Origin: Pseudomonas sp. ADAK13
GTDB taxonomy: Bacteria > Pseudomonadota > Gammaproteobacteria > Pseudomonadales > Pseudomonadaceae
NCBI RefSeq assembly: GCF_012935715.1
Contig: NZ_CP052860.1
Coordinates: 4,960,001-5,024,000 of the forward strand
Length of the DNA: 64,000 bases
Direction: 5' to 3'
The notes beneath the pieces were generated by a model. The model saw nothing but the letters and a program-made list of their open reading frames with translations, was not told the origin of the DNA and searched no databases. Position numbers and translations under genes: made by a program. Position 1 is the stretch's first letter. Each line of letters starts with the position of its first letter. This document shows positions 1-64,000 of the stretch, piece after piece.

Positions 1-257
1 CCGGCGCGAAACTCGTCCTCGCGACCGGGCAAGGTCACGATGCCGCGCTCGCCCGCCGCCCAGTCACCGGGCGGCGCGTTGAACAGGGCTTGTACCAGGC
101 CGTTGTCGGTCAGGCGTTGTTGCAGTTCCTGTGGGCTGTATTCATAGGGAAAGAGGTATTCCACCGCTTCAAAACCATCGGCTGCGGCCGCGGCGAAGCG
201 CTCCAGAAACGGATGTTCGGGGTAGAGCATGCTCAGGTTGGCAGCAAAGCGAGGCAT
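1..257 (-). CDS. otnI: 2-oxo-tetronate / hydroxypyruvate isomerase OtnI, partial (C-terminal part beyond window)
   Basis: Only the first 85 residues are inside the window. The ATG is at 257 and the frame stays open to base 1. The N-terminus, [21 protein letters not shown], with the following [12 protein letters not shown] segment, is the hallmark start of the hydroxypyruvate isomerase / OtnI TIM-barrel family (AP endonuclease 2 fold). In the otn pathway this enzyme interconverts 2-oxo- and 3-oxo-tetronate before phosphorylation by OtnK. It is the last visible gene of the minus-strand run otnD-otnK-otnC-gntP-otnI and follows the permease by about 20 bp, so co-transcription is likely. Whether it acts on 2-oxo-tetronate or hydroxypyruvate cannot be told from the sequence; the neighbours favour the former. 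Confidence 0.75.
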
Positions 258-278
258 GTGAACTCCTGGTAAAAGCGA

Positions 279-1739
279 TCAGACAAAAGGCCAGATCAAC
301 AGGGTGATAAGGAAGCCCAGGGTGCCCAGGAGGGTGGTGATCACCGTCCAGGTGCGCAGGCCGTCAGCCACGTTGAGCCCGGCCAGTTTAGTAAAAATCC
401 AATAACCGGCGTCGTTGATGTGCGACATCGCCAGCCCGCCACCGCCCATGGCCAGGCACAGCAGCGCCATATGGTTGGGCGTGAGGTTGAGCGTGGCGAT
501 CAACGGGCTGATGATACCCGCAGTCGTCACCAGCGCCACGGTGGTCGAACCCTGCACCGCGCGCAGCAGCATGGTCAGCAAAAAGCCCAGCGCCAGCACC
601 GGCAGCCCGGTGGTGCGCAGCAGGTCGGAGACCACCGCGCCGATCCCGGTGTCCACCAACACCTTGCCGAACACACCGCCGGCGCCCGCGATCAGGATCA
701 CCATGGCCACGCCGGGCAATGCCGAGCCGATCACATCGGACACCTGGGTACGGCTCCAGCCGCGACGGGAACCGAGTAACCAGGCGCACAGCAAGGTGTC
801 GAGCAGAAGCGCCACCAGCGGTGCGCCGAGCACGGTCATGATCGCCCGCAGGGTCGATTCGATGGGCAGCAACGACGTCGCGAGGGTGCCCAGCAGAATC
901 AGAATGATGGGCAACAGGATCAGGCTGACGATCAGCCCGAAACCCGGCGCCGGGGCGGGTGGCAGCTTGGCCACGATGCTGCTGGTGGATTCTTCCAGGC
1001 CCATGTGCGCGACGGCGCCGGCAGCCTGTTCGACATTCTGGGCATTGCCTTCGTGCCAGGCGCGCAGGTCATCGTTGGTCACGTGCGGCCCGTACACTTC
1101 TGCACGGATATCATCGGACATCGGGTAGAAGCGCCGCGTCATGCGTCCCGCCACGCAGTAGCCGACGTAGCACAGGAATGCCGTGAGCGGCAGCCCGAAC
1201 ATCAGTACCCGGCCGAGGTCGGCGCCCAATTGGCTGGCGGCCGCCACGGCACCCGGATGGGGTGGCAGGAACGCATGCACCGTGAGCAATGCCGCGCACA
1301 TCGGCAAGGCAAACATCAGCAGCGGTTTGCGCGCGCGGCGGGCGACGCCGTACGCCAGCGGCATCAGGATGATCACCCCCACTTCGAAGAACACCGGCAC
1401 GCCGATGATGAAGCCGGCAATGGTCAGCGCCAGCGGTGTGCGCCGGTTGCCGAAGCGTTCGATCAGGGTTTTCGCCAGCGCCTCGGCGCCGCCGGAGAGT
1501 TCGATGATGCGCCCGATCATGGCGCCCAGGGCGATGATGATTGCAATGTGGCCGAGGGTCTTGCCCATCCCGCCTTCGATGGTGGCGACCAGGTCGGCCG
1601 GTTTCACCCCGGCGACCAAAGCCACCAGGATGCTCACCAGCATCAGCGCCACAAACGGCTGGAACTTGTATTTGAGGACCAGGAACAGCAGGAGCGCGAT
1701 CCCGAGACCGGCGGTTGCCATCAGAATAAGCGGGCTCAT
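279..1739 (-). CDS. GntP-family sugar-acid:H+ symporter
   Basis: A protein of about 486 residues that is almost entirely hydrophobic helices, of the gluconate permease (GntP) family. Family-typical segments include the opening SPLILMATAGLGIALLLFLV, GFIIGVPVFFEVG (glycine-rich loop) and GGGGLAMSHINDAGYW near the C-terminus. Placed between the otnC and otnI genes, it most likely imports the four-carbon sugar acid (threonate or erythronate) used by the operon; that substrate is inferred from context. ATG at 1739 is preferred because GGGTGG lies about 5 nt upstream. A GTG nine bases further upstream (1748) is an alternative start. A gap of about 180 bp separates it from otnC, which may hold an internal promoter. 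Confidence 0.85.
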   Translation of the reverse strand: MSPLILMATAGLGIALLLFLVLKYKFQPFVALMLVSILVALVAGVKPADLVATIEGGMGKTLGHIAIIIALGAMIGRIIELSGGAEALAKTLIERFGNRRTPLALTIAGFIIGVPVFFEVGVIILMPLAYGVARRARKPLLMFALPMCAALLTVHAFLPPHPGAVAAASQLGADLGRVLMFGLPLTAFLCYVGYCVAGRMTRRFYPMSDDIRAEVYGPHVTNDDLRAWHEGNAQNVEQAAGAVAHMGLEESTSSIVAKLPPAPAPGFGLIVSLILLPIILILLGTLATSLLPIESTLRAIMTVLGAPLVALLLDTLLCAWLLGSRRGWSRTQVSDVIGSALPGVAMVILIAGAGGVFGKVLVDTGIGAVVSDLLRTTGLPVLALGFLLTMLLRAVQGSTTVALVTTAGIISPLIATLNLTPNHMALLCLAMGGGGLAMSHINDAGYWIFTKLAGLNVADGLRTWTVITTLLGTLGFLITLLIWPFV

Positions 1740-1920
1740 CGCATCCACCCGTCGCGTCGAACGTGTGAAGGGTGAGCGACACGGTAAGCGTCAACACTGC
1801 AGTAGGGCTGGGTCATGCTGGAATGTCCTGTTGTTTTTATTGTTCAGGCACGTTGTCGCGACAGCGTGGCAACCTTGCCGCGAAGGCGTGCATCAAGGGG
1901 TTGCGGGTAAATCCCGGCGC

Positions 1921-2559
1921 CTACCACTGGGCGCCGAACGTCTCCCGCAGTTCGTCCAGTGCGGCCTGGCCCAGTGGCGCCGGTCGCGGGTTGCTCATCA
2001 GCCAGAGTCGTGCGGTTTCTTCGAGTTCTTCCAGGGCATAACTGGCCTTGGACACGGAGCTTTCCCAGACCACCGGGCCCAGTCGTTCTAGCATCACGCC
2101 GCGCACACGGTTGGCCAGTTGGGCCACCTGTTCGGCGACATTTGGGGCGCCGGGGCGTTGATAGTTGATCAGCGGGATATGGCCGACTTTCATCACCTGG
2201 TACGGCGTCAGCGGCGGCAGGATGTCGTCCTGGCTCCACACGCCGGCCAGCGTCAGGGCCACCAGGTGCGTGGAATGGGTATGCACCACGCCACCGACCC
2301 CGGGGTTGCGGTCGTAGACCTGACGATGCAGGGCCAGGGTCTTCGACGGCTTGTCCCCCGAGACCCATTTGCCCGCCAGGTCGACCTTGGCAATGGTCGT
2401 TGGGTCCAGGCGCCCCAGGCAGGCGTCGGTGGGGGTGATCAGCCAGCCGTCATCGAGCCGGGCGCTGATATTGCCGGCGCTGCCCACGGTAAACCCGCGC
2501 TGGTAGAGGCTGTGCCCGACCGTACAAATTTCCTCGCGCAGAGCGTTTTCGCGACTCAT
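1921..2559 (-). CDS. otnC: 3-oxo-tetronate 4-phosphate decarboxylase OtnC (class II aldolase/adducin family)
   Basis: 212 residues of the class II aldolase/adducin fold. The segment GFTVGSAGNISARL carries the family's substrate-loop glycines, and VVHTHSTH provides the zinc-binding histidines, with a further histidine in KVGHIPLINY. OtnC decarboxylates 3-oxo-tetronate 4-phosphate to dihydroxyacetone phosphate and CO2, the last step of the otn pathway. The ATG overlaps the stop of otnK by ATGA (2556-2559), which indicates translational coupling, and GGAGGTG lies just upstream. The adjacent kinase and dehydrogenase set the function apart from the related L-fuculose phosphate aldolases. Confidence 0.85.
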   Translation of the reverse strand: MSRENALREEICTVGHSLYQRGFTVGSAGNISARLDDGWLITPTDACLGRLDPTTIAKVDLAGKWVSGDKPSKTLALHRQVYDRNPGVGGVVHTHSTHLVALTLAGVWSQDDILPPLTPYQVMKVGHIPLINYQRPGAPNVAEQVAQLANRVRGVMLERLGPVVWESSVSKASYALEELEETARLWLMSNPRPAPLGQAALDELRETFGAQW

Positions 2560-3848
2560 TGCGCACCTCCGGCCAGTTGTTTCAGGGCCTTGTCGAAAAA
2601 GTCCCGGCCGCCGAAGTTGCCGGACTTGAGGGCCAGCGCCAGCGGCTCGGCAGTGTTGCTCACCGTGGCCGGCACGCCGGGGTCGATCTGTGCGCCAATC
2701 TGCAACAGGTGCACGCCGAGGGCTTTCACCACGGCGCCGGAGGTTTCACCGCCGGCTACCACAAAGCGCCGCACACCGCTGTCGCGCAGGGCTTGGGCGA
2801 TGGCGCCCAGAGCGTTCTCCACCAGCTCGCCGGCATGCTCGACGCCCAGTTGCTGCTGGACCGCCTTGACCTCGTCCGGCGTACTGGTGGCGTAGATCAA
2901 TACGGTGTGTGGTTGGTTGCGTGCAAAGGCCACGGCGTTTGCCACCACTGGCTCACCGGCTGCCAGGGCCAGTGGATCGATGCGCAGCGCGGGCCGCCCG
3001 GCTTCGATCCAGGCCGCTACCTGACCGTTGGTGGCGATCGACGCACTGCCAGCCAGCACTACTTCGCCGCCTTCAACCGTTGGCAGCGAGGCCGGGTCGA
3101 AGTCGCGCAGCTTGCCGGCACGGCGGAAGTTTTCCGGAAGCCCCAGGGCCAGGCCCGAGCCGCCGGTCAGTAGCGGCAAGTCGGCGCAGGCAGCGCCGAG
3201 GGTATAAAGGTCCTGGTCGGACAGGGCATCGGCAATCGCCATGCCGACACCCTGGGCGCGCAGCTCGGCGATCTTCTCGCGCACCTGCGTAACGCCCTGG
3301 GCGATGCTGTCGTAGCGCAGCAGGCCGACGGTATGTGAGGTTTGCGATTGCAGCACGCGCACCAGGTTGGCATCGGTCATCGGGGTCAGCGGATGGTGCT
3401 GCATGCCAGACTCATTGAGTAACTGGTCGTGCACGAACAGGTGGCCACGGAAGATCGTCCGGCCGTTTTCCGGAAACGCCGGGCAGGCAAGGGTGAAATC
3501 ACTGCCCAGCGCCTTGAGCAGGGCCTCGCTGACCTGGCCGATATTGCCAGCGGAGGTTGAGTCGAACGTGGAGCAGTACTTGAAGAAAATCTGCTCGCAA
3601 CCCTGTGCGCGCAACCATTCCAGGGCTGCCAATGAGTCGGCGACGGCCTCTGCAACGGGCAGGGTGCGGGATTTCAGGGCAATGACGATGGCATCGGCGT
3701 CCAGCCCGGCCGCGACTTCGTCGCTCGGGATGCCAATGCTCTGCACGGTACGCATTCCGCCGCGCACCAGCATGTTGGCGAGGTCGGTGGCCCCGGTGAA
3801 ATCGTCGGCGATGCAGCCCAGCAAAGGGCGTGCGGCAGGTCGGTTCAT
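2556..3848 (-). CDS. otnK: 3-oxo-tetronate kinase OtnK (four-carbon acid sugar kinase)
   Basis: About 430 residues of the DUF1537 two-domain kinase family. The N-terminal substrate domain opens with LLGCIADDFTGATDLANML, and the C-terminal nucleotide-binding domain contains FVVAGGETSGAVVKALG. It phosphorylates 3-oxo-tetronate at C4. The ATG at 3848 is preferred: AAGGA sits about 8 nt upstream and the start follows the otnD stop by 10 bp. A start at 3881 would add 11 residues and overlap otnD. It overlaps otnC by four bases. Membership of the family is certain; the exact stereochemistry (L-threonate versus D-erythronate route) is inferred from the neighbouring dehydrogenase. Confidence 0.88.
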   Translation of the reverse strand: MNRPAARPLLGCIADDFTGATDLANMLVRGGMRTVQSIGIPSDEVAAGLDADAIVIALKSRTLPVAEAVADSLAALEWLRAQGCEQIFFKYCSTFDSTSAGNIGQVSEALLKALGSDFTLACPAFPENGRTIFRGHLFVHDQLLNESGMQHHPLTPMTDANLVRVLQSQTSHTVGLLRYDSIAQGVTQVREKIAELRAQGVGMAIADALSDQDLYTLGAACADLPLLTGGSGLALGLPENFRRAGKLRDFDPASLPTVEGGEVVLAGSASIATNGQVAAWIEAGRPALRIDPLALAAGEPVVANAVAFARNQPHTVLIYATSTPDEVKAVQQQLGVEHAGELVENALGAIAQALRDSGVRRFVVAGGETSGAVVKALGVHLLQIGAQIDPGVPATVSNTAEPLALALKSGNFGGRDFFDKALKQLAGGAQ

Positions 3849-3858
3849 GAAGCGGTCC

Positions 3859-4764
3859 TTATACGGAGTCAGGCTTGGCAACCGGCAGTTCGATGCCCGG
3901 GAAAATCTTGATGACGGCTGAATCGTCCTCGCGCCCGAACCCCGCGCTGGAGGCCTGCATGAACATCTGGTGAGCGGTGGCCGACAATGGCAGCGGAAAC
4001 TTGCTGGCGCGTGCGGTATCCAGCACCAGGCCCAGGTCCTTGACGAAAATATCCACGGCGGACAACGGCGTGTAATCGGCCTTGAGAATGTGCGGCACGC
4101 GGTTCTCGAACATCCAGGAATTGCCGGCGCTGTGGGTGATCACCTCATACAAGGCGTCGGCGTCGACCCCTTCGCGCAGCCCCAGCGCCATCGCTTCGGC
4201 GGAGGCCGCAATGTGCACGCCCGCCAGCAACTGGTTGATGATCTTGACCTTGGAGCCCAGGCCATGCACGTCGCCCAGGCGATAGACCTTGCCGGCCATG
4301 CCCGCGAGTACGTCGTCAGCCTTGGCATAGGCCTCGGTCGGGCCGGACGTCATCATGGTCATCTCGCCGGCGGCGGCCTTGGCGGCACCCCCGGAGATAG
4401 GGGCGTCGAGGTACAGCAACCCGGCATCGGCCAGGCGCTTGCCCAGCTCCACGGCGTAGGTCGGTGCCACCGTGGCGCAGCCAATCACCAGGCTTCCCGG
4501 GCGCAATGCAGCGGCAGCGGAGTGCTCGCCAAACAACACGGTCTCGGTCTGTTCGGCATTCACCACCACGGTGATGATCACATCGCATTCACCTGCCATA
4601 TGGGCGGGTGAACTGCAGGCCACGCCGCCTTCGCTGGCGAACTGTTGGGTGACGGCTTCGCGCACGTCACAGGCATGCACATTGAAGCCGTTGCGCAGCA
4701 ACGAGCGGGCAATGCCCAGGCCCATCGCGCCCAGTCCGATAACGCCTACGTTTTTATTATTCAT
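3859..4764 (-). CDS. otnD: L-threonate dehydrogenase (beta-hydroxyacid dehydrogenase family)
   Basis: 301 residues. The N-terminal Rossmann fold begins VGVIGLGAMGLGIARSLL (GxGxxG, residues 7-12). DAPISGGAAKAAAGEMTMM is the substrate-binding motif of the beta-hydroxyacid dehydrogenase family, and the catalytic lysine is in GLGSKVKIINQLL. It oxidises L-threonate (or D-erythronate) to the 2-oxo acid with NAD+, the entry step of the otn route. First gene of the operon: the palindrome and AT-rich promoter region lie directly upstream. Length and motifs are normal for LtnD/OtnD. Confidence 0.87.
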   Translation of the reverse strand: MNNKNVGVIGLGAMGLGIARSLLRNGFNVHACDVREAVTQQFASEGGVACSSPAHMAGECDVIITVVVNAEQTETVLFGEHSAAAALRPGSLVIGCATVAPTYAVELGKRLADAGLLYLDAPISGGAAKAAAGEMTMMTSGPTEAYAKADDVLAGMAGKVYRLGDVHGLGSKVKIINQLLAGVHIAASAEAMALGLREGVDADALYEVITHSAGNSWMFENRVPHILKADYTPLSAVDIFVKDLGLVLDTARASKFPLPLSATAHQMFMQASSAGFGREDDSAVIKIFPGIELPVAKPDSV

Positions 4765-4837
4765 GGGGGTTCCTGTTGGGTTGTCAGGGGTGATGCGTGT
4801 TGGCCTGATAATCCACCAGTGATCAGATTATGTGAAG

Positions 4838-4855
4838 TTATTTTTTCAAATAACA
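4838..4855. promoter_or_regulatory. Palindrome in otn promoter region, operator candidate
   Basis: The 279-bp gap between otnD and the gntR gene contains the perfect inverted repeat GTTATTT-TTTC-AAATAAC within an AT-rich patch (about 4825-4865), some 75-90 bp upstream of the otnD start. Its placement suits an operator, possibly for the adjacent FadR-type GntR protein. The rest of the gap (4866-5043) shows only REP-like GC-rich sequence near 4980-5035. Confidence 0.35.
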
Positions 4856-5043
4856 TATTTTAACATTGGTGGTTTCGCCGTTTCACAGCGCCGGGCAGGG
4901 GGCGGTGGTCGGCATGAAAGCCGCCCAGCAGAGGGCGCAGCGCGGTGTTGCGCTGGCCGATCAAGCAGGTTCGGTAAATAGGTAGGAGCGAAAGGGCGCC
5001 CGCGAAGCGGTGGAGGCGCTGAGCAGGCCTCCCGTTCACCGGG

Positions 5044-5766
5044 TTACAGGGGCGTCAGCACATTCATCACGGTATCCAGCGCCACCCGGGTGTCATCCAG
5101 TTGCACCAGGGACGCATGCCGGGCGCCGAGGGCGTCGCGGTTCTGGATCGCGGTAAGGATCGCCTTGTGCCGGGGCAGGCTCAGGCCCTGGATGTCCGGG
5201 CGGCGGTTGGTGATGTTGATCGATTCGCGCAGCGGCAGCGACAGCATGTTGCACATGTAGGCGAGCAGGTCGTTGCGGGTCGCGTCGGCAATCGCGCGGT
5301 GGAAGTCCAGGTCAGCCTGCAACAGCGCGTCGTGGGTGTTCGCGGTTTCCATGCCGAGGTAGGCTTTTTCGATGGTGGCGATGTCGGCGTCGGTGGCGGT
5401 CGTCGCGGCCATGGCGGCGATTTCCGGCTCCAAAATCCGCCGAACACCGGCCAGGGTGTTGAAAAACTCGCTGTGGGGCGTCGACTGCATCAGCCAGGAC
5501 AGCACGTCCGGGTCCAGCAAGTGCCACTGCGCCCGTGGCCTTACCACTGCGCCGACCTTCGGCTTGGAGATCACCAGGCCCTTGGCGCTCAGCACCCGAG
5601 TCGCTTCACGCAAGACCGACCGGCTGACTTTGTATTCCTCGCACAGGCTTGCCTCCATGGGCAGTCGTTCTTCGGGCTTGAAGCGTCCGGAAACGATGTG
5701 CATGCCCAAGTCCTGAACGATTTGGGCGTGCATGCTCTTGCGCGGCTTGGTCGGCTGCTGATCCAT
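5044..5766 (-). CDS. GntR-family regulator, FadR subfamily (FCD domain)
   Basis: 240 residues. An N-terminal winged helix-turn-helix (about residues 10-75; LPMEASLCEEYKVSRSVLREATRVLSAKGLV) is followed by an all-helical FCD ligand domain (about 95-230) with the metal-ligand pattern DLDFHRAIADAT...RHKAIL...HASLVQ. Such proteins usually repress sugar-acid or amino-acid catabolic genes and release DNA when bound to a pathway intermediate. It lies 56 bp downstream of the aldonate dehydratase on the same strand, so it may be its operon partner. It also sits just upstream of the otn operon. Targets could be the pentose locus, the otn operon or both; the shared ATAGTNNNACTAT sites at 7648 and 17466 favour the former. 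Confidence 0.85.
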   Translation of the reverse strand: MDQQPTKPRKSMHAQIVQDLGMHIVSGRFKPEERLPMEASLCEEYKVSRSVLREATRVLSAKGLVISKPKVGAVVRPRAQWHLLDPDVLSWLMQSTPHSEFFNTLAGVRRILEPEIAAMAATTATDADIATIEKAYLGMETANTHDALLQADLDFHRAIADATRNDLLAYMCNMLSLPLRESINITNRRPDIQGLSLPRHKAILTAIQNRDALGARHASLVQLDDTRVALDTVMNVLTPL

Positions 5767-5822
5767 AACAGGAAGGCTACTCTGGCGAAATTGGCGGCAT
5801 CATAGCATTCCTCCCGTCCCAA

Positions 5823-7559
5823 TTAGTGGGAATGACGCGGCACTTCGGCACCCCGGCAGCCCACCAGGAAGTCGAAGTCGCAGCCCTGGTCTGCCTGCAA
5901 TACGTGGTCGATGTACAGCTGCCGGTAACCGCCGACAATCAACTGCTGTGGCGGCGCCAGGTCAGCCATGCGTGCTGCCAGTTCGGCGTCCGGGATGTCC
6001 AGGTGCAGGCGCCCGTTGGCGCAATCGAGCTCGATCCAGTCGCCTTCTTTCACCGTGGCCAGCGGCCCGCCGGCCGCCGCTTCCGGCGCCACGTGCAGCA
6101 CCACGGTGCCGTAGGCGGTACCGCTCATGCGCGCATCGGAAATACGCACCATGTCGGTCACACCCTGGGCCAGCAGCTTGGCCGGCAAGCCCATGTTGCC
6201 CACTTCCGCCATGCCTGGGTAACCCTTGGGGCCGCAGTTTTTCATCACCAGGATCGAGTTGGCATCGACGTCCAGTTCCGGGTCGTTGATCCGTGCCTTG
6301 TACATGTCGAAGTTCTCGAACACCACCGCGCGCCCGCGATGTTGCATCAGTTCAGCGCTGGCCGCCGAAGGCTTGAGCACCGCACCCAGGGGCGCGAGGT
6401 TGCCGCGCAGCACGCAGATCCCACCGTCGGCGCGGATCGGGTTGTCGAGGGTGCGGATCACTTCGTCCTGTCCGTAGATTGGCGCCTCCCTGGTGTTTTC
6501 GCCGAGGGACTTGCCGTTGACGGTCAAGGCGTCGGGATGGGGGATCAGGTTGGCTTCCCCGAGGCGGCGCAGCACCGCCGGCAGGCCGCCGGCGTAGTAG
6601 AACTCTTCCATCAGGAAGCGCCCGGACGGTTGCAGGTCGACGATGGTCGGCATGCCGCGGCCCATGCGGGTCCAGTCGTCCAGGTCGAGCTCGACGCCGA
6701 TGCGCCCGGCGATGGCTTTCAAGTGAATCACCGCGTTGGTCGAGCCGCCGATGGCTGCGTTGACGCGAATCGCATTTTCAAAGGCTTCCTTGGTCAGGAT
6801 CTTCGACAGCTTGAGGTCTTCGCGCACCATCTCAACCGCACGCATGCCAGACATGTGCGCCAGCACATAACGGCGCGCATCCACCGCCGGAATCGCCGCG
6901 TTGTGGGGCAGGGAAGTGCCCAGTGCTTCGGCCATGCAGGCCATGGTCGAGGCGGTGCCCATGGTGTTGCAGGTACCCGCCGAGCGCGACATGCCGCCTT
7001 CGGCCGCGAGGAAATCGTCCAGGGTGATGGTGCCGGCCTTGACCTGTTCGCTGAGCTGCCACACCACGGTGCCCGAGCCGATGTCCTGGCCCTTGTGCTT
7101 GCCGTTGAGCATCGGCCCGCCGGTGACGACGATCGCCGGTACGTCGCAACTGGCGGCACCCATCAGCAGCGCCGGGGTGGTTTTGTCACAGCCGGTCAGC
7201 AGTACGACGCCGTCGATGGGGTTGCCGCGAATGGCTTCCTCCACGTCCATGCTGGCCAGGTTGCGGGTGAGCATGGCGGTGGGGCGCAGGTTCGATTCGC
7301 CGTTGGAGAACACCGGGAACTCCACCGGAAAGCCACCGGCTTCAATCACCCCGCGTTTCACATGCTCGGCAATCTGGCGGAAGTGCGCGTTGCAGGGCGT
7401 CAGCTCCGACCAGGTGTTGCAGATCCCGATGATCGGCTTGCCATGGAACTGATGATCGGCAATCCCCTGATTTTTCATCCAGCTGCGGTACATGAAGCCA
7501 TTTTTATCGGCAGTACCAAACCAACTGGCGGAGCGCAGGACGGGCTTTTTCTCGGACAT
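5823..7559 (-). CDS. L-arabonate (pentonate) dehydratase, IlvD/Edd family
   Basis: 578 residues of the dihydroxy-acid dehydratase / 6-phosphogluconate dehydratase family. The three cluster-ligand cysteines are at GICNTW (C47), LTGCDKTTPA (C124) and SAGTCNTMGTAST (C197). The length and the C-terminal tail ending GCDFDFLVGCRGAEVPRHSH are typical of the sugar-acid branch (L-arabonate / D-xylonate dehydratases) and not of IlvD. It removes water from the pentonate to give 2-keto-3-deoxy-pentonate. Divergent from the MFS permease across a 192-bp promoter region. AraFGH nearby favours L-arabonate as substrate, but D-xylonate is also plausible. Confidence 0.85.
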   Translation of the reverse strand: MSEKKPVLRSASWFGTADKNGFMYRSWMKNQGIADHQFHGKPIIGICNTWSELTPCNAHFRQIAEHVKRGVIEAGGFPVEFPVFSNGESNLRPTAMLTRNLASMDVEEAIRGNPIDGVVLLTGCDKTTPALLMGAASCDVPAIVVTGGPMLNGKHKGQDIGSGTVVWQLSEQVKAGTITLDDFLAAEGGMSRSAGTCNTMGTASTMACMAEALGTSLPHNAAIPAVDARRYVLAHMSGMRAVEMVREDLKLSKILTKEAFENAIRVNAAIGGSTNAVIHLKAIAGRIGVELDLDDWTRMGRGMPTIVDLQPSGRFLMEEFYYAGGLPAVLRRLGEANLIPHPDALTVNGKSLGENTREAPIYGQDEVIRTLDNPIRADGGICVLRGNLAPLGAVLKPSAASAELMQHRGRAVVFENFDMYKARINDPELDVDANSILVMKNCGPKGYPGMAEVGNMGLPAKLLAQGVTDMVRISDARMSGTAYGTVVLHVAPEAAAGGPLATVKEGDWIELDCANGRLHLDIPDAELAARMADLAPPQQLIVGGYRQLYIDHVLQADQGCDFDFLVGCRGAEVPRHSH

Positions 7560-7575
7560 GATGTGTTCTCTTATT

Positions 7576-7660
7576 GTAAGACTATATTGATCTAATCTCG
7601 GCTTAACATAGGCGTAAATTCCCTGGTTTGGAAGTGTTGTTGATTAAATAGTAATACTAT
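7576..7660. promoter_or_regulatory. Divergent promoter with shared operator candidate (dehydratase / MFS permease)
   Basis: The gap 7560-7751 contains ATAGT-AAT-ACTAT (7648-7660) preceded by TTGTTGATTA. The same TTGTTGATTAAATAGT string precedes a near-perfect palindrome upstream of galM at 17465-17481. A half-site, GACTATATTGAT, lies at about 7580 near the dehydratase start. This repeat across two divergent promoters of one catabolic locus is the behaviour expected of a dedicated repressor site. Which protein binds it (the GntR-type product of 5044-5766 is the obvious candidate) is inference. Confidence 0.5.
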
Positions 7661-7751
7661 ATAGTCCGGATCAACGAGGCCTGGCCCTGGCGGTTTTCCG
7701 CGAGAGGCGACCCGCAACGCTCTATAAAAATAACAATCGGAGACTGCCCGC

Positions 7752-9074
7752 ATGAGCCAGGAACAGCGGCTGATACGTCGCATCACGCTCAAACTGATTC
7801 CCTTCCTGATCCTGCTGTACCTGATTGCCTACGTGGACCGCTCGGCCGTGGGCTTCGCCAAATTGCACATGGGTGCGGATGTCGGCATCGGTGATGCGGC
7901 GTATGGCTTGGGGGCAGGGCTTTTCTTTATTGGCTACTTCCTTCTCGAAATCCCCAGCAACCTGATGCTCGACCGTTTTGGTGCGCGGCGCTGGTTTGCG
8001 CGGATCATGGTCACCTGGGGCGCCATCACCATTGGCATGGCGTTCGTCCAGGGGCCCCACAGTTTCTACGTGATGCGTTTTCTGCTGGGCGCGGCCGAAG
8101 CCGGGTTCTTCCCGGGCGTCCTCTACTACATCACCCAATGGTTCCCGGTACGCCACCGCGGCAAGATCCTCGGGCTGTTCATCCTGTCCCAACCCATCGC
8201 CATGATGATCACCGGCCCCGTGGCGGGCGGTTTGCTCGGCATGGACGGGATCCTCGGCCTGCACGGCTGGCAGTGGTTATTCATCGTCATCGGCACCCCG
8301 GCGATCCTGCTGACCTGGCCGGTGTTGCGTTACCTGCCGGACGGCCCGCAGCAGGTCCGGTGGATGGACCAGGCCGAGAAGGATTGGCTCACCGGCGAGC
8401 TGGCCAAAGACCTGCAAGCCTACGGTCAGACCCGGCACGGCAACCCGCTGCACGCGCTGAAAGACAAACGCGTGCTGCTGCTGGCGCTGTTCTACCTGCC
8501 GGTGACCTTGAGTATTTATGGCCTGGGCCTGTGGTTGCCGACCCTGATCAAACAGTTCGGCGGCAGCGACCTGACCACCGGGTTCGTGTCGGCAGTGCCC
8601 TACATCTTCGGGATCATCGGTTTGCTGATCGTCCCGCGCAGTTCCGACCGCCTGAATGATCGCTATGGCCACCTCGCGGTGCTTTACGTGTTGGGCGCCA
8701 TCGGCCTGTTCTTCAGCGCCTGGCTGACGGCGCCGCTGTGGCAACTGGCAGCGCTGTGCCTGGTGGCATTCGCGCTGTTCTCTTGCACGGCAGTGTTCTG
8801 GACCTTGCCGGGACGGTTCTTTGCCGGCGCCAGTGCGGCGGCGGGCATCGCCTTGATCAACTCGGTGGGCAACCTCGGCGGCTACATCGGCCCGTTCGTG
8901 ATCGGCGCCCTCAAGGAGTACACCGGCAATCTCGCGTCGGGCTTGTACTTCCTGGCGTGCGTGATGGTGTTGGGGGTGGTGCTGACCGGCGTGGTCTATC
9001 GGCTGCTGGAGCGCAAGCACGTGCTGCCGCCCGACCAGTTCGCCGCCAGCGCCCGCGGCGCCACGCGTACTTAA
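7752..9074 (+). CDS. MFS transporter, anion:cation symporter (ACS) family
   Basis: 440 residues, 12 predicted membrane helices. The first loop contains YVDRSAVGFAKLHM and the second the ACS-type stretch GYFLLEIPSNLMLDRFGARRW, both typical of the family that carries phthalate, glucarate, galactonate or 4-hydroxyphenylacetate. ATG at 7752 has CGGAGA upstream. It leads a plus-strand run with the FAH-family dehydratase 21 bp downstream, so it may import a sugar acid (arabonate, xylonate) feeding the same pathway. The substrate is inferred from context only. Confidence 0.82.
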   Translation: MSQEQRLIRRITLKLIPFLILLYLIAYVDRSAVGFAKLHMGADVGIGDAAYGLGAGLFFIGYFLLEIPSNLMLDRFGARRWFARIMVTWGAITIGMAFVQGPHSFYVMRFLLGAAEAGFFPGVLYYITQWFPVRHRGKILGLFILSQPIAMMITGPVAGGLLGMDGILGLHGWQWLFIVIGTPAILLTWPVLRYLPDGPQQVRWMDQAEKDWLTGELAKDLQAYGQTRHGNPLHALKDKRVLLLALFYLPVTLSIYGLGLWLPTLIKQFGGSDLTTGFVSAVPYIFGIIGLLIVPRSSDRLNDRYGHLAVLYVLGAIGLFFSAWLTAPLWQLAALCLVAFALFSCTAVFWTLPGRFFAGASAAAGIALINSVGNLGGYIGPFVIGALKEYTGNLASGLYFLACVMVLGVVLTGVVYRLLERKHVLPPDQFAASARGATRT

Positions 9075-9095
9075 TTGGCAATCAGGAGAACACTC

Positions 9096-10088
9096 ATGGG
9101 TTTAGTGCAGTTTGAATTGAACAACGGCGAACGCCGGGTGGGCGTGGTCGAGGGCGGGCAGGTACGCGAGGTGCAAACCGCGCGCACGGTGCGCGACCTG
9201 GCACTCGCCGCCATCGAGGCCGGCGTCACCTTGCACCAGCAGGTGGAGCGCCTCGGGCTCGGGGCCCGCCACGACTATGCCGAGTTGCTGGCCGGGCAGC
9301 GGATCCTGCCGCCACTGGATCACCCGGACCCGGCGCACATGCTGGTCAGCGGTACCGGCCTGACCCACCTGGGCAGCGCGTCGGCGCGGGACAAAATGCA
9401 CCAGCAGGCCGGTGACGAGAGCGCGATGACCGACAGCATGCGCATCTTCAAATGGGGCGTGGAGGGTGGTAAACCCGCCTCTGGCGAGGTGGGTGTGCAA
9501 CCGGAGTGGTTCTATAAGGGGGATGGCAGCGTCGTGGTGCGCCCGGGTCAGCCGTTCCCGGTGCCGGCATTTGCCGAAGACGCCGGCGAAGAGCCGGAAA
9601 TCGCCGGGCTGTATGTGATTGGCCAGGACCGCAAGCCCTACCGGCTGGGCTACGCGGTGGGCAACGAGTTTTCCGACCATGTGATGGAACGCCAGAATTA
9701 CCTGTACCTGGCCCACTCCAAACTGCGCAGTTGCAGCTACGGGCCCGAGTTGCGTTTGGGTGAACTGCCCCAGCACCTGGCGGGCACCAGTCGCATCGTG
9801 CGCAACGGCGAGGTGCTGTGGCAGAGCGAATTCCTCAGCGGCGAGGCCAACATGTGCCACAGCCTGGAAAACCTTGAATACCACCACTTCAAATACACCC
9901 AGTTCCTGCGCCCGGGGGATGTGCATATCCACTTCTTTGGCACGGCAACCCTGTCGTTTGCCGAAGGCATTCGTACCCGGCCCGGGGATGTATTTGAAAT
10001 CAGCCAGGCCGAATTCGGCGCGCCCTTGATCAACGGCATCGCAGTGGCCGATAGCGTCGTGGCCCCCGCCGGCGTAGGCATTCTTTAA
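9096..10088 (+). CDS. AraD1/XylX-type FAH-family 2-keto-3-deoxy-pentonate dehydratase
   Basis: 330 residues. The C-terminal half is the fumarylacetoacetate hydrolase fold: EPEIAGLYVIGQD with acidic metal ligands, NEFSDHVME, and GDVHIHFFGTATLSFAEGIRTRPGD. Proteins of this type (GguC/AraD1; XylX in the Caulobacter xylose operon) dehydrate 2-keto-3-deoxy-pentonate to 2-oxoglutarate semialdehyde, replacing the DHDPS-like enzyme found in other bacteria. ATG at 9096 is chosen because AGGAG ends 7 nt upstream; the upstream in-frame extension lacks a ribosome site. It lies between the permease and the semialdehyde dehydrogenase, consistent with successive pathway steps. Confidence 0.8.
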   Translation: MGLVQFELNNGERRVGVVEGGQVREVQTARTVRDLALAAIEAGVTLHQQVERLGLGARHDYAELLAGQRILPPLDHPDPAHMLVSGTGLTHLGSASARDKMHQQAGDESAMTDSMRIFKWGVEGGKPASGEVGVQPEWFYKGDGSVVVRPGQPFPVPAFAEDAGEEPEIAGLYVIGQDRKPYRLGYAVGNEFSDHVMERQNYLYLAHSKLRSCSYGPELRLGELPQHLAGTSRIVRNGEVLWQSEFLSGEANMCHSLENLEYHHFKYTQFLRPGDVHIHFFGTATLSFAEGIRTRPGDVFEISQAEFGAPLINGIAVADSVVAPAGVGIL

Positions 10089-10099
10089 AGGAGACAGGC

Positions 10100-11680
10100 A
10101 TGACCCGGATCAGCGGCCACAACTACATCGGCGGCCAGCGCAGCGCGGCCGGCAGCGTCACGCTCCAGAGTGTCGACGCCACCACCGGTGAGGCCTTGCC
10201 CTTTGATTTCTACCAGGCGACGGCGCAGGAAGTCGACGCTGCGGCCAATGCGGCGGCGGCGGCTTACCCGGCCTATCGAAACTTGAGTGCGCAGCATCGC
10301 GCATCGTTCCTGGAGGCGATCGCCGATGAGCTGGACGCCCTTGGCGATGACTTCGTCGCGCTGGTCTGCCGCGAAACGGCATTGCCCGCCGGGCGGATCC
10401 AGGGTGAGCGCGGCCGTACCAGCGGCCAGATGCGGCTGTTCGCCAAAGTGCTGCGTCGAGGTGATTTCTACGGTGCGCGTATCGATCGGGCGTTGCCGGA
10501 CCGGCAGCCTTTGCCACGCCCGGATCTGCGCCAATACCGCATCGGTCTGGGGCCGGTCGCGGTGTTTGGGGCGAGCAATTTTCCCTTGGCCTTTTCCACT
10601 GCCGGTGGCGACACCGCCGCCGCGCTGGCCGCCGGCTGCCCGGTGGTGTTCAAGGCCCACAGCGGCCATATGGCCACCGCCGAGCGGGTGGCCGATGCGA
10701 TCCTGCGGGCGGCCCACACCACCGGCATGCCCGATGGCGTATTCAACATGATCTTCGGCGCCGGTGTGGGGGAAGCGCTGGTCAAGCACCCGGCGATCCT
10801 GGCCGTGGGGTTTACCGGTTCGCTCAAGGGCGGCCGAGCCCTGTGTGATATGGCGGCCGCGCGCCCGCAACCGATCCCGGTGTTTGCCGAGATGTCCAGC
10901 ATCAACCCGGTTATCGTCCTGCCCCAGGCCCTGCAAGACCGGGCAGGCACCGTCGCCCGCGACCTGGTCGCCTCAGTGGTACAAGGCTGCGGCCAGTTCT
11001 GCACCAATCCGGGCCTGGTGATCGGGATTGCGTCGCCTGCGTTCCGTGCATTCATCCATCAGGTCGCTCAGTTAATGGGCGGCCAACCGGCACAAACCAT
11101 GCTCAACGCAGGCACGTTAAGCAGCTATGGCAAAGGCCTGCAAAAGCTTCACGCCCACCCTGGCATTGAACACCTGGCTGGCCAGGCGCAAGCCGGCAAC
11201 CAGGCGCAGCCCCAGCTGTTTGAAGCGGATGCCAGCCTGCTGATCAACGGCGATGAAGTGCTGCAGGAGGAAGTGTTCGGCCCCACCACGGTCTTTGTGG
11301 CGGTCGCCGACCAGGTGCAACTGAGTGCCGCGTTACACGGCCTGCACGGCCAACTGACGGCGACAATCATTGGCGAGCCGGCCGACTTCGCGCAGTTCAG
11401 CGAATTGACACCGCTGCTGGAACAGAAAGTCGGCCGCATCCTGCTCAACGGCTACCCCACGGGCGTCGAGGTGTGTGATGCGATGGTCCATGGCGGGCCT
11501 TACCCGGCGACTTCAGATGCTCGCGGCACCTCGGTAGGCAGCCTGGCGATCGATCGTTTCCTGCGACCTGTGTGCTTTCAAAATTACCCTGATAGCCTGC
11601 TTCCCGACGCACTGAAGAATGCCAACCCGTTGCGCATTCAGCGTCTGGTGGATGGGCAGCCGTCTCGCGAGGCGCTGTAA
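10100..11680 (+). CDS. 2-oxoglutarate semialdehyde dehydrogenase (aldehyde dehydrogenase superfamily)
   Basis: 526 residues, the longer aldehyde dehydrogenase class used for 2,5-dioxovalerate. Visible motifs are FGASNFPLAFSTAGGD (cofactor-binding loop), VGFTGSLKGGRAL, the catalytic glutamate in FAEMSSINPV and the catalytic cysteine in QGCGQFCTNPG. It oxidises 2-oxoglutarate semialdehyde to 2-oxoglutarate, the last step of the non-phosphorylative pentose route. The ATG has AAAGGAGA upstream and follows the FAH-family gene by 11 bp, so the two are one transcript. Confidence 0.87.
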   Translation: MTRISGHNYIGGQRSAAGSVTLQSVDATTGEALPFDFYQATAQEVDAAANAAAAAYPAYRNLSAQHRASFLEAIADELDALGDDFVALVCRETALPAGRIQGERGRTSGQMRLFAKVLRRGDFYGARIDRALPDRQPLPRPDLRQYRIGLGPVAVFGASNFPLAFSTAGGDTAAALAAGCPVVFKAHSGHMATAERVADAILRAAHTTGMPDGVFNMIFGAGVGEALVKHPAILAVGFTGSLKGGRALCDMAAARPQPIPVFAEMSSINPVIVLPQALQDRAGTVARDLVASVVQGCGQFCTNPGLVIGIASPAFRAFIHQVAQLMGGQPAQTMLNAGTLSSYGKGLQKLHAHPGIEHLAGQAQAGNQAQPQLFEADASLLINGDEVLQEEVFGPTTVFVAVADQVQLSAALHGLHGQLTATIIGEPADFAQFSELTPLLEQKVGRILLNGYPTGVEVCDAMVHGGPYPATSDARGTSVGSLAIDRFLRPVCFQNYPDSLLPDALKNANPLRIQRLVDGQPSREAL

Positions 11681-11719
11681 CCCTTACCCTCTGAAAACAA
11701 CCAGAACGCAGGAGGTTTC

Positions 11720-12595
11720 ATGTCGTGGACCGCAGTGACACCGCACCGGGCCCGGTTGGGCGAAGGCCCGTTCTGGGACGTGCCGGACCAGGCGCTGTAT
11801 TGGGTGGACATCATCGGCCAGCAGGCGTTGCGCCTGCAGGGCGGGCAACTGCGCACCTGGCAACTGCCGGAGCCCGTCTCGGCCTTTATCCCGTGTGCAA
11901 GCGGCGACGCATTGGTGACCCTGAGCAGCGGCGTGTATCGGCTCGACCTCAATTCGGCGCCGACCGATCCACGCCTGACCTTGCTCTGCGTCGCCGACCC
12001 GCAACCGGGCAACCGTGCCAACGAAGCCCGTTGCGATGCCCGGGGCCGGCTGTGGCTGGGCACCATGCAGAACAACATCGGCGCCCAGGGTGAAGACCTG
12101 CCGGTACTGCGGCGTTCCGGCGGCTTGTTCCGGGTGGATGTCGACGGGCAGGTCACGCCGTTGCTGCAAGGCCTGGGGATTCCCAACACCTTGTTGTGGA
12201 ACGACGAAGCCACCCACGTGAATTTTGGCGACAGCCTGGACGGCACGCTGTATCGACACGCGATCACCGACGCTGGGCAGCTCGCACCCGCAGAATCCTG
12301 GTTTGGGCCTCACCCGCGCGGTGGCCCGGACGGCTCGGCCATGGACGCCGAAGGCTATCTCTGGAACGCCCGCTGGGACGGCAGTTGCCTGCTCCGGTTG
12401 ACGCCGGGTGGCGAAGTCGACCGCGTGATCGAGCTGCCGGTCAGCCGGCCCACCAGTTGCGTGTTCGCAGGCCCTGACCTCAAGACCTTGTACATCACCA
12501 GTGCCGCCAGCCCCCTGAATCACCCGCTGGACGGCGCGGTACTGGCGATCGAGGTCGATGTGCCGGGGAAAATCTGCCACCGGTTTGCAGGATAA
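11720..12595 (+). CDS. SMP-30/gluconolactonase-family sugar lactonase (L-arabinolactonase-like)
   Basis: 291 residues forming the six-bladed SMP-30/regucalcin propeller. Metal ligands are visible as the glutamate in RLGEGPFWD (about residue 15), the asparagine-rich NRANEARCDARGRLWLGTM, the asparagine in GIPNTLLWN and the aspartate in GPDGSAMDAEGYLWNARWDG. It hydrolyses the aldono-lactone made by the sugar dehydrogenase to the free acid. AGGAGG precedes the ATG. Its position between the semialdehyde dehydrogenase and the arabinose-binding protein ties it to pentose oxidation. Confidence 0.85.
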   Translation: MSWTAVTPHRARLGEGPFWDVPDQALYWVDIIGQQALRLQGGQLRTWQLPEPVSAFIPCASGDALVTLSSGVYRLDLNSAPTDPRLTLLCVADPQPGNRANEARCDARGRLWLGTMQNNIGAQGEDLPVLRRSGGLFRVDVDGQVTPLLQGLGIPNTLLWNDEATHVNFGDSLDGTLYRHAITDAGQLAPAESWFGPHPRGGPDGSAMDAEGYLWNARWDGSCLLRLTPGGEVDRVIELPVSRPTSCVFAGPDLKTLYITSAASPLNHPLDGAVLAIEVDVPGKICHRFAG

Positions 12596-12651
12596 CCCCC
12601 GGGCTACACCGCTGTTCAACGTACTCAAAAACAACAACAAGGAGTCACCCT

Positions 12652-13656
12652 ATGAAACGTCGTCGTGGTATCCGTTCGCTGTGCTGCGCCGCTGTGGCGG
12701 TCTCGGCCGTCAGCCTCAGCAGCCTGTTGCTGGCTGCAGAACCGGTGAAGATCGGTTTTCTGGTCAAGCAGGCCGAAGAGCCCTGGTTCCAGACCGAATG
12801 GGCTTTCGCCGAAAAAGCCGGCAAGGACAAAGGCTTTGAAGTGATCAAGATCGCCGTGCCCGACGGCGAGAAAACCCTCTCGGCCATCGACAGCCTGGCC
12901 GCCAATGGTGCCAAGGGCTTTGTGATTTGCCCGCCGGACGTGTCCCTCGGCCCGGCCATCATGGCCAAGGCCAAAGCCAACGGCTTGAAAGTGATTGCCG
13001 TGGATGACCGTTTTGTCGATGCCAAGGGCAACTTCATGGAGGACGTGCCTTACCTGGGCATGGCTGCTTTTGAAGTCGGCGAGAAGCAGGGCAGCGCCAT
13101 GGCCACCGAAGCGAAAAAACGCGGCTGGGACTGGAAAGACACCTACGCGGTGATCAACACCTACAACGAACTCGACACCGGCAAAAAACGCACCGACGGT
13201 TCGGTCAAGTCCCTGAAAGCGGCGGGTATCCCGGACGACCACATTCTGTTCGCCGCCCTCAAGACCCTCGACGTCCCCGGCAGCATGGACGCCACCAACT
13301 CGGCGCTGGTGAAACTGCCCGGCGGCGCGAAAAACCTGATCATCGGCGGCATGAATGACAACACCGTGCTTGGCGGCGTGCGTGCGACAGAAAGCGCCGG
13401 CTTTGCCGCCGCCAATGTCATCGGTATCGGCATCAACGGCACCGACGCCATCGGCGAGTTGAAGAAAGCCAACAGCGGCTTCTTCGGTTCCATGCTGCCC
13501 AGCCCGCACATCGAGGGCTACAACACCGCGAGCATGATGTTCGAGTGGGTCACCACCGGTAAGGAACCCCCGAAGTACACGGCGATGGACGAGGTGACGC
13601 TGATCACCCGCGAGAACTTCAAGCAGGAGCTGGAAAAGATCGGTCTGTGGAACTGA
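12652..13656 (+). CDS. araF: L-arabinose ABC transporter, periplasmic binding protein AraF
   Basis: 334 residues with a signal peptide ending near LLLAAEP. The mature protein closely resembles E. coli AraF: KIGFLVKQAEEPWFQTEW holds the Lys, Glu and Trp sugar ligands. AVDDRFVDAKG holds the paired aspartates, NELDTGKKRTDGS the hinge region, and GGMNDNTVLGGVRATE and IGINGTDAIGELKK the second-lobe Asn/Asp ligands. It delivers L-arabinose (and probably D-galactose or related pentoses) to AraGH. AAGGAG lies upstream of the ATG. First gene of the araFGH transport unit. Confidence 0.92.
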   Translation: MKRRRGIRSLCCAAVAVSAVSLSSLLLAAEPVKIGFLVKQAEEPWFQTEWAFAEKAGKDKGFEVIKIAVPDGEKTLSAIDSLAANGAKGFVICPPDVSLGPAIMAKAKANGLKVIAVDDRFVDAKGNFMEDVPYLGMAAFEVGEKQGSAMATEAKKRGWDWKDTYAVINTYNELDTGKKRTDGSVKSLKAAGIPDDHILFAALKTLDVPGSMDATNSALVKLPGGAKNLIIGGMNDNTVLGGVRATESAGFAAANVIGIGINGTDAIGELKKANSGFFGSMLPSPHIEGYNTASMMFEWVTTGKEPPKYTAMDEVTLITRENFKQELEKIGLWN

Positions 13657-13720
13657 AGACCGCTGGCGTTCCCCGGCGGCCCTGCTGACAGGGCTGCCTG
13701 ACCTGTGTGAAGAGGTGCTT

Positions 13721-15262
13721 ATGCACGCGCAACTGAAACAACCCGACAGTGCCGGCGCCAGCCTGTGCTTCAACGGCATCGGCAAGACGTTTCCCGGGGT
13801 CAAGGCGCTGGATGGCATCAGCTTCAGCGCCCACCCCGGACAGGTCCACGCCTTGATGGGCGAGAACGGCGCCGGCAAATCCACGCTGCTGAAAATCCTT
13901 GGCGGCGCGTACGTACCGAGCAGCGGCAGCGTGCAGATCGGCGCACACACCATGGCCTTCAAGTGCGCGGCGGACAGCATCGCCAATGGCGTCGCGGTGA
14001 TCCACCAGGAGTTGCACCTGGTGCCGGAAATGAGCGTGGCCGAAAACCTGTTCCTCGGGCATTTGCCGGCCAGCTTTGGCTTGATCAATCGCAGTGCGTT
14101 GCGCCAGCAGGCGTTGGCGTGCCTCAAGGGCCTGGCGGATGAAATCGACCCCCAGGAGAAAGTCGGGCGGCTGTCCCTGGGCCAGCGCCAGTTGGTGGAA
14201 ATCGCCAAGGCACTGTCTCATGGCGCTCATGTGATTGCCTTCGACGAACCCACTAGCAGCCTGTCGGCGCGGGAGATCGACCGCCTGATGGCAATCATCG
14301 GGCGCTTGCGGGACGAAGGCAAAGTGGTGCTGTACGTGTCCCATCGCATGGAAGAGGTGTTCCGTATCTGCAACGCGGTGACGGTGTTCAAGGACGGTCG
14401 CTACGTACGCACCTTCGAGGACATGAGCACGCTGACCCATGATCAGTTGGTGACCTGCATGGTCGGTCGCGACATTCAGGACATCTACGATTACCGCCCC
14501 CGCGCTCGGGGTGCGGTGGCGCTCAAGGTCACTGGCCTGCTGGGCCGCGGCTTGCGTGAGCCCGTGAGTTTCGAGGCCCACCAGGGCGAGATTCTCGGCC
14601 TGTTCGGGCTGGTGGGCGCCGGGCGCACCGAGTTGTTGCGGCTGCTGGGTGGCCTGGAGCGCACGACCGCCGGCGGTCTTGACCTGTGCGGCACGGCCCT
14701 GCGCCTGCGCTCACCCCGTGACGCCATCGATGCCGGCATCTTGCTGTGCCCCGAGGACCGCAAGAAGGAGGGCATCGTGCCGCTGTCCAGCGTCGCCGAG
14801 AACATCAATATCAGCGCGCGCGGTGCACATTCGCGCTTTGGCTGGTTGTTGCGCGGCCGTTGGGAGAAGCACAACGCCGCCACGCAGATCAAGGCGCTCA
14901 AGGTCAAGACACCCACGGCGGCGCAGAAGATCATGTACCTGTCCGGCGGTAATCAGCAGAAGGCCATTCTCGGTCGGTGGCTGTCGATGCCGATGAAAGT
15001 GCTGCTGCTGGACGAGCCCACCCGGGGCATCGACATCGGCGCCAAGGCCGAGATTTACCAGATCATCCACGACCTTGCGGCTCGCGGGATTGCGGTGATT
15101 GTGGTGTCCAGCGACCTGATGGAAGTGATGGGGATTTCCGACCGGATCCTGGTGCTGTGTGAAGGCGCAATGCGCGGCGAAATGCTGCGCGAACACGCGA
15201 ATGAATCCAACCTGCTGCAAATGGCCCTGCCGCGCCAACGCGCCGACGGCCAGGGGAACTGA
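13721..15262 (+). CDS. araG: L-arabinose ABC transporter, ATP-binding protein AraG
   Basis: Two fused nucleotide-binding domains, about 513 residues. The first has GENGAGKST (Walker A), LSLGQRQLVE (signature) and VIAFDEPTSS (Walker B). The second has the degenerate GLVGAGRTELL typical of sugar importers, LSGGNQQKAIL and LLLDEPTRGID. This tandem layout with one weak site is the rule for the RbsA/AraG/XylG class. ATG at 13721 is chosen over the GTG at 13715 because the AGAGG ribosome site would abut the GTG. It powers uptake through AraH. Confidence 0.92.
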   Translation: MHAQLKQPDSAGASLCFNGIGKTFPGVKALDGISFSAHPGQVHALMGENGAGKSTLLKILGGAYVPSSGSVQIGAHTMAFKCAADSIANGVAVIHQELHLVPEMSVAENLFLGHLPASFGLINRSALRQQALACLKGLADEIDPQEKVGRLSLGQRQLVEIAKALSHGAHVIAFDEPTSSLSAREIDRLMAIIGRLRDEGKVVLYVSHRMEEVFRICNAVTVFKDGRYVRTFEDMSTLTHDQLVTCMVGRDIQDIYDYRPRARGAVALKVTGLLGRGLREPVSFEAHQGEILGLFGLVGAGRTELLRLLGGLERTTAGGLDLCGTALRLRSPRDAIDAGILLCPEDRKKEGIVPLSSVAENINISARGAHSRFGWLLRGRWEKHNAATQIKALKVKTPTAAQKIMYLSGGNQQKAILGRWLSMPMKVLLLDEPTRGIDIGAKAEIYQIIHDLAARGIAVIVVSSDLMEVMGISDRILVLCEGAMRGEMLREHANESNLLQMALPRQRADGQGN

Positions 15263-15272
15263 CGAGGTGACT

Positions 15273-16241
15273 ATGACAAGCCAAAACACTGCTTTGCCTA
15301 CGGCGCGCAAGCCCCTGGACCTGCGCAGCCTGCTGGACAACTGGGCGATGCTGTTGGCAGCGGTGGGGATCTTCGTGCTCTGCACCTTGCTGATCGACAA
15401 CTTCCTGTCGCCGCTCAACATGCGCGGCCTGGGGCTGGCGATCTCCACCACCGGGATTGCCGCGTGCACCATGCTGTATTGCCTGGCGTCCGGGCATTTC
15501 GACCTGTCCGTGGGCTCGGTGATTGCCTGCGCCGGGGTGGTAGCGGCGATCGTGATGCGCGACACCGACAGCGTTTTTCTGGGTATCGGTGCAGCGCTGC
15601 TGATGGGCCTGGTGGTGGGGTTGATCAACGGAATCGTGATCGCCAAGCTGCGGGTGAATGCGCTGATCACCACGCTGGCGACCATGCAGATCGTGCGCGG
15701 GCTGGCCTATATCTTTGCCAATGGCAAGGCGGTAGGTGTGTCCCAGGATTCGTTCTTTGTCTTTGGCAACGGCCAGTTGTTGGGTGTGCCGGTGCCGATC
15801 CTGATCACCATCGTGTGCTTCCTGTTCTTCGGCTGGCTGCTCAACTACACCACCTACGGGCGCAACACCATGGCCATCGGCGGCAACCCGGAAGCGGCGT
15901 TGCTGGCGGGTGTGAACGTGGATCGCACCAAGATCATCATCTTCGCCGTGCACGGCGTGATTGGCGCCCTGGCCGGCGTGATCCTGGCCTCGCGCATGAC
16001 CTCCGGCCAGCCGATGATTGGCCAGGGTTTTGAGTTGACGGTGATTTCTGCCTGCGTGCTGGGCGGGGTGTCGTTGAGCGGCGGGGTTGGCATGATTCGC
16101 CATGTGATTGCCGGGGTGCTGATCCTGGCGATCATCGAGAATGCGATGAACCTGAAGAACATCGATACCTTCTACCAGTATGTGATCCGGGGCTCGATCC
16201 TGCTGCTGGCCGTGGTGATCGACCGCATGAAACAACGTTGA
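15273..16241 (+). CDS. araH: L-arabinose ABC transporter, permease AraH
   Basis: 322 residues with 8-10 hydrophobic helices. The characteristic permease segments are GHFDLSVGSVIACAGVVAAI, GLINGIVIAKLRVNALITTLATMQIVRGLAYI and VISACVLGGVSLSGGVGMI, the last being the EAA-like cytoplasmic loop region of sugar permeases. The ATG at 15273 has GAGGTGA just upstream; the open frame extends back into araG but that part is not coding. It forms the membrane channel for the AraF-delivered sugar. Last gene of the plus-strand operon; a hairpin follows at 16249-16280. Confidence 0.92.
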   Translation: MTSQNTALPTARKPLDLRSLLDNWAMLLAAVGIFVLCTLLIDNFLSPLNMRGLGLAISTTGIAACTMLYCLASGHFDLSVGSVIACAGVVAAIVMRDTDSVFLGIGAALLMGLVVGLINGIVIAKLRVNALITTLATMQIVRGLAYIFANGKAVGVSQDSFFVFGNGQLLGVPVPILITIVCFLFFGWLLNYTTYGRNTMAIGGNPEAALLAGVNVDRTKIIIFAVHGVIGALAGVILASRMTSGQPMIGQGFELTVISACVLGGVSLSGGVGMIRHVIAGVLILAIIENAMNLKNIDTFYQYVIRGSILLLAVVIDRMKQR

Positions 16242-16248
16242 TCCCTGT

Positions 16249-16280
16249 GGGAGCTGCCGCGCTGAAGCCCGGCAGCTCCC
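16249..16280. terminator. Hairpin between convergent araH and galM
   Basis: Inverted repeat GGGAGCTGCCG ... CGGCAGCTCCC with a 10-nt loop, in the 45-bp gap between the converging stops. It is of the REP-palindrome type and could serve both strands as a terminator; no T-run follows. Confidence 0.5.
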
Positions 16281-16286
16281 ATCGGT

Positions 16287-17435
16287 TTACTCGGCGGAGA
16301 ATTTCAGCACGGTGTTATGGGTGTAGGTCTGGCCAGGGTCGAGGCGGGTGGAAGGGAAGTTCGGCTGGTTGGGCGCGTCGGGGTAGTGCTGGGTTTCCAG
16401 GGTAAACGCGCTCCAGTGGGCGTAAGGCTTGCCACCCTTGCCCTTGAGCGAGCCGTCGAGGAAGTTGCTGGTATAGAACTGCACGCCCGGCTCACTGGTA
16501 TAGAGTTGCAAGCGGCGGCCGGACTGCGGGTCGCTCACCTCGACGGCCACTTTGCCCACATCGCCCTGGGTATCCAGCACCCAGTTGAAGTCAAAGCCTC
16601 CTTGTTTCGGTTCGGCGAATTTCAGCTGGGGATGATCGTCCTTGATGTGCTGGCCGATGGCGGTGGGTTTGAGAAAGTCCATCGGTGTACCGGCGACCGG
16701 GGCCAGCTCGCCGGTGGGAATCAAGGTGCTGTTGACCGGGGTGTAATGGCTGGCATGCAGGGTGGCCAGCTGTTTGAGCACGTCACCGTTACCGGCGCCG
16801 GCGAGGTTGAAGTAACTGTGGTTGGTGAGGTTCAGCACCGTGGGTTTGTCGGTGGTGGCCTTGTAGTCGATGTGCAGCTCGTTTTTGTCGTTCAGACTAT
16901 AAGTGACGTCGACTTTGAGGTTGCCGGGAAACCCCATCTCACCGTCCTTCGACAGGTAGCTCAAGGTCACGCCCACCGAATCCTTTTGTTTGACGGGCTG
17001 GGCTTTCCACACGTGCTTGTCGAAGCCCTGGGCGCCGCCATGCAACGAGTTCGGCCCGTCGTTGAGGGGCACCTGGAAGTGCTTGCCGTCCAGTTCGAAC
17101 GCGCCCTTGGCCAGGCGGTTGCCAAACCGGCCGATGGTCGCACCAAAGAACGCAGTGCCGGCCTGATAGCCCTGGACGTTATCGAAGCCCAGTACCACGT
17201 CGGCGAACTGACCGTGTTTGTCCGGTACCTTGAGCGACTGCAATACAGCGCCGTAGGTGATGACCGTGGCTTGCATGCCATGGCTGTTACGCAACACGTA
17301 CTGCTCGACGGCGGTGCCGTCATTGGTCTTGCCGAAAGGTTTGTGTTCGCTGGACAGGCCAGCGGCATGAGCGCCAAGGCTGGCCATCGCCAGGGAGAGG
17401 CCAAGGCTGGTAAGCAGGAATCGGGATTGCCGCAT
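16287..17435 (-). CDS. galM: Aldose 1-epimerase, periplasmic
   Basis: 382 residues. A signal peptide (residues 1-24, ending GAHA) precedes a galactose mutarotase domain with the substrate arginine motif GRFGNRLAKGAF, the catalytic histidine in NLTNHSYFNLAG (H206) and the catalytic glutamate in YTSEPGVQFYTSN (E315). It interconverts the alpha and beta anomers of aldoses in the periplasm, supplying the anomer preferred by AraF or the sugar dehydrogenase. Its promoter holds the AAATAGT-TCG-ACTATTT palindrome, so it is probably co-regulated with the divergent SDR gene and the dehydratase/permease pair. Confidence 0.9.
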   Translation of the reverse strand: MRQSRFLLTSLGLSLAMASLGAHAAGLSSEHKPFGKTNDGTAVEQYVLRNSHGMQATVITYGAVLQSLKVPDKHGQFADVVLGFDNVQGYQAGTAFFGATIGRFGNRLAKGAFELDGKHFQVPLNDGPNSLHGGAQGFDKHVWKAQPVKQKDSVGVTLSYLSKDGEMGFPGNLKVDVTYSLNDKNELHIDYKATTDKPTVLNLTNHSYFNLAGAGNGDVLKQLATLHASHYTPVNSTLIPTGELAPVAGTPMDFLKPTAIGQHIKDDHPQLKFAEPKQGGFDFNWVLDTQGDVGKVAVEVSDPQSGRRLQLYTSEPGVQFYTSNFLDGSLKGKGGKPYAHWSAFTLETQHYPDAPNQPNFPSTRLDPGQTYTHNTVLKFSAE

Positions 17436-17464
17436 GACAGAGCTACCTTTTATTGTTGTTGATT

Positions 17465-17481
17465 AAATAGTTCGACTATTT
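17465..17481. promoter_or_regulatory. Operator candidate between galM and the SDR sugar dehydrogenase
   Basis: A perfect 7-bp inverted repeat, AAATAGT-TCG-ACTATTT, preceded by TTGTTGATT. The same left flank and core occur at 7640-7660 in the other divergent promoter of the pentose locus. It lies about 30 bp upstream of galM and 94 bp upstream of the SDR start. Confidence 0.55.
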
Positions 17482-17574
17482 ATTGTATTTAGATCACATG
17501 CAGTGCTGATATATAGACATAAACGCGAAATTTGCAATATAAAATAAGACTAAATGGATCGGAGTGACCGTCAC

Positions 17575-18357
17575 ATGAACACTGAGAAACAGCCTGTAGC
17601 CCACGCGACGTACCCGGACCTGCGGGATAAAACCGTGTTGATTTCCGGCGGTGCGTCCGGGATTGGCGAGTCCATGGTGCGTGCCTTTGCACGCCAGGGC
17701 GCCAAGGTGGCGTTTGTGGACCGGGCACAAGGGCAGGGCGACCGGTTGGCGGCGATATTGTCGGCCGAGGGCCATGCCGTCGAATTCGCCCATTGCGACA
17801 TCACCGACGAGATCGCCTACAAGGCCGCGATCGGGCGCCTTGCGCAAACCCTGGGGCCGATCAACGTGCTGGTGAACAATGCCGCCAACGACGTTCGGCA
17901 CACCCTGGATCAAATCGACTCAGCGCTGTTCGACCAGCTGATTTCGGTCAACCTCAAGCACGCTTTTTTTGCCACCAGGGCCGTGGTACCGATGATGAAG
18001 GCCGCGGGTGGCGGGTCGATCATTAACCTGGGTTCCGTCGGCTGGATGATGGCCTCCAGCGGCTACCCGGTGTACGCCGCCAGCAAAGCCGCCGCCCACG
18101 GCATGACCCGCGCACTGGCACGGGAACTGGGGCCTGGACGGATCCGGGTCAATACCCTGGTGCCGGGTTGGGTGATGACCGAAAAGCAACTGGCGATGTG
18201 GGTGGACGATGCAGCCCGGGAACTGATCAGCCGCAGCCAGTGCCTGCCGGGCAGTGTGCAGCCCGAGCATATCGCCAACATGGCGCTGTTTCTGGCGTCT
18301 GATGTGTCGGCGATGTGTTCGGCGCAGAATTTTATTGTGGATGGGGGGTGGGTCTGA
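17575..18357 (+). CDS. SDR-family pentose 1-dehydrogenase (XylB-like; L-arabinose or D-xylose)
   Basis: 260 residues, classical short-chain dehydrogenase. NAD(P) motif GGASGIG (25-31), NNAAND (101-106), catalytic S154, Y167 and K171 (YAASK). The stretch YPDLRDKTVLISGGASGIG and the C-terminal ASDVSAMCSAQNFIVDGGW resemble Caulobacter XylB. It would oxidise the aldopentose to its lactone, the first step before the SMP-30 lactonase. ATG at 17575 is chosen (GGAG about 10 nt upstream); ATG at 17554 would add seven residues. L-arabinose is the likelier substrate from AraFGH, but D-xylose fits the XylB/XylX resemblance. Confidence 0.8.
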   Translation: MNTEKQPVAHATYPDLRDKTVLISGGASGIGESMVRAFARQGAKVAFVDRAQGQGDRLAAILSAEGHAVEFAHCDITDEIAYKAAIGRLAQTLGPINVLVNNAANDVRHTLDQIDSALFDQLISVNLKHAFFATRAVVPMMKAAGGGSIINLGSVGWMMASSGYPVYAASKAAAHGMTRALARELGPGRIRVNTLVPGWVMTEKQLAMWVDDAARELISRSQCLPGSVQPEHIANMALFLASDVSAMCSAQNFIVDGGWV

Positions 18358-18489
18358 AACGCCGGTGCCAAACGTGATATCTAAGTTTCTCAAACGTCAT
18401 CAACCATTTTTTTTCGGCGTGATACGCTAGCGTTACTTTTGAATTGGCACTGGTCGTTCCCGCGTATACGGCGACAGTGAGGAGTGAAC

Positions 18490-19359
18490 ATGTCGAAAAT
18501 TTCCCACCAGGATCTACGGCGCTCGTTTCGCGAGTTGCTGGCCTCCCAACACTGCTTTCACACGGCTTCGGTATTTGACCCGATGTCGGCCAGGATCGCC
18601 TCGGACCTGGGCTTTGAAGTCGGTATCCTGGGAGGCTCGGTCGCGTCGCTGCAGGTGCTGGCTGCGCCGGACTTTGCGCTGATTACCCTGAGTGAGTTCG
18701 TCGAGCAGGCCACCCGGATCGGCCGGGTGGCGCAACTTCCAGTGATTGCCGACGCCGATCATGGCTACGGCAATGCGCTGAACGTGATGCGCACCGTCCA
18801 GGAACTGGAGCGTGCGGGCGTTTCGGCGCTGACGATTGAAGATACCTTGCTGCCCGCACAGTTCGGGCGCAAATCCACCGACCTCATCAGCACCGAAGAG
18901 GGCGTGGGCAAGGTCAAGGCGGCGCTGGAGGCACGGGTTGATCCGCAGCTTTCGATCATCGCCCGGACCAACGCCGCCGTGCTGCCGGTGGAAGACGTTA
19001 TCCATCGCACCAAGGCGTATCAAGAGGCCGGTGCAGACGGCATCTGCATGGTGGGCATCCGTGACTTCGACCATCTTGAACAGATCGCTGAAGGCCTGAC
19101 GGTTCCGCTGATGCTGGTGACCTACGCCAACCCGAACCTCAACGACAATGAACGCCTGGCCAAACTGGGCGTGCGGATCGTGGTGGCCGGCCACGGCGCC
19201 TACTTCGCTTCGATCAAGGCCACCTACGACAGCCTTCGCGAGCAGCGCAACCTCACCCGCAGCACGTCAAACTTGACGGCCAGCGAATTGACCCATACCT
19301 ACACGTTCCCCGATACCTACGTGAACTGGGCCAAAGAGTTCATGGACGTTCAAGAGTGA
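18490..19359 (+). CDS. Oxaloacetate decarboxylase-like, PEP mutase/isocitrate lyase superfamily
   Basis: 289 residues forming a TIM barrel of the isocitrate lyase/PEP mutase superfamily. It has the Mg-binding segment [37 protein letters not shown] and [18 protein letters not shown]. The sequence is of the PA4872 type, which is described as an oxaloacetate decarboxylase: the usual catalytic cysteine loop of isocitrate lyases (KKCGH) is absent. ATG at 18490 follows GTGAGGAG; the GTG at 18484 is part of that ribosome site. It stands alone between the pentose and taurine genes, with a strong hairpin after its stop. Its link to the neighbours is unclear. Confidence 0.8.
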
Positions 19360-19363
19360 AACC

Positions 19364-19393
19364 CTGCAGGAGCGAGCAAGCTCGCTCCTGCAG
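19364..19393. terminator. Near-perfect 14-bp stem palindrome after the oxaloacetate decarboxylase gene
   Basis: CTGCAGGAGCGAGC followed by AA and its exact complement, starting 4 bp after the stop. The sequence is a common Pseudomonas REP-type palindrome. No T-run follows, so it may be a REP element with terminator effect. Confidence 0.55.
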
Positions 19394-19399
19394 AGGCTC

Positions 19400-19450
19400 T
19401 AAGCTAATTCCATAAAATTATTTATTTTATTTTTTATAGATCAATATCAT
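19400..19450 (+). promoter_or_regulatory. AT-rich upstream region of tauA
   Basis: A conspicuous A/T-rich stretch (about 19405-19450, including ATTATTTATTTTATTTTTTATAG) lies 70-120 bp upstream of tauA in otherwise GC-rich DNA. Sulfur-starvation promoters of this kind often bind CysB-type activators in AT-rich DNA, but no specific box can be assigned here. Confidence 0.3.
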
Positions 19451-19521
19451 CTAACTGAGTTGACCCTTGGAGAGCCGGGAACCGCGCTGCTCAAGTCTTA
19501 TCCGCTCAGGAATCTATAAAA

Positions 19522-20508
19522 ATGAAAACGCTGAAACTGGCCCGGAATCTCTTCTCGGCTGTGGGCCTTGCTGTCCTTTCCCTAAGTGCTCAATCCGCTG
19601 ACCTGACCTTCGGCTACATCAACGGCATCGACCCAATCAAACGCGCGATTGCCGATGGCGAATATGAAAAGGGCATTGGCCAGAAAATCGATTGGCGCGC
19701 ATTCGATGCGGGCCCGGCCGTGTTGGCGGCCATGGCGTCCGGCGATGTTCAGATCGGCAATCTGGGTTCCAGCCCGCTGGCCGCAGCAGCTTCGCGCAAC
19801 ATGCCGTTGGTGGCGTTCATTGTCAGCGCACAGATTCGCAGTTCCGAGGCTCTGGTGGTGCGCGACGGCAGCGGGATCAAGAACCCTGACGACCTGATCG
19901 GCAAAACCATCGCCGTGCCGTTTGTCTCGACCTCCCATTACAGCCTGCTGGGTGCGCTGAAGCACTGGAACCTGGACCCGCGCAAGGTCAACATCGTCAA
20001 CCTGACACCGGCGCAAATCACCGCCGCCTGGGCCCGTGGCGATATCGACGGGGCATTTACCTGGTCGCCTGCCCTGGGTGAAATCCGCAAGACCGGCAAG
20101 ATCCTGACCGACGCTGGCGAGGTTTCAAACTGGGGCGCGCCGACCTTTGAAGTGTGGGTCGCACGCAAGGATTTCGCCGAAAAGAACCCCAAGGTCGTGG
20201 CCGACTTTGCCAAGGTCAGCCTGGCAGCCATTGCCGATTATGCGGCGCATAAAAAAGACTGGACCGCCGACTCTGCCCCTGTGAAGAGCATCGCCCGGCT
20301 CACCGGGGCCAACGCTGCGGACATTCCCGAACTGCTCGATGGCTCTTCGTTCCCGACAGCCGCCGAACAGAAAAGCGCCCAATACCTTGCCGGCGGCACC
20401 GCCAAGGAAATCGCCAAGACCGCCGAATTTCTGAAGGAACAAGGGAAAATCGAACAGGTCCTGCCGGACTATTCAGCCTTTGTCAGCGACAAGTTCATCG
20501 GAGAGTAA
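19522..20508 (+). CDS. tauA: Taurine ABC transporter substrate-binding protein TauA
   Basis: 328 residues. The signal peptide covers about residues 1-25 (cleavage after SAQSA), then a NitT/TauT-type binding fold: [48 protein letters not shown] and [19 protein letters not shown]. It binds taurine or a related alkanesulfonate in the periplasm. The taurine dioxygenase gene follows after 2 bp. The ATPase (tauB) and permease (tauC) genes that normally sit between them are absent from the window, so this binding protein must use components encoded elsewhere, or the arrangement is a remnant or a specialised pair. Confidence 0.85.
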
Positions 20509-20510
20509 TC

Positions 20511-21344
20511 ATGGGCCTGACGCTTCATCCCCTTGGCCCTGCCATCGGCGCCGAGGTTGAGGGGCTGGATATGTCCCGGCCTCTGACTGACCAACAGCGC
20601 GACTGGGTGGAGCAAGCACTGCTGCAGCATCAGGTGTTGTTCTTCCGTAACCAGGCCATTACCCCCGCGCAGCACGTAGCGTTTGCCGCGCGGTTTGGTG
20701 ATTTGCACCGGCATCCGATTTATCCGCACGTCGATCAGCACCCGGAACTGCTGCTGATCGACACCGCCGTGACCGATGTACGCGACAACGCCATCTGGCA
20801 CACCGACGTGACCTTCCTCGCCGCGCCGGCGATGGGCTCCGTGCTGGCGGCCAGGCAAGTGCCGGCCTTCGGCGGGGATACGTTGTGGGCCAATGGCGTG
20901 GCGGCGTTCGAAGCGTTATCGGGCCCCCTCCGGCACCTGCTTGATGGCCTGACCGCTACCCACGAGTTGACCAAGTCCTTTCCCACCGAACGGTTTGGCA
21001 GCACGCCCGAAGCATTGGAACGCTACGAAAAAGCCAGGAAGGATCACCCGCCGCTGTCACACCCGGTGGTCAGGAGCCATCCCGCTACGGGTCGCAAGGC
21101 ATTGTTTGTGAATGAAGGCTTCACCACGCGAATCAACGAGCTTGAGGCGGCAGAAAGCGAGGCGCTGCTGCGGCTGTTGTTCAGCCACGTGAGCCGCCCG
21201 GAATTTACCGTGCGTTGGCGGTGGAAGGCGAATGATGTAGCGTTCTGGGATAACCGCATTACCCAGCATTACGCAATTGATGATTACCGGCCGCAAAGGC
21301 GGGTGATGCACCGCGCGACGATTTTGGGTGACGTGCCTTTTTGA
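20511..21344 (+). CDS. tauD: Taurine dioxygenase TauD
   Basis: 277 residues of the 2-oxoglutarate/Fe(II) dioxygenase family. The iron triad is visible: WHTDV gives H97 and D99, and the distal histidine is in ITQHYAIDD (H253). R264 in QRRVMHR binds 2-oxoglutarate. These positions match E. coli TauD within two residues. It oxidises taurine to aminoacetaldehyde and sulfite to supply sulfur. It starts 2 bp after the tauA stop, and its own stop overlaps the ATG at 21344, so the three genes are one operon. Related alkylsulfonatases share the motifs, so substrate breadth is uncertain. Confidence 0.85.
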
Positions 21345-21358
21345 TGGAGGATCAGTCG

Positions 21359-22372
21359 ATGGACCTGCCCTTGGTGATCAACCCGGACGACTATCTGGAA
21401 ACCGAGTTCGGCAGGGAATTCACGCCTGAGCGAAATCGGCGGGCATGGCAGCTGGCGTATGCACGGTTGAGGCACGTACTGTCAGAAGCCGAAGCGGGCG
21501 CTCATGTGTACGTGGTCATGGGCGTGCAAGGGGCTGGCAAGTCGCGGTGGGTGTCGGAAAACCTGGAGCGGTTGGGTCGTGGGGCGATCGTCTTTGATGC
21601 GGCCTTGCCGGCGCGGCGTCATCGGGAGGAGCTGCTTTCCATCGTCAGGGAATATGCAATCCCGGTAACGGGCATCCTGGTGAGCGCACCCTTGGAGCTG
21701 GCGTTAGCGCGAAACGCACAACGCAGCGCTGACAAGAGGGTGCCGGAGGAGGCGTTGAAAAGCGTGTTCAATATGCTTGAGACGCCTAGTGAAGACGAAG
21801 GATTCGTATGGGTGCAAACCATTGAACAACAAGCTCCGCTGCCCACAACCCTGCAAACTGACCGGATGACCCTGGTTGCGCCTGATGTGGCGCTCGCTGA
21901 AAAACTCGCCGATGCGTTGAACGCCAGCTACGCACTGCACCGCCAGTTTCTAGTATGGAGCAAGCCGCACTGGACGCTGGAGGACGCGCAGGAAAGCTTG
22001 CAGCGGGCGAAAAAAGACTTCGATGAACCTGCCGGGGAGAAAAGGTATTTTCTGTTATCTCGCGACGATCCGCAGATATTGGTGGGCTGTATCGGCCTGC
22101 TGCCGCTGGCCGATGAGGTTCACAGCTTCGAAGTTGGCTATTGGGGCAATCAGGCTCACGCCGGCCTGGGGCTGATGAGGGAGGCTTTGGCTGCTCTGGT
22201 TTCGCAGTTGACCGGGCACACACTGCGTCTGACCACTTCCTCGGCGAACCTATCCAGCCAACGACTGGCTGAGGCTGCGGGATTTGAATGGGTGGAAACC
22301 CTTGAAGGCGCGCGTCGCTGCGAGTACTTCGGAGTGCGCGATACGCTGGTTTACCGCCGGGTCGCACGCTGA
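21359..22372 (+). CDS. P-loop kinase-like / GNAT acetyltransferase fusion protein
   Basis: 337 residues with two parts. Residues 1-160 contain VYVVMGVQGAGKSRW (Walker A, 55-62) and a later ILVSAPLELALARNAQRSADKRVPEEALKSVF segment that looks like the lid/LID-arginine region of polynucleotide-kinase or zeta-toxin-like P-loop kinases. Residues about 165-337 read as a RimJ/RimL-type GNAT: LQTDRMTLVAPD..., FLLSRDDPQILVGCIGLL, EVGYWGNQAHAGLGLMREALAALV and LAEAAGFEWVETLEGARRCEYFGVRDTLVYRR. ATG at 21359 is preferred (GGAGG 8 nt upstream); ATG at 21344 overlaps the tauD stop. The function is unknown; small-molecule phosphorylation or acetylation, detoxification or toxin-like activity are all possible. 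Confidence 0.7.
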   Translation: MDLPLVINPDDYLETEFGREFTPERNRRAWQLAYARLRHVLSEAEAGAHVYVVMGVQGAGKSRWVSENLERLGRGAIVFDAALPARRHREELLSIVREYAIPVTGILVSAPLELALARNAQRSADKRVPEEALKSVFNMLETPSEDEGFVWVQTIEQQAPLPTTLQTDRMTLVAPDVALAEKLADALNASYALHRQFLVWSKPHWTLEDAQESLQRAKKDFDEPAGEKRYFLLSRDDPQILVGCIGLLPLADEVHSFEVGYWGNQAHAGLGLMREALAALVSQLTGHTLRLTTSSANLSSQRLAEAAGFEWVETLEGARRCEYFGVRDTLVYRRVAR

Positions 22373-22380
22373 CCCCTTTA

Positions 22381-22944
22381 TTAACGGTACTCACACTCCC
22401 CACGCAGCAGCGAAAGCTGTACCAGGTCTTGGTGACTTCCGTTCCAGTAACCGGCCTGCCTCAGCGTGCCTTCACGCACGAACCCGGCTTTTTCAAGCAG
22501 GTTCAGCGACGGTGTGTTGTCGGGGTGGACCAATGCTTCGATCCTGTTGAGCGCCATGTGCTGGAACGCCCATTGAACGGCGGCGTAAACCGCCTCCTTC
22601 ATGAGCCCGCGGCCTTGTGCCGATGGCGCCAGCTCAAACCCGATGGCGCAACTGCGCCACCCACGATTCCATTTGAAGAAGCCACAGGTGCCGATCAGCG
22701 CTGCCGTGGCGGTGTCCTCAATCCCCCAGCGAACCCCCGGATTGGCCGAGGTGCGCCAACTGGCAAACAGCTCGATCAATTGCTCCGCCTGCCGAGGCTC
22801 GGTCAGCGGATCGGTGCCGAACCACTTCATCGCCTCCGCATCGCCATGAATCGCAAACAGCACCGCTGCGTCCTGCGGTGTCAGTTCCCTGAGCCGCAGG
22901 CGTTCGGTTTTGATGAGGGGGAAGTCGGACACGGTGGCCGTCAC
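22381..22944 (-). CDS. GNAT-family N-acetyltransferase (RimJ/RimL type)
   Basis: 187 residues. It begins with TERLRLRELTPQDAAVLFAIHGDAEAMKWFG. The acetyl-CoA-binding segment is FELAPSAQGRGLMKEAVYAAVQWAF (Q/RxxGxG/A-like), followed by IEALVHPDNTPSLNLLEKAGFVREGTLRQAGYWNG, typical of acetyltransferases that modify ribosomal protein termini or small amines. It converges with the P-loop/GNAT fusion gene with only 8 bp between stops, so two GNAT domains lie tail to tail. The substrate is not predictable. Confidence 0.8.
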   Translation of the reverse strand: MTATVSDFPLIKTERLRLRELTPQDAAVLFAIHGDAEAMKWFGTDPLTEPRQAEQLIELFASWRTSANPGVRWGIEDTATAALIGTCGFFKWNRGWRSCAIGFELAPSAQGRGLMKEAVYAAVQWAFQHMALNRIEALVHPDNTPSLNLLEKAGFVREGTLRQAGYWNGSHQDLVQLSLLRGECEYR

Positions 22945-23033
22945 CTTTTGGAAAAACGATCCCTACGGTGTGTTGTACGGCGCAAAAAATCAATCAGGCG
23001 GAAGGCAAACACATTCTCCTGATCAACCGAGAT

Positions 23034-23063
23034 CCAATGTGGGAGCTGTCGAGCCCCACATTG
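23034..23063. terminator. Hairpin after paaZ
   Basis: Inverted repeat CCAATGTGGG ... CCCACATTGG with a 10-nt loop, 11 bp beyond the paaZ stop on the minus strand. It is REP-like and positioned to end the long paa transcript. Confidence 0.5.
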
Positions 23064-23073
23064 GTCTGAGCGA

Positions 23074-25128
23074 TCAGTCTTCGCGTTTCACCACCAACGT
23101 CAAGATGTCATAACTGGCCACCAACTCACCCAACTGGTTGGTCACCTCCACATCCCACGCCACCACGCCCTGGGGAATGCCTTGCGGGCTCTTCTTGCCC
23201 TGGTCAATCTTGCGTTTGCACGTCAGTCGCGCCTGGATGGTGTCGCCAATGCCCACCGGGTTGATAAAGCGCAGGGTGTCGAGCCCGTAGTTCGCCAATA
23301 CCGGGCCCGGCGCCGGGGACACAAACAGACCGGCCGCCGCCGACAGCACAAAATAACCGTGGGCGATGCGCTTGCCGAATTGCGATTCCTTGGCGGCGAT
23401 GTCGTCGAAGTGCATGTAGAAGTGGTCGCCCGACAGGCAGCCGAAGTTCACCAGGTCGGCCTCGGTGACGGTGCGGCGGTGGGTCAGCAGCGATTCGCCA
23501 ATCTGCAGGTCCTGGAAGAACCGGCGGAACGGGTGCACTTCGGTCTCGATGACCTTGGCACCGCGCACGTATTCGCCGGTGACCGCCGCCAGCATGGTCG
23601 GCGAGCCCTGGACCGCCGCGCGTTGCAGGTAGTGTTTCACTGCGCGCAGGCCGCCGAGCTCTTCGCCGCCACCGGCGCGGCCCGGGCCGCCGTGTTTGAG
23701 CTGGGGCAGGGGGGAGCCGTGACCGGTGGACTCGGCGGCGGATTCGCGGTCGAGCACCAGCAGGCGGCCGTGCCAGGCGGCTGCCACCGGGATGGCTTTG
23801 GCGGCAATCTGCGGGTCTTTGGTGATCAGGCTGGCGACGAGGCTGCCTTTGCCGCGTGCGGCCAGGGCGAGGGCTTCGTCCAGGTCGTCGTAGGCCATCA
23901 GGGTGCTGACCGGGCCGAAGGCCTCGATGTCGTGGGCGCCACCCTCAGCGTGCGGGTCGCGCGCTTGCAGCAGGGTCGGGGCGAAGAACGCGCCCTGGCT
24001 GACGTTTTCACCGCGCGGCTCAAACCCGTCGCGGGCGCCGAACAGCATGTCGCTGCTCTGCAACAGGCTTTCCAGGCGCTCGGCCACGTCTTTCTGTTGG
24101 TCGTGGGAGGCCAGCGCACCCATGCGCACGCCTTCCACCGACGGGTCGCCCACCACGACTTTTTTCAGGCGGTCCCGCAGGCGGGTGGCAACCGCATCGA
24201 TGTGTTTGGCCGGCACAATGGCGCGGCGAATGGCGGTGCATTTCTGCCCGGCCTTGGTGGTCATTTCCCGGGCGACTTCCTTGATGAACAGCTCGAACTC
24301 TTCGTCGTCCGGGGTGACGTCCGGGGCGAGGATCGCGCAGTTCAGCGAGTCGGCCTCGGCATTGAACGGCACCGAGTTACGGATCAGGTTCGGGTTGACC
24401 CGCAGTTTGGCCGCGGTGTCGGCGGAGCCGGTGAAGGTCACCACGTCCTGGCCTTGCAGGCGGTCGAGCAGGTCGCCGGTGCTGCCTATCACCAGTTGCA
24501 GGCTGCCCGGTGGCAGCAGGCCGGATTCGTCCATCAGGCGCACCACGGCTTCTGTCAGGTAGCTGGTGGCGCTGGCCGGCTTGACGATGCACGGCATGCC
24601 CGCCAGAAAGCTCGGGGCGAATTTTTCCAGCATGCCCCAGATCGGGAAGTTGAACGCGTTGATGTGCACCACCAGGCCGCCACGGGGCACCAGGATGTGG
24701 GTACCGGCAAAACTCCCCAGCTTGCTCAACTGCATTGCCGGGCCTTCGTGGACGATATTGCCCGATGGCAATTCCCGCGAGCCGAGGCTGGCGTAGGTGA
24801 ACAGCGTGCTGTTGCCGCCTTCGATATCGATCCAGCTGTCGGCGCGGGTCGCGCCGCTGTGGTGGGAGAGGGCGTAGAGCTGCTCTTTGCGCTCGCTCAG
24901 GTACAGGGCGATGGCCTTGAGGCGCTGGGCCCGTTGCTGGAAGTCCAGGGCCATCAGCCCGCTGACACCCTGGCGGCGCCCGTGCTCGATGGCTTCGGCG
25001 AAGTCCGGACGTTCTTCATGAGTGCGCGCCAGTTCGTGGCCTTCGATGGCGCTGCGCAGCACCTGGGCGCCGTGTTGGCCGATCCAGCGGCCAGCGATAA
25101 AACTTTGCAGGGTAGGGGCGTGAGGCAT
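23074..25128 (-). CDS. paaZ: Oxepin-CoA hydrolase / 3-oxo-5,6-dehydrosuberyl-CoA semialdehyde dehydrogenase PaaZ
   Basis: About 684 residues, the normal PaaZ length. Residues 1-510 are an aldehyde dehydrogenase domain (FNFPIWGMLEKFAPSFLAGMP, VTFTGSADTAAKLR, cysteine in TTKAGQKCTAIRRAIVP, GRAGGGEELGG). Residues 530-684 are a MaoC-like hydratase domain (LTHRRTVTEADLVNFGCLSGDHFYMHFDD, GKRIAHGYFVLS). The hydratase part opens the oxepin ring and the dehydrogenase part oxidises the resulting semialdehyde. ATG at 25128 has GGAGGA 7 nt upstream; a GTG codon directly precedes it. Last gene of the paaABCDE-DUF485-paaL-paaZ operon. Confidence 0.93.
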   Translation of the reverse strand: MPHAPTLQSFIAGRWIGQHGAQVLRSAIEGHELARTHEERPDFAEAIEHGRRQGVSGLMALDFQQRAQRLKAIALYLSERKEQLYALSHHSGATRADSWIDIEGGNSTLFTYASLGSRELPSGNIVHEGPAMQLSKLGSFAGTHILVPRGGLVVHINAFNFPIWGMLEKFAPSFLAGMPCIVKPASATSYLTEAVVRLMDESGLLPPGSLQLVIGSTGDLLDRLQGQDVVTFTGSADTAAKLRVNPNLIRNSVPFNAEADSLNCAILAPDVTPDDEEFELFIKEVAREMTTKAGQKCTAIRRAIVPAKHIDAVATRLRDRLKKVVVGDPSVEGVRMGALASHDQQKDVAERLESLLQSSDMLFGARDGFEPRGENVSQGAFFAPTLLQARDPHAEGGAHDIEAFGPVSTLMAYDDLDEALALAARGKGSLVASLITKDPQIAAKAIPVAAAWHGRLLVLDRESAAESTGHGSPLPQLKHGGPGRAGGGEELGGLRAVKHYLQRAAVQGSPTMLAAVTGEYVRGAKVIETEVHPFRRFFQDLQIGESLLTHRRTVTEADLVNFGCLSGDHFYMHFDDIAAKESQFGKRIAHGYFVLSAAAGLFVSPAPGPVLANYGLDTLRFINPVGIGDTIQARLTCKRKIDQGKKSPQGIPQGVVAWDVEVTNQLGELVASYDILTLVVKRED

Positions 25129-25157
25129 CACGATTCCTCCGGGTTGGATAAAGAGAG

Positions 25158-26804
25158 TTAGTGTTTGCTGGCGCCTGCGGCACCAATGCCGGTCATGGAG
25201 CGAATGAACTGCGCCAGGTAGCGGCCGCGCTCAATGGCGGCGCGGGGCGAACGGTCGGTGACGGAAAAGGCCCAGGCGCTGAAAAACGCCAGGCTCATGG
25301 AGAACAGGGCCGGGTTGGAGTACGGGAACAGCGCCTTGTCGTAATGCAGCACGTTGACCCACACCGCCGGGCTCAGCACCAGCAGCACGATGGCCGAGAC
25401 CAGCCCCGCCAGGCTGCCGGTCACCGCGCCACGGGTGGTCAGGCCCTTCCAGTACATCGAGAGGAACAGCACCGGGAAATTCACCGAGGCGGCGATTGCC
25501 AGTACCAGGCCCGACAGGAACGCAATGTTTTGCGACTCAAACAGCAGGCCGAGGATGATCGCCAACACGCCGATGCACAGCGTGGCGATGCGCGACACGC
25601 GGATTTCCTGCTGCTCGCTGGCCTGGCCCTTGCGGATCACACAGGCATACAGGTCGTGGGACACCGCCGATGCGCCGGACAATGCCAGCCCGGCCACCAC
25701 CGCCAGGATCGTCGCGAAGGCCACCGCCGAAATGAACCCGAGGAACAGGTTGCCACCCACGGCCTGGGCCAGGTGCACGGCGATCATGTTGCCGCCGCCG
25801 ATGATTGCGCCATTGGCATCGCGAAAGCCTGGATCGGTGCCCACCATGACGATGGCACCGAAGCCGACGATGATCAGCAGCAGGTAGAAGTAGCCAATGA
25901 AACCGGTGGCGTAGAACACGCTTTTGCGCGCTTCCTTGGCATCGCTGACGGTAAAGAAACGCATCAGGATATGCGGCAGCCCGGCGGTGCCGAACATCAT
26001 GCCAAGGCCCAGGGAAATCGCATCGATCGGGTTCGACAGCAAGCCGCCCGGCGCCATGATCGCGTTGCCCTTGGCATGCACGGCGGTGGCCCCGGCGAAC
26101 ATCGCTTCGGTGCTGAAACCAAAGTGCTTGAGCACCATGAACGCCATGAAGGTGGTGCCGAACAGCAGCATTACCGCCTTGATGATCTGCACCCAGGTGG
26201 TGGCGAGCATGCCGCCGAATGTCACGTAGAACACCATCAGCACGCCCACCAGCATTACCGCATACAGGTAGTCGATGCCGAACAGCAGCTCGATCAGCTT
26301 GCCGGCACCAACCATCTGCGCCACCAGGTACATCAGTGCCACGGTCAGGGTGCCGAAGGCCGAGGTCAGGCGCACCGGCGTTTGCTCCAGCCGGTAGGAC
26401 ACCACATCGGCAAAGGTGTATTTGCCCAGGTTGCGCAGGCGTTCGGCGATCAGGAACAGGATGATCGGCCAGCCGGCCAACACACCCAGGGCGTAGAGCA
26501 GACCGTCATAGCCGTTGAGGAACATCATCGCCGAGATGCCCAGGAATGACGCGGCGGAGATCATGTCGCCGGCGATCGCCAGGCCATTCTGGAAACCGCT
26601 CATGCCACCGCCGGCGGTGTAGAAGTCGCTGGCGGAGCGGGTGCGCAGGGCGGCCCAACGGGTGACGCCAAGGGTGAACAGCACGAACACCAGGAACATG
26701 CCGATGGCGTTCCAGTTCAATGGCCGGGACGCGCCATCGGCGGCCACCGCCAAGTCCGTGGCCAACGCCAAAGGCAGGAGAAACCACGCCACCAGCCGGC
26801 TCAT
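25158..26804 (-). CDS. paaL: Phenylacetate permease PaaL (sodium:solute symporter family)
   Basis: About 548 residues with a signal-like N-terminus ([10 protein letters not shown]) and 13 or so membrane helices of the SSS family. [44 protein letters not shown] is the conserved helix 1-2 region shared with the acetate permease ActP. The ActP-type proteins and a small DUF485 partner usually travel together, as here. Its place between the DUF485 gene and paaZ inside the paa operon marks it as the phenylacetate uptake system. ATG at 26804 overlaps the upstream stop as ATGA; an upstream GTG at 26813 abuts the ribosome site and is less likely. Confidence 0.87.
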
Positions 26805-27109
26805 GCTGCGCACTCCTGCTTGAGTTTGTCGTTCAGCGGGTCGATCACATGATTGGCGCGGTACACATAAAAGCCGGTCAGCGCGAACGCCAGCAGCACA
26901 ATCACCACACCCACCAACATGCCCACGGTGGTCACGCCGCCGCTCAACGACTGCCCGAGGGTGGCCGGGGAGAACGCCACCAGCAGCACGAAGCCGAAAT
27001 AGATCACCAGCATGATCAGCGACAGCGACCAGTACAGGTTCTGTTTGCGGCGTACCAACTGGATGAAGTCGGGATGTCGACGGATGCGTTCGATATCGTC
27101 GGGGGTCAT
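26801..27109 (-). CDS. DUF485 membrane protein, partner of the SSS permease
   Basis: 102 residues. [47 protein letters not shown] is the DUF485 (YjcH) signature, with two membrane helices (about residues 25-47 and 60-85). Such proteins accompany ActP/PaaL-type symporters, though their exact role is not established. ATG at 27109 is preferred (AAAGGAG 9 nt upstream); the open frame extends 15 codons further without a ribosome site. Translationally coupled to paaL. Confidence 0.85.
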
Positions 27110-27157
27110 GACGGTGTGCTCCTTTTTATTGTTGTGGTTGTGGTGTTGCGGCACGCG

Positions 27158-28234
27158 TTACAGCTGATCGAAATCCAGTACCACCTTGTCGCTGACCGGG
27201 AACGCCTGGCACGACAGCACATAGCCGGCGGCTACTTCGTAGTCTTCCAGGGCGTGGTTGCTGTCCATCTCCACTTCGCCTTCGATCACCTTGCATTTGC
27301 AGGTGGAGCACACACCGGCCTTGCACGAATACGGCAGCTCGGCGCCCTGGGCGTTGCCCGCGTCAAGAATGCTCTGGCTGTTGCGCGGCAGGTCGAAGGC
27401 CAGGGCGCGGCCATCGCTGATCACGGTGATCTGGCTGACCGCCGCATCCACTTGCCGCGCCGCTTCACGCGCCTCGCGTTTGTGCTGGCTGCCGGCGGCG
27501 GCGAACAGTTCGAAGTGAATGCGCTCGGGCGCCATGCCCTTGGCCTTGAGGCTGTCGCGCACGGTTTCGGTCATTTCCTGGGGGCCGCAGATAAAAGCCG
27601 CGTCGAGGGCTTTTACGTCGAGCCAGCGGGAGAACAGTTGCTCGCATTTGTCGGCGTTGATGCGGCCGTTGTAGAGGTCCACGTCCTGCTGTTCGCGGCT
27701 GAACACGAAGATCAGGTTCAGGCGCTGCAGGTAGCGGTTCTTCAGGTCTTCGAGCTGTTCGCGAAACAGCGCTCCCGAGCTGGAACGGTTGCCGTACAGC
27801 AGCGTCACGCGGCTATGGGGCTCGGTTTGCAGGGTGGTCTTGATGATCGACAGGATCGGCGTGATGCCGCTCCCGGCCGCAACCGCCAAGTAATTGCCAT
27901 GGCGCGCGGGATCAAGGTCCACATGGAAATGCCCGGCGGGCGGCATCACTTCCAGGCTGTGCCCGGCCTTGAGCTGCTCATTGGCAAACGCCGAGAACCG
28001 CCCACCGGCCACGCGCTTGATGGCGATGCGCAGTTCACCGTCATTGACCCCGGTGCAGATCGAATAGGAGCGGCGCACTTCCTCGCCATCCAGCCGGGTG
28101 CGCATCACCAGGTGCTGGCCCTGGGTGAAGTGGAAACTGTCTTGCAGGTGCTGCGGAATCTCGAAGGCGATGGACACCGCGTCACGGGTCTCGTTGCGCA
28201 CATCCTTGATGGTCAGGCTGTGAAATTTGCTCAT
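27158..28234 (-). CDS. paaE: 1,2-phenylacetyl-CoA epoxidase reductase PaaE
   Basis: 358 residues. An N-terminal ferredoxin-NADP reductase-type FAD/NADPH module (VRRSYSICTGVN for FAD; AAGSGITPILSIIKTTL and FICGPQEMTETVRDSL for NADPH) is followed by a C-terminal plant-type [2Fe-2S] ferredoxin (CKAGVCSTCKCKVIEGEVEM ... VLSCQAFPVSDKVVLDFD). It passes electrons from NADPH to the PaaABC di-iron epoxidase. Gene order and the FNR-then-ferredoxin layout are standard for PaaE. Confidence 0.93.
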   Translation of the reverse strand: MSKFHSLTIKDVRNETRDAVSIAFEIPQHLQDSFHFTQGQHLVMRTRLDGEEVRRSYSICTGVNDGELRIAIKRVAGGRFSAFANEQLKAGHSLEVMPPAGHFHVDLDPARHGNYLAVAAGSGITPILSIIKTTLQTEPHSRVTLLYGNRSSSGALFREQLEDLKNRYLQRLNLIFVFSREQQDVDLYNGRINADKCEQLFSRWLDVKALDAAFICGPQEMTETVRDSLKAKGMAPERIHFELFAAAGSQHKREAREAARQVDAAVSQITVISDGRALAFDLPRNSQSILDAGNAQGAELPYSCKAGVCSTCKCKVIEGEVEMDSNHALEDYEVAAGYVLSCQAFPVSDKVVLDFDQL

Positions 28235-28267
28235 TGTTGTTCTCCAACCAAGCGGGCCGCTGGCCCC

Positions 28268-28801
28268 TCAGATGCACTTGAAATAGTCGAACGGTTCGAG
28301 GCAGTCGCGGCAGCGGTGCAGCGCCTTGCAGGCGGTGGAGCCGAATTCGCTGAGCACTTCGGTGTGAAAGCTGCCGCATTGCGGGCAGGCAATCACCGGG
28401 CTTTCGCCGAGCAGGCTGCGCTTGCTGCTACTGCCTTGGGGCGGTGCGATGCCATAGGCCCGCAAGCGTTCGCGGCCACTGTGGGTGATCCAGTCGGTGG
28501 TCCAGGCCGGGGTCAACTTGCGTTCCAGTTGCGGCGCACGAAAACCCGCTTGCTCCAGGGCATCGCGGATATCGCCCTCGATCACCTCAGTGGCCGGGCA
28601 GCCGGAGTAGGTCGGCGTGACCACCACGTGCAGATGGCCGGCCTGCCAGTCCAGGTCGCGCACTATCCCCAGGTCGACCACGCTCACCACCGGCACTTCC
28701 GGGTCCATGACCTGGGCGAGGGTGGCCCACGCGGCGGCCAGGTCGGTGGGTTGCGCCGGCCGTGCGCCCTGGTCGCTGGCGATCAGCTCACCAGGTTGCA
28801 T
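28268..28801 (-). CDS. paaD: PaaD, phenylacetyl-CoA epoxidase accessory protein (iron-sulfur assembly)
   Basis: 177 residues. The N-terminal part is a DUF59/MIP18-like domain (AQVMDPEVPVVSVVDLGIVRDL ... VVVTPTYSGCPATEVIEGDI) linked to metallocluster assembly. The C-terminal part has a four-cysteine zinc-ribbon-like pattern (IACPQCGSFHTEVLSEFGSTACKALHRCRDCLEPFDYFKCI). It is needed for epoxidase maturation. ATG at 28801 lies 13 bases inside paaC, giving coupled translation; the open frame extends 23 codons further with no support. Confidence 0.9.
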   Translation of the reverse strand: MQPGELIASDQGARPAQPTDLAAAWATLAQVMDPEVPVVSVVDLGIVRDLDWQAGHLHVVVTPTYSGCPATEVIEGDIRDALEQAGFRAPQLERKLTPAWTTDWITHSGRERLRAYGIAPPQGSSSKRSLLGESPVIACPQCGSFHTEVLSEFGSTACKALHRCRDCLEPFDYFKCI

Positions 28802-29549
28802 CGGGGTACGCTCGGGGCAGGAATTGCATTTCCGCCAGCAAAATCCCCAGGTGCTCGCTGTGCAAACCACGGCGGGCGTCCAGGTAGAAGTAGCTCGCGG
28901 CAGGCGGCAGGGGCAGGGTGGCGCTGGTGAAGATCTCGCTGACCTTGGCCTGCCACGCTGCGCCGACCTGGGCGGCGTCCGGCGTGATGCCGGCGGCGTT
29001 CAGGCGCTGTTCACTGTCGTCGGCGCTGGTCAGTTCCACGGTAAAGCGCCACAGCTCGGGGATCGCCGCGAGCATGCGCGTGTGGCTTTCGTCGGTGCCG
29101 TCTCCCAGGCGCTCCACCCATTCGCCGGAGCGGCGCAGGTGATAGGTGACTTCCTTGACAGCCTTGGCGGCGATGCCGGCGATACGTTCGTCACTGGACT
29201 GGGCCAGGCCGCTCAACACCGGCAAGTGCCAGGCGTCATACAGGAATTGCTTGAGGATGGTCACCGCGTAGTCGCCGTTGGGTTGTTCCACCAGCAGCAG
29301 GTTGCGATAGGCGCGCTCGTCCCGGCGGAAGGCCAGGTGATCGGCGTCGCGCCCGTCGTCCAGCAACTCGGCGGCGTACTCCAGCCAATTGCGAGCCTGG
29401 CCCACCAGGTCGAGGCCGACGTTCATCAGCGCCAACTCTTCTTCCAGCGCCGGCGCGTGGCCACACCACTGGCACAGGCACTGGCCCTGGATCAGGGCGC
29501 TGTCGCCGAGGCGCAGCAGGTATTCGATCAGATCGGTTTCAGTGTTCAT
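28788..29549 (-). CDS. paaC: 1,2-phenylacetyl-CoA epoxidase subunit PaaC
   Basis: 253 residues, all-helical ferritin-like fold of the PaaA/PaaC family. It has LRLGDSALIQGQCLCQWCGHAPALEEELALMNVGLDLVGQARNWL and KEVTYHLRRSGEWVERLGDGTDESHTRM. PaaC is the structural, non-catalytic partner of PaaA in the epoxidase heterodimer. ATG at 29549 is preferred with GAGG 7 nt upstream; the codons before it overlap the paaB stop. Standard position between paaB and paaD. Confidence 0.92.
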   Translation of the reverse strand: MNTETDLIEYLLRLGDSALIQGQCLCQWCGHAPALEEELALMNVGLDLVGQARNWLEYAAELLDDGRDADHLAFRRDERAYRNLLLVEQPNGDYAVTILKQFLYDAWHLPVLSGLAQSSDERIAGIAAKAVKEVTYHLRRSGEWVERLGDGTDESHTRMLAAIPELWRFTVELTSADDSEQRLNAAGITPDAAQVGAAWQAKVSEIFTSATLPLPPAASYFYLDARRGLHSEHLGILLAEMQFLPRAYPDATW

Positions 29550-29557
29550 GGTCGACC

Positions 29558-29839
29558 TCACATGTGCCCGACTTCAGCCGGCAACTCGTAGAAGCTGGCG
29601 TGGCGGTAGACCTTGTCGTCGGCGGGGTCGAACAGTGGGTCTTTCTCGTCCGGCGACGAAGCGGTGATCAGCGCCGAAGGCACCACCCACAGGCTCACGC
29701 CTTCACTGCGTCGGGTGTACAACTCCCGGGCGTTTTCGATGGCCATGGTGGTGTCGGCGGCATGCACGCTGCCCACATGCTTGTGATTCAGGCCGTGCTT
29801 GCTGCGCACGAAAACTTCAAACAGGGTCCATTCAGACAT
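29558..29839 (-). CDS. paaB: 1,2-phenylacetyl-CoA epoxidase subunit PaaB
   Basis: 93 residues: SEWTLFEVFVRSKHGLNHKHVGSVHAADTTMAIENARELYTRR is diagnostic of PaaB, the small bridging subunit of the PaaABC epoxidase. The length is normal. It begins 27 bp after paaA. Confidence 0.93.
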   Translation of the reverse strand: MSEWTLFEVFVRSKHGLNHKHVGSVHAADTTMAIENARELYTRRSEGVSLWVVPSALITASSPDEKDPLFDPADDKVYRHASFYELPAEVGHM

Positions 29840-29866
29840 AACGGTGACTCCACATCAGGTGGCCGA

Positions 29867-30856
<990 letters not shown>

Positions 30857-30903
30857 GGGGGGTCTCCCGCCTTGTGTTTTGTCGTAGGCATGGAGAACTT
30901 TAT

Positions 30904-30966
30904 AAGCGATACGGAAATTAATATCAAACACAAAATTTAGTGTCGGTATTTGGTTTTGTATCGCTT
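30904..30966. promoter_or_regulatory. paaA promoter with PaaX-type inverted GCGATAC sites
   Basis: AAGCGATAC (30904-30912) and its exact inverted copy GTATCGCTT (30958-30966) flank an AT-rich core of 45 bp. The distance of 48 bp from the paaA start suits a promoter overlapped by repressor sites. Related GYGATAC words recur in the paaG/paaY promoter. E. coli PaaX recognises TGATTC-containing boxes, so these are reasonable PaaX site candidates. Confidence 0.5.
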
Positions 30967-30976
30967 TGGGTGGGGG

Positions 30977-31800
30977 GTATATCCGTTTCTTCGGTAACGG
31001 CTTCCTATGGTTTCGCTCTTACAGCGACTCACTTTGGAAAAGCCCCAAAGTAAGCAAAGGGCTCTGCCCCGCCTGTCGGCACCTCGCCTAGGCTCGGTGT
31101 TCCCTCACTCCGGCATTGCTCCGCGGGCCGCCGCGACGGGGCGTCCCTGCCCCGTCGCGGCTAAACCGGCGTCCTGCCGGTTTACCCGCTCCTCAATCCC
31201 TGCGTTCGGCCTCGGGCTTATTGGGGCAGTCAGATCAAGATCAAAAGCAAGAGCACAGCGGCCTACAGGCCGGCTTGAGTGGTAGAAGCCAGAGCAAAAG
31301 CCAAAGCGAAAACCAAATCTGAAACGGATGCGGCTCTGCTTTTCTGTGGGAGCTGGCTTGCCTGCGATGCAGACACCTCGGTTTTTCAGATGCACCGAGG
31401 CGAGGCCATCGCAGGCAAGCCAGCTCCTACAGTTGGACCGTGCCCGCTGTAGATTTTGATCTTGATGTTGTCTTTGCTTCACACCACTCAAGCCGGCCTG
31501 TAGGCCGCTGTGCTGTTGATCTGCTGTTGATCTTGATCTTAGGCGCCCCGTTAAACCACGCTGGCCGAACGCAGGTAGTACGGAGCGGGTAAACCGGCAG
31601 GACGCCGGTTTAACCGCGACGGGGCAGGGACGCCCCGTCGCGGCGGCCCGCGGAGTAATGCCGGAGAGAGGGCACACCGAGCCTAGGCGAGGTGCCGAGT
31701 GGTGGGGCAAGAGCGTTTTGCTTACTTTTGCGCTGTTCAAAAGTGAGCCGCTGTAAGAGCGGAACCATAGGCGGCCATCACCCAGATAACGGATATGTAC
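30977..31800. repeat. Composite inverted-repeat element, copy A (about 824 bp)
   Basis: The two ends are inverted copies: GTATATCCGTT at the left and AACGGATATGTAC at the right. Both arms share, in opposite directions, CGCTCTTACAGCG, a CGGCACCTCGCCTAGGCTCGG block, a GGGGCGTCCCTGCCCCGTC hairpin, an ACCGG...CCGGT hairpin and a GGCCTACAGGCCGGCTTGAG block. The centre (31344-31430) is a twin REP hairpin with GTGGGAGCTGGCTTGCC. The same element recurs at 42495-44952 (interrupted) and 61956-62782. No believable protein is encoded. It fills the gap between the paaA promoter and the paaK terminator. Confidence 0.85.
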
Positions 31801-31814
31801 ACCACCCAAACGAG

Positions 31815-31842
31815 CAAAAAAAAGCCCCGCAAAGGCGGGGCT
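31815..31842 (-). terminator. Rho-independent terminator of paaGIJK
   Basis: On the minus strand an 8-bp stem AGCCCCGC / GCGGGGCT with a 4-nt loop is followed by eight T residues, about 15 bp after the paaK stop. A textbook intrinsic terminator. Confidence 0.9.
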
Positions 31843-31857
31843 GAAAAGGTGCAGCAG

Positions 31858-33183
31858 TCATGCTTTAGGACGTCTGTCCATCACGTGGCAAGCCTTGCCC
31901 TCGGACCGCTTGATCGAATGCAGTGGCTGCAAAACGATACGCGAGCTGATCCCGATATACGTCTTGATGTGCTTGCTCAACTCACTGGACACCGCTCGCT
32001 GCTGCTCATCATTGAGATGCTGATGCTCAGCCTTGAGCTCCACATGCACATCCACGCTGTCCAGGTTCCCGTTGCGATACAGATGAATCTCATAGCACTC
32101 GGAAAGCTGTTTTACTTTAAGCACCTGCTCCTCAATCTGCGTGGGAAACACGTTAACCCCGCGAATGATCAGCATGTCGTCACTGCGCCCGGTGATCTTG
32201 TCGATACGCCGCATCGGCCGCGCAGTCCCCGGCAGCAACCGCGTCAGGTCGCGGGTGCGGTAGCGAATCATCGGTAACGCTTCCTTGCTCAAGGAGGTAA
32301 ACACCAGTTCACCCATCTGCCCATCCGGCAATACCTCACCCGTCACCGGGTCAATGATTTCGGGGTAGAAATGGTCCTCCCAGATCGTCGGCCCATCCTT
32401 GGTCTCCGCACATTCCATGGCCACCCCCGGGCCCATGATTTCCGACAGCCCGTAGATATCCAGCGCAGTAATCCCCAGCCGCGCCTCGATCGCACTGCGC
32501 AGCTCGGCAGTCCACGGCTCGGCACCGAAGATCCCCAATCGCAATGCCAGCTTGTGCGGATCAATGCCCTGGCGCTCGATTTCATCGGCGATGTTGAGCA
32601 TGTAGGAGGGCGTGACCATGATGATGTCCGGCTGGAAATCCTTGATCAGTTGCACCTGTTTTTCAGTCTGCCCGCCGGACATCGGAATCACCGTGCAACC
32701 CAGGCGTTCCGCACCGTAGTGGGCGCCGAGGCCGCCGGTGAACAGCCCGTAGCCATAGGAGATATGTACCTTGTCACCACGTCGGCCACCGGCGGCGCGG
32801 ATCGAGCGGGCCACCACATTGGCCCAGGTGTCGATGTCGTTTTGGGTGTAACCCACCACCGTCGGCTTGCCGGTGGTGCCGCTGGAGGCGTGCAGGCGCA
32901 CCACCTCGTTCATCGGCACGGCAAACATGCCGTAGGGGTAGCTGTCCCGCAGGTCGCTCTTGGTGGTGAACGGGAATCTAGCCAGGTCGTCCAGGGACTT
33001 GATGTCATCGGGGTGCACCCCCAGCGCGTCGAAACGCTGACGGTACAACGGCACATTCTGGTAGGCGTGGCGCAGGCTCCAGCGCAGGCGCTCCAGTTGA
33101 TGGGCGCGCAGTTGGTCGACGCTGGCGGTTTCCAGCGGGTCCAGCACAGGGTTAAGCACGGCGTTTGGAATAGGCATGTTCAT
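31858..33183 (-). CDS. paaK: Phenylacetate-CoA ligase PaaK
   Basis: 441 residues. The AMP-forming ligase motifs are LHASSGTTGKPTVVGYT (P-loop-like), DIYGLSEIMGPGVAMEC and YRTRDLTRLLPG, with the C-terminal lysine region in GRSDDMLIIRGVNVFPTQIEE. It activates phenylacetate to phenylacetyl-CoA, producing also the inducer that releases PaaX. The start at 33183 (MNMPIPNAV) is chosen for its length match to PaaK; the frame upstream has no support. It lies 100 bp downstream of paaJ and ends at a strong terminator. Confidence 0.93.
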   Translation of the reverse strand: MNMPIPNAVLNPVLDPLETASVDQLRAHQLERLRWSLRHAYQNVPLYRQRFDALGVHPDDIKSLDDLARFPFTTKSDLRDSYPYGMFAVPMNEVVRLHASSGTTGKPTVVGYTQNDIDTWANVVARSIRAAGGRRGDKVHISYGYGLFTGGLGAHYGAERLGCTVIPMSGGQTEKQVQLIKDFQPDIIMVTPSYMLNIADEIERQGIDPHKLALRLGIFGAEPWTAELRSAIEARLGITALDIYGLSEIMGPGVAMECAETKDGPTIWEDHFYPEIIDPVTGEVLPDGQMGELVFTSLSKEALPMIRYRTRDLTRLLPGTARPMRRIDKITGRSDDMLIIRGVNVFPTQIEEQVLKVKQLSECYEIHLYRNGNLDSVDVHVELKAEHQHLNDEQQRAVSSELSKHIKTYIGISSRIVLQPLHSIKRSEGKACHVMDRRPKA

Positions 33184-33284
33184 GAGTTCACTCGAATTAT
33201 TTTTGTGTATCAGCCCACCGCACACCGTGGGCTTTGAGTGCATGCCCCAAGGATACCGCTAGGTTCCCCGGGAATCGCGAATCT

Positions 33285-34496
33285 TTAGTCGGACAACCGC
33301 TCGATGATCAGTGCGATGCCCTGGCCCACGCCGATGCACATGGTGCACAAGGCGTATCGGCCGCCACGTTCCTCCAGTTCATGCAGGGCGGTGGTCACCA
33401 GCCGTGCGCCGCTCATCCCCAGCGGATGGCCGAGGGCGATGGCGCCGCCGTTGGGGTTGACCCGTGGGTCGTTGTCCCCCAGGCCCAGCTCCCGCAGCAC
33501 CGCCAGACCCTGGGCGGCGAAAGCTTCGTTGAGTTCGATCACGTCCATGTCCGCCAGGCTCAGGTTGGCCAACTCCAGCACCTTGCGGGTCGCCGGCACC
33601 GGGCCGATGCCCATGATCCGTGGCTCCACGCCGGCGGTGGCCATTGCCACCACCCGGCCGCGGGCGACCAAGCCGTGACGCTTGGCAACTTCGGCGCTGG
33701 CCAGCAGCAGGGCGCAGGCGCCGTCGTTGACCCCGGACGCGTTGCCGGCGGTGATGCTGCCGCCTTCACGGAACGGCGTGCCAAGTTTCTGCAGTTGTTC
33801 AAGGGTGGTGTCGCCGCGCGGGTGTTCGTCGTGTTCCACCACCCTGGCCGGGCCTTTGCGCTGGGGGATTTCCACCGCGACGATTTCCCTGGCCAGGCGC
33901 CCGCTGGCCTGGGCCGCCGCTGCACGTTGCTGGCTGCGCAGGGCAAATGCATCCTGGTCGGCGCGGGAGATGTTGAACTGCTCGGCGACGTTTTCGGCGG
34001 TCTCCGGCATTGAGTCGATCCCGTAGGCTTTTTTCATCAGCGGGTTGACGAAGCGCCAGCCGATGGTGGTGTCGTACAGTTGCGCGTCGCGGGCAAACGC
34101 CTGCTCGGCCTTGCCCATTACCAGCGGCGCACGGGACATCGATTCGACGCCGCCCACCAGCATCAATCCTGCCTCGCCACAGCGAATCGCCCGGGCCGCG
34201 CTGCCGATGGCGTCCAGCCCCGAACCGCACAAACGGTTGAGGGTGGTGCCCGGCACGCTCACTGGCAACCCGGCCAGCAGCGCCGACATCCGGGCCACGT
34301 TGCGGTTGTCCTCACCGGCCTGGTTGGCGCAGCCGTAGATCACATCGTCGACGCTGCTCCAGTCCACTTGCGGGTGGCGGCGCAGCAGTTCACGCAGCGG
34401 CACCGCACCGAGGTCGTCGGCGCGCACGCTGCTCAAGGCGCCGGCGTAGCGGCCGATCGGGGTGCGTACCGCGTCGATGATCAAGGCGTCATTCAT
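33285..34496 (-). CDS. paaJ: 3-oxoadipyl-CoA/3-oxo-5,6-dehydrosuberyl-CoA thiolase PaaJ
   Basis: 403 residues. Thiolase with nucleophile C90 in [14 protein letters not shown], the histidine in [18 protein letters not shown] and the second cysteine in [13 protein letters not shown]. It splits 3-oxo-5,6-dehydrosuberyl-CoA and 3-oxoadipyl-CoA, giving acetyl-CoA and succinyl-CoA. The PcaF thiolase of the beta-ketoadipate route is a close relative; the paa neighbours decide the name. ATG at 34496 overlaps the paaI stop. Confidence 0.88.
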
Positions 34497-34938
34497 TCGG
34501 ATTCTCCTGCGCCAGCACCGTGCCGCGCACTTTGTAGGATTTGCCATGGAACAGCGCAATCAGCTGGCCCAGTTGGTTTTCGATACGGACGTCGTAGTTG
34601 CCGGTGCGCCCCGAGCGGCTTTGCTCGCGGCAGTCGGCACTCAAGGTGTCGCCCAGATGCGCCGCAGCGATGTAGTCGATGCTGCAGCCCAGCGCCACGG
34701 TGGCGTCGTTGTAGCTGTTGCAGGCCAGGGCAAAGGCCGAGTCCGCCAGCGCAAACAGATAGCCGCCGTGGCAGGTGCCGTGGCCCTGGATCATGTCGGC
34801 GCGCACGCTCATGCCCAGTCGCGCGCAGCCCGGCGCCACCGAGAGCAGGCGCATGCCCATGCCCTGGCTCGCGGCGTCGCGGCTGAACATCGCTTGGGCG
34901 CATTGGTTCGCCAGGTTCATGGCTTCATGGTTGGTCAT
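34489..34938 (-). CDS. paaI: Hydroxyphenylacetyl-CoA thioesterase PaaI
   Basis: 149 residues, hot-dog fold. [29 protein letters not shown] is the hallmark PaaI segment with the acidic catalytic residue in ALADSA. It rescues CoA from dead-end hydroxyphenylacetyl-CoA esters. ATG at 34938 has GGGAG upstream and lies 13 bp after paaG; the frame upstream is spurious. In other organisms paaH commonly lies between paaG and paaI, but not here. Confidence 0.9.
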
Positions 34939-34951
34939 GCCGTGCGCTCCC

Positions 34952-35743
34952 TTAGCGGCCCTTGAAGCTCGGGCTGCGTTTTTCCATGAAGGCGGCGACG
35001 CCTTCGCGGTAATCCTCGCTGCGCCCGGCCAGGCGTTGCAGGTCGCGCTCCAGCTCCAGCTGTTCGTCAAAGCTGTTGCTCAGGCTGGCATTCAGGCTGC
35101 GCTTGATCAGCGCCAGGCCGTAGGTCGGTTGGGTGGCCAGGTGGCGGGCGAGGGTCAGGGCTTCGTTGCGCAATTCGGCGTCGTCCACGCAGCGGTAGAT
35201 CAGGCCCCATTGCTCGGCTTGTTCGGCGCTCAGGCGGTTGCCCAGCAAGGCCAGCGCCTTGGCCCGGGCGATGCCCACCAGGCGCGGCAACGTCCAGGTG
35301 CCGCCGGAGTCGGGGATCAGGCCGATCTTGCAGAACGCTTGAATGAAATTCGCCGAGCGCGCGGCCAGCACCAGGTCGCAGGCCAGGGGGATATTGGCGC
35401 CGGCCCCGGCCGCCACGCCGTTCACCGCGCAGATCACCGGCAGGGGCAGGTCGCGCAGTTGGCGGATCAGCGGGTTGTAGAACTTCTCGATGGACTCCCC
35501 CAGGTCCGGCACCGCACTGCCGGGCGCCACGTTGCGGTCGCTGAGGTCTTGCCCGGCGCAAAAGCCGCGGCCTTCGCCAGTCAGCAGCAATACCCGCACG
35601 TCGGGATTCTCCCGGACCTGCTGCAGCGCTTGCTGAACCTCGCCGTGCATCTGCGCGTTGAAGCTGTTGAGCTGGTCGGGACGATTGAGGCTGAGCAGGG
35701 CGACGCCGGCCTCGATGGAAAACAGGATGTGTTCGAAGTTCAT
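34952..35743 (-). CDS. paaG: 1,2-epoxyphenylacetyl-CoA isomerase PaaG
   Basis: 263 residues of the enoyl-CoA hydratase/isomerase family, nearly the same length as E. coli PaaG. LNRPDQLNSFNAQMHGE, GRGFCAGQDLSDRNV, VICAVNGVAAGAGANIPLACDLVLAARSANFIQAFCKIGLIPDSGG and the C-terminal AGRSEDYREGVAAFMEKRSPSFKG all match it closely. It isomerises the epoxide to oxepin-CoA and later moves a double bond. It leads the paaG-I-J-K transcript, divergent from paaY. Confidence 0.92.
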   Translation of the reverse strand: MNFEHILFSIEAGVALLSLNRPDQLNSFNAQMHGEVQQALQQVRENPDVRVLLLTGEGRGFCAGQDLSDRNVAPGSAVPDLGESIEKFYNPLIRQLRDLPLPVICAVNGVAAGAGANIPLACDLVLAARSANFIQAFCKIGLIPDSGGTWTLPRLVGIARAKALALLGNRLSAEQAEQWGLIYRCVDDAELRNEALTLARHLATQPTYGLALIKRSLNASLSNSFDEQLELERDLQRLAGRSEDYREGVAAFMEKRSPSFKGR

Positions 35744-36105
35744 GGTCGTGAGGCCCTCACGGTGCACGCTCGGCGGTCAGCCGGCTCATTATTGGATCGG
35801 CCTGGTCAGCCGGTTTTGCCGGAGTATAGCTTTAACGTGATACATAAATGCAACGATAAAATTGATTTGGTGTGTCTTGTTTTGCGATTGGTAAAAATTG
35901 ATATCCCGCGATATCGGTCTGTGAGCAGCTGATAAACCCCATATTTCATTGGCTTAAACCTGATTTTTAAACGCGCTGCGCACGGTCGCCTCGGCGGTCA
36001 TATCAAGCGATACGCTTTTTCAGCTTTGTGCTTGCAAAAATGATGTGATACAAAATAAGCCAAGATCGGCATCGCTTTGCGAATACGCCCTATAAGGAAT
36101 TCTCC
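35744..36105. promoter_or_regulatory. Divergent paaG/paaY promoter region with GYGATAC repeats
   Basis: This 362-bp gap carries three copies of GYGATAC on the plus strand: GTGATAC at 35837-35843, GCGATAC at 36007-36013 and GTGATAC at 36045-36051. The first and last extend to GTGATACAWAAWT. The same word occurs twice, as an inverted pair, in the paaA promoter. The middle of the gap (35850-35980) is AT-rich and without an open frame. These are candidate PaaX operators. Confidence 0.5.
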
Positions 36106-36696
36106 ATGACCTGCTACAGTCTCGACGGCCTGACTCCGGTGGTCGACCCCACGGCCTACGTTCACCCCTCGGCCGTACTGATCGGCGACGTGATCATCGG
36201 CCCCCATTGCTATGTGGGGCCGCTGGCGAGTTTGCGCGGCGACTTCGGGCGCATCGTCCTTGAAGAGGGCGCCAACCTGCAGGACACCTGCGTAATGCAC
36301 GGCTTCCCGGACAGTGACACGGTGGTTGAGCGCAACGGCCATATCGGCCACGGCGCAGTGCTGCACGGTTGCCGGATCGGCACCGATGCATTGGTGGGCA
36401 TGAATGCGGTGGTGATGGACAACGCGCGCATTGGCGCTCGCTCGTTCGTCTCGGCGGCGGCCTTTGTCAAAGCCGGTTTCGAATGCCCCGAGCAGTCGTT
36501 GGTGATGGGCACACCGGCCAGCGTCAAGCGCAGCCTCAGCGACGAAGAGGTGCACTGGAAGCAAACCGGCACCCGCGAATACCAGCGCCTGGCCCAGCGT
36601 TGCCTGGAGCAGATGCACGAATGCGAACCCCTGAGCGCACCGGAAGCCGACCGGCCACGGATCAGCGACAGCGGCCTGCGACCCAAGGGCACGTGA
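36106..36696 (+). CDS. paaY: PaaY, hexapeptide-repeat thioesterase (gamma-carbonic anhydrase-like)
   Basis: 196 residues with a left-handed beta-helix of hexapeptide repeats ([50 protein letters not shown]). The metal-binding histidines are in HGFP and [10 protein letters not shown]. PaaY hydrolyses off-pathway CoA esters and so contributes to PaaX control. AAGGA precedes the ATG. It is in the usual position just before paaX. Confidence 0.88.
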
Positions 36697-36757
36697 ATCG
36701 CCTGCATCCTGACGCCGCTAAAAACGGTATATTTTCTCTTTTTGCCTCGGTACGCCC

Positions 36758-37681
36758 ATGTCGTCACTGACACCCCTGAACCAACTGATCACCCGCTTTC
36801 AGGAGCAGACGCCGATTCGCGCCAGCTCCCTGATCATCACCTTGTACGGGGACGCCATCGAGCCCCACGGCGGGACGGTGTGGCTGGGCAGCCTGATCCA
36901 GTTGCTCGAACCCATCGGCATCAATGAACGGCTGATCCGCACCTCGATCTTCCGCCTGACCAAGGAAGGCTGGCTGACCGCCGAGAAAGTCGGACGCCGC
37001 AGCTACTACAGCCTGACCGGTGCCGGGCGTCGTCGTTTCGACAAGGCTTTCAAGCGGGTCTACAGCTCCAGCGTGCCGGCGTGGGATGGTTCGTGGTGCC
37101 TGGTGATGCTCACACAGCTGACCCAGGACAAGCGCAAACAGGTGCGTGAAGAGCTGGAGTGGCAAGGTTTTGGTGCGATTGCCCCGACCGTGCTGGCCTG
37201 CCCGCGCAGCGACCGCGCCGACGTCAACGCCACGTTGCTCGACCTCGGTGCCCAGGAAGACACCATCGTCTTCGAGACCACGGCGCAGGATGTACTGGCG
37301 TCCAAGGCCCTGCGGGTGCAGGTGCGCGAGAGCTGGAACATCGAGGAGCTGGCGGCCCATTACAGCGAGTTCATCCAACTGTTCCGACCGCTCTGGCAAG
37401 CGCTTCGCGAGCAGGAACAGCTTGCGCCTGCCGACTGTTTCCTGGCACGGGTCCTGCTTATTCATGAATACCGCAAACTGCTGCTGCGCGACCCGCAATT
37501 GCCCGACGAATTGCTCCCCGGCGATTGGGAAGGCCGCGCCGCCCGCCAGTTGTGCCGCAATATTTACCGGTTGATCTACGCCAAGGCCGAGGAATGGCTG
37601 AACAGCGCGCTGGAAACTGCCGACGGCCCGTTGCCGGACGTTGGCGAGAGTTTTTACCGGCGGTTCGGAGGCCTGAAATAA
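36758..37681 (+). CDS. paaX: Phenylacetate pathway repressor PaaX
   Basis: 307 residues. N-terminal winged helix (about 1-90: LITRFQEQTPIRASSLIITLYGDAIEPHGGTVWLGSLIQLLEP ... IRTSIFRLTKEGWLTAEKVGRRSYYSLT), a central PaaX domain and a C-terminal helical part. It represses paa promoters and is released by phenylacetyl-CoA. It lies 61 bp after paaY and 76 bp before feaR. The operator candidates are the GYGATAC repeats. Confidence 0.92.
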   Translation: MSSLTPLNQLITRFQEQTPIRASSLIITLYGDAIEPHGGTVWLGSLIQLLEPIGINERLIRTSIFRLTKEGWLTAEKVGRRSYYSLTGAGRRRFDKAFKRVYSSSVPAWDGSWCLVMLTQLTQDKRKQVREELEWQGFGAIAPTVLACPRSDRADVNATLLDLGAQEDTIVFETTAQDVLASKALRVQVRESWNIEELAAHYSEFIQLFRPLWQALREQEQLAPADCFLARVLLIHEYRKLLLRDPQLPDELLPGDWEGRAARQLCRNIYRLIYAKAEEWLNSALETADGPLPDVGESFYRRFGGLK

Positions 37682-37757
37682 GGAGCGACGCTGTTCAGGA
37701 GAACGGGTGGAGTGATGTGGCGTAGAGAATAAAAATAAGCCTGCGTGAGGCCTGAAC

Positions 37758-38672
37758 ATGATGTCTTCAATTGCACAGCGCTGTGATGGGTTCGACCAAT
37801 GGATCCATCAGATCAATCAGATCTGCGGCGCGTTTGATGCGCAAATCCTGGGGGATGGTTTTTCCGGGCAGATCCGCGAATACCAGAGCGGCGCGCTGAA
37901 GCTCAGCTTTGTCGACGCCTGCCAGGCGCGGCTGTTTCGTACCCCCACGCAAATCGCGGCGGGCGAGGGCGGCAAGTACTTTGCGGTGTTCCAGCTCGAC
38001 GGTACGGCCGGCATGGCCCAGGGCGACAGCAAGGCGCTGTTGCGTGCGGGCGACATCACCCTGATCGATGCCGCGCACCCCAGTGATTTCACCTACAGCG
38101 AGAACTCGCGGCAGTTGTCGCTGATCCTGCCGTCGTACCTGGTGGAGCAGACCTTGCGCTTCAACCCGGTCAAATGCGGGCACCGGATCGAGGCGACATC
38201 GCCGATGGCGATGCTCTCCCGCCAACTGATTCTGGAAGCGACCCGCCAGGACAACCTGACCTTGCAGGAAAGTGAAGCGACGCTGGAGGCGATCATCAAT
38301 TTGTTGCGCCCGGCCATCAGCCAGGCGGGCGAAGGTAGCGACGCCCATGAACGGGTGTTTCGCAAGACCCTGGAGTGCATCGACCAACACATTCGCTCCG
38401 AAGAGCTGTGCCCTGAATGGCTGGCGCGGGAGGTGGGAATGTCGGTGCGCGGGCTGTACCGGATCTTTGCGCGCAAGGGTTTGGTGGTGGCGCGGTACAT
38501 CAAGAACCGGCGGCTGGATTTGTGTGCCGAGTCGCTGCGCCAGTCCAGGGTGGAGGAGAAGCTTTCGGTGCTGGGGTATTCGTGGGGGTTTTCGGATTCC
38601 AGCTACTTTTCGACGGCGTTCAAGTCGCGGTTTGGCATTGCGCCGGGTGAGTACCGCAAGCAACACACCTGA
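37758..38672 (+). CDS. feaR: AraC-family activator FeaR (aromatic amine catabolism)
   Basis: 304 residues. An N-terminal cupin-like AraC-binding domain (about 1-190; FDQWIHQINQICGAFDAQ, YFAVFQLDGTAGMAQGD, RQLSLILP) and a C-terminal double helix-turn-helix (205-300; LAREVGMSVRGLYRIFARKGL, LSVLGYSWGFSDSSYFSTAFKSRFGIAPGEYRK). FeaR activates amine oxidase and phenylacetaldehyde dehydrogenase genes in E. coli. Here it lies at the end of the convergent aau operon and is the natural activator for it. A second, clearly paralogous gene is at 53327, with a matching leader (AATAAAAA then CGTGAGGCCT) before both starts. Confidence 0.83.
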   Translation: MMSSIAQRCDGFDQWIHQINQICGAFDAQILGDGFSGQIREYQSGALKLSFVDACQARLFRTPTQIAAGEGGKYFAVFQLDGTAGMAQGDSKALLRAGDITLIDAAHPSDFTYSENSRQLSLILPSYLVEQTLRFNPVKCGHRIEATSPMAMLSRQLILEATRQDNLTLQESEATLEAIINLLRPAISQAGEGSDAHERVFRKTLECIDQHIRSEELCPEWLAREVGMSVRGLYRIFARKGLVVARYIKNRRLDLCAESLRQSRVEEKLSVLGYSWGFSDSSYFSTAFKSRFGIAPGEYRKQHT

Positions 38673-38693
38673 TCAGGGGATACGCCGATCAAA

Positions 38694-38820
38694 AATGTGG
38701 GAACGGGCTTGCTGTGGTGAGCGGGCTTGCCCCGCGTTGGGCTGCGAAGCAGCCCCATCAATCTGTGGTGAACCCGACGGGGGACAAGCCCCTCACCACA
38801 GCAAGCCCGCTCCCACATTT
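38694..38820. repeat. Twin REP palindrome between feaR and the cytochrome gene
   Basis: A nested palindrome: AATGTGGGAACGGGCTTGCT at the left pairs with AGCAAGCCCGCTCCCACATT at the right, with TGGGCTGCGAAGCAGCCCCA in the centre. A nearly identical unit is at 51257-51420. It separates two convergent genes and may act as terminator. Confidence 0.7.
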
Positions 38821-38834
38821 GGATCGCGTTTCGT

Positions 38835-39356
38835 TCAGTTGGGCATTCCGTCTTCGATCGCAATCCCTTGGGCACGCATCTCCTTGATCAACCCCGCCCG
38901 CGTCCCCGGCAGATTGAGCATTGCCTTGTGCCGCAACTCAGTCACCTCCGCCGCGCTATAAGGTTTGTAATCCACCGGCGTACTCTTGCCCGCCATCCCG
39001 TCCGGGCGCATCAGCCAGTTCAGCAGGTCCGCCAGTTGCCCATCGTTCAGCGCCGACTGTGACATCCCCGGCACGCGCACCAAAAACTCCCGGCCTCCCG
39101 GCACCTTCAGAAAGTTGCCGACAAACCCGGTCATCCTCGGCGTGTCGTTCGCCGCCGAGCCCATGCCGCTGCCCAGATGACAGCCGGCACATTGCAGCTG
39201 ATAGTTGGTCGCCACGCTGTACCCGGCCTGGGCGATGGGCGTTTGCGGCGATTCATTACCTGGTGCGTGCTTCTGGTTCGGATTGGGAATCGCCCGTGCC
39301 TGGGCGAGCGGGGCGGCGAAGACACACATCAAGCTCAGCAAAAACAACGTACGCAT
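38835..39356 (-). CDS. Periplasmic monohaem c-type cytochrome of the aau cluster
   Basis: 173 residues. Signal peptide about 1-20 (cleavage after AQARA), one haem motif CAGCH (56-60) and methionine-rich stretches that could supply the axial ligand (RVPGMSQSAL). It ends the minus-strand aauB-E-D-A run. A small monohaem cytochrome gene directly after aauA is also described in the Alcaligenes faecalis aau cluster. It may carry electrons from the amine dehydrogenase, or serve in TTQ maturation in place of the absent MauG; neither is shown by the sequence. Confidence 0.82.
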   Translation of the reverse strand: MRTLFLLSLMCVFAAPLAQARAIPNPNQKHAPGNESPQTPIAQAGYSVATNYQLQCAGCHLGSGMGSAANDTPRMTGFVGNFLKVPGGREFLVRVPGMSQSALNDGQLADLLNWLMRPDGMAGKSTPVDYKPYSAAEVTELRHKAMLNLPGTRAGLIKEMRAQGIAIEDGMPN

Positions 39357-39377
39357 GACAAGCCTCTTTGCACTGAC

Positions 39378-39475
39378 CTGTGGCGAGGGAGCTTGCTCCC
39401 GTTGGGCTGCGCAGCGGCCCTAAGATCTTTGGGAGCGCTTCGCACTCCAGCGGGAGCAAGCTCCCTCGCCACAGG
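39378..39475. repeat. REP palindrome pair between aauA and the cytochrome gene
   Basis: CTGTGGCGAGGGAGCTTGCT at the left is matched by the inverted copy at the right (AGCAAGCTCCCTCGCCACAG), with inner CGTTGGGCTGCGCAGCGGCC. A related palindrome is at 52185-52275. Confidence 0.7.
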
Positions 39476-39481
39476 GGTGAG

Positions 39482-40003
39482 TTAAACCGCGACGCCGCGA
39501 ATGATCGAGACCGTGCAGTGGTAGATGTGGGATTTAGCGGCCAGGCACCAGTTCACATCGTTGTTGTTGAACGGGCGGTACGCCGGTTCTTCACTGTCGT
39601 TACGCGTGCACGCGCACTGGGCGCAGCTTTGCTTACCGCAGCAGTCGTTATAGGAAATGATGTAGTCCTTGCCATCCGCCGGGTTGCGGCAGGTGCCGAT
39701 CCAGGTCACCTGGGACGCCTCGGTGCCGGGTGGGCAGGACGTCACCGAACCGCCGCAGCAACTGCACAGGAAGCCGTCGATGGAGCAGTAGCGCCAGTAG
39801 TCGCAGCTGTTCGGGTCGCCCGGGTCACCGGCTTTCGGGTTATCGGCGGCCAGCGCCTTGCTGGTGCGGTCCAGGGGCAGCAGCAGGGGCAAGGCGGCGC
39901 CTGCGACCATCAGCGAACCCATGCGGGCCAACAGTTTGCGCCGTGACGTGGTGTCGGCCAGGCGACGGGTCGAGCGCTCGAATAACAGATCCAGCAATTT
40001 CAT
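39482..40003 (-). CDS. aauA: Aromatic amine dehydrogenase small (TTQ) subunit AauA
   Basis: 173 residues. A twin-arginine-like leader (TSRRKLLARMGSLMVAGAA) precedes a cysteine-rich mature chain typical of methylamine/aromatic amine dehydrogenase light chains: CDYWRYCSIDGFLCSCCGG, TSCPPGTE, then TWIGTCRNPADG and NDVNWCLAAKSHIYHCTVS. W101 and W152 align with the two tryptophans cross-linked to form tryptophan tryptophylquinone, and D120 (SYNDCCG) with the active-site base. Together with AauB it oxidises phenethylamine, tyramine or tryptamine to the aldehyde in the periplasm. It resembles AADH more than methylamine dehydrogenase by context (FeaR, paa, aldehyde dehydrogenase). Confidence 0.88.
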   Translation of the reverse strand: MKLLDLLFERSTRRLADTTSRRKLLARMGSLMVAGAALPLLLPLDRTSKALAADNPKAGDPGDPNSCDYWRYCSIDGFLCSCCGGSVTSCPPGTEASQVTWIGTCRNPADGKDYIISYNDCCGKQSCAQCACTRNDSEEPAYRPFNNNDVNWCLAAKSHIYHCTVSIIRGVAV

Positions 40004-40022
40004 GAGAGTCTCCCTGCCTTAA

Positions 40023-40643
40023 TCAGTGGCTATGGCCGTGGCTGTGGTCGTGGGGCTGCGGCTGGCTGTTGAGGTATTCCTGCAGCGTGGCGCTTTTCAG
40101 GTGTTCGACTTCGAACAGGCTGTCCAGGTGCTCGCGGGAATTGACCAGGCCCTTGGCGCGCAAGGTGCCGCTCTTGTCGATCAGCGCGGCATACGGCAGC
40201 TTGCCGATCTGGTAGGTCATGCCGACTTCCGGGCCGACCACGTAGGTGACGTCGTCCAGCTTGTGCTCGGTGATCAGCGCTTGCTGGGCTTCCATGTCGC
40301 CGTCGCTGATAAACACCACATCAAGGCGGTCAGCCTGCTCCTTGGCGATGGATTTGATCGCCGGCAACAGGGATTTGCAGATCGGGCAGGTCGGCGAGAG
40401 GAAGAACAGCAACTGGTTCTTCTCACCGGCATAGCCGAAGTTCACCGGGCGACCCTTACGGTCGGAAGCAGTGACTTGCGGCGCCGGCTCATTCACCGCC
40501 ACGCCCTTGTCCACCATCAGCGCGCCGGCCGGGGCGATGCGCCCGTGCAGTACACCAATCTGGCGCACCAGGCCCATCACGGCAAACGCCAGTGCCAGCA
40601 GCAGGACCCACAGCAGTACGTTGGAAACAATCAGGCCTTCCAT
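40023..40643 (-). CDS. aauD: AauD/MauD, thioredoxin-like disulfide maturation protein
   Basis: 206 residues. One N-terminal membrane anchor (about 8-28) and a periplasmic thioredoxin fold with CPIC at 86-89 (LLFFLSPTCPICKSLLPAI). MauD-type proteins are needed to form the six disulfides of the small subunit. The C-terminus carries an unusual histidine-rich tail, HDHSHGHSH, which might bind metal. Placed between aauE and aauA as in known aau/mau operons. Confidence 0.88.
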   Translation of the reverse strand: MEGLIVSNVLLWVLLLALAFAVMGLVRQIGVLHGRIAPAGALMVDKGVAVNEPAPQVTASDRKGRPVNFGYAGEKNQLLFFLSPTCPICKSLLPAIKSIAKEQADRLDVVFISDGDMEAQQALITEHKLDDVTYVVGPEVGMTYQIGKLPYAALIDKSGTLRAKGLVNSREHLDSLFEVEHLKSATLQEYLNSQPQPHDHSHGHSH

Positions 40644-40646
40644 TGA

Positions 40647-41186
40647 TCACCTACCAATCAGTTTGAGCAGAAGAGGGGAGTTCGCCAGCAGGCCATCGGC
40701 TGCGGCGTAAATCAGCAGCGCGACAGCGCTGGCGGCAACAGTGACGAAGCCGTCGAAAAAGCCGAGGTTACGGGCGATCGGCAACACGCTGGCCAGCAGG
40801 GCCACGGCCACCAGTGCGCCGTTGCGCAGCAGCAGGATCGGTCGCAACGGCTGCGCCTGGTCGGGCCCGGCGCAACCGCAGTCGATGTTCCGGCGACCGC
40901 GCCACAGGTTGATGCCAATCGCGGCGGCGTACAGCGCAATCAGGCCGGCGGCACTGAGGGCTGCCCAGGAACGGGTCGCCGGTACCAGCAGCGCAAAGGC
41001 AATCACCAACTCCAGTACCGGAATCACCCGGGCGCCGGGACGGATCACCGCCTCGGGCAGTAACTGGTAGTCCGCCAGTTGCCGGGCAAAGCGTGCCGGT
41101 GCGCGCAACTTGTGGGTTGCGGCACTGGCCAGCAACACCGCAATGGCGAGGGCGCTGGCAATGATGAAGATCGGGTCGATATGCAT
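40647..41186 (-). CDS. aauE: AauE/MauE integral membrane maturation protein
   Basis: 179 residues, four to five membrane helices, of the MauE/DoxX-like family. It has ATHKLRAPARFARQLADYQLLPE near the N-terminus and a conserved cysteine pair in RNIDCGCAGPDQAQ. It works with AauD in small-subunit processing. It stops 3 bp before aauD. Confidence 0.87.
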   Translation of the reverse strand: MHIDPIFIIASALAIAVLLASAATHKLRAPARFARQLADYQLLPEAVIRPGARVIPVLELVIAFALLVPATRSWAALSAAGLIALYAAAIGINLWRGRRNIDCGCAGPDQAQPLRPILLLRNGALVAVALLASVLPIARNLGFFDGFVTVAASAVALLIYAAADGLLANSPLLLKLIGR

Positions 41187-41198
41187 GGCCGAACCTCT

Positions 41199-42347
41199 TT
41201 AGTAGCTCATGATCTGGGTTGCGGTCTTCGCAACCTTGGCCATGCTACCGGTGAGTTTGTTGGTCTTCAGGTCGAAGATCTGCAGGCCGCCTTCGACGTC
41301 GGCGCCCAGCAACAGGGGCTTGTCGTCGCCGGTGGCCTGCATGCTCCAGACCGGCGTCGGGGCTTCCAGGGTGGCTATCTTCTTCATGGTCTTGAGGTCG
41401 TAGGCCCAGATGATAGTGCTGGGGTCTTCCCACTTCATCGGTTCGTGGTTGTCGTGCATCAGCACGTACAGGCGGTTGAGTTTTGGCGCCACGGCCATCA
41501 ACTGCCAGCCGCCGGGTGCCCAGCCGGTTTTCTTTTCCGCGTCGGTGGTGAGTAACCACGATGGCAGGATTTTCGGGGTGTCGCCGGAGAAATCGACAGG
41601 GCGGATGGTGCCGGTGGTGGTGGTGAAGTAGTAAGTGTCACCCACATTCACCGCGCGTTCGTTGAGCTTCTCGGCGTTGGGGTCGAAGAAGTGCGTGCGG
41701 TTGCGTGAGGTTTCCTGGCCCTGGTCGTTGAGGGTGACCACTTGCAGGCTGCCGTCGCCGCACAATGAGGCGAAGCGGCGAGTGCCGACCGGGTAATTGA
41801 GCACGCAGCCCGGGATTGCGATTTCGGCGGTGACGGCGCGGGACTGGGTGTCGACCACGGTGACCGACGTCGACGGGGTGAAGTTGTAGACGTAGACGAA
41901 GCGGTCATCGCCGCTGGTTTTCAGGCCGTAGCGCTGGGTCAGGGATTCGGCGCGTTTGTTCGGGATCAGCACTTCCCACGACGGCGACAGGCTGGAGCTG
42001 TCCCAGGCGGTCAGCACGTCGGTGCGATCGCCACGGGTGCCGCGGGAATAGTAGATATCGGCGCTGTACAGGGTCTTCTGGTCGTGGCTCAGGGCCGAGG
42101 GGGCGGCGAAGCCGGTGGGCACCATGCCGAGGACGCGCTTTTTGTCGGGGTCGACGACGGTGACACGGCCGACCACGAAGCTTTCGAACTCGACGTCTAC
42201 CACGAAGGCGCGGTGGGCTTCCGGCGGGAAGGCCAGGGTGGTCTGGCCGATGGTGTCTGGCGGTAAATCCGCCTGGGCGCTGTTCAAGCCGAGTACAAGC
42301 AGGCCCAGACCCAGCGCTGACTGTACGTTGATCCTGTTGCTTCGCAT
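41199..42347 (-). CDS. aauB: Aromatic amine dehydrogenase large subunit AauB
   Basis: 382 residues with a signal peptide (cleavage near NSAQA). The mature chain is a seven-bladed propeller of the amine dehydrogenase heavy-chain type: RVTVVDPDKKRVLGMVPTGFAAPSALSHDQKTLYSADIYYSRGTRGDRTDV and PTPVWSMQATGDDKPLLLGADVEGGLQIFDLKTNKL. It packs around the TTQ subunit and shapes the substrate channel. ATG at 42347 follows GGGAG. First gene of the operon; its upstream region has TTGGCAGCC and CAGAATCCA words also found upstream of the cytochrome c/aldehyde dehydrogenase genes. Confidence 0.88.
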   Translation of the reverse strand: MRSNRINVQSALGLGLLVLGLNSAQADLPPDTIGQTTLAFPPEAHRAFVVDVEFESFVVGRVTVVDPDKKRVLGMVPTGFAAPSALSHDQKTLYSADIYYSRGTRGDRTDVLTAWDSSSLSPSWEVLIPNKRAESLTQRYGLKTSGDDRFVYVYNFTPSTSVTVVDTQSRAVTAEIAIPGCVLNYPVGTRRFASLCGDGSLQVVTLNDQGQETSRNRTHFFDPNAEKLNERAVNVGDTYYFTTTTGTIRPVDFSGDTPKILPSWLLTTDAEKKTGWAPGGWQLMAVAPKLNRLYVLMHDNHEPMKWEDPSTIIWAYDLKTMKKIATLEAPTPVWSMQATGDDKPLLLGADVEGGLQIFDLKTNKLTGSMAKVAKTATQIMSY

Positions 42348-42490
42348 TAGGGGCACTCCCTGAATTATTGTGTTTTGCTAATCGCGGGTGCTTTGGCAGA
42401 TTCTTGCAAGTGGATTCTGCCTTGTGGGGGGATTGCAAGAATTGTTGTGGCTGCCAAGTGGTTGTGTGTCTGTGCCAATGGTTTGGGGTG
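42348..42490 (-). promoter_or_regulatory. aauB promoter region with FeaR-site candidates
   Basis: On the minus strand TTGGCAGCC (42449-42457) and GGCAGAATCCA (42411-42421) lie 60-110 bp upstream of aauB. The same two words occur at 59954-59962 and 59941-59949. E. coli FeaR is reported to recognise TGNCA-N8-AAA; these sites contain the TGGCA core. No clear -10/-35 pair is assigned. Confidence 0.35.
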
Positions 42491-42494
42491 GGGT

Positions 42495-42808
42495 GTATAT
42501 CCGTTATTTGGGTGATGGCTGATATCGGTTCCGCTCTTACAGCGGGTCACTTTTGAAAGGAGCCCAAAAGTAACCAAAAGGCTCTTGCCCCACCACTCGG
42601 CACCTCGCTTAGGCTCGGTGTGCCCTCACTCCGGCTTTGGAGCGTGGGCCGCCGCGATGGGCCATCCTTGGCCCAGCGCGGCTAACCCGGCGTCCTGCCG
42701 GGTTACCCACGCTCCAAAGCCTGCGTTCGGCCAGCGTGGTTTAACGGGGCGCCTAAGATCAAGATCAAAAGCAGATCAACAGCACAGCGGCCTACCGGCG
42801 TTTTTCAA
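42495..42808. repeat. Composite inverted-repeat element, copy B, left arm
   Basis: Begins GTATATCCGTTATTTGGG and continues with the same blocks as the right arm of copies A and C read backwards (CCGCTCTTACAGCGG, CTTGCCCCACCACTCGGCACC, GGCCAGCGTGGTTTAACGGGG). This copy therefore lies in the opposite orientation to A and C. It is cut at about 42797-42808 by the insertion sequence; the other arm resumes at 44445. Confidence 0.8.
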
Positions 42809-42833
42809 GGTAGTTGTCGCGTTCACCGTCGTA

Positions 42834-43920
42834 CTACGCGGCTTTTATCACCACTGTCAGCTCCCTTTCAGGGTTCAGATACACCGTCCCGATAGGGTTC
42901 CAGTTGCGTGTCTCACCTGACCATCTTTCCGGTCTTCTCTCTCTGGCTTGCCTGTATACCGCATCTCGGCGAGCCAAGATTTCCCGGTCTTTCCCTTCGT
43001 GACGTTGAGCGGGTGTCACGAAGCGGATCCGACTATGACGGTGCACGGTGTTGTACTCAGGTCATAAAATTCCTTACCCAGATACGCGCCTCATCCAGGC
43101 TGGAAAACCCGTCCTGCGGCCACTGCGGGCAGTATTTCAGCGTTCTGAACAACGATTCCGAGTACGGGTTGTCGTTACTGACCCGTGGTCTACCGCGAGA
43201 CGGCGTGATGCCCAAGTCGTACATCTTGGTTAGTAGCGTTAACGATTTCATCGGCGCACCGTTGTCCGAGTGAAGCACCAACGGCTGGAGCCAACACTTT
43301 TCCTGAGTCACGCTTCGTTGCAGCAACGCGGCTGCTTTTTCACCGCTTTCTGCTTCGTAAACTTCCCAACCCACCGCCTTCCGGCTGTAGATATCCTCGA
43401 TCAGATAGAGGTAGTAAAACTTTCCGCGAACCGGTGACGGCAAGTAAGTGATGTCCCATGACCACACTTGATTGGCGGCGGTCGCCGCATAAGTCGTGGG
43501 CGCCTCATGACGATGCGGCCGCTTGGCACGCGAGCGATGTTGCTGCTGACCTGCCGCGTGCAGTACGCGATAAAATGTCGCCTCCGAGGCCATGTAACGC
43601 CCCTCGTCAGCCAGCTGTGGCACGATTTGGCTCGGCGGCAGATGCGCATAGGTTTTGCTGTTGCACAGCGTCACGATACTTTGCCGTTCAAGCTCACTGA
43701 GTGCGTTGTTCGGCATCCGCCTGAGCGTCGTCGTGCGCCCATCCGCCAAGATTTCTTCCGGCAAATTCCAGCGTTGCAGTGTCCTCAGTGAAAGGCCTAC
43801 CTCCTGACAAGCAGGCGCCCTGCGGGCGCCCGCCAGGATGGCTTCATTGAGCCAACCAACGAGTAAATACCGTTCTGGCAACAAGGTCAGTTGTCCTCGT
43901 CGTCGCTCCCCAGTAGGCAT
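42834..43920 (-). pseudogene. IS3-family transposase orfB, frameshifted near its 3' end
   Basis: The first 287 codons (from 43920) encode an IS3 OrfB catalytic core with the DDE residues in WSWDITYLPSPVRGKFYYLY, VLHSDNGAPMKS and NPYSESLFRTLKYCPQWP. At about 43057 the frame meets TGA after ARIWVRNFMT. In a neighbouring frame the expected continuation follows (HRHSRIRFVTPAQRH ... to a stop at 42834). The DNA reads ACCTGAGTACAACACC where ACCTGGTACAACACC (W-Y-N-T) is expected, i.e. one extra A. The last 70 or so residues are thus detached and the transposase is probably dead, unless this is a sequencing error. Confidence 0.8.
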
Positions 43921-44392
43921 TGAGCTTTTTTCTCAGCACCAGTAACGCCGCCGTCTCGGCCAGCGCCGCATCCTTGCGGCGTAGTTCGCGCTCAAGCTCA
44001 CGGATCCTTTTTTTATCATCCCGTGACTGCCCTGAACTCGCCGTTTTCGCAGCTGGTTTTTGGGTGCTACTGGCGATAAACGCATTACGCCAATCGGTAA
44101 TCTGCTCGGGAAAAATACCTTTTCTTCGGCAATATTCACCGATCTCCAGTTCCGACAGCGAACCGGTCTCTATGATGACCGTCAGTTTGGATTCGGCTGA
44201 CCAATTTTCGGCGGGTTGTTTAGCGTCGGACAATTGCGTTCCTCTGGCAGCAGCTTGTTTGCGCCAATAATGGAGAGACATATCGCTGCAACCTTCGCGG
44301 CGAGCGACCTCCGCTGCTGAAAGGCTCAGGGGCGGAAGCATCATTTTCAGCAGTGCGGCTTTACGTTCATCTGAGTAGAAAGGCATGACCAT
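43844..44392 (-). CDS. IS3-family transposase orfA (helix-turn-helix protein)
   Basis: 182 residues. Helix-turn-helix region LSLSAAEVARREGCSDMSLHYWRKQA and a second HTH-like part, ELEIGEYCRRKGIFPEQITDWRNAFI, followed by a coiled-coil (DDKKRIRELERELRRKDAALAETAALLVLRKK) typical of IS3 OrfA leucine zippers. It overlaps orfB by about 77 bp in another frame, as needed for the programmed -1 frameshift that makes OrfAB in this family. A second ATG two codons downstream (44386) is an alternative start. Confidence 0.8.
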   Translation of the reverse strand: MVMPFYSDERKAALLKMMLPPLSLSAAEVARREGCSDMSLHYWRKQAAARGTQLSDAKQPAENWSAESKLTVIIETGSLSELEIGEYCRRKGIFPEQITDWRNAFIASSTQKPAAKTASSGQSRDDKKRIRELERELRRKDAALAETAALLVLRKKLNAYWGATTRTTDLVARTVFTRWLAQ

Positions 44393-44444
44393 ACTCTTGC
44401 CGCCCCCGAAATGTGTTCAAAAAGCGGTGGACGCGACAACTACC

Positions 44445-44952
44445 CTGACACCGGGGGTCAAGATCAAAATCTAAAGCCAGAGCGGGCACGGTCAAAAATG
44501 TGGGAGCTGGCTTGCCTGCGATAGCATCAACTGGTTGTACCTGAAAAACCGAGGTGTCTGCATCGCAGGCAAGCCAGCTCCCACAGAAAAGCAGACCTGC
44601 AGCAGTTTCAGATTTGGTTTTCGCTTTGGCTTTTGATCTGGCTTCTACCACTCAAGCCGGCCTGTAGGCCGCTGTGCTCTTGCTTTTGATCTTGATCTGA
44701 CTGCCCCAATAAGCCCGAGGCCGAACGCAGGGATTGAGGAGCGGGTAAACCGGCAGGACGCCGGTTTAGCCGCGACGGGGCAGGGACGCCCCGTCGCGGC
44801 GGCCCGCGGAGCAATGCCGGAGTGAGGGAACACCGAGCCTCGGCGAGGTGCCGACAGGCGGGGCAGAGCCCTTTGCTTACTTTGGGGCTTTTCCAAAGTG
44901 AGTCGCTGTAAGAGCGAAACCCTAAGCCGCCGTTACCCAAATAACGGATATG
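44445..44952. repeat. Composite inverted-repeat element, copy B, right arm
   Basis: Resumes TCAAGATCAAAATCTAAAG after the insertion sequence. It contains the central twin REP hairpin (44501-44585), the GGCCTACAGGCCGGCTTGAG-type block, the GGGGCAGGGACGCCCCGTC hairpin and ends AACGGATATG. Same content as the left arms of copies A and C in reverse. No gene lies here. Confidence 0.8.
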
Positions 44953-44961
44953 CCCCCAATC

Positions 44962-46086
44962 TCACGCCCCCACCAACGGCAGCGAAAAACTGAAAACCGC
45001 CCCACACGGCTCAAGATTCTGCGCCCAGATATCCCCATGATGCCGACCAATAATGTTCTTGCACAACGCCAACCCAATCCCGTTACCACCCACCTTCGAC
45101 GAAAAGAACCCGTCAAAGATTTTCTCCCGCGCCACAGCCTGAATCCCACGCCCACAATCCTCGACACTCAACCGCGCCACGCCTCCATCCCGACAGGTAT
45201 GCAACCGCAGCACCCGACGCTCAAGGGGCAGCTCGCTCATCTCTTCGATGGCATTGAACGCCAGGTTCAGAATCACCTGTCCAATCAACACCCTCTCACA
45301 CTGCACCATCAGCGGCTCCGCGCTCGGGATGATCTCCAGCCGCACCTGGCCGGGCTCGGCCCGCAGGCTGATGAAGTACTGGGTCTCGTGCAGCAACTCA
45401 TTCAAGTCCACCAACTCGGCGCTCTGCTCCAGCTTGACCACGTAATCACGCACACTCTTGATGATCAATGAAGCGTGCTCCACCTGCCGCACGGCACTTT
45501 GCAGCCCCCAGTTCACCCCCTGGTCGGCACTGTGGGTATCACCCAGGCGAATCAACACCCCTTCGATAAAATTGCGGATGGCCGCCAGCGGCTGGCTCAG
45601 CTCATGGGCAATCGCCACAGCCATCTCGCCCATGGCGTTATAGCGCGCCAGATATTCAAGCTGTTGCTCGCTGACACGCCGGGCTTCCTCAGCGCGGATC
45701 AAGTCGCGCTTGACCTTGTCTTCCCGGGAAATATCGCGGAACTGCACCATCAGCACATCGCGCCCGTCCAGGTGCACCAGCGTCGCAACAGCCTCCGAAA
45801 GAATCTCCACACCGGCCTTGGAGCGGTAACACCATTCGATGGTGCGCTGGCCGCTGCGGGCCGCGCGTTCCAGCCAGCGCAGGCCGATGGACCGCTTGTA
45901 CTTCGGCGCATCGCGGGTCATGTCCGGGGCTTTCAGCGGGATCAGTTCTTCCAGGGTAAAACCCAGTGCCGACAGCGCGGCGGTGTTGGCCCAGAGGATG
46001 TCCTTGCTCTGCGCATCATGAAGGATGGTGCAGATCGGCATGGCTTCGATCAGGGTGTGGAAATCATGGTGATTGGGTTGATACAT
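44962..46086 (-). CDS. PAS-domain sensor histidine kinase (IacS-like)
   Basis: 374 residues without membrane segments, so cytoplasmic. One PAS domain (about 8-120: FHTLIEAMPICTILHDAQSKDILWANTAALSALGFTLEEL ... VQFRDISRE) is followed by a HisKA-type dimerisation helix with H161 in AIAHELSQPLAAIRNFIEGVL, and an HATPase domain (VLNLAFNAIEEM N-box, VEDCGRGIQ, GGNGIGLALCKNIIGRHHGDIW). The architecture is FixL/TodS-like. It diverges from iacA, and its only unpaired partner in the window is the FixJ-type regulator at 54847. Kinase/regulator pairs of this type accompany iac genes in other bacteria. It may sense indole-3-acetate or a derivative; that is inference. Confidence 0.78.
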   Translation of the reverse strand: MYQPNHHDFHTLIEAMPICTILHDAQSKDILWANTAALSALGFTLEELIPLKAPDMTRDAPKYKRSIGLRWLERAARSGQRTIEWCYRSKAGVEILSEAVATLVHLDGRDVLMVQFRDISREDKVKRDLIRAEEARRVSEQQLEYLARYNAMGEMAVAIAHELSQPLAAIRNFIEGVLIRLGDTHSADQGVNWGLQSAVRQVEHASLIIKSVRDYVVKLEQSAELVDLNELLHETQYFISLRAEPGQVRLEIIPSAEPLMVQCERVLIGQVILNLAFNAIEEMSELPLERRVLRLHTCRDGGVARLSVEDCGRGIQAVAREKIFDGFFSSKVGGNGIGLALCKNIIGRHHGDIWAQNLEPCGAVFSFSLPLVGA

Positions 46087-46176
46087 CGCGTAGCCCTTGG
46101 CGGTGGAGGGGACGACTACAGTGGCAAGTTATACCGGTTTGCCTGCGCGGGCACGCTCAGAAGTTATCGGGGGCGC

Positions 46177-46213
46177 ACTAGGGGATTTCTTTAGCCAGGG
46201 GGCGGCACGCCCC
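46177..46213 (+). promoter_or_regulatory. iacA promoter region: response-regulator site candidate and palindrome
   Basis: ACTAGGGGATTTCTTTA (46177-46193) agrees at 15 of 17 positions with ACTAGGTGGTTTCTTTA on the minus strand at 55570-55586, upstream of the response-regulator gene. The two lie 104 and 117 bp from their respective starts and each points to its gene. A GGGGCG-GCA-CGCCCC palindrome follows at 46199-46213. The agreement suggests one regulator binding both, probably the FixJ-type protein itself. Confidence 0.5.
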
Positions 46214-46297
46214 AATAGTTGACGGCGGATGGGCTTTTTACACTGGACCCATCAACGCCGGCCACGGCGTCCATAACAACGACAACGGAGAAAGCCC

Positions 46298-47446
46298 ATG
46301 CTGCGTTCGGCCCTCGTGCAACCAGACGCTTTACCCGACGTGCAGCCCGCGCTGTTCCAGCAGGTGCTGGACGAGGTGCGCCAGCGCCGCGATGAGTTCG
46401 ATGCCTGCTCCCATGTGCCACGGGACATGATCGAACGCTTCAAGCAGGTGGGCATCTACCGGGCCGCCACGCCGCGTTGTTTCGGCGGCGATGCCCTGGC
46501 CCCGGCGACGTTTTTGCAGATGATCGAGCGTATTGCCGAAGCCGACGGTTCGGCCGGCTGGGTCGCCAGTTTCGGCAGCGCCGGGGTGTACCTGGCAGCC
46601 TTGCCCAAGGAGACCCTCGCCGAGCTGTATGCCGACAGCCCCGACCTGGTGTTTGCCGGTGGGTTGTTCCCGTTGCAGCCGGCAGAAACCGTCGACGGCG
46701 GCTGGCAGGTCAACGGCACCTGGAAGTTTGCCAGCGGCTGCAAAGGCGCCGATCTGCTGGGCGTAGGCATCGGTGCCGCGGGCGGCAAGCCACGCACCGC
46801 CGTGTTCAAGCCAGGCCAGGTGGAAATCATCGAAAACTGGGACGTGGTCGGCCTCAAGGGCACCGGCAGCCATGACCTGCGCGTCACCGACCAATACGTC
46901 GACGAGCGCTGGACGTTCATCCGTGGTGGCGCCGCCACCGTCGACGAGCCGCTGTTCCGTTACCCGTCGATCGCCTACGCCGCCCAGGTGCTGGCGGTGG
47001 TCAACCTGGGCCTGGCCCGGGCCGCCCTCGATGAAATCAGCGCCATGGCCAGCGGCAGCGGCATCACCGGCGCGCCGAAGCTGGCGGACCGCGCCTACGT
47101 GCGCATCGAAATCGCCAAGGCCGAAGCCCGGCTGAGCGCCGCCCGTGGCTTCTTCTACGGCGCCACCGAACAAGTGTGGAACTCGATCCTCGCCGGCAAC
47201 CCGGTCACGCCCGAGCAGACCAGCCTGCTGCGCCTGACCGCCATACACGTCTCCCAGGCCGGCGCCGCCGTGGTGCAGAGCGCCTACAGCCTGGCGGGCA
47301 CCACCGCGATTTACCTGCGCCACCCGCTGCAACGCTACCTGCGCGACGCCATGGTGGTTACCCAGCACGCCTTCCTCAGCGAAGGCCTGTACGACGGCGC
47401 GGGCTCGGTGTTCCTCGGCGTTCCGCCATTCCCTGGCTACATCTGA
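46298..47446 (+). CDS. iacA: Indole-3-acetate monooxygenase IacA (acyl-CoA dehydrogenase fold)
   Basis: 382 residues of the flavin-dependent acyl-CoA dehydrogenase / HpaB-like superfamily: FGGDALAPATFLQMIERIAEADGSAGWVASFGSAGVYLA and the C-terminal YSLAGTTAIYLRHPLQRYLRDAMVVTQHAF (DH-type flavin monooxygenase). IacA hydroxylates indole-3-acetate at C2 using reduced flavin, presumably from IacG, and related enzymes turn indole into indigo. Leads the run iacA-B-I-H-C-D with tight spacing. The set of neighbours (IacB, amidase, Rieske pair, SDR, reductase) makes the assignment firm. Confidence 0.85.
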   Translation: MLRSALVQPDALPDVQPALFQQVLDEVRQRRDEFDACSHVPRDMIERFKQVGIYRAATPRCFGGDALAPATFLQMIERIAEADGSAGWVASFGSAGVYLAALPKETLAELYADSPDLVFAGGLFPLQPAETVDGGWQVNGTWKFASGCKGADLLGVGIGAAGGKPRTAVFKPGQVEIIENWDVVGLKGTGSHDLRVTDQYVDERWTFIRGGAATVDEPLFRYPSIAYAAQVLAVVNLGLARAALDEISAMASGSGITGAPKLADRAYVRIEIAKAEARLSAARGFFYGATEQVWNSILAGNPVTPEQTSLLRLTAIHVSQAGAAVVQSAYSLAGTTAIYLRHPLQRYLRDAMVVTQHAFLSEGLYDGAGSVFLGVPPFPGYI

Positions 47447-47463
47447 CTTTCAAGGATCAACCC

Positions 47464-47835
47464 ATGTCCCAAGCCACTCAAGAACCGCTGCGCGTTGTGT
47501 TTTGCATCGGCATCACCCAGAACTTTTTCGACCTGCCGACCGGCGAAGGCCTGAGCGTGTGGAAAGGCTTCAGCCAGATGATGGGCGACCTCGGCGCCAT
47601 GCCGGGCATCAATGTGCTCGGGGCGATGGATGACGACCGCTTGATGGTCGGCCCGTCGACCACCGCGCCGTGGACCGTCTACATCATGGCCGACGTGGAT
47701 TGCCACCAGTCGGTGATCGACGCTTGCAACCTGTTTCGCACCACGCCGGTGGGTGAATACAGCCTGTGGCGCTACGCCAGGATCGAGGCGCGTATCGGCC
47801 GGCCGCTGACCATCCCCGACGCGGCCAGGGTGTGA
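47464..47835 (+). CDS. iacB: IacB, small conserved protein of indole-3-acetate catabolism
   Basis: 123 residues: LRVVFCIGITQNFFDLPTGEGLSVWKGFSQMMGDLGAMPGINVLGAMDDDRLMVGPSTTAPW. No catalytic motif is recognised; the fold is unassigned (possibly a ferredoxin-like dimer). The gene always lies next to iacA in iac clusters and its role is unknown. AAGGA precedes the ATG at 47464; the longer open frame from 47176 runs inside iacA and is not coding. Confidence 0.78.
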   Translation: MSQATQEPLRVVFCIGITQNFFDLPTGEGLSVWKGFSQMMGDLGAMPGINVLGAMDDDRLMVGPSTTAPWTVYIMADVDCHQSVIDACNLFRTTPVGEYSLWRYARIEARIGRPLTIPDAARV

Positions 47836-47838
47836 GCC

Positions 47839-48309
47839 ATGGACCTGTTGCAGCGTCTTGAGACCCTTGAAGGGGAGAGCCAGGTCCGGCGCTTGATGGC
47901 GCGCTACATGGACTTGTGCGACGTGCCCCGGGCGGCGATGAACGTTCGCGAGTTGGCCGGGTTGTTCAGCGTGGATGCGGTCTGGGAAGGCATTGGCACA
48001 ACGACTGTGCAAACCTTCGGCCAGCACCGGGGGCGCGACGCGGTGGCGGCGTTTGTCGGCAGCTACCTGCCGCCGTCCGAGCACTTCGCGCTGAACCTGC
48101 ATTACCTCACCAGCGAGTCGATCCAGGTGGACGGCAGCACGGCTGCGGGTCAGTGGATCATGCAGCAGATTTCCACCTACGCCGACCAGCGCAGCGAGTT
48201 GTTCGGCACGCGGCTGAACATCGATTTTCGTCGTGTCGACGGCACCTGGCTGATCGCGCATTTCCGTACGCAGCGCCTGTTCAATACCGTTTTTGGGGTG
48301 AACCCATGA
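47839..48309 (+). CDS. iacI: IacI, SnoaL-like protein
   Basis: 156 residues of the NTF2-like/SnoaL fold: LEGESQVRRLMARYMDLCDVPRAAMNVRELAGLFSVDAVWEG with the aromatic pocket residues typical of small polar-substrate binders. IacI belongs to iac clusters; its step is unproven, and cyclase, hydratase or isomerase roles have been considered for the family. The ATG comes 3 bp after the iacB stop and the stop overlaps iacH as ATGA. Confidence 0.78.
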   Translation: MDLLQRLETLEGESQVRRLMARYMDLCDVPRAAMNVRELAGLFSVDAVWEGIGTTTVQTFGQHRGRDAVAAFVGSYLPPSEHFALNLHYLTSESIQVDGSTAAGQWIMQQISTYADQRSELFGTRLNIDFRRVDGTWLIAHFRTQRLFNTVFGVNP

Positions 48310-49433
48310 GTACCTTCGTCAGCGAATTTTTACTCGGTGGCAGCGGTAAACGCGTGGCCATCAAGGATTCCATCGACATCGCCGGGCACCCGACCCGTTC
48401 CGGCAGCCGTGCCTTTGCCGACGCATCGCCCGCGACCCGGCATGCGGACGTGGTGCAGTTGGCGCTCGACGCCGGCTGGCAGATCGTCGGCAAGACCAAC
48501 CTGCATGAACTGGCATTCGGCGTCACCGGTATCAACGACTGGAGTGGTACGCCGATCAATCCCCAGGCGCCTGACCGGGTGCCGGGCGGTTCGTCCAGCG
48601 GTTCGGCGGCGGCGGTTGCGGCAGGCCTGGCGGATATCGCCATCGGCACCGACACCGGCGGCTCGGTGCGGGTGCCGGCGGCGTGCTGCGGGATTGCCGG
48701 GTTGAAACCGACTTACGGGCGAGTCAGCCGGGCGGGTGCCCAACCGGCAATGTCCAGTCTCGACTGTGTCGGGCCGTTTGCCGCGAACATGCAGGACCTG
48801 ATTGAAGCGATGCAGGTGATTTGCCCGGGCTTCGAGCCGCAGGCTGCACCGACTGGCAGTGCTCATGTGGGCTTTCTGGATGTGGCCTGTGAGCCATGGC
48901 TGCAGGCGAGCCTGATGGCCGCCGTCGACGCTGCCGGCTGGCGTCAACAGCGCCTGCACCTGGACGATTTCGATGCGGCGTTCGGCGCCGGCCTGACGGT
49001 GATCAATGTCGAAAACTGGGCGGCCTTCGGTCACCTCACCGGCAAGGGCCTGATCGGCGCCGACGTCGAACAACGCCTGCTCGCCGCCAGCCGCACCAGC
49101 GCCGCTGATTTGGCCCAGGCCGAAGGCGTACGCAGCCGTTTCAGTCACCAGGTGGATGCCGCGCTCGAAACGTTTTCCGTGTTGCTGTTGCCGACCCTGC
49201 CAGACCTGCCACCGACCCTGGCCGAAGCCCGCAACGGCAGCCAGGCCGTGGCCGGCATGACGCCGCTGGTGCGGCCCTTCAACCTCAGCGGCCACCCGGC
49301 GCTGACGGTGCCGGTCACCCTGGTCGACAGCGGGCTGAAGGTGGGCCTGCAGATTGTCGGCCGCAAGGGCCAGGACGAATGGGTGTGTGCCCTCGGCGCA
49401 CAACTGCAGCAGAGCATCACGGCTCACCAATAA
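48306..49433 (+). CDS. iacH: IacH, amidase-signature hydrolase
   Basis: 375 residues. The amidase Ser-cisSer-Lys triad is visible: K20 in RVAIKDSIDI, the serine cluster GGSSSGSAAAVAAG (96-100) and the nucleophile S120 in GTDTGGSVRVPA. It presumably hydrolyses an amide formed during opening of the indole ring or releases IAA from conjugates; the exact substrate is not settled. ATG at 48306 overlaps the iacI stop (ATGA), a strong sign of coupling. Confidence 0.8.
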   Translation: MSTFVSEFLLGGSGKRVAIKDSIDIAGHPTRSGSRAFADASPATRHADVVQLALDAGWQIVGKTNLHELAFGVTGINDWSGTPINPQAPDRVPGGSSSGSAAAVAAGLADIAIGTDTGGSVRVPAACCGIAGLKPTYGRVSRAGAQPAMSSLDCVGPFAANMQDLIEAMQVICPGFEPQAAPTGSAHVGFLDVACEPWLQASLMAAVDAAGWRQQRLHLDDFDAAFGAGLTVINVENWAAFGHLTGKGLIGADVEQRLLAASRTSAADLAQAEGVRSRFSHQVDAALETFSVLLLPTLPDLPPTLAEARNGSQAVAGMTPLVRPFNLSGHPALTVPVTLVDSGLKVGLQIVGRKGQDEWVCALGAQLQQSITAHQ

Positions 49434-49457
49434 GAACAACGCCTTGAGGAGGGCTCC

Positions 49458-50741
49458 ATGAGTACCCATGAATACCGGCTGATTGCCAAATCCAAGAGCC
49501 TCGACGAACTGGTCAGGCACGACCGCGTCGATGTCTCGCTGTACAACGACCCGGCGCTGTTCGAAGCCGAACTGGAAAAGATCTTCTACCGCACCTGGGT
49601 CTGGGTCGCCCATGAAAGCGAAGTGCGCAACAGCGGCGACTTCAAGACCGCCACCATCGGCCGCCGCCCGGTGATCGTGGTGCGCGACAAGAAAGGCGCG
49701 ATCAACGTGCTGGAGAACCGTTGCCGCCACCGTGGCGCCACGGTCTGCGAAAAGCACAAGGGCAACGCCACCGGCTTCACTTGCCCGTATCACAGCTGGT
49801 CCTATGGTTTGGACGGCAAGCTGCGGGCGCTGCCGTACCCGGATGGCTACGAAGGCATTCTGGAGAAATCCGAATTACCCCTGACCAGCCTGCGGGTCGA
49901 CAGCTACGCCGGGATGGTATTCGCCAGCTACAACGACGACATCGAGCCGTTGGCCGACTTCCTCGGCGGCGCCAAACACTGGATGGACCTGTTCATGAAG
50001 CAGGGCGCCGGCTACCCGATCAAGACCCAGGGCGAACACAAATTCAGCTTCAAGGGCAACTGGAAGATCCAGCTGGAAAACACCACCGACGGCTATCACT
50101 TCCCCATCGTGCACAAGTCGTTCATGTCGTCGGTGGATGCCGAAACCTCGGAAATGCTTTCGTTCATGACCGACGAGCAAGCCGTCACCCATTCCCTGGG
50201 CAATGGCCACAGCGTGATGGTGATGGTGCCCGAGCATGTCGACCTGGACCACGATGACGGTACCGAGCCGTTGCAGGAGCGCTTCGCCCACGTCACCGAA
50301 GAACTGTCGAAAACCATGGAGCCGGCGCAGGTGCGGCGCATCGTGCGTTCACTGCATGGCGCCGGGTTCAACCTCAACCTGTTTCCCAACGTCGCCATGT
50401 CGATGTCGTTCTTCCGGGTGCTGCGGCCGGTGTCGGTCACCGAGACCGAAATCCGCCACGTTGCCCTCGGCATGGACGGCGGCCCGCAGATTGCCAACCG
50501 TGAGCGCCTGCGCATCCACGAACACTTCCAGGGCCCGTTCGGCTTTGGCAGCCCCGATGACGCCGAGGCCTGGGACCGGGTGCAACGCGGTTCGTATGCC
50601 GGCGTGGATGCACCGATCCTGGTCAACCGCGGCCTGAACCGCGAAGTGCTGGCCGACAACGGCGATAAGGTTTCCCACGCCACCGATGAAGGCGGCATGC
50701 GCGGGGCCTATGACATGTGGAAAAGGATGATGAGCCAATGA
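49458..50741 (+). CDS. iacC: Rieske non-haem iron oxygenase large subunit IacC
   Basis: 427 residues. N-terminal Rieske domain with C89/H91 (CRH) and C109/H112 (CPYHSW), C-terminal mononuclear iron domain with the motif ENTTDGYHFPIVH (D211, H214, H219). It is the alpha subunit of a ring-hydroxylating dioxygenase of the iac pathway, which converts the oxindole intermediate towards catechol, with IacD and reductase IacF. GGAGG precedes the ATG. The stop overlaps iacD. Confidence 0.87.
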   Translation: MSTHEYRLIAKSKSLDELVRHDRVDVSLYNDPALFEAELEKIFYRTWVWVAHESEVRNSGDFKTATIGRRPVIVVRDKKGAINVLENRCRHRGATVCEKHKGNATGFTCPYHSWSYGLDGKLRALPYPDGYEGILEKSELPLTSLRVDSYAGMVFASYNDDIEPLADFLGGAKHWMDLFMKQGAGYPIKTQGEHKFSFKGNWKIQLENTTDGYHFPIVHKSFMSSVDAETSEMLSFMTDEQAVTHSLGNGHSVMVMVPEHVDLDHDDGTEPLQERFAHVTEELSKTMEPAQVRRIVRSLHGAGFNLNLFPNVAMSMSFFRVLRPVSVTETEIRHVALGMDGGPQIANRERLRIHEHFQGPFGFGSPDDAEAWDRVQRGSYAGVDAPILVNRGLNREVLADNGDKVSHATDEGGMRGAYDMWKRMMSQ

Positions 50742-51229
50742 ACACGCTGACTGGTTTTACTACACCGCTGGCCCAGGCCGTCGAATTCATCTGGCGTGAA
50801 GCCGAACTGCTGGACCACAAGGACTATGTGCAATGGGCGGCGTTGTGGAGCGAGAGCGGGCGCTACGTCGTGCCGATCGACCCGGACACCGACGATTTTG
50901 AAGCCAGCCTCAACTACGCCTACGACGGCGCGCGCCTGCGTGGTTTGCGGATTGAGCGGCTGACGGCGGGGTATTCGCCGTCGGCGGTGGATGCGGCGAA
51001 AACCGTGCGCAGCGTGTCGCGATTCACGCTGGTGGAAGCGGCGGGAGAGGTGGTGGAGGTCAACTGCGCGCAGTTGCTCTATGCCTACAAGCGCGGGGTG
51101 CACACGCCGTTCGTGGCCGACCTGAATTACCGCATTCGCTTCAGCGCCGGCACGGCGACCCTGGAGCGCAAGGTGGTGCGGCTGATCAACTCCACCGACA
51201 GCCTGAGTGCACTCGGCTTTCTGTTGTAA
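50738..51229 (+). CDS. iacD: Rieske oxygenase small subunit IacD
   Basis: 163 residues of the ring-hydroxylating dioxygenase beta-subunit (SnoaL-like) family: AVEFIWREAELLDHKDYVQWAALWSESGRYVVPID and the C-terminal NYRIRFSAGTATLERKVVRLINSTDS. It assembles with IacC in the alpha3beta3 complex. ATG at 50738 overlaps the iacC stop as ATGA; the frame upstream is not coding. Confidence 0.87.
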   Translation: MNTLTGFTTPLAQAVEFIWREAELLDHKDYVQWAALWSESGRYVVPIDPDTDDFEASLNYAYDGARLRGLRIERLTAGYSPSAVDAAKTVRSVSRFTLVEAAGEVVEVNCAQLLYAYKRGVHTPFVADLNYRIRFSAGTATLERKVVRLINSTDSLSALGFLL

Positions 51230-51256
51230 GCAATATCCAAACAACGACACAAAACC

Positions 51257-51420
51257 AATGTGGGAGCGGACTTGCTGTGCTGAGCGGGCTTGCAGGGGTG
51301 AGCGGGCTTGCTGTGGTGAGCGGGCTTGCCCCGCGCTGGGCTGCGAAGCAGCCCCATCAATCTGTGGTGAACCCGACGGGGGACAACCCCCCTCACCACA
51401 GCAAGCCCGCTCCCACAGTT
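51257..51420. repeat. REP palindrome cluster between iacD and iacE
   Basis: Three tandem short units of GAGCGGGCTTGC(TGTGGT) are followed by the same nested palindrome found at 38694-38820, with the TGGGCTGCGAAGCAGCCCCA centre and a right end complementary to the start. It may stabilise the iacABIHCD mRNA. Confidence 0.7.
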
Positions 51421-51437
51421 GAGATGAGGACATCCTG

Positions 51438-52178
51438 ATGAACCGAATCGCGCTTGTAACCGGCGCCTCCCGTGGCCTCGGCGAATGCATCGCCCGGCGC
51501 CTGCACGCCGCCGGCTACCGCGTGGGCCTGGCAGATGTGCGTCTGGACGGCGTGCAGCGGCTGGCTTCTGAACTCGACACCAGCGGCGAAACCGCCGTCG
51601 CTATCGAGCTGGATGTGCGCAACAAAACCGATTTTATCCGCGCCCGGGATCTGCTGTCTGAGCGCTGGGGCGGCACCGATATCCTGGTGAACAACGCCGG
51701 GGTGTCGAAAGTCGCGGCGCTGATGGACATCACGCCCGAGGAGTTCGACGAGTCGATGGCGATCAACCTGCGGGGCACGTTCGTGGCCTGCCAGGTGTTC
51801 GGCGCGCACTTCGCCGAGCGGGGGTTTGGGCGCATCGTCAACATCGCCTCCCTGGCCGGCCAGAACGGCGGCACCGCCACCGGCGCGCATTACGCCGCGG
51901 CCAAGGGCGGCGTGGCCACACTGACCAAGGTCTTCGCCCGTGAACTGGCGCCCCGGGGTGTGACGGTCAACAGCATCTCGCCAGGCCCGCTGGACTTGCC
52001 AGTAGTGCGCGAAACCGTGGCCCCGGAGCGCCTGGAGCAGATCCTCAAGATCATCCCCACGGGCACCCTCGGCGACCCGCACACCATCGCCGACACCGTG
52101 CTGCTGTTGATTGCCGACCATGCCGCTTCGGTAACGGGTGCGTGCTGGGACATCAACGGTGGCCTGTTCATGCGCTAG
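51438..52178 (+). CDS. iacE: Short-chain dehydrogenase IacE
   Basis: 246 residues, classical SDR. TGASRGLG (8-15), NNAG (85-88), catalytic S138, Y152 and K156 (HYAAAKGG). IacE acts on 2-hydroxy-indole-3-acetate in the iac route, leading towards dioxindole-3-acetate. It follows a REP cluster, so it may have its own promoter or depend on read-through from iacD. Confidence 0.82.
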   Translation: MNRIALVTGASRGLGECIARRLHAAGYRVGLADVRLDGVQRLASELDTSGETAVAIELDVRNKTDFIRARDLLSERWGGTDILVNNAGVSKVAALMDITPEEFDESMAINLRGTFVACQVFGAHFAERGFGRIVNIASLAGQNGGTATGAHYAAAKGGVATLTKVFARELAPRGVTVNSISPGPLDLPVVRETVAPERLEQILKIIPTGTLGDPHTIADTVLLLIADHAASVTGACWDINGGLFMR

Positions 52179-52184
52179 TCACCC

Positions 52185-52275
52185 CTGTGGTGCTTGTCCC
52201 CCTTTGGGGTGCGAAGCGCACCCAAGAGAGTGGGCCTGCTGCGCAGGCCAACGGGAGCAAGCTCCCTCGCCACAG
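52185..52275. repeat. REP palindrome between iacE and iacF
   Basis: CTGTGG at the left pairs with CCACAG at the right around inner palindromes; the right end GGGAGCAAGCTCCCTCGCC matches the palindrome at 39378-39475. Confidence 0.6.
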
Positions 52276-52315
52276 GAATAGCGTTCAACCGAAACAACTG
52301 TATTCAGGTGCTGCA

Positions 52316-53266
52316 ATGATGAAGGTGAAGATCGAACGCATCGTCGACGAAGCGCTGGATATCCGTTCCTTTCGCCTCGTGCGCAGTGACGGCCAGCCCC
52401 TCGACAGTTATGAACCGGGGGCCCATGTGGACATCACCGGGCCCACCGGTGTCACCCGTCAATATTCCCTGTGCAGCCCGCCCCATGATGGCCGCGCGTA
52501 CCTGGTGGCGGTAAAGAAGGAAGCGCAATCCCGGGGCGGCTCCCTGGCCCTGCACGAGCAGGTGCAAGAGGGCATGGAGCTGGAGATGGGCGCGCCGCGC
52601 AACCTGTTCCGCCTCGACCCCGAAGCGCCGGCCCATGCGTTGTTTGCCGCCGGTATCGGGGTGACGCCGCTGTTGAGCATGGCCTATCGACTGGCCGACA
52701 GTGGCCAGCCGTGGCGCCTGCATTATTTTGCACGTTCGGCGCAGTACGCGGCGTTTACCCAGCTGCTGGCCGATACGTTCGGCGAGCATGTGCAGTTTCA
52801 CTATGGCGTCGAACCGGGCGCACTGGATGCGGCCTTGAGCGGCTGTCTGGAGCAGGCCGGTGATGCGGCCCACGTCTACACCTGCGGCCCGGCGCCGTTC
52901 ATGAACAAGGTGGTGGAAGTCGCCGCGCGCAGCCGTCCCGGGGAGGCGATTCACCTGGAGCACTTCCAGGCCGACCCGGCGGCGAACGCCGGGCCCAGTG
53001 GTGGTTTTGAAGTGCAACTGGCCAGCTCCGGCGTGGTGCTGAAGATTCCGCCAAATACCAGCCTGGTGGACGTGCTGCAGGCCCACGGTTGCGACATCGA
53101 CACCGAGTGCCGCGAAGGCATCTGCGGCACCTGCATTGTCGAGGTGCTGGAGGGCGTGCCCGAGCATCGTGACCACTGCCTGTCGGCCAAGGAAAAGGCC
53201 GCCAACCGGCAGATTTGCGCGTGTGTTTCCCGGGCGGTTTCCGCTCGTCTGGTATTGGATATTTGA
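52316..53266 (+). CDS. iacF: Rieske oxygenase reductase IacF (ferredoxin reductase)
   Basis: 316 residues of the phthalate-dioxygenase-reductase type. An FMN/FAD domain (GPTGVTRQYSLCSPP), a NAD domain (AGIGVTPLLSMAYRLA ... VYTCGPAPFMNKVVEVAA) and a C-terminal [2Fe-2S] ferredoxin with C..C..C (TECREGICGTCIVEVLEG ... RDHCLS). It supplies electrons to IacCD. ATG at 52316 is used; 52319 is equally possible. The upstream open frame belongs to the REP region. Confidence 0.87.
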   Translation: MMKVKIERIVDEALDIRSFRLVRSDGQPLDSYEPGAHVDITGPTGVTRQYSLCSPPHDGRAYLVAVKKEAQSRGGSLALHEQVQEGMELEMGAPRNLFRLDPEAPAHALFAAGIGVTPLLSMAYRLADSGQPWRLHYFARSAQYAAFTQLLADTFGEHVQFHYGVEPGALDAALSGCLEQAGDAAHVYTCGPAPFMNKVVEVAARSRPGEAIHLEHFQADPAANAGPSGGFEVQLASSGVVLKIPPNTSLVDVLQAHGCDIDTECREGICGTCIVEVLEGVPEHRDHCLSAKEKAANRQICACVSRAVSARLVLDI

Positions 53267-53326
53267 TCGGCAGTGCCAGTAAGATTGCTTGGACCAAAAA
53301 AATAAAAAACGTGAGGCCTTGCGGTC

Positions 53327-54247
53327 ATGATGAGTTCAACGGTGCAACGTAACGAATCGTTCGAGCGTTGGTTACATCAGGTCAATCAGGCCTGTGGACG
53401 CTTCGATGCCCGTGCCCTGGGCACGGACTTCTATGGCGAATTGAGCGAGTTCCGCAGCGGCGCGATCAAGCTCAGTGTGGTCGACATGGCCCATGTGCAC
53501 CTGTATCGCAGCAGCAAGGAAGTCAGCACCGGCAACGAGGGGCACTACTACGCGGTGTTCCAGTTGCAGGGCAGCGCGCAACTGGAGCAGGGCGACAACC
53601 GGGCGCAACTGGGCTGCGGCGACATCGCCCTGATCGACGCCTGCCGTCCCAGCGACATGACCTACCACGACAACGCCCGGCAACTGTCGCTGATCCTGCC
53701 GCGCCAGGTGGTGGAGCGTGGTTCGCACTTCAACGCCGTCAACTGCGCGACGCGGATCTCGGCCCACACGCCGTTGGCGGTAATGGCCCGCCAGATGGTG
53801 CTCGACGCCCGCCAGCAAAACGACCTGGGCATGCAGGAAAGCGAAGCGGTGCTGGACGCGCTGGTGAGCCTGTTGCTGCCGGGGATCAGCGCCCGGGACA
53901 ACGGCGTGGACACCCAGGAACGGCAGTTTCGCAAAACCATCGCCTACATCGACGCGCACATCGGTGCCGAAGAACTCTGCCCCGAGCTGATCGCCCGGGA
54001 AGTCGGGGTGTCGGTGCGCGGGCTGTACCGGATGTTCTCCAAGCGCGGGCTGGTGGTGGCGCAATACATCAAGCACCGGCGCCTGGATTTCTGCGCCGAA
54101 ACCCTGCGCCATTCGCCGGCGGAGCAGAAGCTCTCGGCGCTGTGTTATGCCTGGGGCTTCTCCGATTCCAGCTACTTCTCATCGGCGTTCAAGTCGCGCT
54201 TCGGCGTGTCGCCGGGGGAGTACCGCAAGCGCTATAGCCATCATTGA
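53327..54247 (+). CDS. AraC-family activator, FeaR paralogue of the iac cluster
   Basis: 306 residues, built like the feaR product at 37758 and visibly the same in over half of all positions. It shares the start MMSS, QVNQACG-FDAR, the QLSLILP segment, the EELCPELIAREVGVSVRGLYRMFSKRGLVVAQYIKHRRLDFCAE helix-turn-helix and the WGFSDSSYFSSAFKSRFGVSPGEYRK C-terminus. It lies 60 bp after iacF on the same strand. The usual MarR-type IacR of other iac clusters is not present, so this protein and the histidine kinase/response regulator pair are the local regulators. Ligand unknown; indole-3-acetaldehyde or indole-3-acetate would fit the context. Confidence 0.83.
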   Translation: MMSSTVQRNESFERWLHQVNQACGRFDARALGTDFYGELSEFRSGAIKLSVVDMAHVHLYRSSKEVSTGNEGHYYAVFQLQGSAQLEQGDNRAQLGCGDIALIDACRPSDMTYHDNARQLSLILPRQVVERGSHFNAVNCATRISAHTPLAVMARQMVLDARQQNDLGMQESEAVLDALVSLLLPGISARDNGVDTQERQFRKTIAYIDAHIGAEELCPELIAREVGVSVRGLYRMFSKRGLVVAQYIKHRRLDFCAETLRHSPAEQKLSALCYAWGFSDSSYFSSAFKSRFGVSPGEYRKRYSHH

Positions 54248-54280
54248 TGCGTGCCGCTCCCGGACCTGGAATGCATTTTC

Positions 54281-54834
54281 CTGTGGGAGCCGGGCTTGCC
54301 CGCGATGCAGGCCACTCGGTCTGACAGGCACACCGCCGCGATCCCATCGCAGCCTCGCTAAAGCTCGACAGCTCCCACATTGGAATGAGGTCAACTGTGG
54401 GAGCTGGCTTGCCTGCGATGCAGGCCACTCGATACCCCAGGTACACCGCAGCGATCCCTTCGCAGCCTCGCCAAGGCTCGACAGCTCCCACATTGGAATG
54501 AGGTCAACTGTGGGAGCTGGCTTGCCTGCGATGCAGACCACTCGATACCCCAGGCTCACGGCCGCGATCCCTTCGCAGCCTCGCTAAAGCTCGACAGCTT
54601 CCACATTGGAATGAGGTCAACTGTGGGAGCTGGCTTGCCTGCGATGCAGGCCACTCGATACCCCAGGCACACCGCAGCGATCCCTTCGCAGCCTCGCTAA
54701 AGCTCGACAGCTCCCACATTGGAATGAGGTCAACTGTGGGAGCGGGCTTGCCTGCGATGCAGGCCACTCGATACCCCAGGTACACCGCAGCGATCCCTTC
54801 GCAGCCTCGCCAAGGCTCGACAGCTCCCACATTC
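54281..54834. repeat. Five tandem 113-bp REP-doublet units
   Basis: Units start with CTGTGGGAGC at 54281, 54395, 54508, 54621 and 54734, a period of 113-114 bp. Each contains GGCTTGCC(T/C)GCGATGCAGG, then CACTCG, then CGATCCC(T/A)TCGCAGCCTCGC and ends CTCGACAGCT(T/C)CCACATTGGAATGAGGTCAA. Each unit has one outer stem formed by GTGGGAGCTG and CAGCTCCCAC. The variation among units is a few bases only. It occupies the whole gap between the AraC gene and the response-regulator stop. No gene is seen. Confidence 0.85.
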
Positions 54835-54846
54835 AATCATCGCGCC

Positions 54847-55452
54847 CTACGGATACAACACCTCACGGACCAGCATGGCAATGCTGGTCACGCCCATCTT
54901 TTCCTTGATCTTGGTGCGGTGCACGTCAACGGTCTTCACGCTGATGTTCAGCTCGCGGGCAATCACTTTGCTCGCCTTGCCATCCACCACCAGCATCAAC
55001 ACTTCCCGCTCCCGGCTCGTCAGCAGCGCCAGCTTGCCTTGCAGGTGCTCGCGCTGTTCCTGGTCGGCCTGGGTCTGTACGGCGGTCTTCAGCGCGGCCT
55101 GGATACGGTCGATCATCTGTTGCGGGTTATAGGGCTTCTCGACGAAGTCCAGCGCGCCGTTTTTCATCGCGGTGACCGACATCGGGATGTCGCCGTGGGC
55201 CGACACGAAGATCGTCGGCAAGGTGCTTCCGCGCCGGTTGAGGATCTCCTGCAACTGGAAGCCGCTGGTCTGCGGCATGCGCACATCCAGCACCAGGCAC
55301 GCGGGCTGGCGCGGGTCGTAGTGTTCGAGGAACTCTTCGGCCCCGGCGAAGCATTGCGCCTTTACGCTGACTGACTCCAGCAGCCAGGCCAGTGAGGTAC
55401 GCAGGTCTTTGTCGTCATCAACGATGTAAACGATCGGTGTGCGATTTTCCAT
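54847..55452 (-). CDS. FixJ/NarL-type response regulator (IacR1-like)
   Basis: 201 residues. Receiver domain with D12-D14 acidic pocket and phospho-acceptor D56 (LVLDVRMPQTSG), K105 region (FVEKPYNPQQM), then a LuxR-type helix-turn-helix (LLTSREREVLMLVVDGKASKVIARELNISVKTVDVHRTKIKEKMGV). Its partner is probably the PAS kinase at 44962, which is 9 kb away at the other end of the iac genes. Promoter motif ACTAGGTGGTTTCTTTA precedes it and recurs before iacA. Homologous LuxR-type regulators and kinases control iac genes in other bacteria. Confidence 0.85.
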   Translation of the reverse strand: MENRTPIVYIVDDDKDLRTSLAWLLESVSVKAQCFAGAEEFLEHYDPRQPACLVLDVRMPQTSGFQLQEILNRRGSTLPTIFVSAHGDIPMSVTAMKNGALDFVEKPYNPQQMIDRIQAALKTAVQTQADQEQREHLQGKLALLTSREREVLMLVVDGKASKVIARELNISVKTVDVHRTKIKEKMGVTSIAMLVREVLYP

Positions 55453-55569
55453 CAGGGACTGCCACGAGAATTTCTAATTATTGTTTTCGCACGCAGGCAC
55501 GCAGCGGCGGACATTGGCTCATCCAGGGAACCTTGCAAGCAGAATACCCAGTGTGAACGGCCCTGACGA

Positions 55570-55627
55570 TAAAGAAACCACCTAGTCGGCATGGGGATCG
55601 TCTGAATGGTCGCGCCCCACGGGGCGC
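55570..55627. promoter_or_regulatory. Divergent promoter of the response regulator and iacG
   Basis: The minus-strand motif ACTAGGTGGTTTCTTTA (55570-55586) points towards the regulator gene and matches the iacA promoter motif. A palindrome GCGCCCC-AC-GGGGCGC follows at 55612-55627, 45 bp before iacG, related to the GGGGCG-GCA-CGCCCC in the iacA promoter. Confidence 0.5.
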
Positions 55628-55671
55628 CTTAGTCTGGTTGCATCACCCACGGACCGTAAAGGGGCACCGAC

Positions 55672-56184
55672 ATGGCCGACCTGAGCCAGCAGCAAATCGA
55701 CTTTCGCAACGCCATGGCGCAACTGCCGGCCGCGGTGAACATCATCACCACCAACGGCCCGGGCGGGCGTTGTGGGATCACGGCGAGTGCCGTGTGTTCG
55801 GTGACGGATTCGCCGCCCACGGTGTTGGTGTGCGTGAACCGAGGCAGCGCGACCCATGATGTGCTCCGCACCAATGGGCAGTTGTGCGTGAACGTGCTGT
55901 GCGGCGAGCAGGAAGAGCTGGCGCGGCATTTTGCCGGGATGACCCAGGTGCCCATGGCGGAACGGTTTGCCTGGGACCTGTGGGACGGCGGCGAGGCAGG
56001 CGTGCCGGTGCTGCGGGATGCGCTGGTGCAACTGGAAGGGCGGATCAGTGAATGCAAGGAAGTGGGCTCGCATTCGGTGATGTTCGTGGAGTTGTCGCGG
56101 GTCGGGGTGCGGGGGCAGGGCGACAGCCTGGTGTACTTCAATCGGCTGTTTCACCGGATTGAACATGCTGGCGCCCATTGCTGA
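55672..56184 (+). CDS. iacG: Flavin reductase IacG
   Basis: 170 residues of the HpaC/flavin reductase family: FRNAMAQLPAAVNIITTNGPGGRCGITASAVCSVTDSPPTVLVCVNRGSATHDVLRTNGQLCVNVL. It reduces FMN or FAD with NADH for the monooxygenase IacA. It is separated from the other iac genes by the regulators and the tandem repeat, and reads in the same direction. It ends at a palindrome pair. Confidence 0.83.
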   Translation: MADLSQQQIDFRNAMAQLPAAVNIITTNGPGGRCGITASAVCSVTDSPPTVLVCVNRGSATHDVLRTNGQLCVNVLCGEQEELARHFAGMTQVPMAERFAWDLWDGGEAGVPVLRDALVQLEGRISECKEVGSHSVMFVELSRVGVRGQGDSLVYFNRLFHRIEHAGAHC

Positions 56185-56194
56185 AGGACAACTC

Positions 56195-56307
56195 GATCGT
56201 TCCCACGCTCTGCGTGGGAACGCCGCCCTGGACGCTCCGCGTCCGCTTTTAAAGTCGTGGCGCGGAGCGCCACAAGAGGCATTCTCACGCGGAGCGTGGG
56301 AACGATC
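56195..56307. repeat. Inverted repeat GATCGTTCCCACGCT...AGCGTGGGAACGATC
   Basis: A 15-bp perfect terminal inverted repeat frames two inner palindromes: CCCACGCTCTGCGTGGG at the left and GGCGCGGAGCGCC in the centre. This is a widespread Pseudomonas intergenic repeat. It lies between convergent iacG and the chemoreceptor and may terminate both. Confidence 0.75.
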
Positions 56308-56311
56308 AGCC

Positions 56312-58453
56312 TCAAATCCGAAAGCTGCCCACCAGCTGATTCAATCGTTGCGCCTCCCGCTCAAGCTCGGTACAGGCCTGCAGCGTCGACTGCAGGTTTT
56401 CCACCCCGGCCTGGTTCAGCATATTGATTTCGGTAATGTCCACATTCAACGCTTCCACCACCGACGTCTGCTCCTCGGTCGCCGCCGCCACCGACTGGTT
56501 GACGTTATCAATCTCGCCAATGCGCAACGTCACACTGGCCAGCCGCGTGCCCGCCAGGTTGGCAATGCTGACGCTTTCCTCACTGTGCTGTTGGCTCTCG
56601 GTCATGGTGCTGACGGATTCCCGGGCGCCCACTTGCAGCTCTTCGATCATCTGCTGAATTTCCAGCGCCGATTCCTGGGTGCGATAGGCCAGGCTGCGCA
56701 CCTCATCGGCCACCACCGCAAACCCGCGTCCGGCTTCACCGGCCCGTGCGGCTTCAATGGCGGCGTTCAGCGCCAGCAAGTTGGTCTGTTGGGAGATACC
56801 CTTGATCACTTCGAGGATCTGCCCGATGTTCACCGTCTTGTGATTCAGCGCATCGATATGCACGCACGAGGCACTGATCTTGCCCGACAGTTCATTCATC
56901 ACCGCAATCGTGCGCTCCACCACCTGGCGCCCGTCCTCGGCCTGGTGTCGGGCGCCGGAGGCTTGTTGCGAGGCGTCGGAAGCATTGCGGGCGATTTCCT
57001 GGGCGGCGGCGCCCAGCTCATTGATCGCCGCCGCGACGCTGTTGGTGCGGGTGGCCTGTTCGTCGAAGTTGTTCAGCGAGGAGTTCGACGCCAACAACAC
57101 GCGCTTGACCACCTGGTTGACCCCAAGCCCTGCCGACGACACTTCGCGGATCGACTGGTGGATGCGTTCGACAAAGCGGTTGAACGCACTGGCGAGTTGG
57201 CCGATCTCATCCCGGGACTGCACCTCCAGCCGCCGCGTCAGGTCGCCTTCGCCCCGGGAAATATCTTCCATCACCCGGGTCAGGGTTTGCAGCGGGCGGG
57301 TAATGCGCAAGGCCGCGTACCAGATCAACAACAAGCCGAGCAGGGCCGAGCCGCCGCCCAGCAGCAGTTCCAGGGCGGTGCTTTTTACCCCTTGGGCGTC
57401 CAGTTGCTGTTGCAGAGCGGTGACCGGTGCCAACAGCACCGACTGCGGCACGCCCACCAGCACGCCCCACGGCGCAGCACCGGCGATCGGTGCCAGTGGC
57501 TCAAGCAGTTTGATCTGTTGTTGATCGATAAAGGTGTGTGGCTGCCCCTGGCGCAGCGCGTCGAGTATTTGGGCACCGTCCGGCATCACGGTGCTGATTG
57601 GCTGCCCCAGGTGGCTGGCATCCTCGCTGTAGGCGGAAACAACCCCCTTGGGGCTGACGATGCTGACTTGCCCGTGGCCGTCGAACAGTTGCCCGGCGCT
57701 GGTTTGGCTGGCCTGCTGCAAGGCCGCCAGGTTGATGTCCAGCCCGACCACCGCAATCACCTTGCCGTGTTCCATCAGCGGGAACGCAATGCTGGTCACC
57801 AACTTGCGGCTGCCGGACGCCTCGTCGAAATACGGCTCCAGCACACAAGCTTTGGCGGTGTCGCGGGCGCAGGTGTAGAAGGCGTTGTACGGCGCGCCGC
57901 TGGGGCCGGGAGAGGTATTGGCCAACAGCGCTTCGTCGCCGACCACCGCCGTCAGCTCGCCCGGTGTGGCCTGGACCCAGTACTGGGCGAAACGCCCGGC
58001 TTCGTTACTGCCCACGGCCGCCTGGCCGATGAACTGTGCATCGTCGCCGTCCAGGGCGTTGGCTTCAAAAATGACATAAATCCCGAGCAGGTCGGGCTTG
58101 TCGATCAGGGCCTGGTGCAGTTGGGTATTCAGCTCCTGGCGCAGTTGCGGGCGGGTCAGCTTGCCCTGCTGTTGCAGTTGCCGCAGGTACCGCACATAGC
58201 GCGACAAGCCCTGGCCGTATTCGTGGGTTTGCATAAAGGTGCGTTGCACTTGCATGGCTTGCACTTGCCCCAGGGCCTGCATGTGTTCCCTGGCGGCGGC
58301 GGCGAGCATTTCGCTGCTGGCCTGAGCCACGTGCTGGCTGCTCTGGTGGGTCTGGTACAGCGACAGGCTCATCAGCAAGCCGACTACCAACAACAGGCAG
58401 AGGCCGGCGAGCAGGGCGATCTTGCTCTGGATCGTGAGGAATTTCTTGTGCAT
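56312..58453 (-). CDS. Methyl-accepting chemotaxis protein with periplasmic dCache-type sensor
   Basis: 713 residues. Transmembrane helix near residues 12-32, a long periplasmic double-Cache sensor region (about 35-340; [59 protein letters not shown]), a second helix (about 363-383), a HAMP domain and a signalling domain with the conserved hairpin tip [49 protein letters not shown]. The start at 58453 ([11 protein letters not shown]) fits a normal N-terminus; the frame upstream is not supported. No CheR-docking pentapeptide at the end. It may sense a compound degraded by the surrounding genes, but the ligand cannot be read from the sequence. Confidence 0.88.
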
Positions 58454-58506
58454 GGCGAAGGCCTTGGCCAGGCGGGGCGATGGCGGCGCCACCGCCCCGG
58501 CCGGGC

Positions 58507-59829
58507 TTAGAAGTTAGTGGCGAACACCACTTGGCTGTAGAGGTTTTTATCGTGGTTGCCCAGCTGCGTGCCGCCCTGGTCGGCGCTCTTGTCCGGCTGG
58601 TACAGGCCAATCAGCGGCATCACCGTCAGGTGTTCGTTGACGTGCCATTCGGCATACAGGTCCAGCTCGTGGCCGTCGTTGTTGCCGAGGTTGCGGTCGA
58701 TGGTCTTGAAGTCGAACAGCACCGCACCGACGCTGAGGTTTTCCAGGGGCGAGACCTTGAACGTGACGTTCTGGATGCGTGAATTGTTGTTGAACGGCCC
58801 GGCGTAGTTGCCCGCCACTTCACCCTGGAACCAGGTGCCATAACCACGGCTGAAGCCGTAGAACAGTGGGTCGAAACCTTCCGAGAAACGGCTGTAGCGG
58901 TAGCTCACATACGGCGTCCAGGTCACGTCGGCAAAGGTCCAGCCGGCTTCCAGGTACCAGGCGTCTTCGTTGCCGGTGTGGGGTTTGTCCTGCCAGGCGT
59001 ACTCGCCGGACAGGAACAGGTTGGTCACCCCGGCATTGCCCGTGGCCCGCAGGCTGTAGGTCTTCATGCCGTCACGCTCCAGCTGGGTGGGGGAGGCGTA
59101 CTGCTTGTCGACATCGGTGGTGTCGATGTAGGTCAGCCCCACGGTGCCTTCGGTGGCCACGTGTTCGAGGGTGGCGACGTACATTTCGGTCTTGGCCTGG
59201 GCGCGATTATCGGACTTGAGCCACATCAGGTCGCTGCGCCAGCCTTCCTTGCCGCCGAGGCGCAACACGGCGGTTTCGTCGAAGGCTTTGCGGGCAGCGA
59301 TGTAGTAGCCGCCGCCGCGATTGAGATCACCATCGGCCACGCCCTTGCCGAAGTTCAAGGCGTCGCCGTCGATCAGGAAGCCGTCGCCGACCACAATGTT
59401 CTGGCGGCCGAAGGACAGGTCTACGCCATTCTCGCCCAGGGCCTCAAACAGCTTGCCCGAGCGCCAGCCGAGGTAGGCGTCTTCGAATTGGGTGGTGTGC
59501 TCCGAACCGTCGCTGAAGCCGGCAGCGTCGCCGTCGCCCCAGGTGCCGGAGCTCAGCAGGTTGGCCGCGCCGTAGGTGGTGCCGGCGCCGCTGAAGCTCT
59601 TGTCGAAGCTCAGGCCGTACTTGACGTAGCCCTCGCGCCAGGACGAGGAACCTTTGACCAGGCGGCCGGAGGGGGCGTAGTTCTGCTGGCTGTGGAAGGC
59701 ACCGAATACCGCCTCCAGGGTGGCGTTCAGGTGACTGCTGTCATCGGCGTACAACTCATAAGCGCCGGCCTGGTTGGCGCCGATCATCAGCGCGAGGGTC
59801 GAGAGACGAAGCAAGGGGGACTTGAGCAT
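58507..59829 (-). CDS. Outer-membrane beta-barrel porin-like protein (alginate-export-type)
   Basis: 440 residues. Signal peptide [23 protein letters not shown] with cleavage before YELYADD. The mature chain shows alternating aromatic/polar strands and ends VVFATNF, with the C-terminal phenylalanine needed for barrel assembly. [41 protein letters not shown] resembles alginate-export (AlgE-like) barrels. It could provide entry for an aromatic amine, arylacetate or related acid. GGATG lies 8 nt before the ATG; the frame upstream to 60252 is antisense to the cytochrome gene. Exact family uncertain. Confidence 0.75.
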
Positions 59830-59940
59830 GGTGTGGCATCCATTCTTGTTCATGACCACAGGGTTGGGGTCTGCCGCGATACTAATGCTGGCGAAGTGAC
59901 GTGCCTTTTGTCTGGTTGCCAAAGACTTGACTGTGCTTGC

Positions 59941-59962
59941 CAGAATCCATGGTTTGGCAGCC
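59941..59962 (+). promoter_or_regulatory. FeaR-site candidates upstream of the cytochrome c/aldehyde dehydrogenase genes
   Basis: The 226-bp gap between the porin-like gene and the cytochrome gene contains CAGAATCCA (59941-59949) and TTGGCAGCC (59954-59962), words also found in the aauB promoter (there on the minus strand). Further TGGCA/TGCCA words surround them. Binding by FeaR or its paralogue is a hypothesis. Confidence 0.3.
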
Positions 59963-60055
59963 CCGCCAACACAACTGGCACGCAGGGCAAAACCCGAGCG
60001 ACCTTGAGCCCTGACAATCGTCGGCAACTTCGATGGTTTCCAAGGTCGCTTTTCT

Positions 60056-60445
60056 ATGTTCACTGCACACAGATTGTCCCTGGCCGGCGTGTTGTCGCTG
60101 GTCCTCGCCCACAACGCCTTTGCCGCTGAATGCGGCCCTGTCCAGAGCCGTGGCGCCCAGGTGTTCGCCAACGAATGCAGCGTGTGCCACGCGGTCACCC
60201 AGGGCGGCGCGACGATGATGGGGCCAAACCTGGCCGGCGTGTACGGGCGCAAATCCGGCTCCCTGGCAGGCTTCAGCTATTCCCAGGCGATGCGTGACAA
60301 AAACGTCGAGTGGCAAGCCGAAACCATCGCGCAATTCATCACCCAACCCCAGGCGTTTGTGCCCGGCACCTACATGCCCTACATGGGCCTGGCTTCGGCC
60401 GACGATCGCCAAGCGGTCGCCTGCTTTCTCAAAGAACAACAGTGA
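60056..60445 (+). CDS. Small class I c-type cytochrome
   Basis: 129 residues. Signal peptide about 1-23 (ending NAFA), haem motif CSVCH (41-45 by count from the ATG), and the axial methionine in GTYMPYMGL. Sequences like GPNLAGVYGRKSGSLAGFSYSQAM are typical of cytochrome c2/c550. It lies 13 bp before the aldehyde dehydrogenase gene and likely shares its transcript. It is a plausible electron acceptor for the periplasmic amine dehydrogenase, supplementing the cytochrome at 38835. Confidence 0.82.
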   Translation: MFTAHRLSLAGVLSLVLAHNAFAAECGPVQSRGAQVFANECSVCHAVTQGGATMMGPNLAGVYGRKSGSLAGFSYSQAMRDKNVEWQAETIAQFITQPQAFVPGTYMPYMGLASADDRQAVACFLKEQQ

Positions 60446-60458
60446 ATACAGGTGAATC

Positions 60459-61949
60459 ATGAACAACGTTGAAATCCTGCCGCAGGTGGCTGCATTCCTC
60501 GACCGTCGTCATGGCTGCTTTATCGATGGCCGGTGGGTGTTTGCCGAAGGCGAGCACATCAAGGTGGTCAACCCGGCCACCGGGCAAACCCTGTGCGAAA
60601 CCCTGGACGCGCCGCTGCACGTGGTGGAGCAGGCGGTGCAGTCATCCCATGCGGCGTTCAAGTCCCGCGTGTGGTCGGGTTTGCGCCCGGCTGACCGCGA
60701 GCGGATCCTGCTCAACTTCACCGCGTTGGTAGAGGCCCATGCCGAAGAGCTGGCGCAGCTGGAAACCTTGAGCCAGGGCAAGTCGATCAACCTGGCGCGG
60801 GGGCTGGACTTGAACGCCACCGTGGAGTTCATGCGCTACATGTCGGGTTGGGCCACCAAGATCGAAGGACAGACCTTTGACGTGTCGATCCCGTTGCCGC
60901 CGGGGGCCAGGTTCACTGCGTTTACCAAGCGCGAGCCGGTGGGCGTGGTGGTGGGCATCGTGCCGTGGAATTTCCCGCTGCTGATTGCGGCCTGGAAATT
61001 GATGCCGGCCCTGGCCACCGGGTGCACGGTGATCATCAAGCCGGCGATGGAAACACCGCTGACGGCCATGCGCCTGGCTGAGCTGGCGCTGGAAGCGGGG
61101 ATTCCGGCGGGGGTGTTCAACGTGGTCACCGGTGGTGGTGCGTCGGTGGGTGGGGTGCTGACGGCGCATCCGCTGGTGAGCAAGGTGTCGTTTACCGGCT
61201 CGACTGCGGTGGGCAAGAGCGTGGGTGTGGCGTGCATGGAGAACATGACGCGGTTTGCCCTGGAATTGGGGGGCAAGAATCCGATGATCGTGTTGGCGGA
61301 TGCGGACATTGATAAGGCGATCCAGGGGGCGATCCTGGGTGGGTTGCTGAACAACGGGCAGGTGTGTGCGGCGGCTTCGCGCTTCTATGTGCATCGTTCG
61401 GTGTATGACCGGTTTGTCGAGGGGTTGGCGGCGGCGGTGTCGGCGATGCCGTTGGGGGCCGGGATGGATGGTGAGGCGGCGATTAATCCATTGGTGTCGC
61501 GCAAGCAGCAGCAGGGCGTACTGCGCCATATCGAGCAGGCTCGGGCTGAAGGGGCGCGGGTGGTGATCGGTGGGGATGAGGTCGTGGGTGAGGGGTTTTA
61601 TGTGCGGCCGACGATTTTGGCGGATATCGATCATGGGATGGCGGTGGCCCGGGAGGAGGTGTTTGGGCCGGTGTTGGGGGTGATGGCGTTTGACGATGAG
61701 GATGCGGTGATTGCTTTGGCCAACGACAATCGTTATGGGTTGGCGGCGAGCCTTTGGACCAATGATCTGGGTAAGGCGATGAACCTGGTGCCGCGGATCG
61801 AGGCGGGGACGGTTTGGGTGAATGCGCATGTGCTGCTGGACCCGGCGATGCCGTTTGGCGGGGTGAAGCAGTCGGGGATGGGGAGGGAGTTTGGGCGGGC
61901 GGTGATTGAGGCTTATACCGAGTTGAAGTCGGTGTGTATTGCGCATTGA
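60459..61949 (+). CDS. Arylacetaldehyde dehydrogenase (FeaB/phenylacetaldehyde dehydrogenase type)
   Basis: 496 residues of the aldehyde dehydrogenase superfamily. Catalytic E269 in FALELGGKNP and C303 in NNGQVCAAASR, cofactor segment GIVPWNFPLLIAAWKLMPALATGCTVIIKPAMETP and SFTGSTAVGKSV. It belongs to the phenylacetaldehyde dehydrogenase type that acts after amine dehydrogenases. It would oxidise phenylacetaldehyde and indole-3-acetaldehyde to the acids consumed by paa and iac. The 3' third (from about 61150) has an unusual excess of G over C on the coding strand, with many GTG, GGG and TTG codons. Confidence 0.85.
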   Translation: MNNVEILPQVAAFLDRRHGCFIDGRWVFAEGEHIKVVNPATGQTLCETLDAPLHVVEQAVQSSHAAFKSRVWSGLRPADRERILLNFTALVEAHAEELAQLETLSQGKSINLARGLDLNATVEFMRYMSGWATKIEGQTFDVSIPLPPGARFTAFTKREPVGVVVGIVPWNFPLLIAAWKLMPALATGCTVIIKPAMETPLTAMRLAELALEAGIPAGVFNVVTGGGASVGGVLTAHPLVSKVSFTGSTAVGKSVGVACMENMTRFALELGGKNPMIVLADADIDKAIQGAILGGLLNNGQVCAAASRFYVHRSVYDRFVEGLAAAVSAMPLGAGMDGEAAINPLVSRKQQQGVLRHIEQARAEGARVVIGGDEVVGEGFYVRPTILADIDHGMAVAREEVFGPVLGVMAFDDEDAVIALANDNRYGLAASLWTNDLGKAMNLVPRIEAGTVWVNAHVLLDPAMPFGGVKQSGMGREFGRAVIEAYTELKSVCIAH

Positions 61950-61955
61950 TCGGGT

Positions 61956-62782
61956 GTATATCCGTTGCTGCGGTAACGGCCGCTTATGGTTTCGCTCTTA
62001 CAGCGAGTCACTTTGCAAAAGCGGCAAAGTAACCAAAGCGCTCTGCCCCGCCTGTCGGCACCTCGCCTAGGCTCGGTGTTCCCTCACTCCGGCGATGCTC
62101 CGCGGGCCGCCGCGATGGGCCATCCTTGGCCCAGCGCGGCTAAACCGGCGTCCTGCCGGTTTACCCGCTCCGCATCACCTGCGTTCGGCCTCGGGCTTAT
62201 TGGGGCAGTCAGATCAAGATCAAAAACAAGAGCACAGCGGCCTACAGGCCGGCTTGAGTGGTAGAAGCCAGATCAAAAGCCAAAGCGAAAACCAAATCTG
62301 AAACTGATGCAGCTCTGCTTTTCTGTGGGAGCTGGCTTGCCTGCGATGCAGACACCTCGGTTTTTCAGGTACACCGAGGCGATGCCATCGCAGGCAAGCC
62401 AGCTCCCACATTTTTGACCGTGCCCGCTCTGGCTTTAGATTTTGATCTTGCCTTTGCTTCACACCACTCAAGCCGGCCTGTAGGCCGCTGTGCTGTTGAT
62501 CTGCTTTTGATCTTGATCTTAGGCGCCCCGTTAAACCACGCTGGCCGAACGCAGGTAGTACGGAGCGGGTAAACCGGCAGGACGCCGGTTTAGCCGCGAC
62601 GGGGCAGGGACGCCCCGTCGCGGCGGCCCGCGTAGTAATGCCGGAGTGAGGGCACACCGAGCATTAGCGAGGTGCCGAGTGGTGGGGCAAGAGCCTTTTG
62701 GTTACTTTTGGGCTCCTTTCAAAAGTGACCCGCTGTAAGAGCGGAACCCATACCAACCGTTACAAAAATAACGGATATGTAC
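61956..62782. repeat. Composite inverted-repeat element, copy C (about 827 bp)
   Basis: Begins GTATATCCGTTGC and ends AACGGATATGTAC, in the same orientation as copy A (30977-31800). All blocks are shared: CGCTCTTACAGCG, CGGCACCTCGCCTAGGCTCGG, the ACCGG/CCGGT hairpin, the central twin REP hairpin (62323-62410) and their inverted counterparts. It fills most of the gap between the aldehyde dehydrogenase and the sigma factor; the remaining 62783-62900 holds a possible promoter but no gene. Confidence 0.85.
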
Positions 62783-62900
62783 ACCCCAGCCCCCCAACCC
62801 CCGCATTGCACCCACGCCCCAGAGCCGATAGTCTTGCAAACTGTTACCAACAACCCAATGCCCCAGCACTCCCGGGACCATTGGGTAAAAGGAGAGGTTT

Positions 62901-63410
62901 GTGAACATCGGACAGTTCGCCTTTCAACGCCAGGTTGAAACTCTATACGTCGACCACAACGGCTGGCTACGCACCGTATTGCGGCGCAAGCTGGGCAACG
63001 CGTTCGACGCCGCCGACCTGGCCCACGACGTCTACCTGCAACTCATGCGCAAGGGCCAACTGCCGCCCACCGGCGAGTCCCGGCGTCATCTCACCCAGAT
63101 CGCCAACGGCCTGGTCATCGACCTCTACCGGCGCCGCCAGATCGAATCCGCCTACCTGCAAGCCCTGGCCCTCTTGCCCGAACCCTCGGCACCGGACGAA
63201 GAAACCCGAGCCCTGGCCATCGAGGCCCTCATCCAAATCGACGCCGCCCTGCACAGCCTGCCACCCAAGGCGCGCCAGGCGCTGTTGCTGTGCAAGCTCG
63301 ACGGCCTGAGCTACCGCGAGATCGCCGCCGAGTTACAGGTCTCCGTCTCGTCGGTGGAAAAATACATCGCCGCCGGCCTGATGGCCTGCTACCAGACCCT
63401 GCACGGCTGA
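62901..63410 (+). CDS. FecI-type ECF sigma factor
   Basis: 169 residues. Sigma region 2 (YVDHNGWLRTVLRRKLGNAFDAADLAHDVYLQLMRKG) and region 4 with a helix-turn-helix (LPPKARQALLLCKLDGLSYREIAAELQVSVSSVEKYIAAGL). The GTG start at 62901 has AAAGGAG 7 nt upstream. It is the iron-starvation sigma type paired with the FecR gene 9 bp downstream; such pairs normally switch on an adjacent TonB-dependent siderophore receptor, which would lie beyond the window. Confidence 0.88.
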   Translation: MNIGQFAFQRQVETLYVDHNGWLRTVLRRKLGNAFDAADLAHDVYLQLMRKGQLPPTGESRRHLTQIANGLVIDLYRRRQIESAYLQALALLPEPSAPDEETRALAIEALIQIDAALHSLPPKARQALLLCKLDGLSYREIAAELQVSVSSVEKYIAAGLMACYQTLHG

Positions 63411-63419
63411 CCCGCCGCG

Positions 63420-64000
63420 ATGTCGACCGAGCAGCCCATCTCCCCGGATATCATCGAACGCGCCACCGCCTGGATGGCGCGCCTGTGGGCCGATGACGCG
63501 AGTGAGGCGGACCACGCCAACTGCCTGAGCTGGCGTGCCGAACACCCCCATCACGAACTGGCCTGGACACGCCTGCTGGGCTTCGAGCAAAAACTTCACA
63601 GCGTGCCCGCCTCGGTAGCCAAACACAGCCTGGCCGAACCCGACGCCCCTGACGCCCTCAATCGTCGGAGCACCCTGCGGTTGCTCGGCCTGCTGGTCGC
63701 GGCGGGTGGCCTTACCTACGGCGTGCGCCGCACCGACGCCTGGCAACTGGCAAGCGCCGGCCATAGCACGGCCACTGGCGAAGTTCGCGAAGTCGCATTG
63801 CCCGACGGCACCCGCGTGGTGCTGGCGTCCGCCTCGGCGATTGACGTGCAGTTCGACGACCATCAGCGCCTGGTGCTGCTGCGGGCCGGCGAGGTGTTCA
63901 TCACTACCGCGCCGTCACCCCGGCCGTTTCGGGTACAGACGCGCCAGGGCCTGCTTCAGGCCCTGGGCACACGTTTCAGCGTGCGCCAATGCGATGACAG
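63420..64000 (+). CDS. FecR-family anti-sigma regulator, partial (3' end beyond window)
   Basis: 193 codons to the window edge. An N-terminal DUF4880 cytoplasmic domain (EQPISPDIIERATAWMARLWADDASEADHANCLSWRAEHPHHELAWTRLLGFE) is followed by a membrane helix (about 84-100; TLRLLGLLVAAGGLTYGV) and the start of the periplasmic FecR domain (GEVREVALPDGTRVVLASASAIDVQFDDHQRLVLLRAGEVFITTAP). It senses a siderophore receptor and controls the sigma factor just upstream. The ATG at 63420 follows the sigma gene after 9 bp. Confidence 0.87.
   Translation, partial: MSTEQPISPDIIERATAWMARLWADDASEADHANCLSWRAEHPHHELAWTRLLGFEQKLHSVPASVAKHSLAEPDAPDALNRRSTLRLLGLLVAAGGLTYGVRRTDAWQLASAGHSTATGEVREVALPDGTRVVLASASAIDVQFDDHQRLVLLRAGEVFITTAPSPRPFRVQTRQGLLQALGTRFSVRQCDD

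Follow-up and report, generated by a model that had tools for sequence, protein, structure and literature searches.

In Pseudomonas sp. ADAK13, genes for a TTQ amine dehydrogenase (aau) lie between genes for phenylacetate (paa) and indole-3-acetate (iac) degradation, and we asked whether these neighbours make up a degradation unit, as originally predicted. The window analysed here is the 64,000-nt stretch 4,960,001-5,024,000 of contig NZ_CP052860.1, within which the studied region spans 23074-61949. Gene identities were drawn from curated families (NCBIfam and Pfam), matches to solved structures and codon-position composition, and these bore out the gene order of the original prediction. Its gene list needed three corrections: an IS3-family insertion lies between aauB and the kinase gene, the porin ORF had been over-extended, its likely start being 59829, and the paa cluster lacks paaF and paaH. 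The G+C content of the window ranged from 0.58 to 0.65 in 2-kb steps, and a tRNA search of the window found none. An ECF gene on the right flank was also present in three sister genomes. Base composition, tRNA search and this flank gave no support to the idea of a mobile genomic island.

Genes of the amine and acid pathways

The aau operon is on the minus strand. The heavy-chain gene aauB (41199-42356; best solved-structure matches, 170 bits to AADH and 137 bits to MADH) is accompanied by aauE (MauE-like, 40647-41186; PF07291), aauD (MauD-like, 40023-40643; TIGR02661, 208.7 bits, cut-off 188.6) and aauA, encoding the light chain, the TTQ subunit (39482-40003; 56% over 118 residues to the Alcaligenes faecalis AADH light chain). 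The last gene encodes a monohaem c-type cytochrome (38835-39356) with one CxxCH, a motif shared by no fewer than 95% of 86 distinct orthologues, and no Pfam match. Aligned with the A. faecalis protein and two mauA light chains, AauA keeps both tryptophans that we take to form TTQ, the presumed catalytic aspartate and the cysteine pattern; with these residues, and with a heavy chain and MauE- and MauD-like proteins in one gene run, the enzyme belongs to the AADH/MADH superfamily of TTQ amine dehydrogenases. The order aauB-E-D-A followed by a small cytochrome c, with no MauG alongside, is also what we take to be that of the A. faecalis aau cluster, whose enzyme was compared by sequence; the ADAK13 operon differs in its distant heavy chain and in being joined to FeaR, paa and iac genes.

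Sequence does not settle the substrate class, because AauB is equally far from A. faecalis AADH (31% identity) and MauB (30-31%), and a tree leaves its placement between AADH and MADH open, with long branches meeting. This equal distance would suit a methylamine or aliphatic-amine dehydrogenase. The light chain, however, is AADH-like in sequence, carrying the AADH-type segments DGFLCSCCGG and WIGTC and not those of MADH, and it matched AADH structures at 168 bits against 159 bits for the best MADH. The partner pathways are aromatic, and a whole-genome family search placed no CCP/MauG-family gene beside aau, whereas the Paracoccus mau cluster carries mauF and mauG. We consider a methylamine or aliphatic-amine enzyme very unlikely. 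The single CCP/MauG-family match in the genome (329 aa) was not accepted as MauG; it sits at 0.856 Mb, and aau at 5.00 Mb.

The paa genes start on the minus strand with paaZ (oxepin-CoA hydrolase/semialdehyde dehydrogenase, 23074-25131; TIGR02278, 989.7 bits, cut-off 562.8), an ActP-like sodium/solute symporter gene originally called paaL (25158-26813; NF009135, 1032 bits, cut-off 850) and a small gene originally assigned to DUF485 (26801-27154; no NCBIfam match at 1e-40). They continue with paaE (27158-28234; TIGR02160, 481 bits, cut-off 420.8), paaD (28268-28870; PF23451, PF01883), paaC (28788-29561; TIGR02158, 266.7 bits, cut-off 133.35), paaB (29558-29839; PF06243) and paaA (29867-30931; TIGR02156, 555.7 bits, cut-off 280). 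Beyond a palindromic non-coding repeat of 830 bp (30960-31815), the same strand carries paaK, for phenylacetate-CoA ligase (31858-33243; TIGR02155, 726.5 bits, cut-off 646.3), the thiolase gene paaJ (33285-34559; TIGR02430, 727 bits, cut-off 597), paaI (34489-35070, probably over-extended at its 5’ end; TIGR02286 from residue 69, 154.5 bits, cut-off 118.9) and paaG (34952-35767; TIGR02280, 428 bits, cut-off 345). On the plus strand are paaY (36106-36696; TIGR02287, 342 bits, cut-off 319.6) and the paaX repressor gene (36758-37681; TIGR02277, 336 bits, cut-off 264.6).

A complete paa cluster would also hold paaF and paaH, which in relatives stand either side of paaG; both are absent from the ADAK13 cluster, so the cluster alone may not degrade phenylacetate fully. 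The best matches in the ADAK13 genome are 51% and 49% identical to PaaF and 40% to PaaH, all elsewhere on the chromosome. Close PaaH proteins occurred in 91 of 103 genomes with PaaA and in none of the five of the window clade.

The iac genes follow a minus-strand gene for a histidine kinase with a PAS-like N-terminus (44962-46086; PF02518 above its cut-off, PF00512 and PF13426 below theirs). The plus strand carries iacA (46298-47446; PF08028 and its position in the conserved order), iacB (47464-47835; a 123-aa reading frame with a 50% homologue on Novosphingobium aromaticivorans plasmid pNL2), the SnoaL-like iacI (47839-48309; PF13577), the amidase-family iacH (47916-49433, 5’ end probably over-extended; PF01425 from residue 147), the Rieske oxygenase alpha and beta genes iacC (49458-50741; PF00355, PF00848) and iacD (50717-51229; PF00866), the short-chain dehydrogenase gene iacE (51438-52178; PF13561) and the ferredoxin/reductase gene iacF (52142-53266; PF00111). 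Further on, past a LuxR/FixJ-type response regulator gene (54847-55452, minus strand; PF00072, PF00196), the flavin reductase gene iacG (55672-56184, plus strand; PF01613) completes the set iacA to iacI. No curated iac model matched these genes; they were named from their domains and their order, which we take to be those of iac. By domain content the set equals that of the iac clusters of Pseudomonas putida 1290 and Paraburkholderia phytofirmans, but the order iacABIHCDEF, the placing of iacG apart beside the response regulator gene, and the link to aau differ.

Two AraC-family genes lie on the plus strand, one for FeaR1 (37758-38672; NF007243, 355 bits; 45% to E. coli FeaR) and one for FeaR2 (53327-54247; NF007243, 362.7 bits; 43%). 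Both exceed the NCBIfam FeaR cut-off of 199 and are 58% identical to each other, and the DNA-binding segments of the FeaR proteins align closely. The right part of the region holds minus-strand genes for a chemoreceptor with a PDC-type sensor (56312-58492; PF00015, PF00672, PF22673) and a 440-aa outer-membrane porin-like protein (58507-59829; Alginate_exp match of the long ORF below cut-off), and plus-strand genes for a cytochrome c (60056-60445; CSVCH motif) and an aldehyde dehydrogenase (ALDH) of the phenylacetaldehyde dehydrogenase type (60459-61949). The nearest solved structure to this ALDH is phenylacetaldehyde dehydrogenase 4o5h (539.6 bits), and it is 52.5% identical to E. coli FeaB; against the NCBIfam StyD model it scored 655 bits, below the cut-off of 850.

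The IS3-family insertion (42805-44448, minus strand; PF00665; about 75% to ISPsy31), with its transposase at 43057-43920 and inverted ends at about 42805 and 44448, sits inside an 830-bp palindromic repeat and separates aauB from the kinase gene. Two Rfam TwoAYGGAY matches fall in repeated-palindrome arms and probably do not represent functional riboswitch-type elements.

Linkage of aau to its partners

The linkage of aau to iac is far above chance. Among 398 sampled Pseudomonas genomes, iacA was present in 44 of the 47 with aau (Fisher p 2e-32, a value that ignores the kinship of genomes) and was missing at E 1e-120 in the other 3; where both lay on one contig, 31 of 33 pairs were at most 25 kb apart. 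A survey without this association would have spoken against the original prediction, and the opposite was found. Thirteen AauB matches of 34-37% identity were left out of the linkage counts (11 genomes without a close match, 2 with one). The linkage held in both of two diverged iac types: among the 31 close pairs, 26 had IacA of at least 74% identity and five had IacA of 54-58%; aau was present in all 28 genomes with IacA of at least 74%, and the 16 aau genomes with diverged IacA only had it within 25 kb (5), at 146 kb (1) or on another contig (10). The predicted ALDH partner also held up, with a close ALDH in 38 of 47 aau genomes (missing in 9) and, where the two shared a contig, at most 30 kb between them in 25 of 28 pairs. 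At the thresholds used, 13 of 76 AauB loci had no scored partner in flanks of up to 10 kb.

All three modules (aau, iacA and paaA) lay within 25 kb in five genomes, four of the window clade and P. marincola (AauB 68% identical); P. segetis is arranged similarly. That four of these five are close sisters, and that modules stand apart in other species (in genome G383, paa is about 2 Mb from aau), would fit chance or inherited adjacency, in which unrelated catabolic genes were gathered in one region without functional coupling. Against this, the same partners meet again with their order, orientation and iac type varied, and even in another bacterial class, on a plasmid; a shared promoter box also accompanies the amine-arm genes in different arrangements. 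Chance clustering of aau and iac was rejected on the strength of the 398-genome survey, and we regard chance or inherited adjacency as very improbable.

The plasmid in question is pNL2, where iacA-E, G, H and I, an ALDH gene, an AraC-family regulator gene, aauBEDA and catechol genes stand together. It resembles ADAK13 in that aauBEDA, iac, ALDH and AraC-family regulator genes lie side by side, but has a TonB receptor beside aau and adjoining catechol genes; its aau-iac-cat region had no tandem TG[GT]CA box, no FeaR match and no iacF match. Among six distant plasmid TTQ loci (two mauB loci excluded), iac genes were found only at pNL2 and a tandem box beside aau at none. A plasmid origin of the ADAK13 aau copy was rejected: all 29 plasmid AauB matches were below 60% identity, the best among the matches listed being 39.1%.

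Promoter boxes of the amine and iac arms

Predicted tandem boxes of the form TGGCA-N16-TGGCA precede both the amine enzyme and the ALDH operon; their spacing of 21 bp matches that in the E. coli promoters of tynA (TGGCA) and feaB (TGTCA). They lie before aauB (42440-42479, minus strand; TGGCA repeats 42452-42477), the porin gene (59917-59942, minus strand) and the cytochrome c and ALDH genes (59955-59980, plus strand). In promoters from related species the box was found upstream of aauB in 80 of 88 cases (86 with one mismatch allowed), of the porin gene in 26/31 and of the cytochrome-ALDH genes in 18/19, and upstream of iacA (0/51), the kinase gene (0/48), paaA (0/11), paaG (0/16) and paaY (0/16) in none; an earlier count placed it ahead of paaD, no more than 350 nt away, in 2/12. 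Of the eight aauB promoters without an exact box, four belong to genomes whose iac is of the diverged type. The whole-genome pattern gave 11 matches against 8 for a reversed-pattern control; since the pattern alone shows no genome-wide enrichment, the weight of the box lies in its position and conservation. Eight matches fall outside the window, and the one examined lies in coding sequence.

A different box, CTAGGGGATTTCTTTAG, precedes iacA (46178-46194, plus strand), with a diverged copy before the response regulator gene (55569-55585, minus strand). It was found upstream of iacA in 45/51 promoters and of the response regulator gene in 8/9, and before aauB, porin or cytochrome-ALDH genes in none. 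The amine arm has its FeaR-type box, iac a box of another kind and paa, by family, PaaX, so that the arms look separately controlled. The original interpretation is thus supported, but the locus is better seen as a union of modules than as one regulatory unit.

That iac has its own box would suit another explanation, in which the TTQ enzyme acts mainly on phenethylamine or tyramine and feeds paa, iac serves auxin itself, and the aau-iac adjacency reflects shared ecology and not tryptamine flux. The paa link is also the known one, because E. coli feaR, feaB and tynA adjoin paaZ. Close pairs on one contig, however, were commoner for aau-iac (31/33) than for aau-paa (11/19 within 25 kb), and pNL2 joins aau to iac and catechol genes, with no gene annotated as paa in 455000-487268. 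We think this explanation rather unlikely.

A proposed route for aromatic amines

We conclude that the locus is probably an upper pathway from amine to acid under FeaR control, joined to two acid pathways that each have their own control. Its gene content and the conservation of its linkage and boxes are shown directly, and from them we infer the substrates, cell location and electron route, as well as the box and the signal of each regulator. AauBA, matured with the help of AauE and AauD, would oxidise aromatic amines in the periplasm, 2-phenethylamine and tryptamine being the likeliest, and hand the electrons to the small cytochromes c. The linked ALDH would oxidise phenylacetaldehyde and indole-3-acetaldehyde, and the resulting phenylacetate and indole-3-acetate would enter paa and iac. 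A FeaR-type activator may turn on the aau operon, the porin gene and the cytochrome-ALDH genes through the tandem boxes spaced 21 bp, the kinase/response-regulator pair may turn on iac through its different box, and paa would be under PaaX.

The E. coli tynA-feaB-feaR system likewise has a FeaR activator, a phenylacetaldehyde dehydrogenase, equal tandem-box spacing and a neighbouring paaZ, but uses a copper amine oxidase and a TGTCA box at feaB, where ADAK13 has a TTQ dehydrogenase together with iac, a porin, a chemoreceptor and two FeaR copies. The pea genes of P. putida encode a quinohaemoprotein amine dehydrogenase in an upper pathway for phenethylamine that feeds paa; ADAK13 shares this route to paa but differs in enzyme class.

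In bacteria, iac genes are usually treated as genes for degrading auxin. Because no genome in the sample had the close IacA type without aau (28 of 28 had both), we tentatively suggest that iac here serves mainly as the lower part of tryptamine catabolism and auxin degradation is largely a by-product of aromatic-amine scavenging; as part of the same tentative proposal, the FeaR paralogues may divide phenethylamine and tryptamine sensing, and TTQ may be made without MauG, possibly by the operon’s monohaem cytochrome. TTQ maturation without an adjoining mauG is a question that the aau operon makes approachable, and a clear metabolic prediction follows from one clade having lost paaF and paaH. 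The conserved FeaR-type boxes allow candidate regulon members to be listed by sequence. The aau-iac linkage predicts growth on tryptamine in Pseudomonas with both clusters, and the repeated link of iac to a tryptamine-type amine dehydrogenase, adjoining but apparently under separate control, would give these bacteria another reason to keep iac.

Association of the amine dehydrogenase genes with iac and paa

Codon-position composition and family searches bore out the gene order originally predicted for 23074-61949, in which paa genes, the aau operon for a TTQ amine dehydrogenase, iac genes, their regulators and an aldehyde dehydrogenase (ALDH) lie together. A lack of association between aau and iac in a gene-order survey had been named beforehand as a possible refutation of this unit. 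We surveyed 398 genomes, all from Pseudomonas, the genus of the window; AauB matches at E 1e-20 were found in 58, of which the 47 with at least 57% identity were kept for counts, and IacA (E 1e-120) and PaaA were detected in 81 and 103 genomes, respectively. The association was present: 44 of the 47 aau genomes also carried iacA (Fisher p 2e-32, a value that ignores kinship among genomes). Where both genes shared a contig, they lay within 25 kb of each other in 31/33 genomes, the outliers being two genomes with separations of 146 kb (G049) and 164 kb (G027). All 28 genomes with an IacA of at least 74% identity carry aau; a further 16 aau genomes have only a diverged IacA, located within 25 kb of aau in 5/16. 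The aau and paaA genes occurred together in 43/47 genomes and were within 25 kb in 11 of 19 same-contig pairs. A close ALDH was found in 41 genomes, 38 of them aau-positive, with 25 of 28 same-contig pairs separated by 30 kb or less. Flanks of up to 10 kb around 76 named AauB loci contained iac genes at 41, paa genes at 16, either at 55 and both at 2; at 13/76 none of the scored partner genes was seen within these flanks.

The amine dehydrogenase light chain retains both TTQ tryptophans in alignment, and is nearer to aromatic amine dehydrogenase (56% identity over 118 residues) than to methylamine dehydrogenase (45-47% over 182), with bit scores against the solved structures of 168 and 159. 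The heavy chain, AauB, shares only 31% of its residues with its A. faecalis counterpart, with MauB about equally distant, and its placement is not resolved by the tree. The 173-aa cytochrome closing the aau operon (38835-39356) is retained, in 86 distinct forms, and no MauG gene was found adjoining aau. The best solved-structure match of the cluster ALDH is phenylacetaldehyde dehydrogenase; it shares 52.5% identity with FeaB of E. coli, but scores under the cut-off of the StyD family model. An ECF sigma factor gene (62901-63410) adjoins the cluster edge, as it does in three sister genomes.

Two promoter boxes within the cluster

The region 5' of aauB contains a conserved tandem box, two TGGCA elements spaced 21 bp apart (TGGCA-N16-TGGCA). 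Counted over distinct promoters per gene, the exact box was present in 80/88 aauB, 26/31 porin and 18/19 cytochrome-ALDH promoters, and in 3/21 where ALDH is directly downstream. It was absent from the promoters of iacA (0/51), the kinase (0/48), iacG (0/10), the response regulator (0/9), FeaR1 (0/28), FeaR2 (0/56), the chemoreceptor (0/12), paaA (0/11), paaG (0/16) and paaY (0/16); a separate count, affected by a sequence-slicing fault, gave 2/12 for paaD. Allowing one mismatch yielded 86/88 for aauB, 26/31 for the porin and 19/19 for cytochrome-ALDH, with single matches for the kinase (1/48) and paaG (1/16). Fragments of 360 nt drawn at random from the same loci contained 51/4000 exact and 131/4000 one-mismatch boxes, real boxes counted in. 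Alternative spacings (N12-15 and N17-20) were rare, except for N15 at aauB (12/88). Across the window genome, the FeaR pattern matched 11 times, including the cluster's three promoters, and its reversed control 8 times.

The tynA promoter of E. coli MG1655 carries the same box as aauB, and its feaB promoter has TGTCA-N16-TGTCA, with identical spacing and T in place of G. Both agree with the FeaR consensus, which is reportedly TGNCA-N8-AAA. The two cluster FeaR proteins share 58% identity; compared with E. coli FeaR, FeaR1 has 45% and FeaR2 43%.

A separate box, CTAGGGGATTTCTTTAG, was found with up to 3 mismatches in 45/51 iacA promoters and 8/9 promoters of the response-regulator gene; in the region shared by the latter and iacG it lies on the other strand, counted for iacG, in 8/10. 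It was not found in any aauB, porin or cytochrome-ALDH promoter, and it occurred on the opposite strand in 2/48 kinase promoters.

Missing paa genes and inserted elements

Two features were absent from the original prediction. First, the retained paaG (34952-36106) lacks the paaF and paaH genes found on either side of it in relatives. Elsewhere in the genome, the best PaaF matches have 51% and 49% identity and the best PaaH match 40%; an enoyl-CoA hydratase gene and a 3-hydroxyacyl-CoA dehydrogenase gene adjoin each other at 4.325 Mb, next to a CoA-transferase gene. A close PaaH (E 1e-200) was found in 91/398 genomes, every one PaaA-positive, and was absent from 12 of the 103 PaaA genomes, among them all five with AauB of at least 97% identity (G000, G048, G059, G261 and G339, the window clade). 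Gene maps of G059, G261 and G339 placed neither paaF nor paaH next to paaG. The clade appears to have lost paaH (5/5 genomes) and, judging from the window and these three maps, paaF.

Second, aauB and the kinase gene are separated by an IS3-family element, which lies within one copy of an 830-bp palindromic, non-coding repeat. Of the 76 named loci, 42 show both genes, and there the median distance from the end of the kinase match to aauB is 315 nt, compared with ~2.6 kb in the window; the element is ~330 nt upstream of the aauB tandem box, which is left intact. Three palindrome copies occur in the window (30960-31815; 42484-44964, split by IS3; and 61958-62778), two of which bracket the iac block. 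The genome holds at least 40 copies including the query, the others 90-95% identical, with 40 of 432 candidates scored. Of these 40, all 10 before 1.25 Mb are in minus orientation, 18/19 from 2.0 to 5.45 Mb plus, 9/10 from 5.75 to 7.02 Mb minus, and the single copy at 7.24 Mb plus, as if orientation, switching by chromosome arc, tracked replication direction. Rfam TwoAYGGAY matches barely above threshold fall within the palindrome arms (42626-42728 and 62104-62166). In the gap between FeaR2 and the response regulator, a 113-bp unit is repeated 4.9 times in tandem (54281-54833), and its fragments match other genome sites.

Recurrence in other arrangements and proposed function

Gene-order maps placed a diverged iac type beside aau in five genomes (G248, G369, G113, G265 and G245), with identities of 61-64% for IacC and, for IacA, 53-57% in the four genomes whose maps called it and 55% in G248 from the survey search. 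P. marincola (G042) has a paa-FeaR-ALDH-aau-porin-kinase-iac set. On Novosphingobium aromaticivorans plasmid pNL2, a single stretch contains iacG, E, B, A, I, ALDH, an AraC-family regulator, iacD, C, H, a cytochrome, aauBEDA and catechol genes; iacF, FeaR and tandem-box matches were sought in this stretch and none was found. By inference, this set of aau, ALDH, iac (iacF not found) and cat would be near-complete for conversion of tryptamine to beta-ketoadipate. At five further distant plasmid TTQ loci (L122, L123, L126, L129 and L130), the 13-33 kb examined contained no iac genes, and an ALDH match was present at 4/5.

Every enzyme system in the cluster is already known individually. The nearest precedent for combining amine, aldehyde and paa genes is the E. 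coli tyn/fea/paa block; to our knowledge, aau joined to iac has not been reported before. On these findings, the most likely working of the cluster is a route from amine through aldehyde to acid and into paa and iac: the amine would be oxidised in the periplasm, the aldehyde then oxidised by the linked dehydrogenase, and the resulting acids fed to paa and iac. Their gene neighbourhood suggests that the porin may be an amine or acid channel, the chemoreceptor an attractant sensor and the two cytochromes electron carriers. FeaR would control the amine arm, a two-component pair of its own the iac arm and, as assumed from family, PaaX the paa genes.
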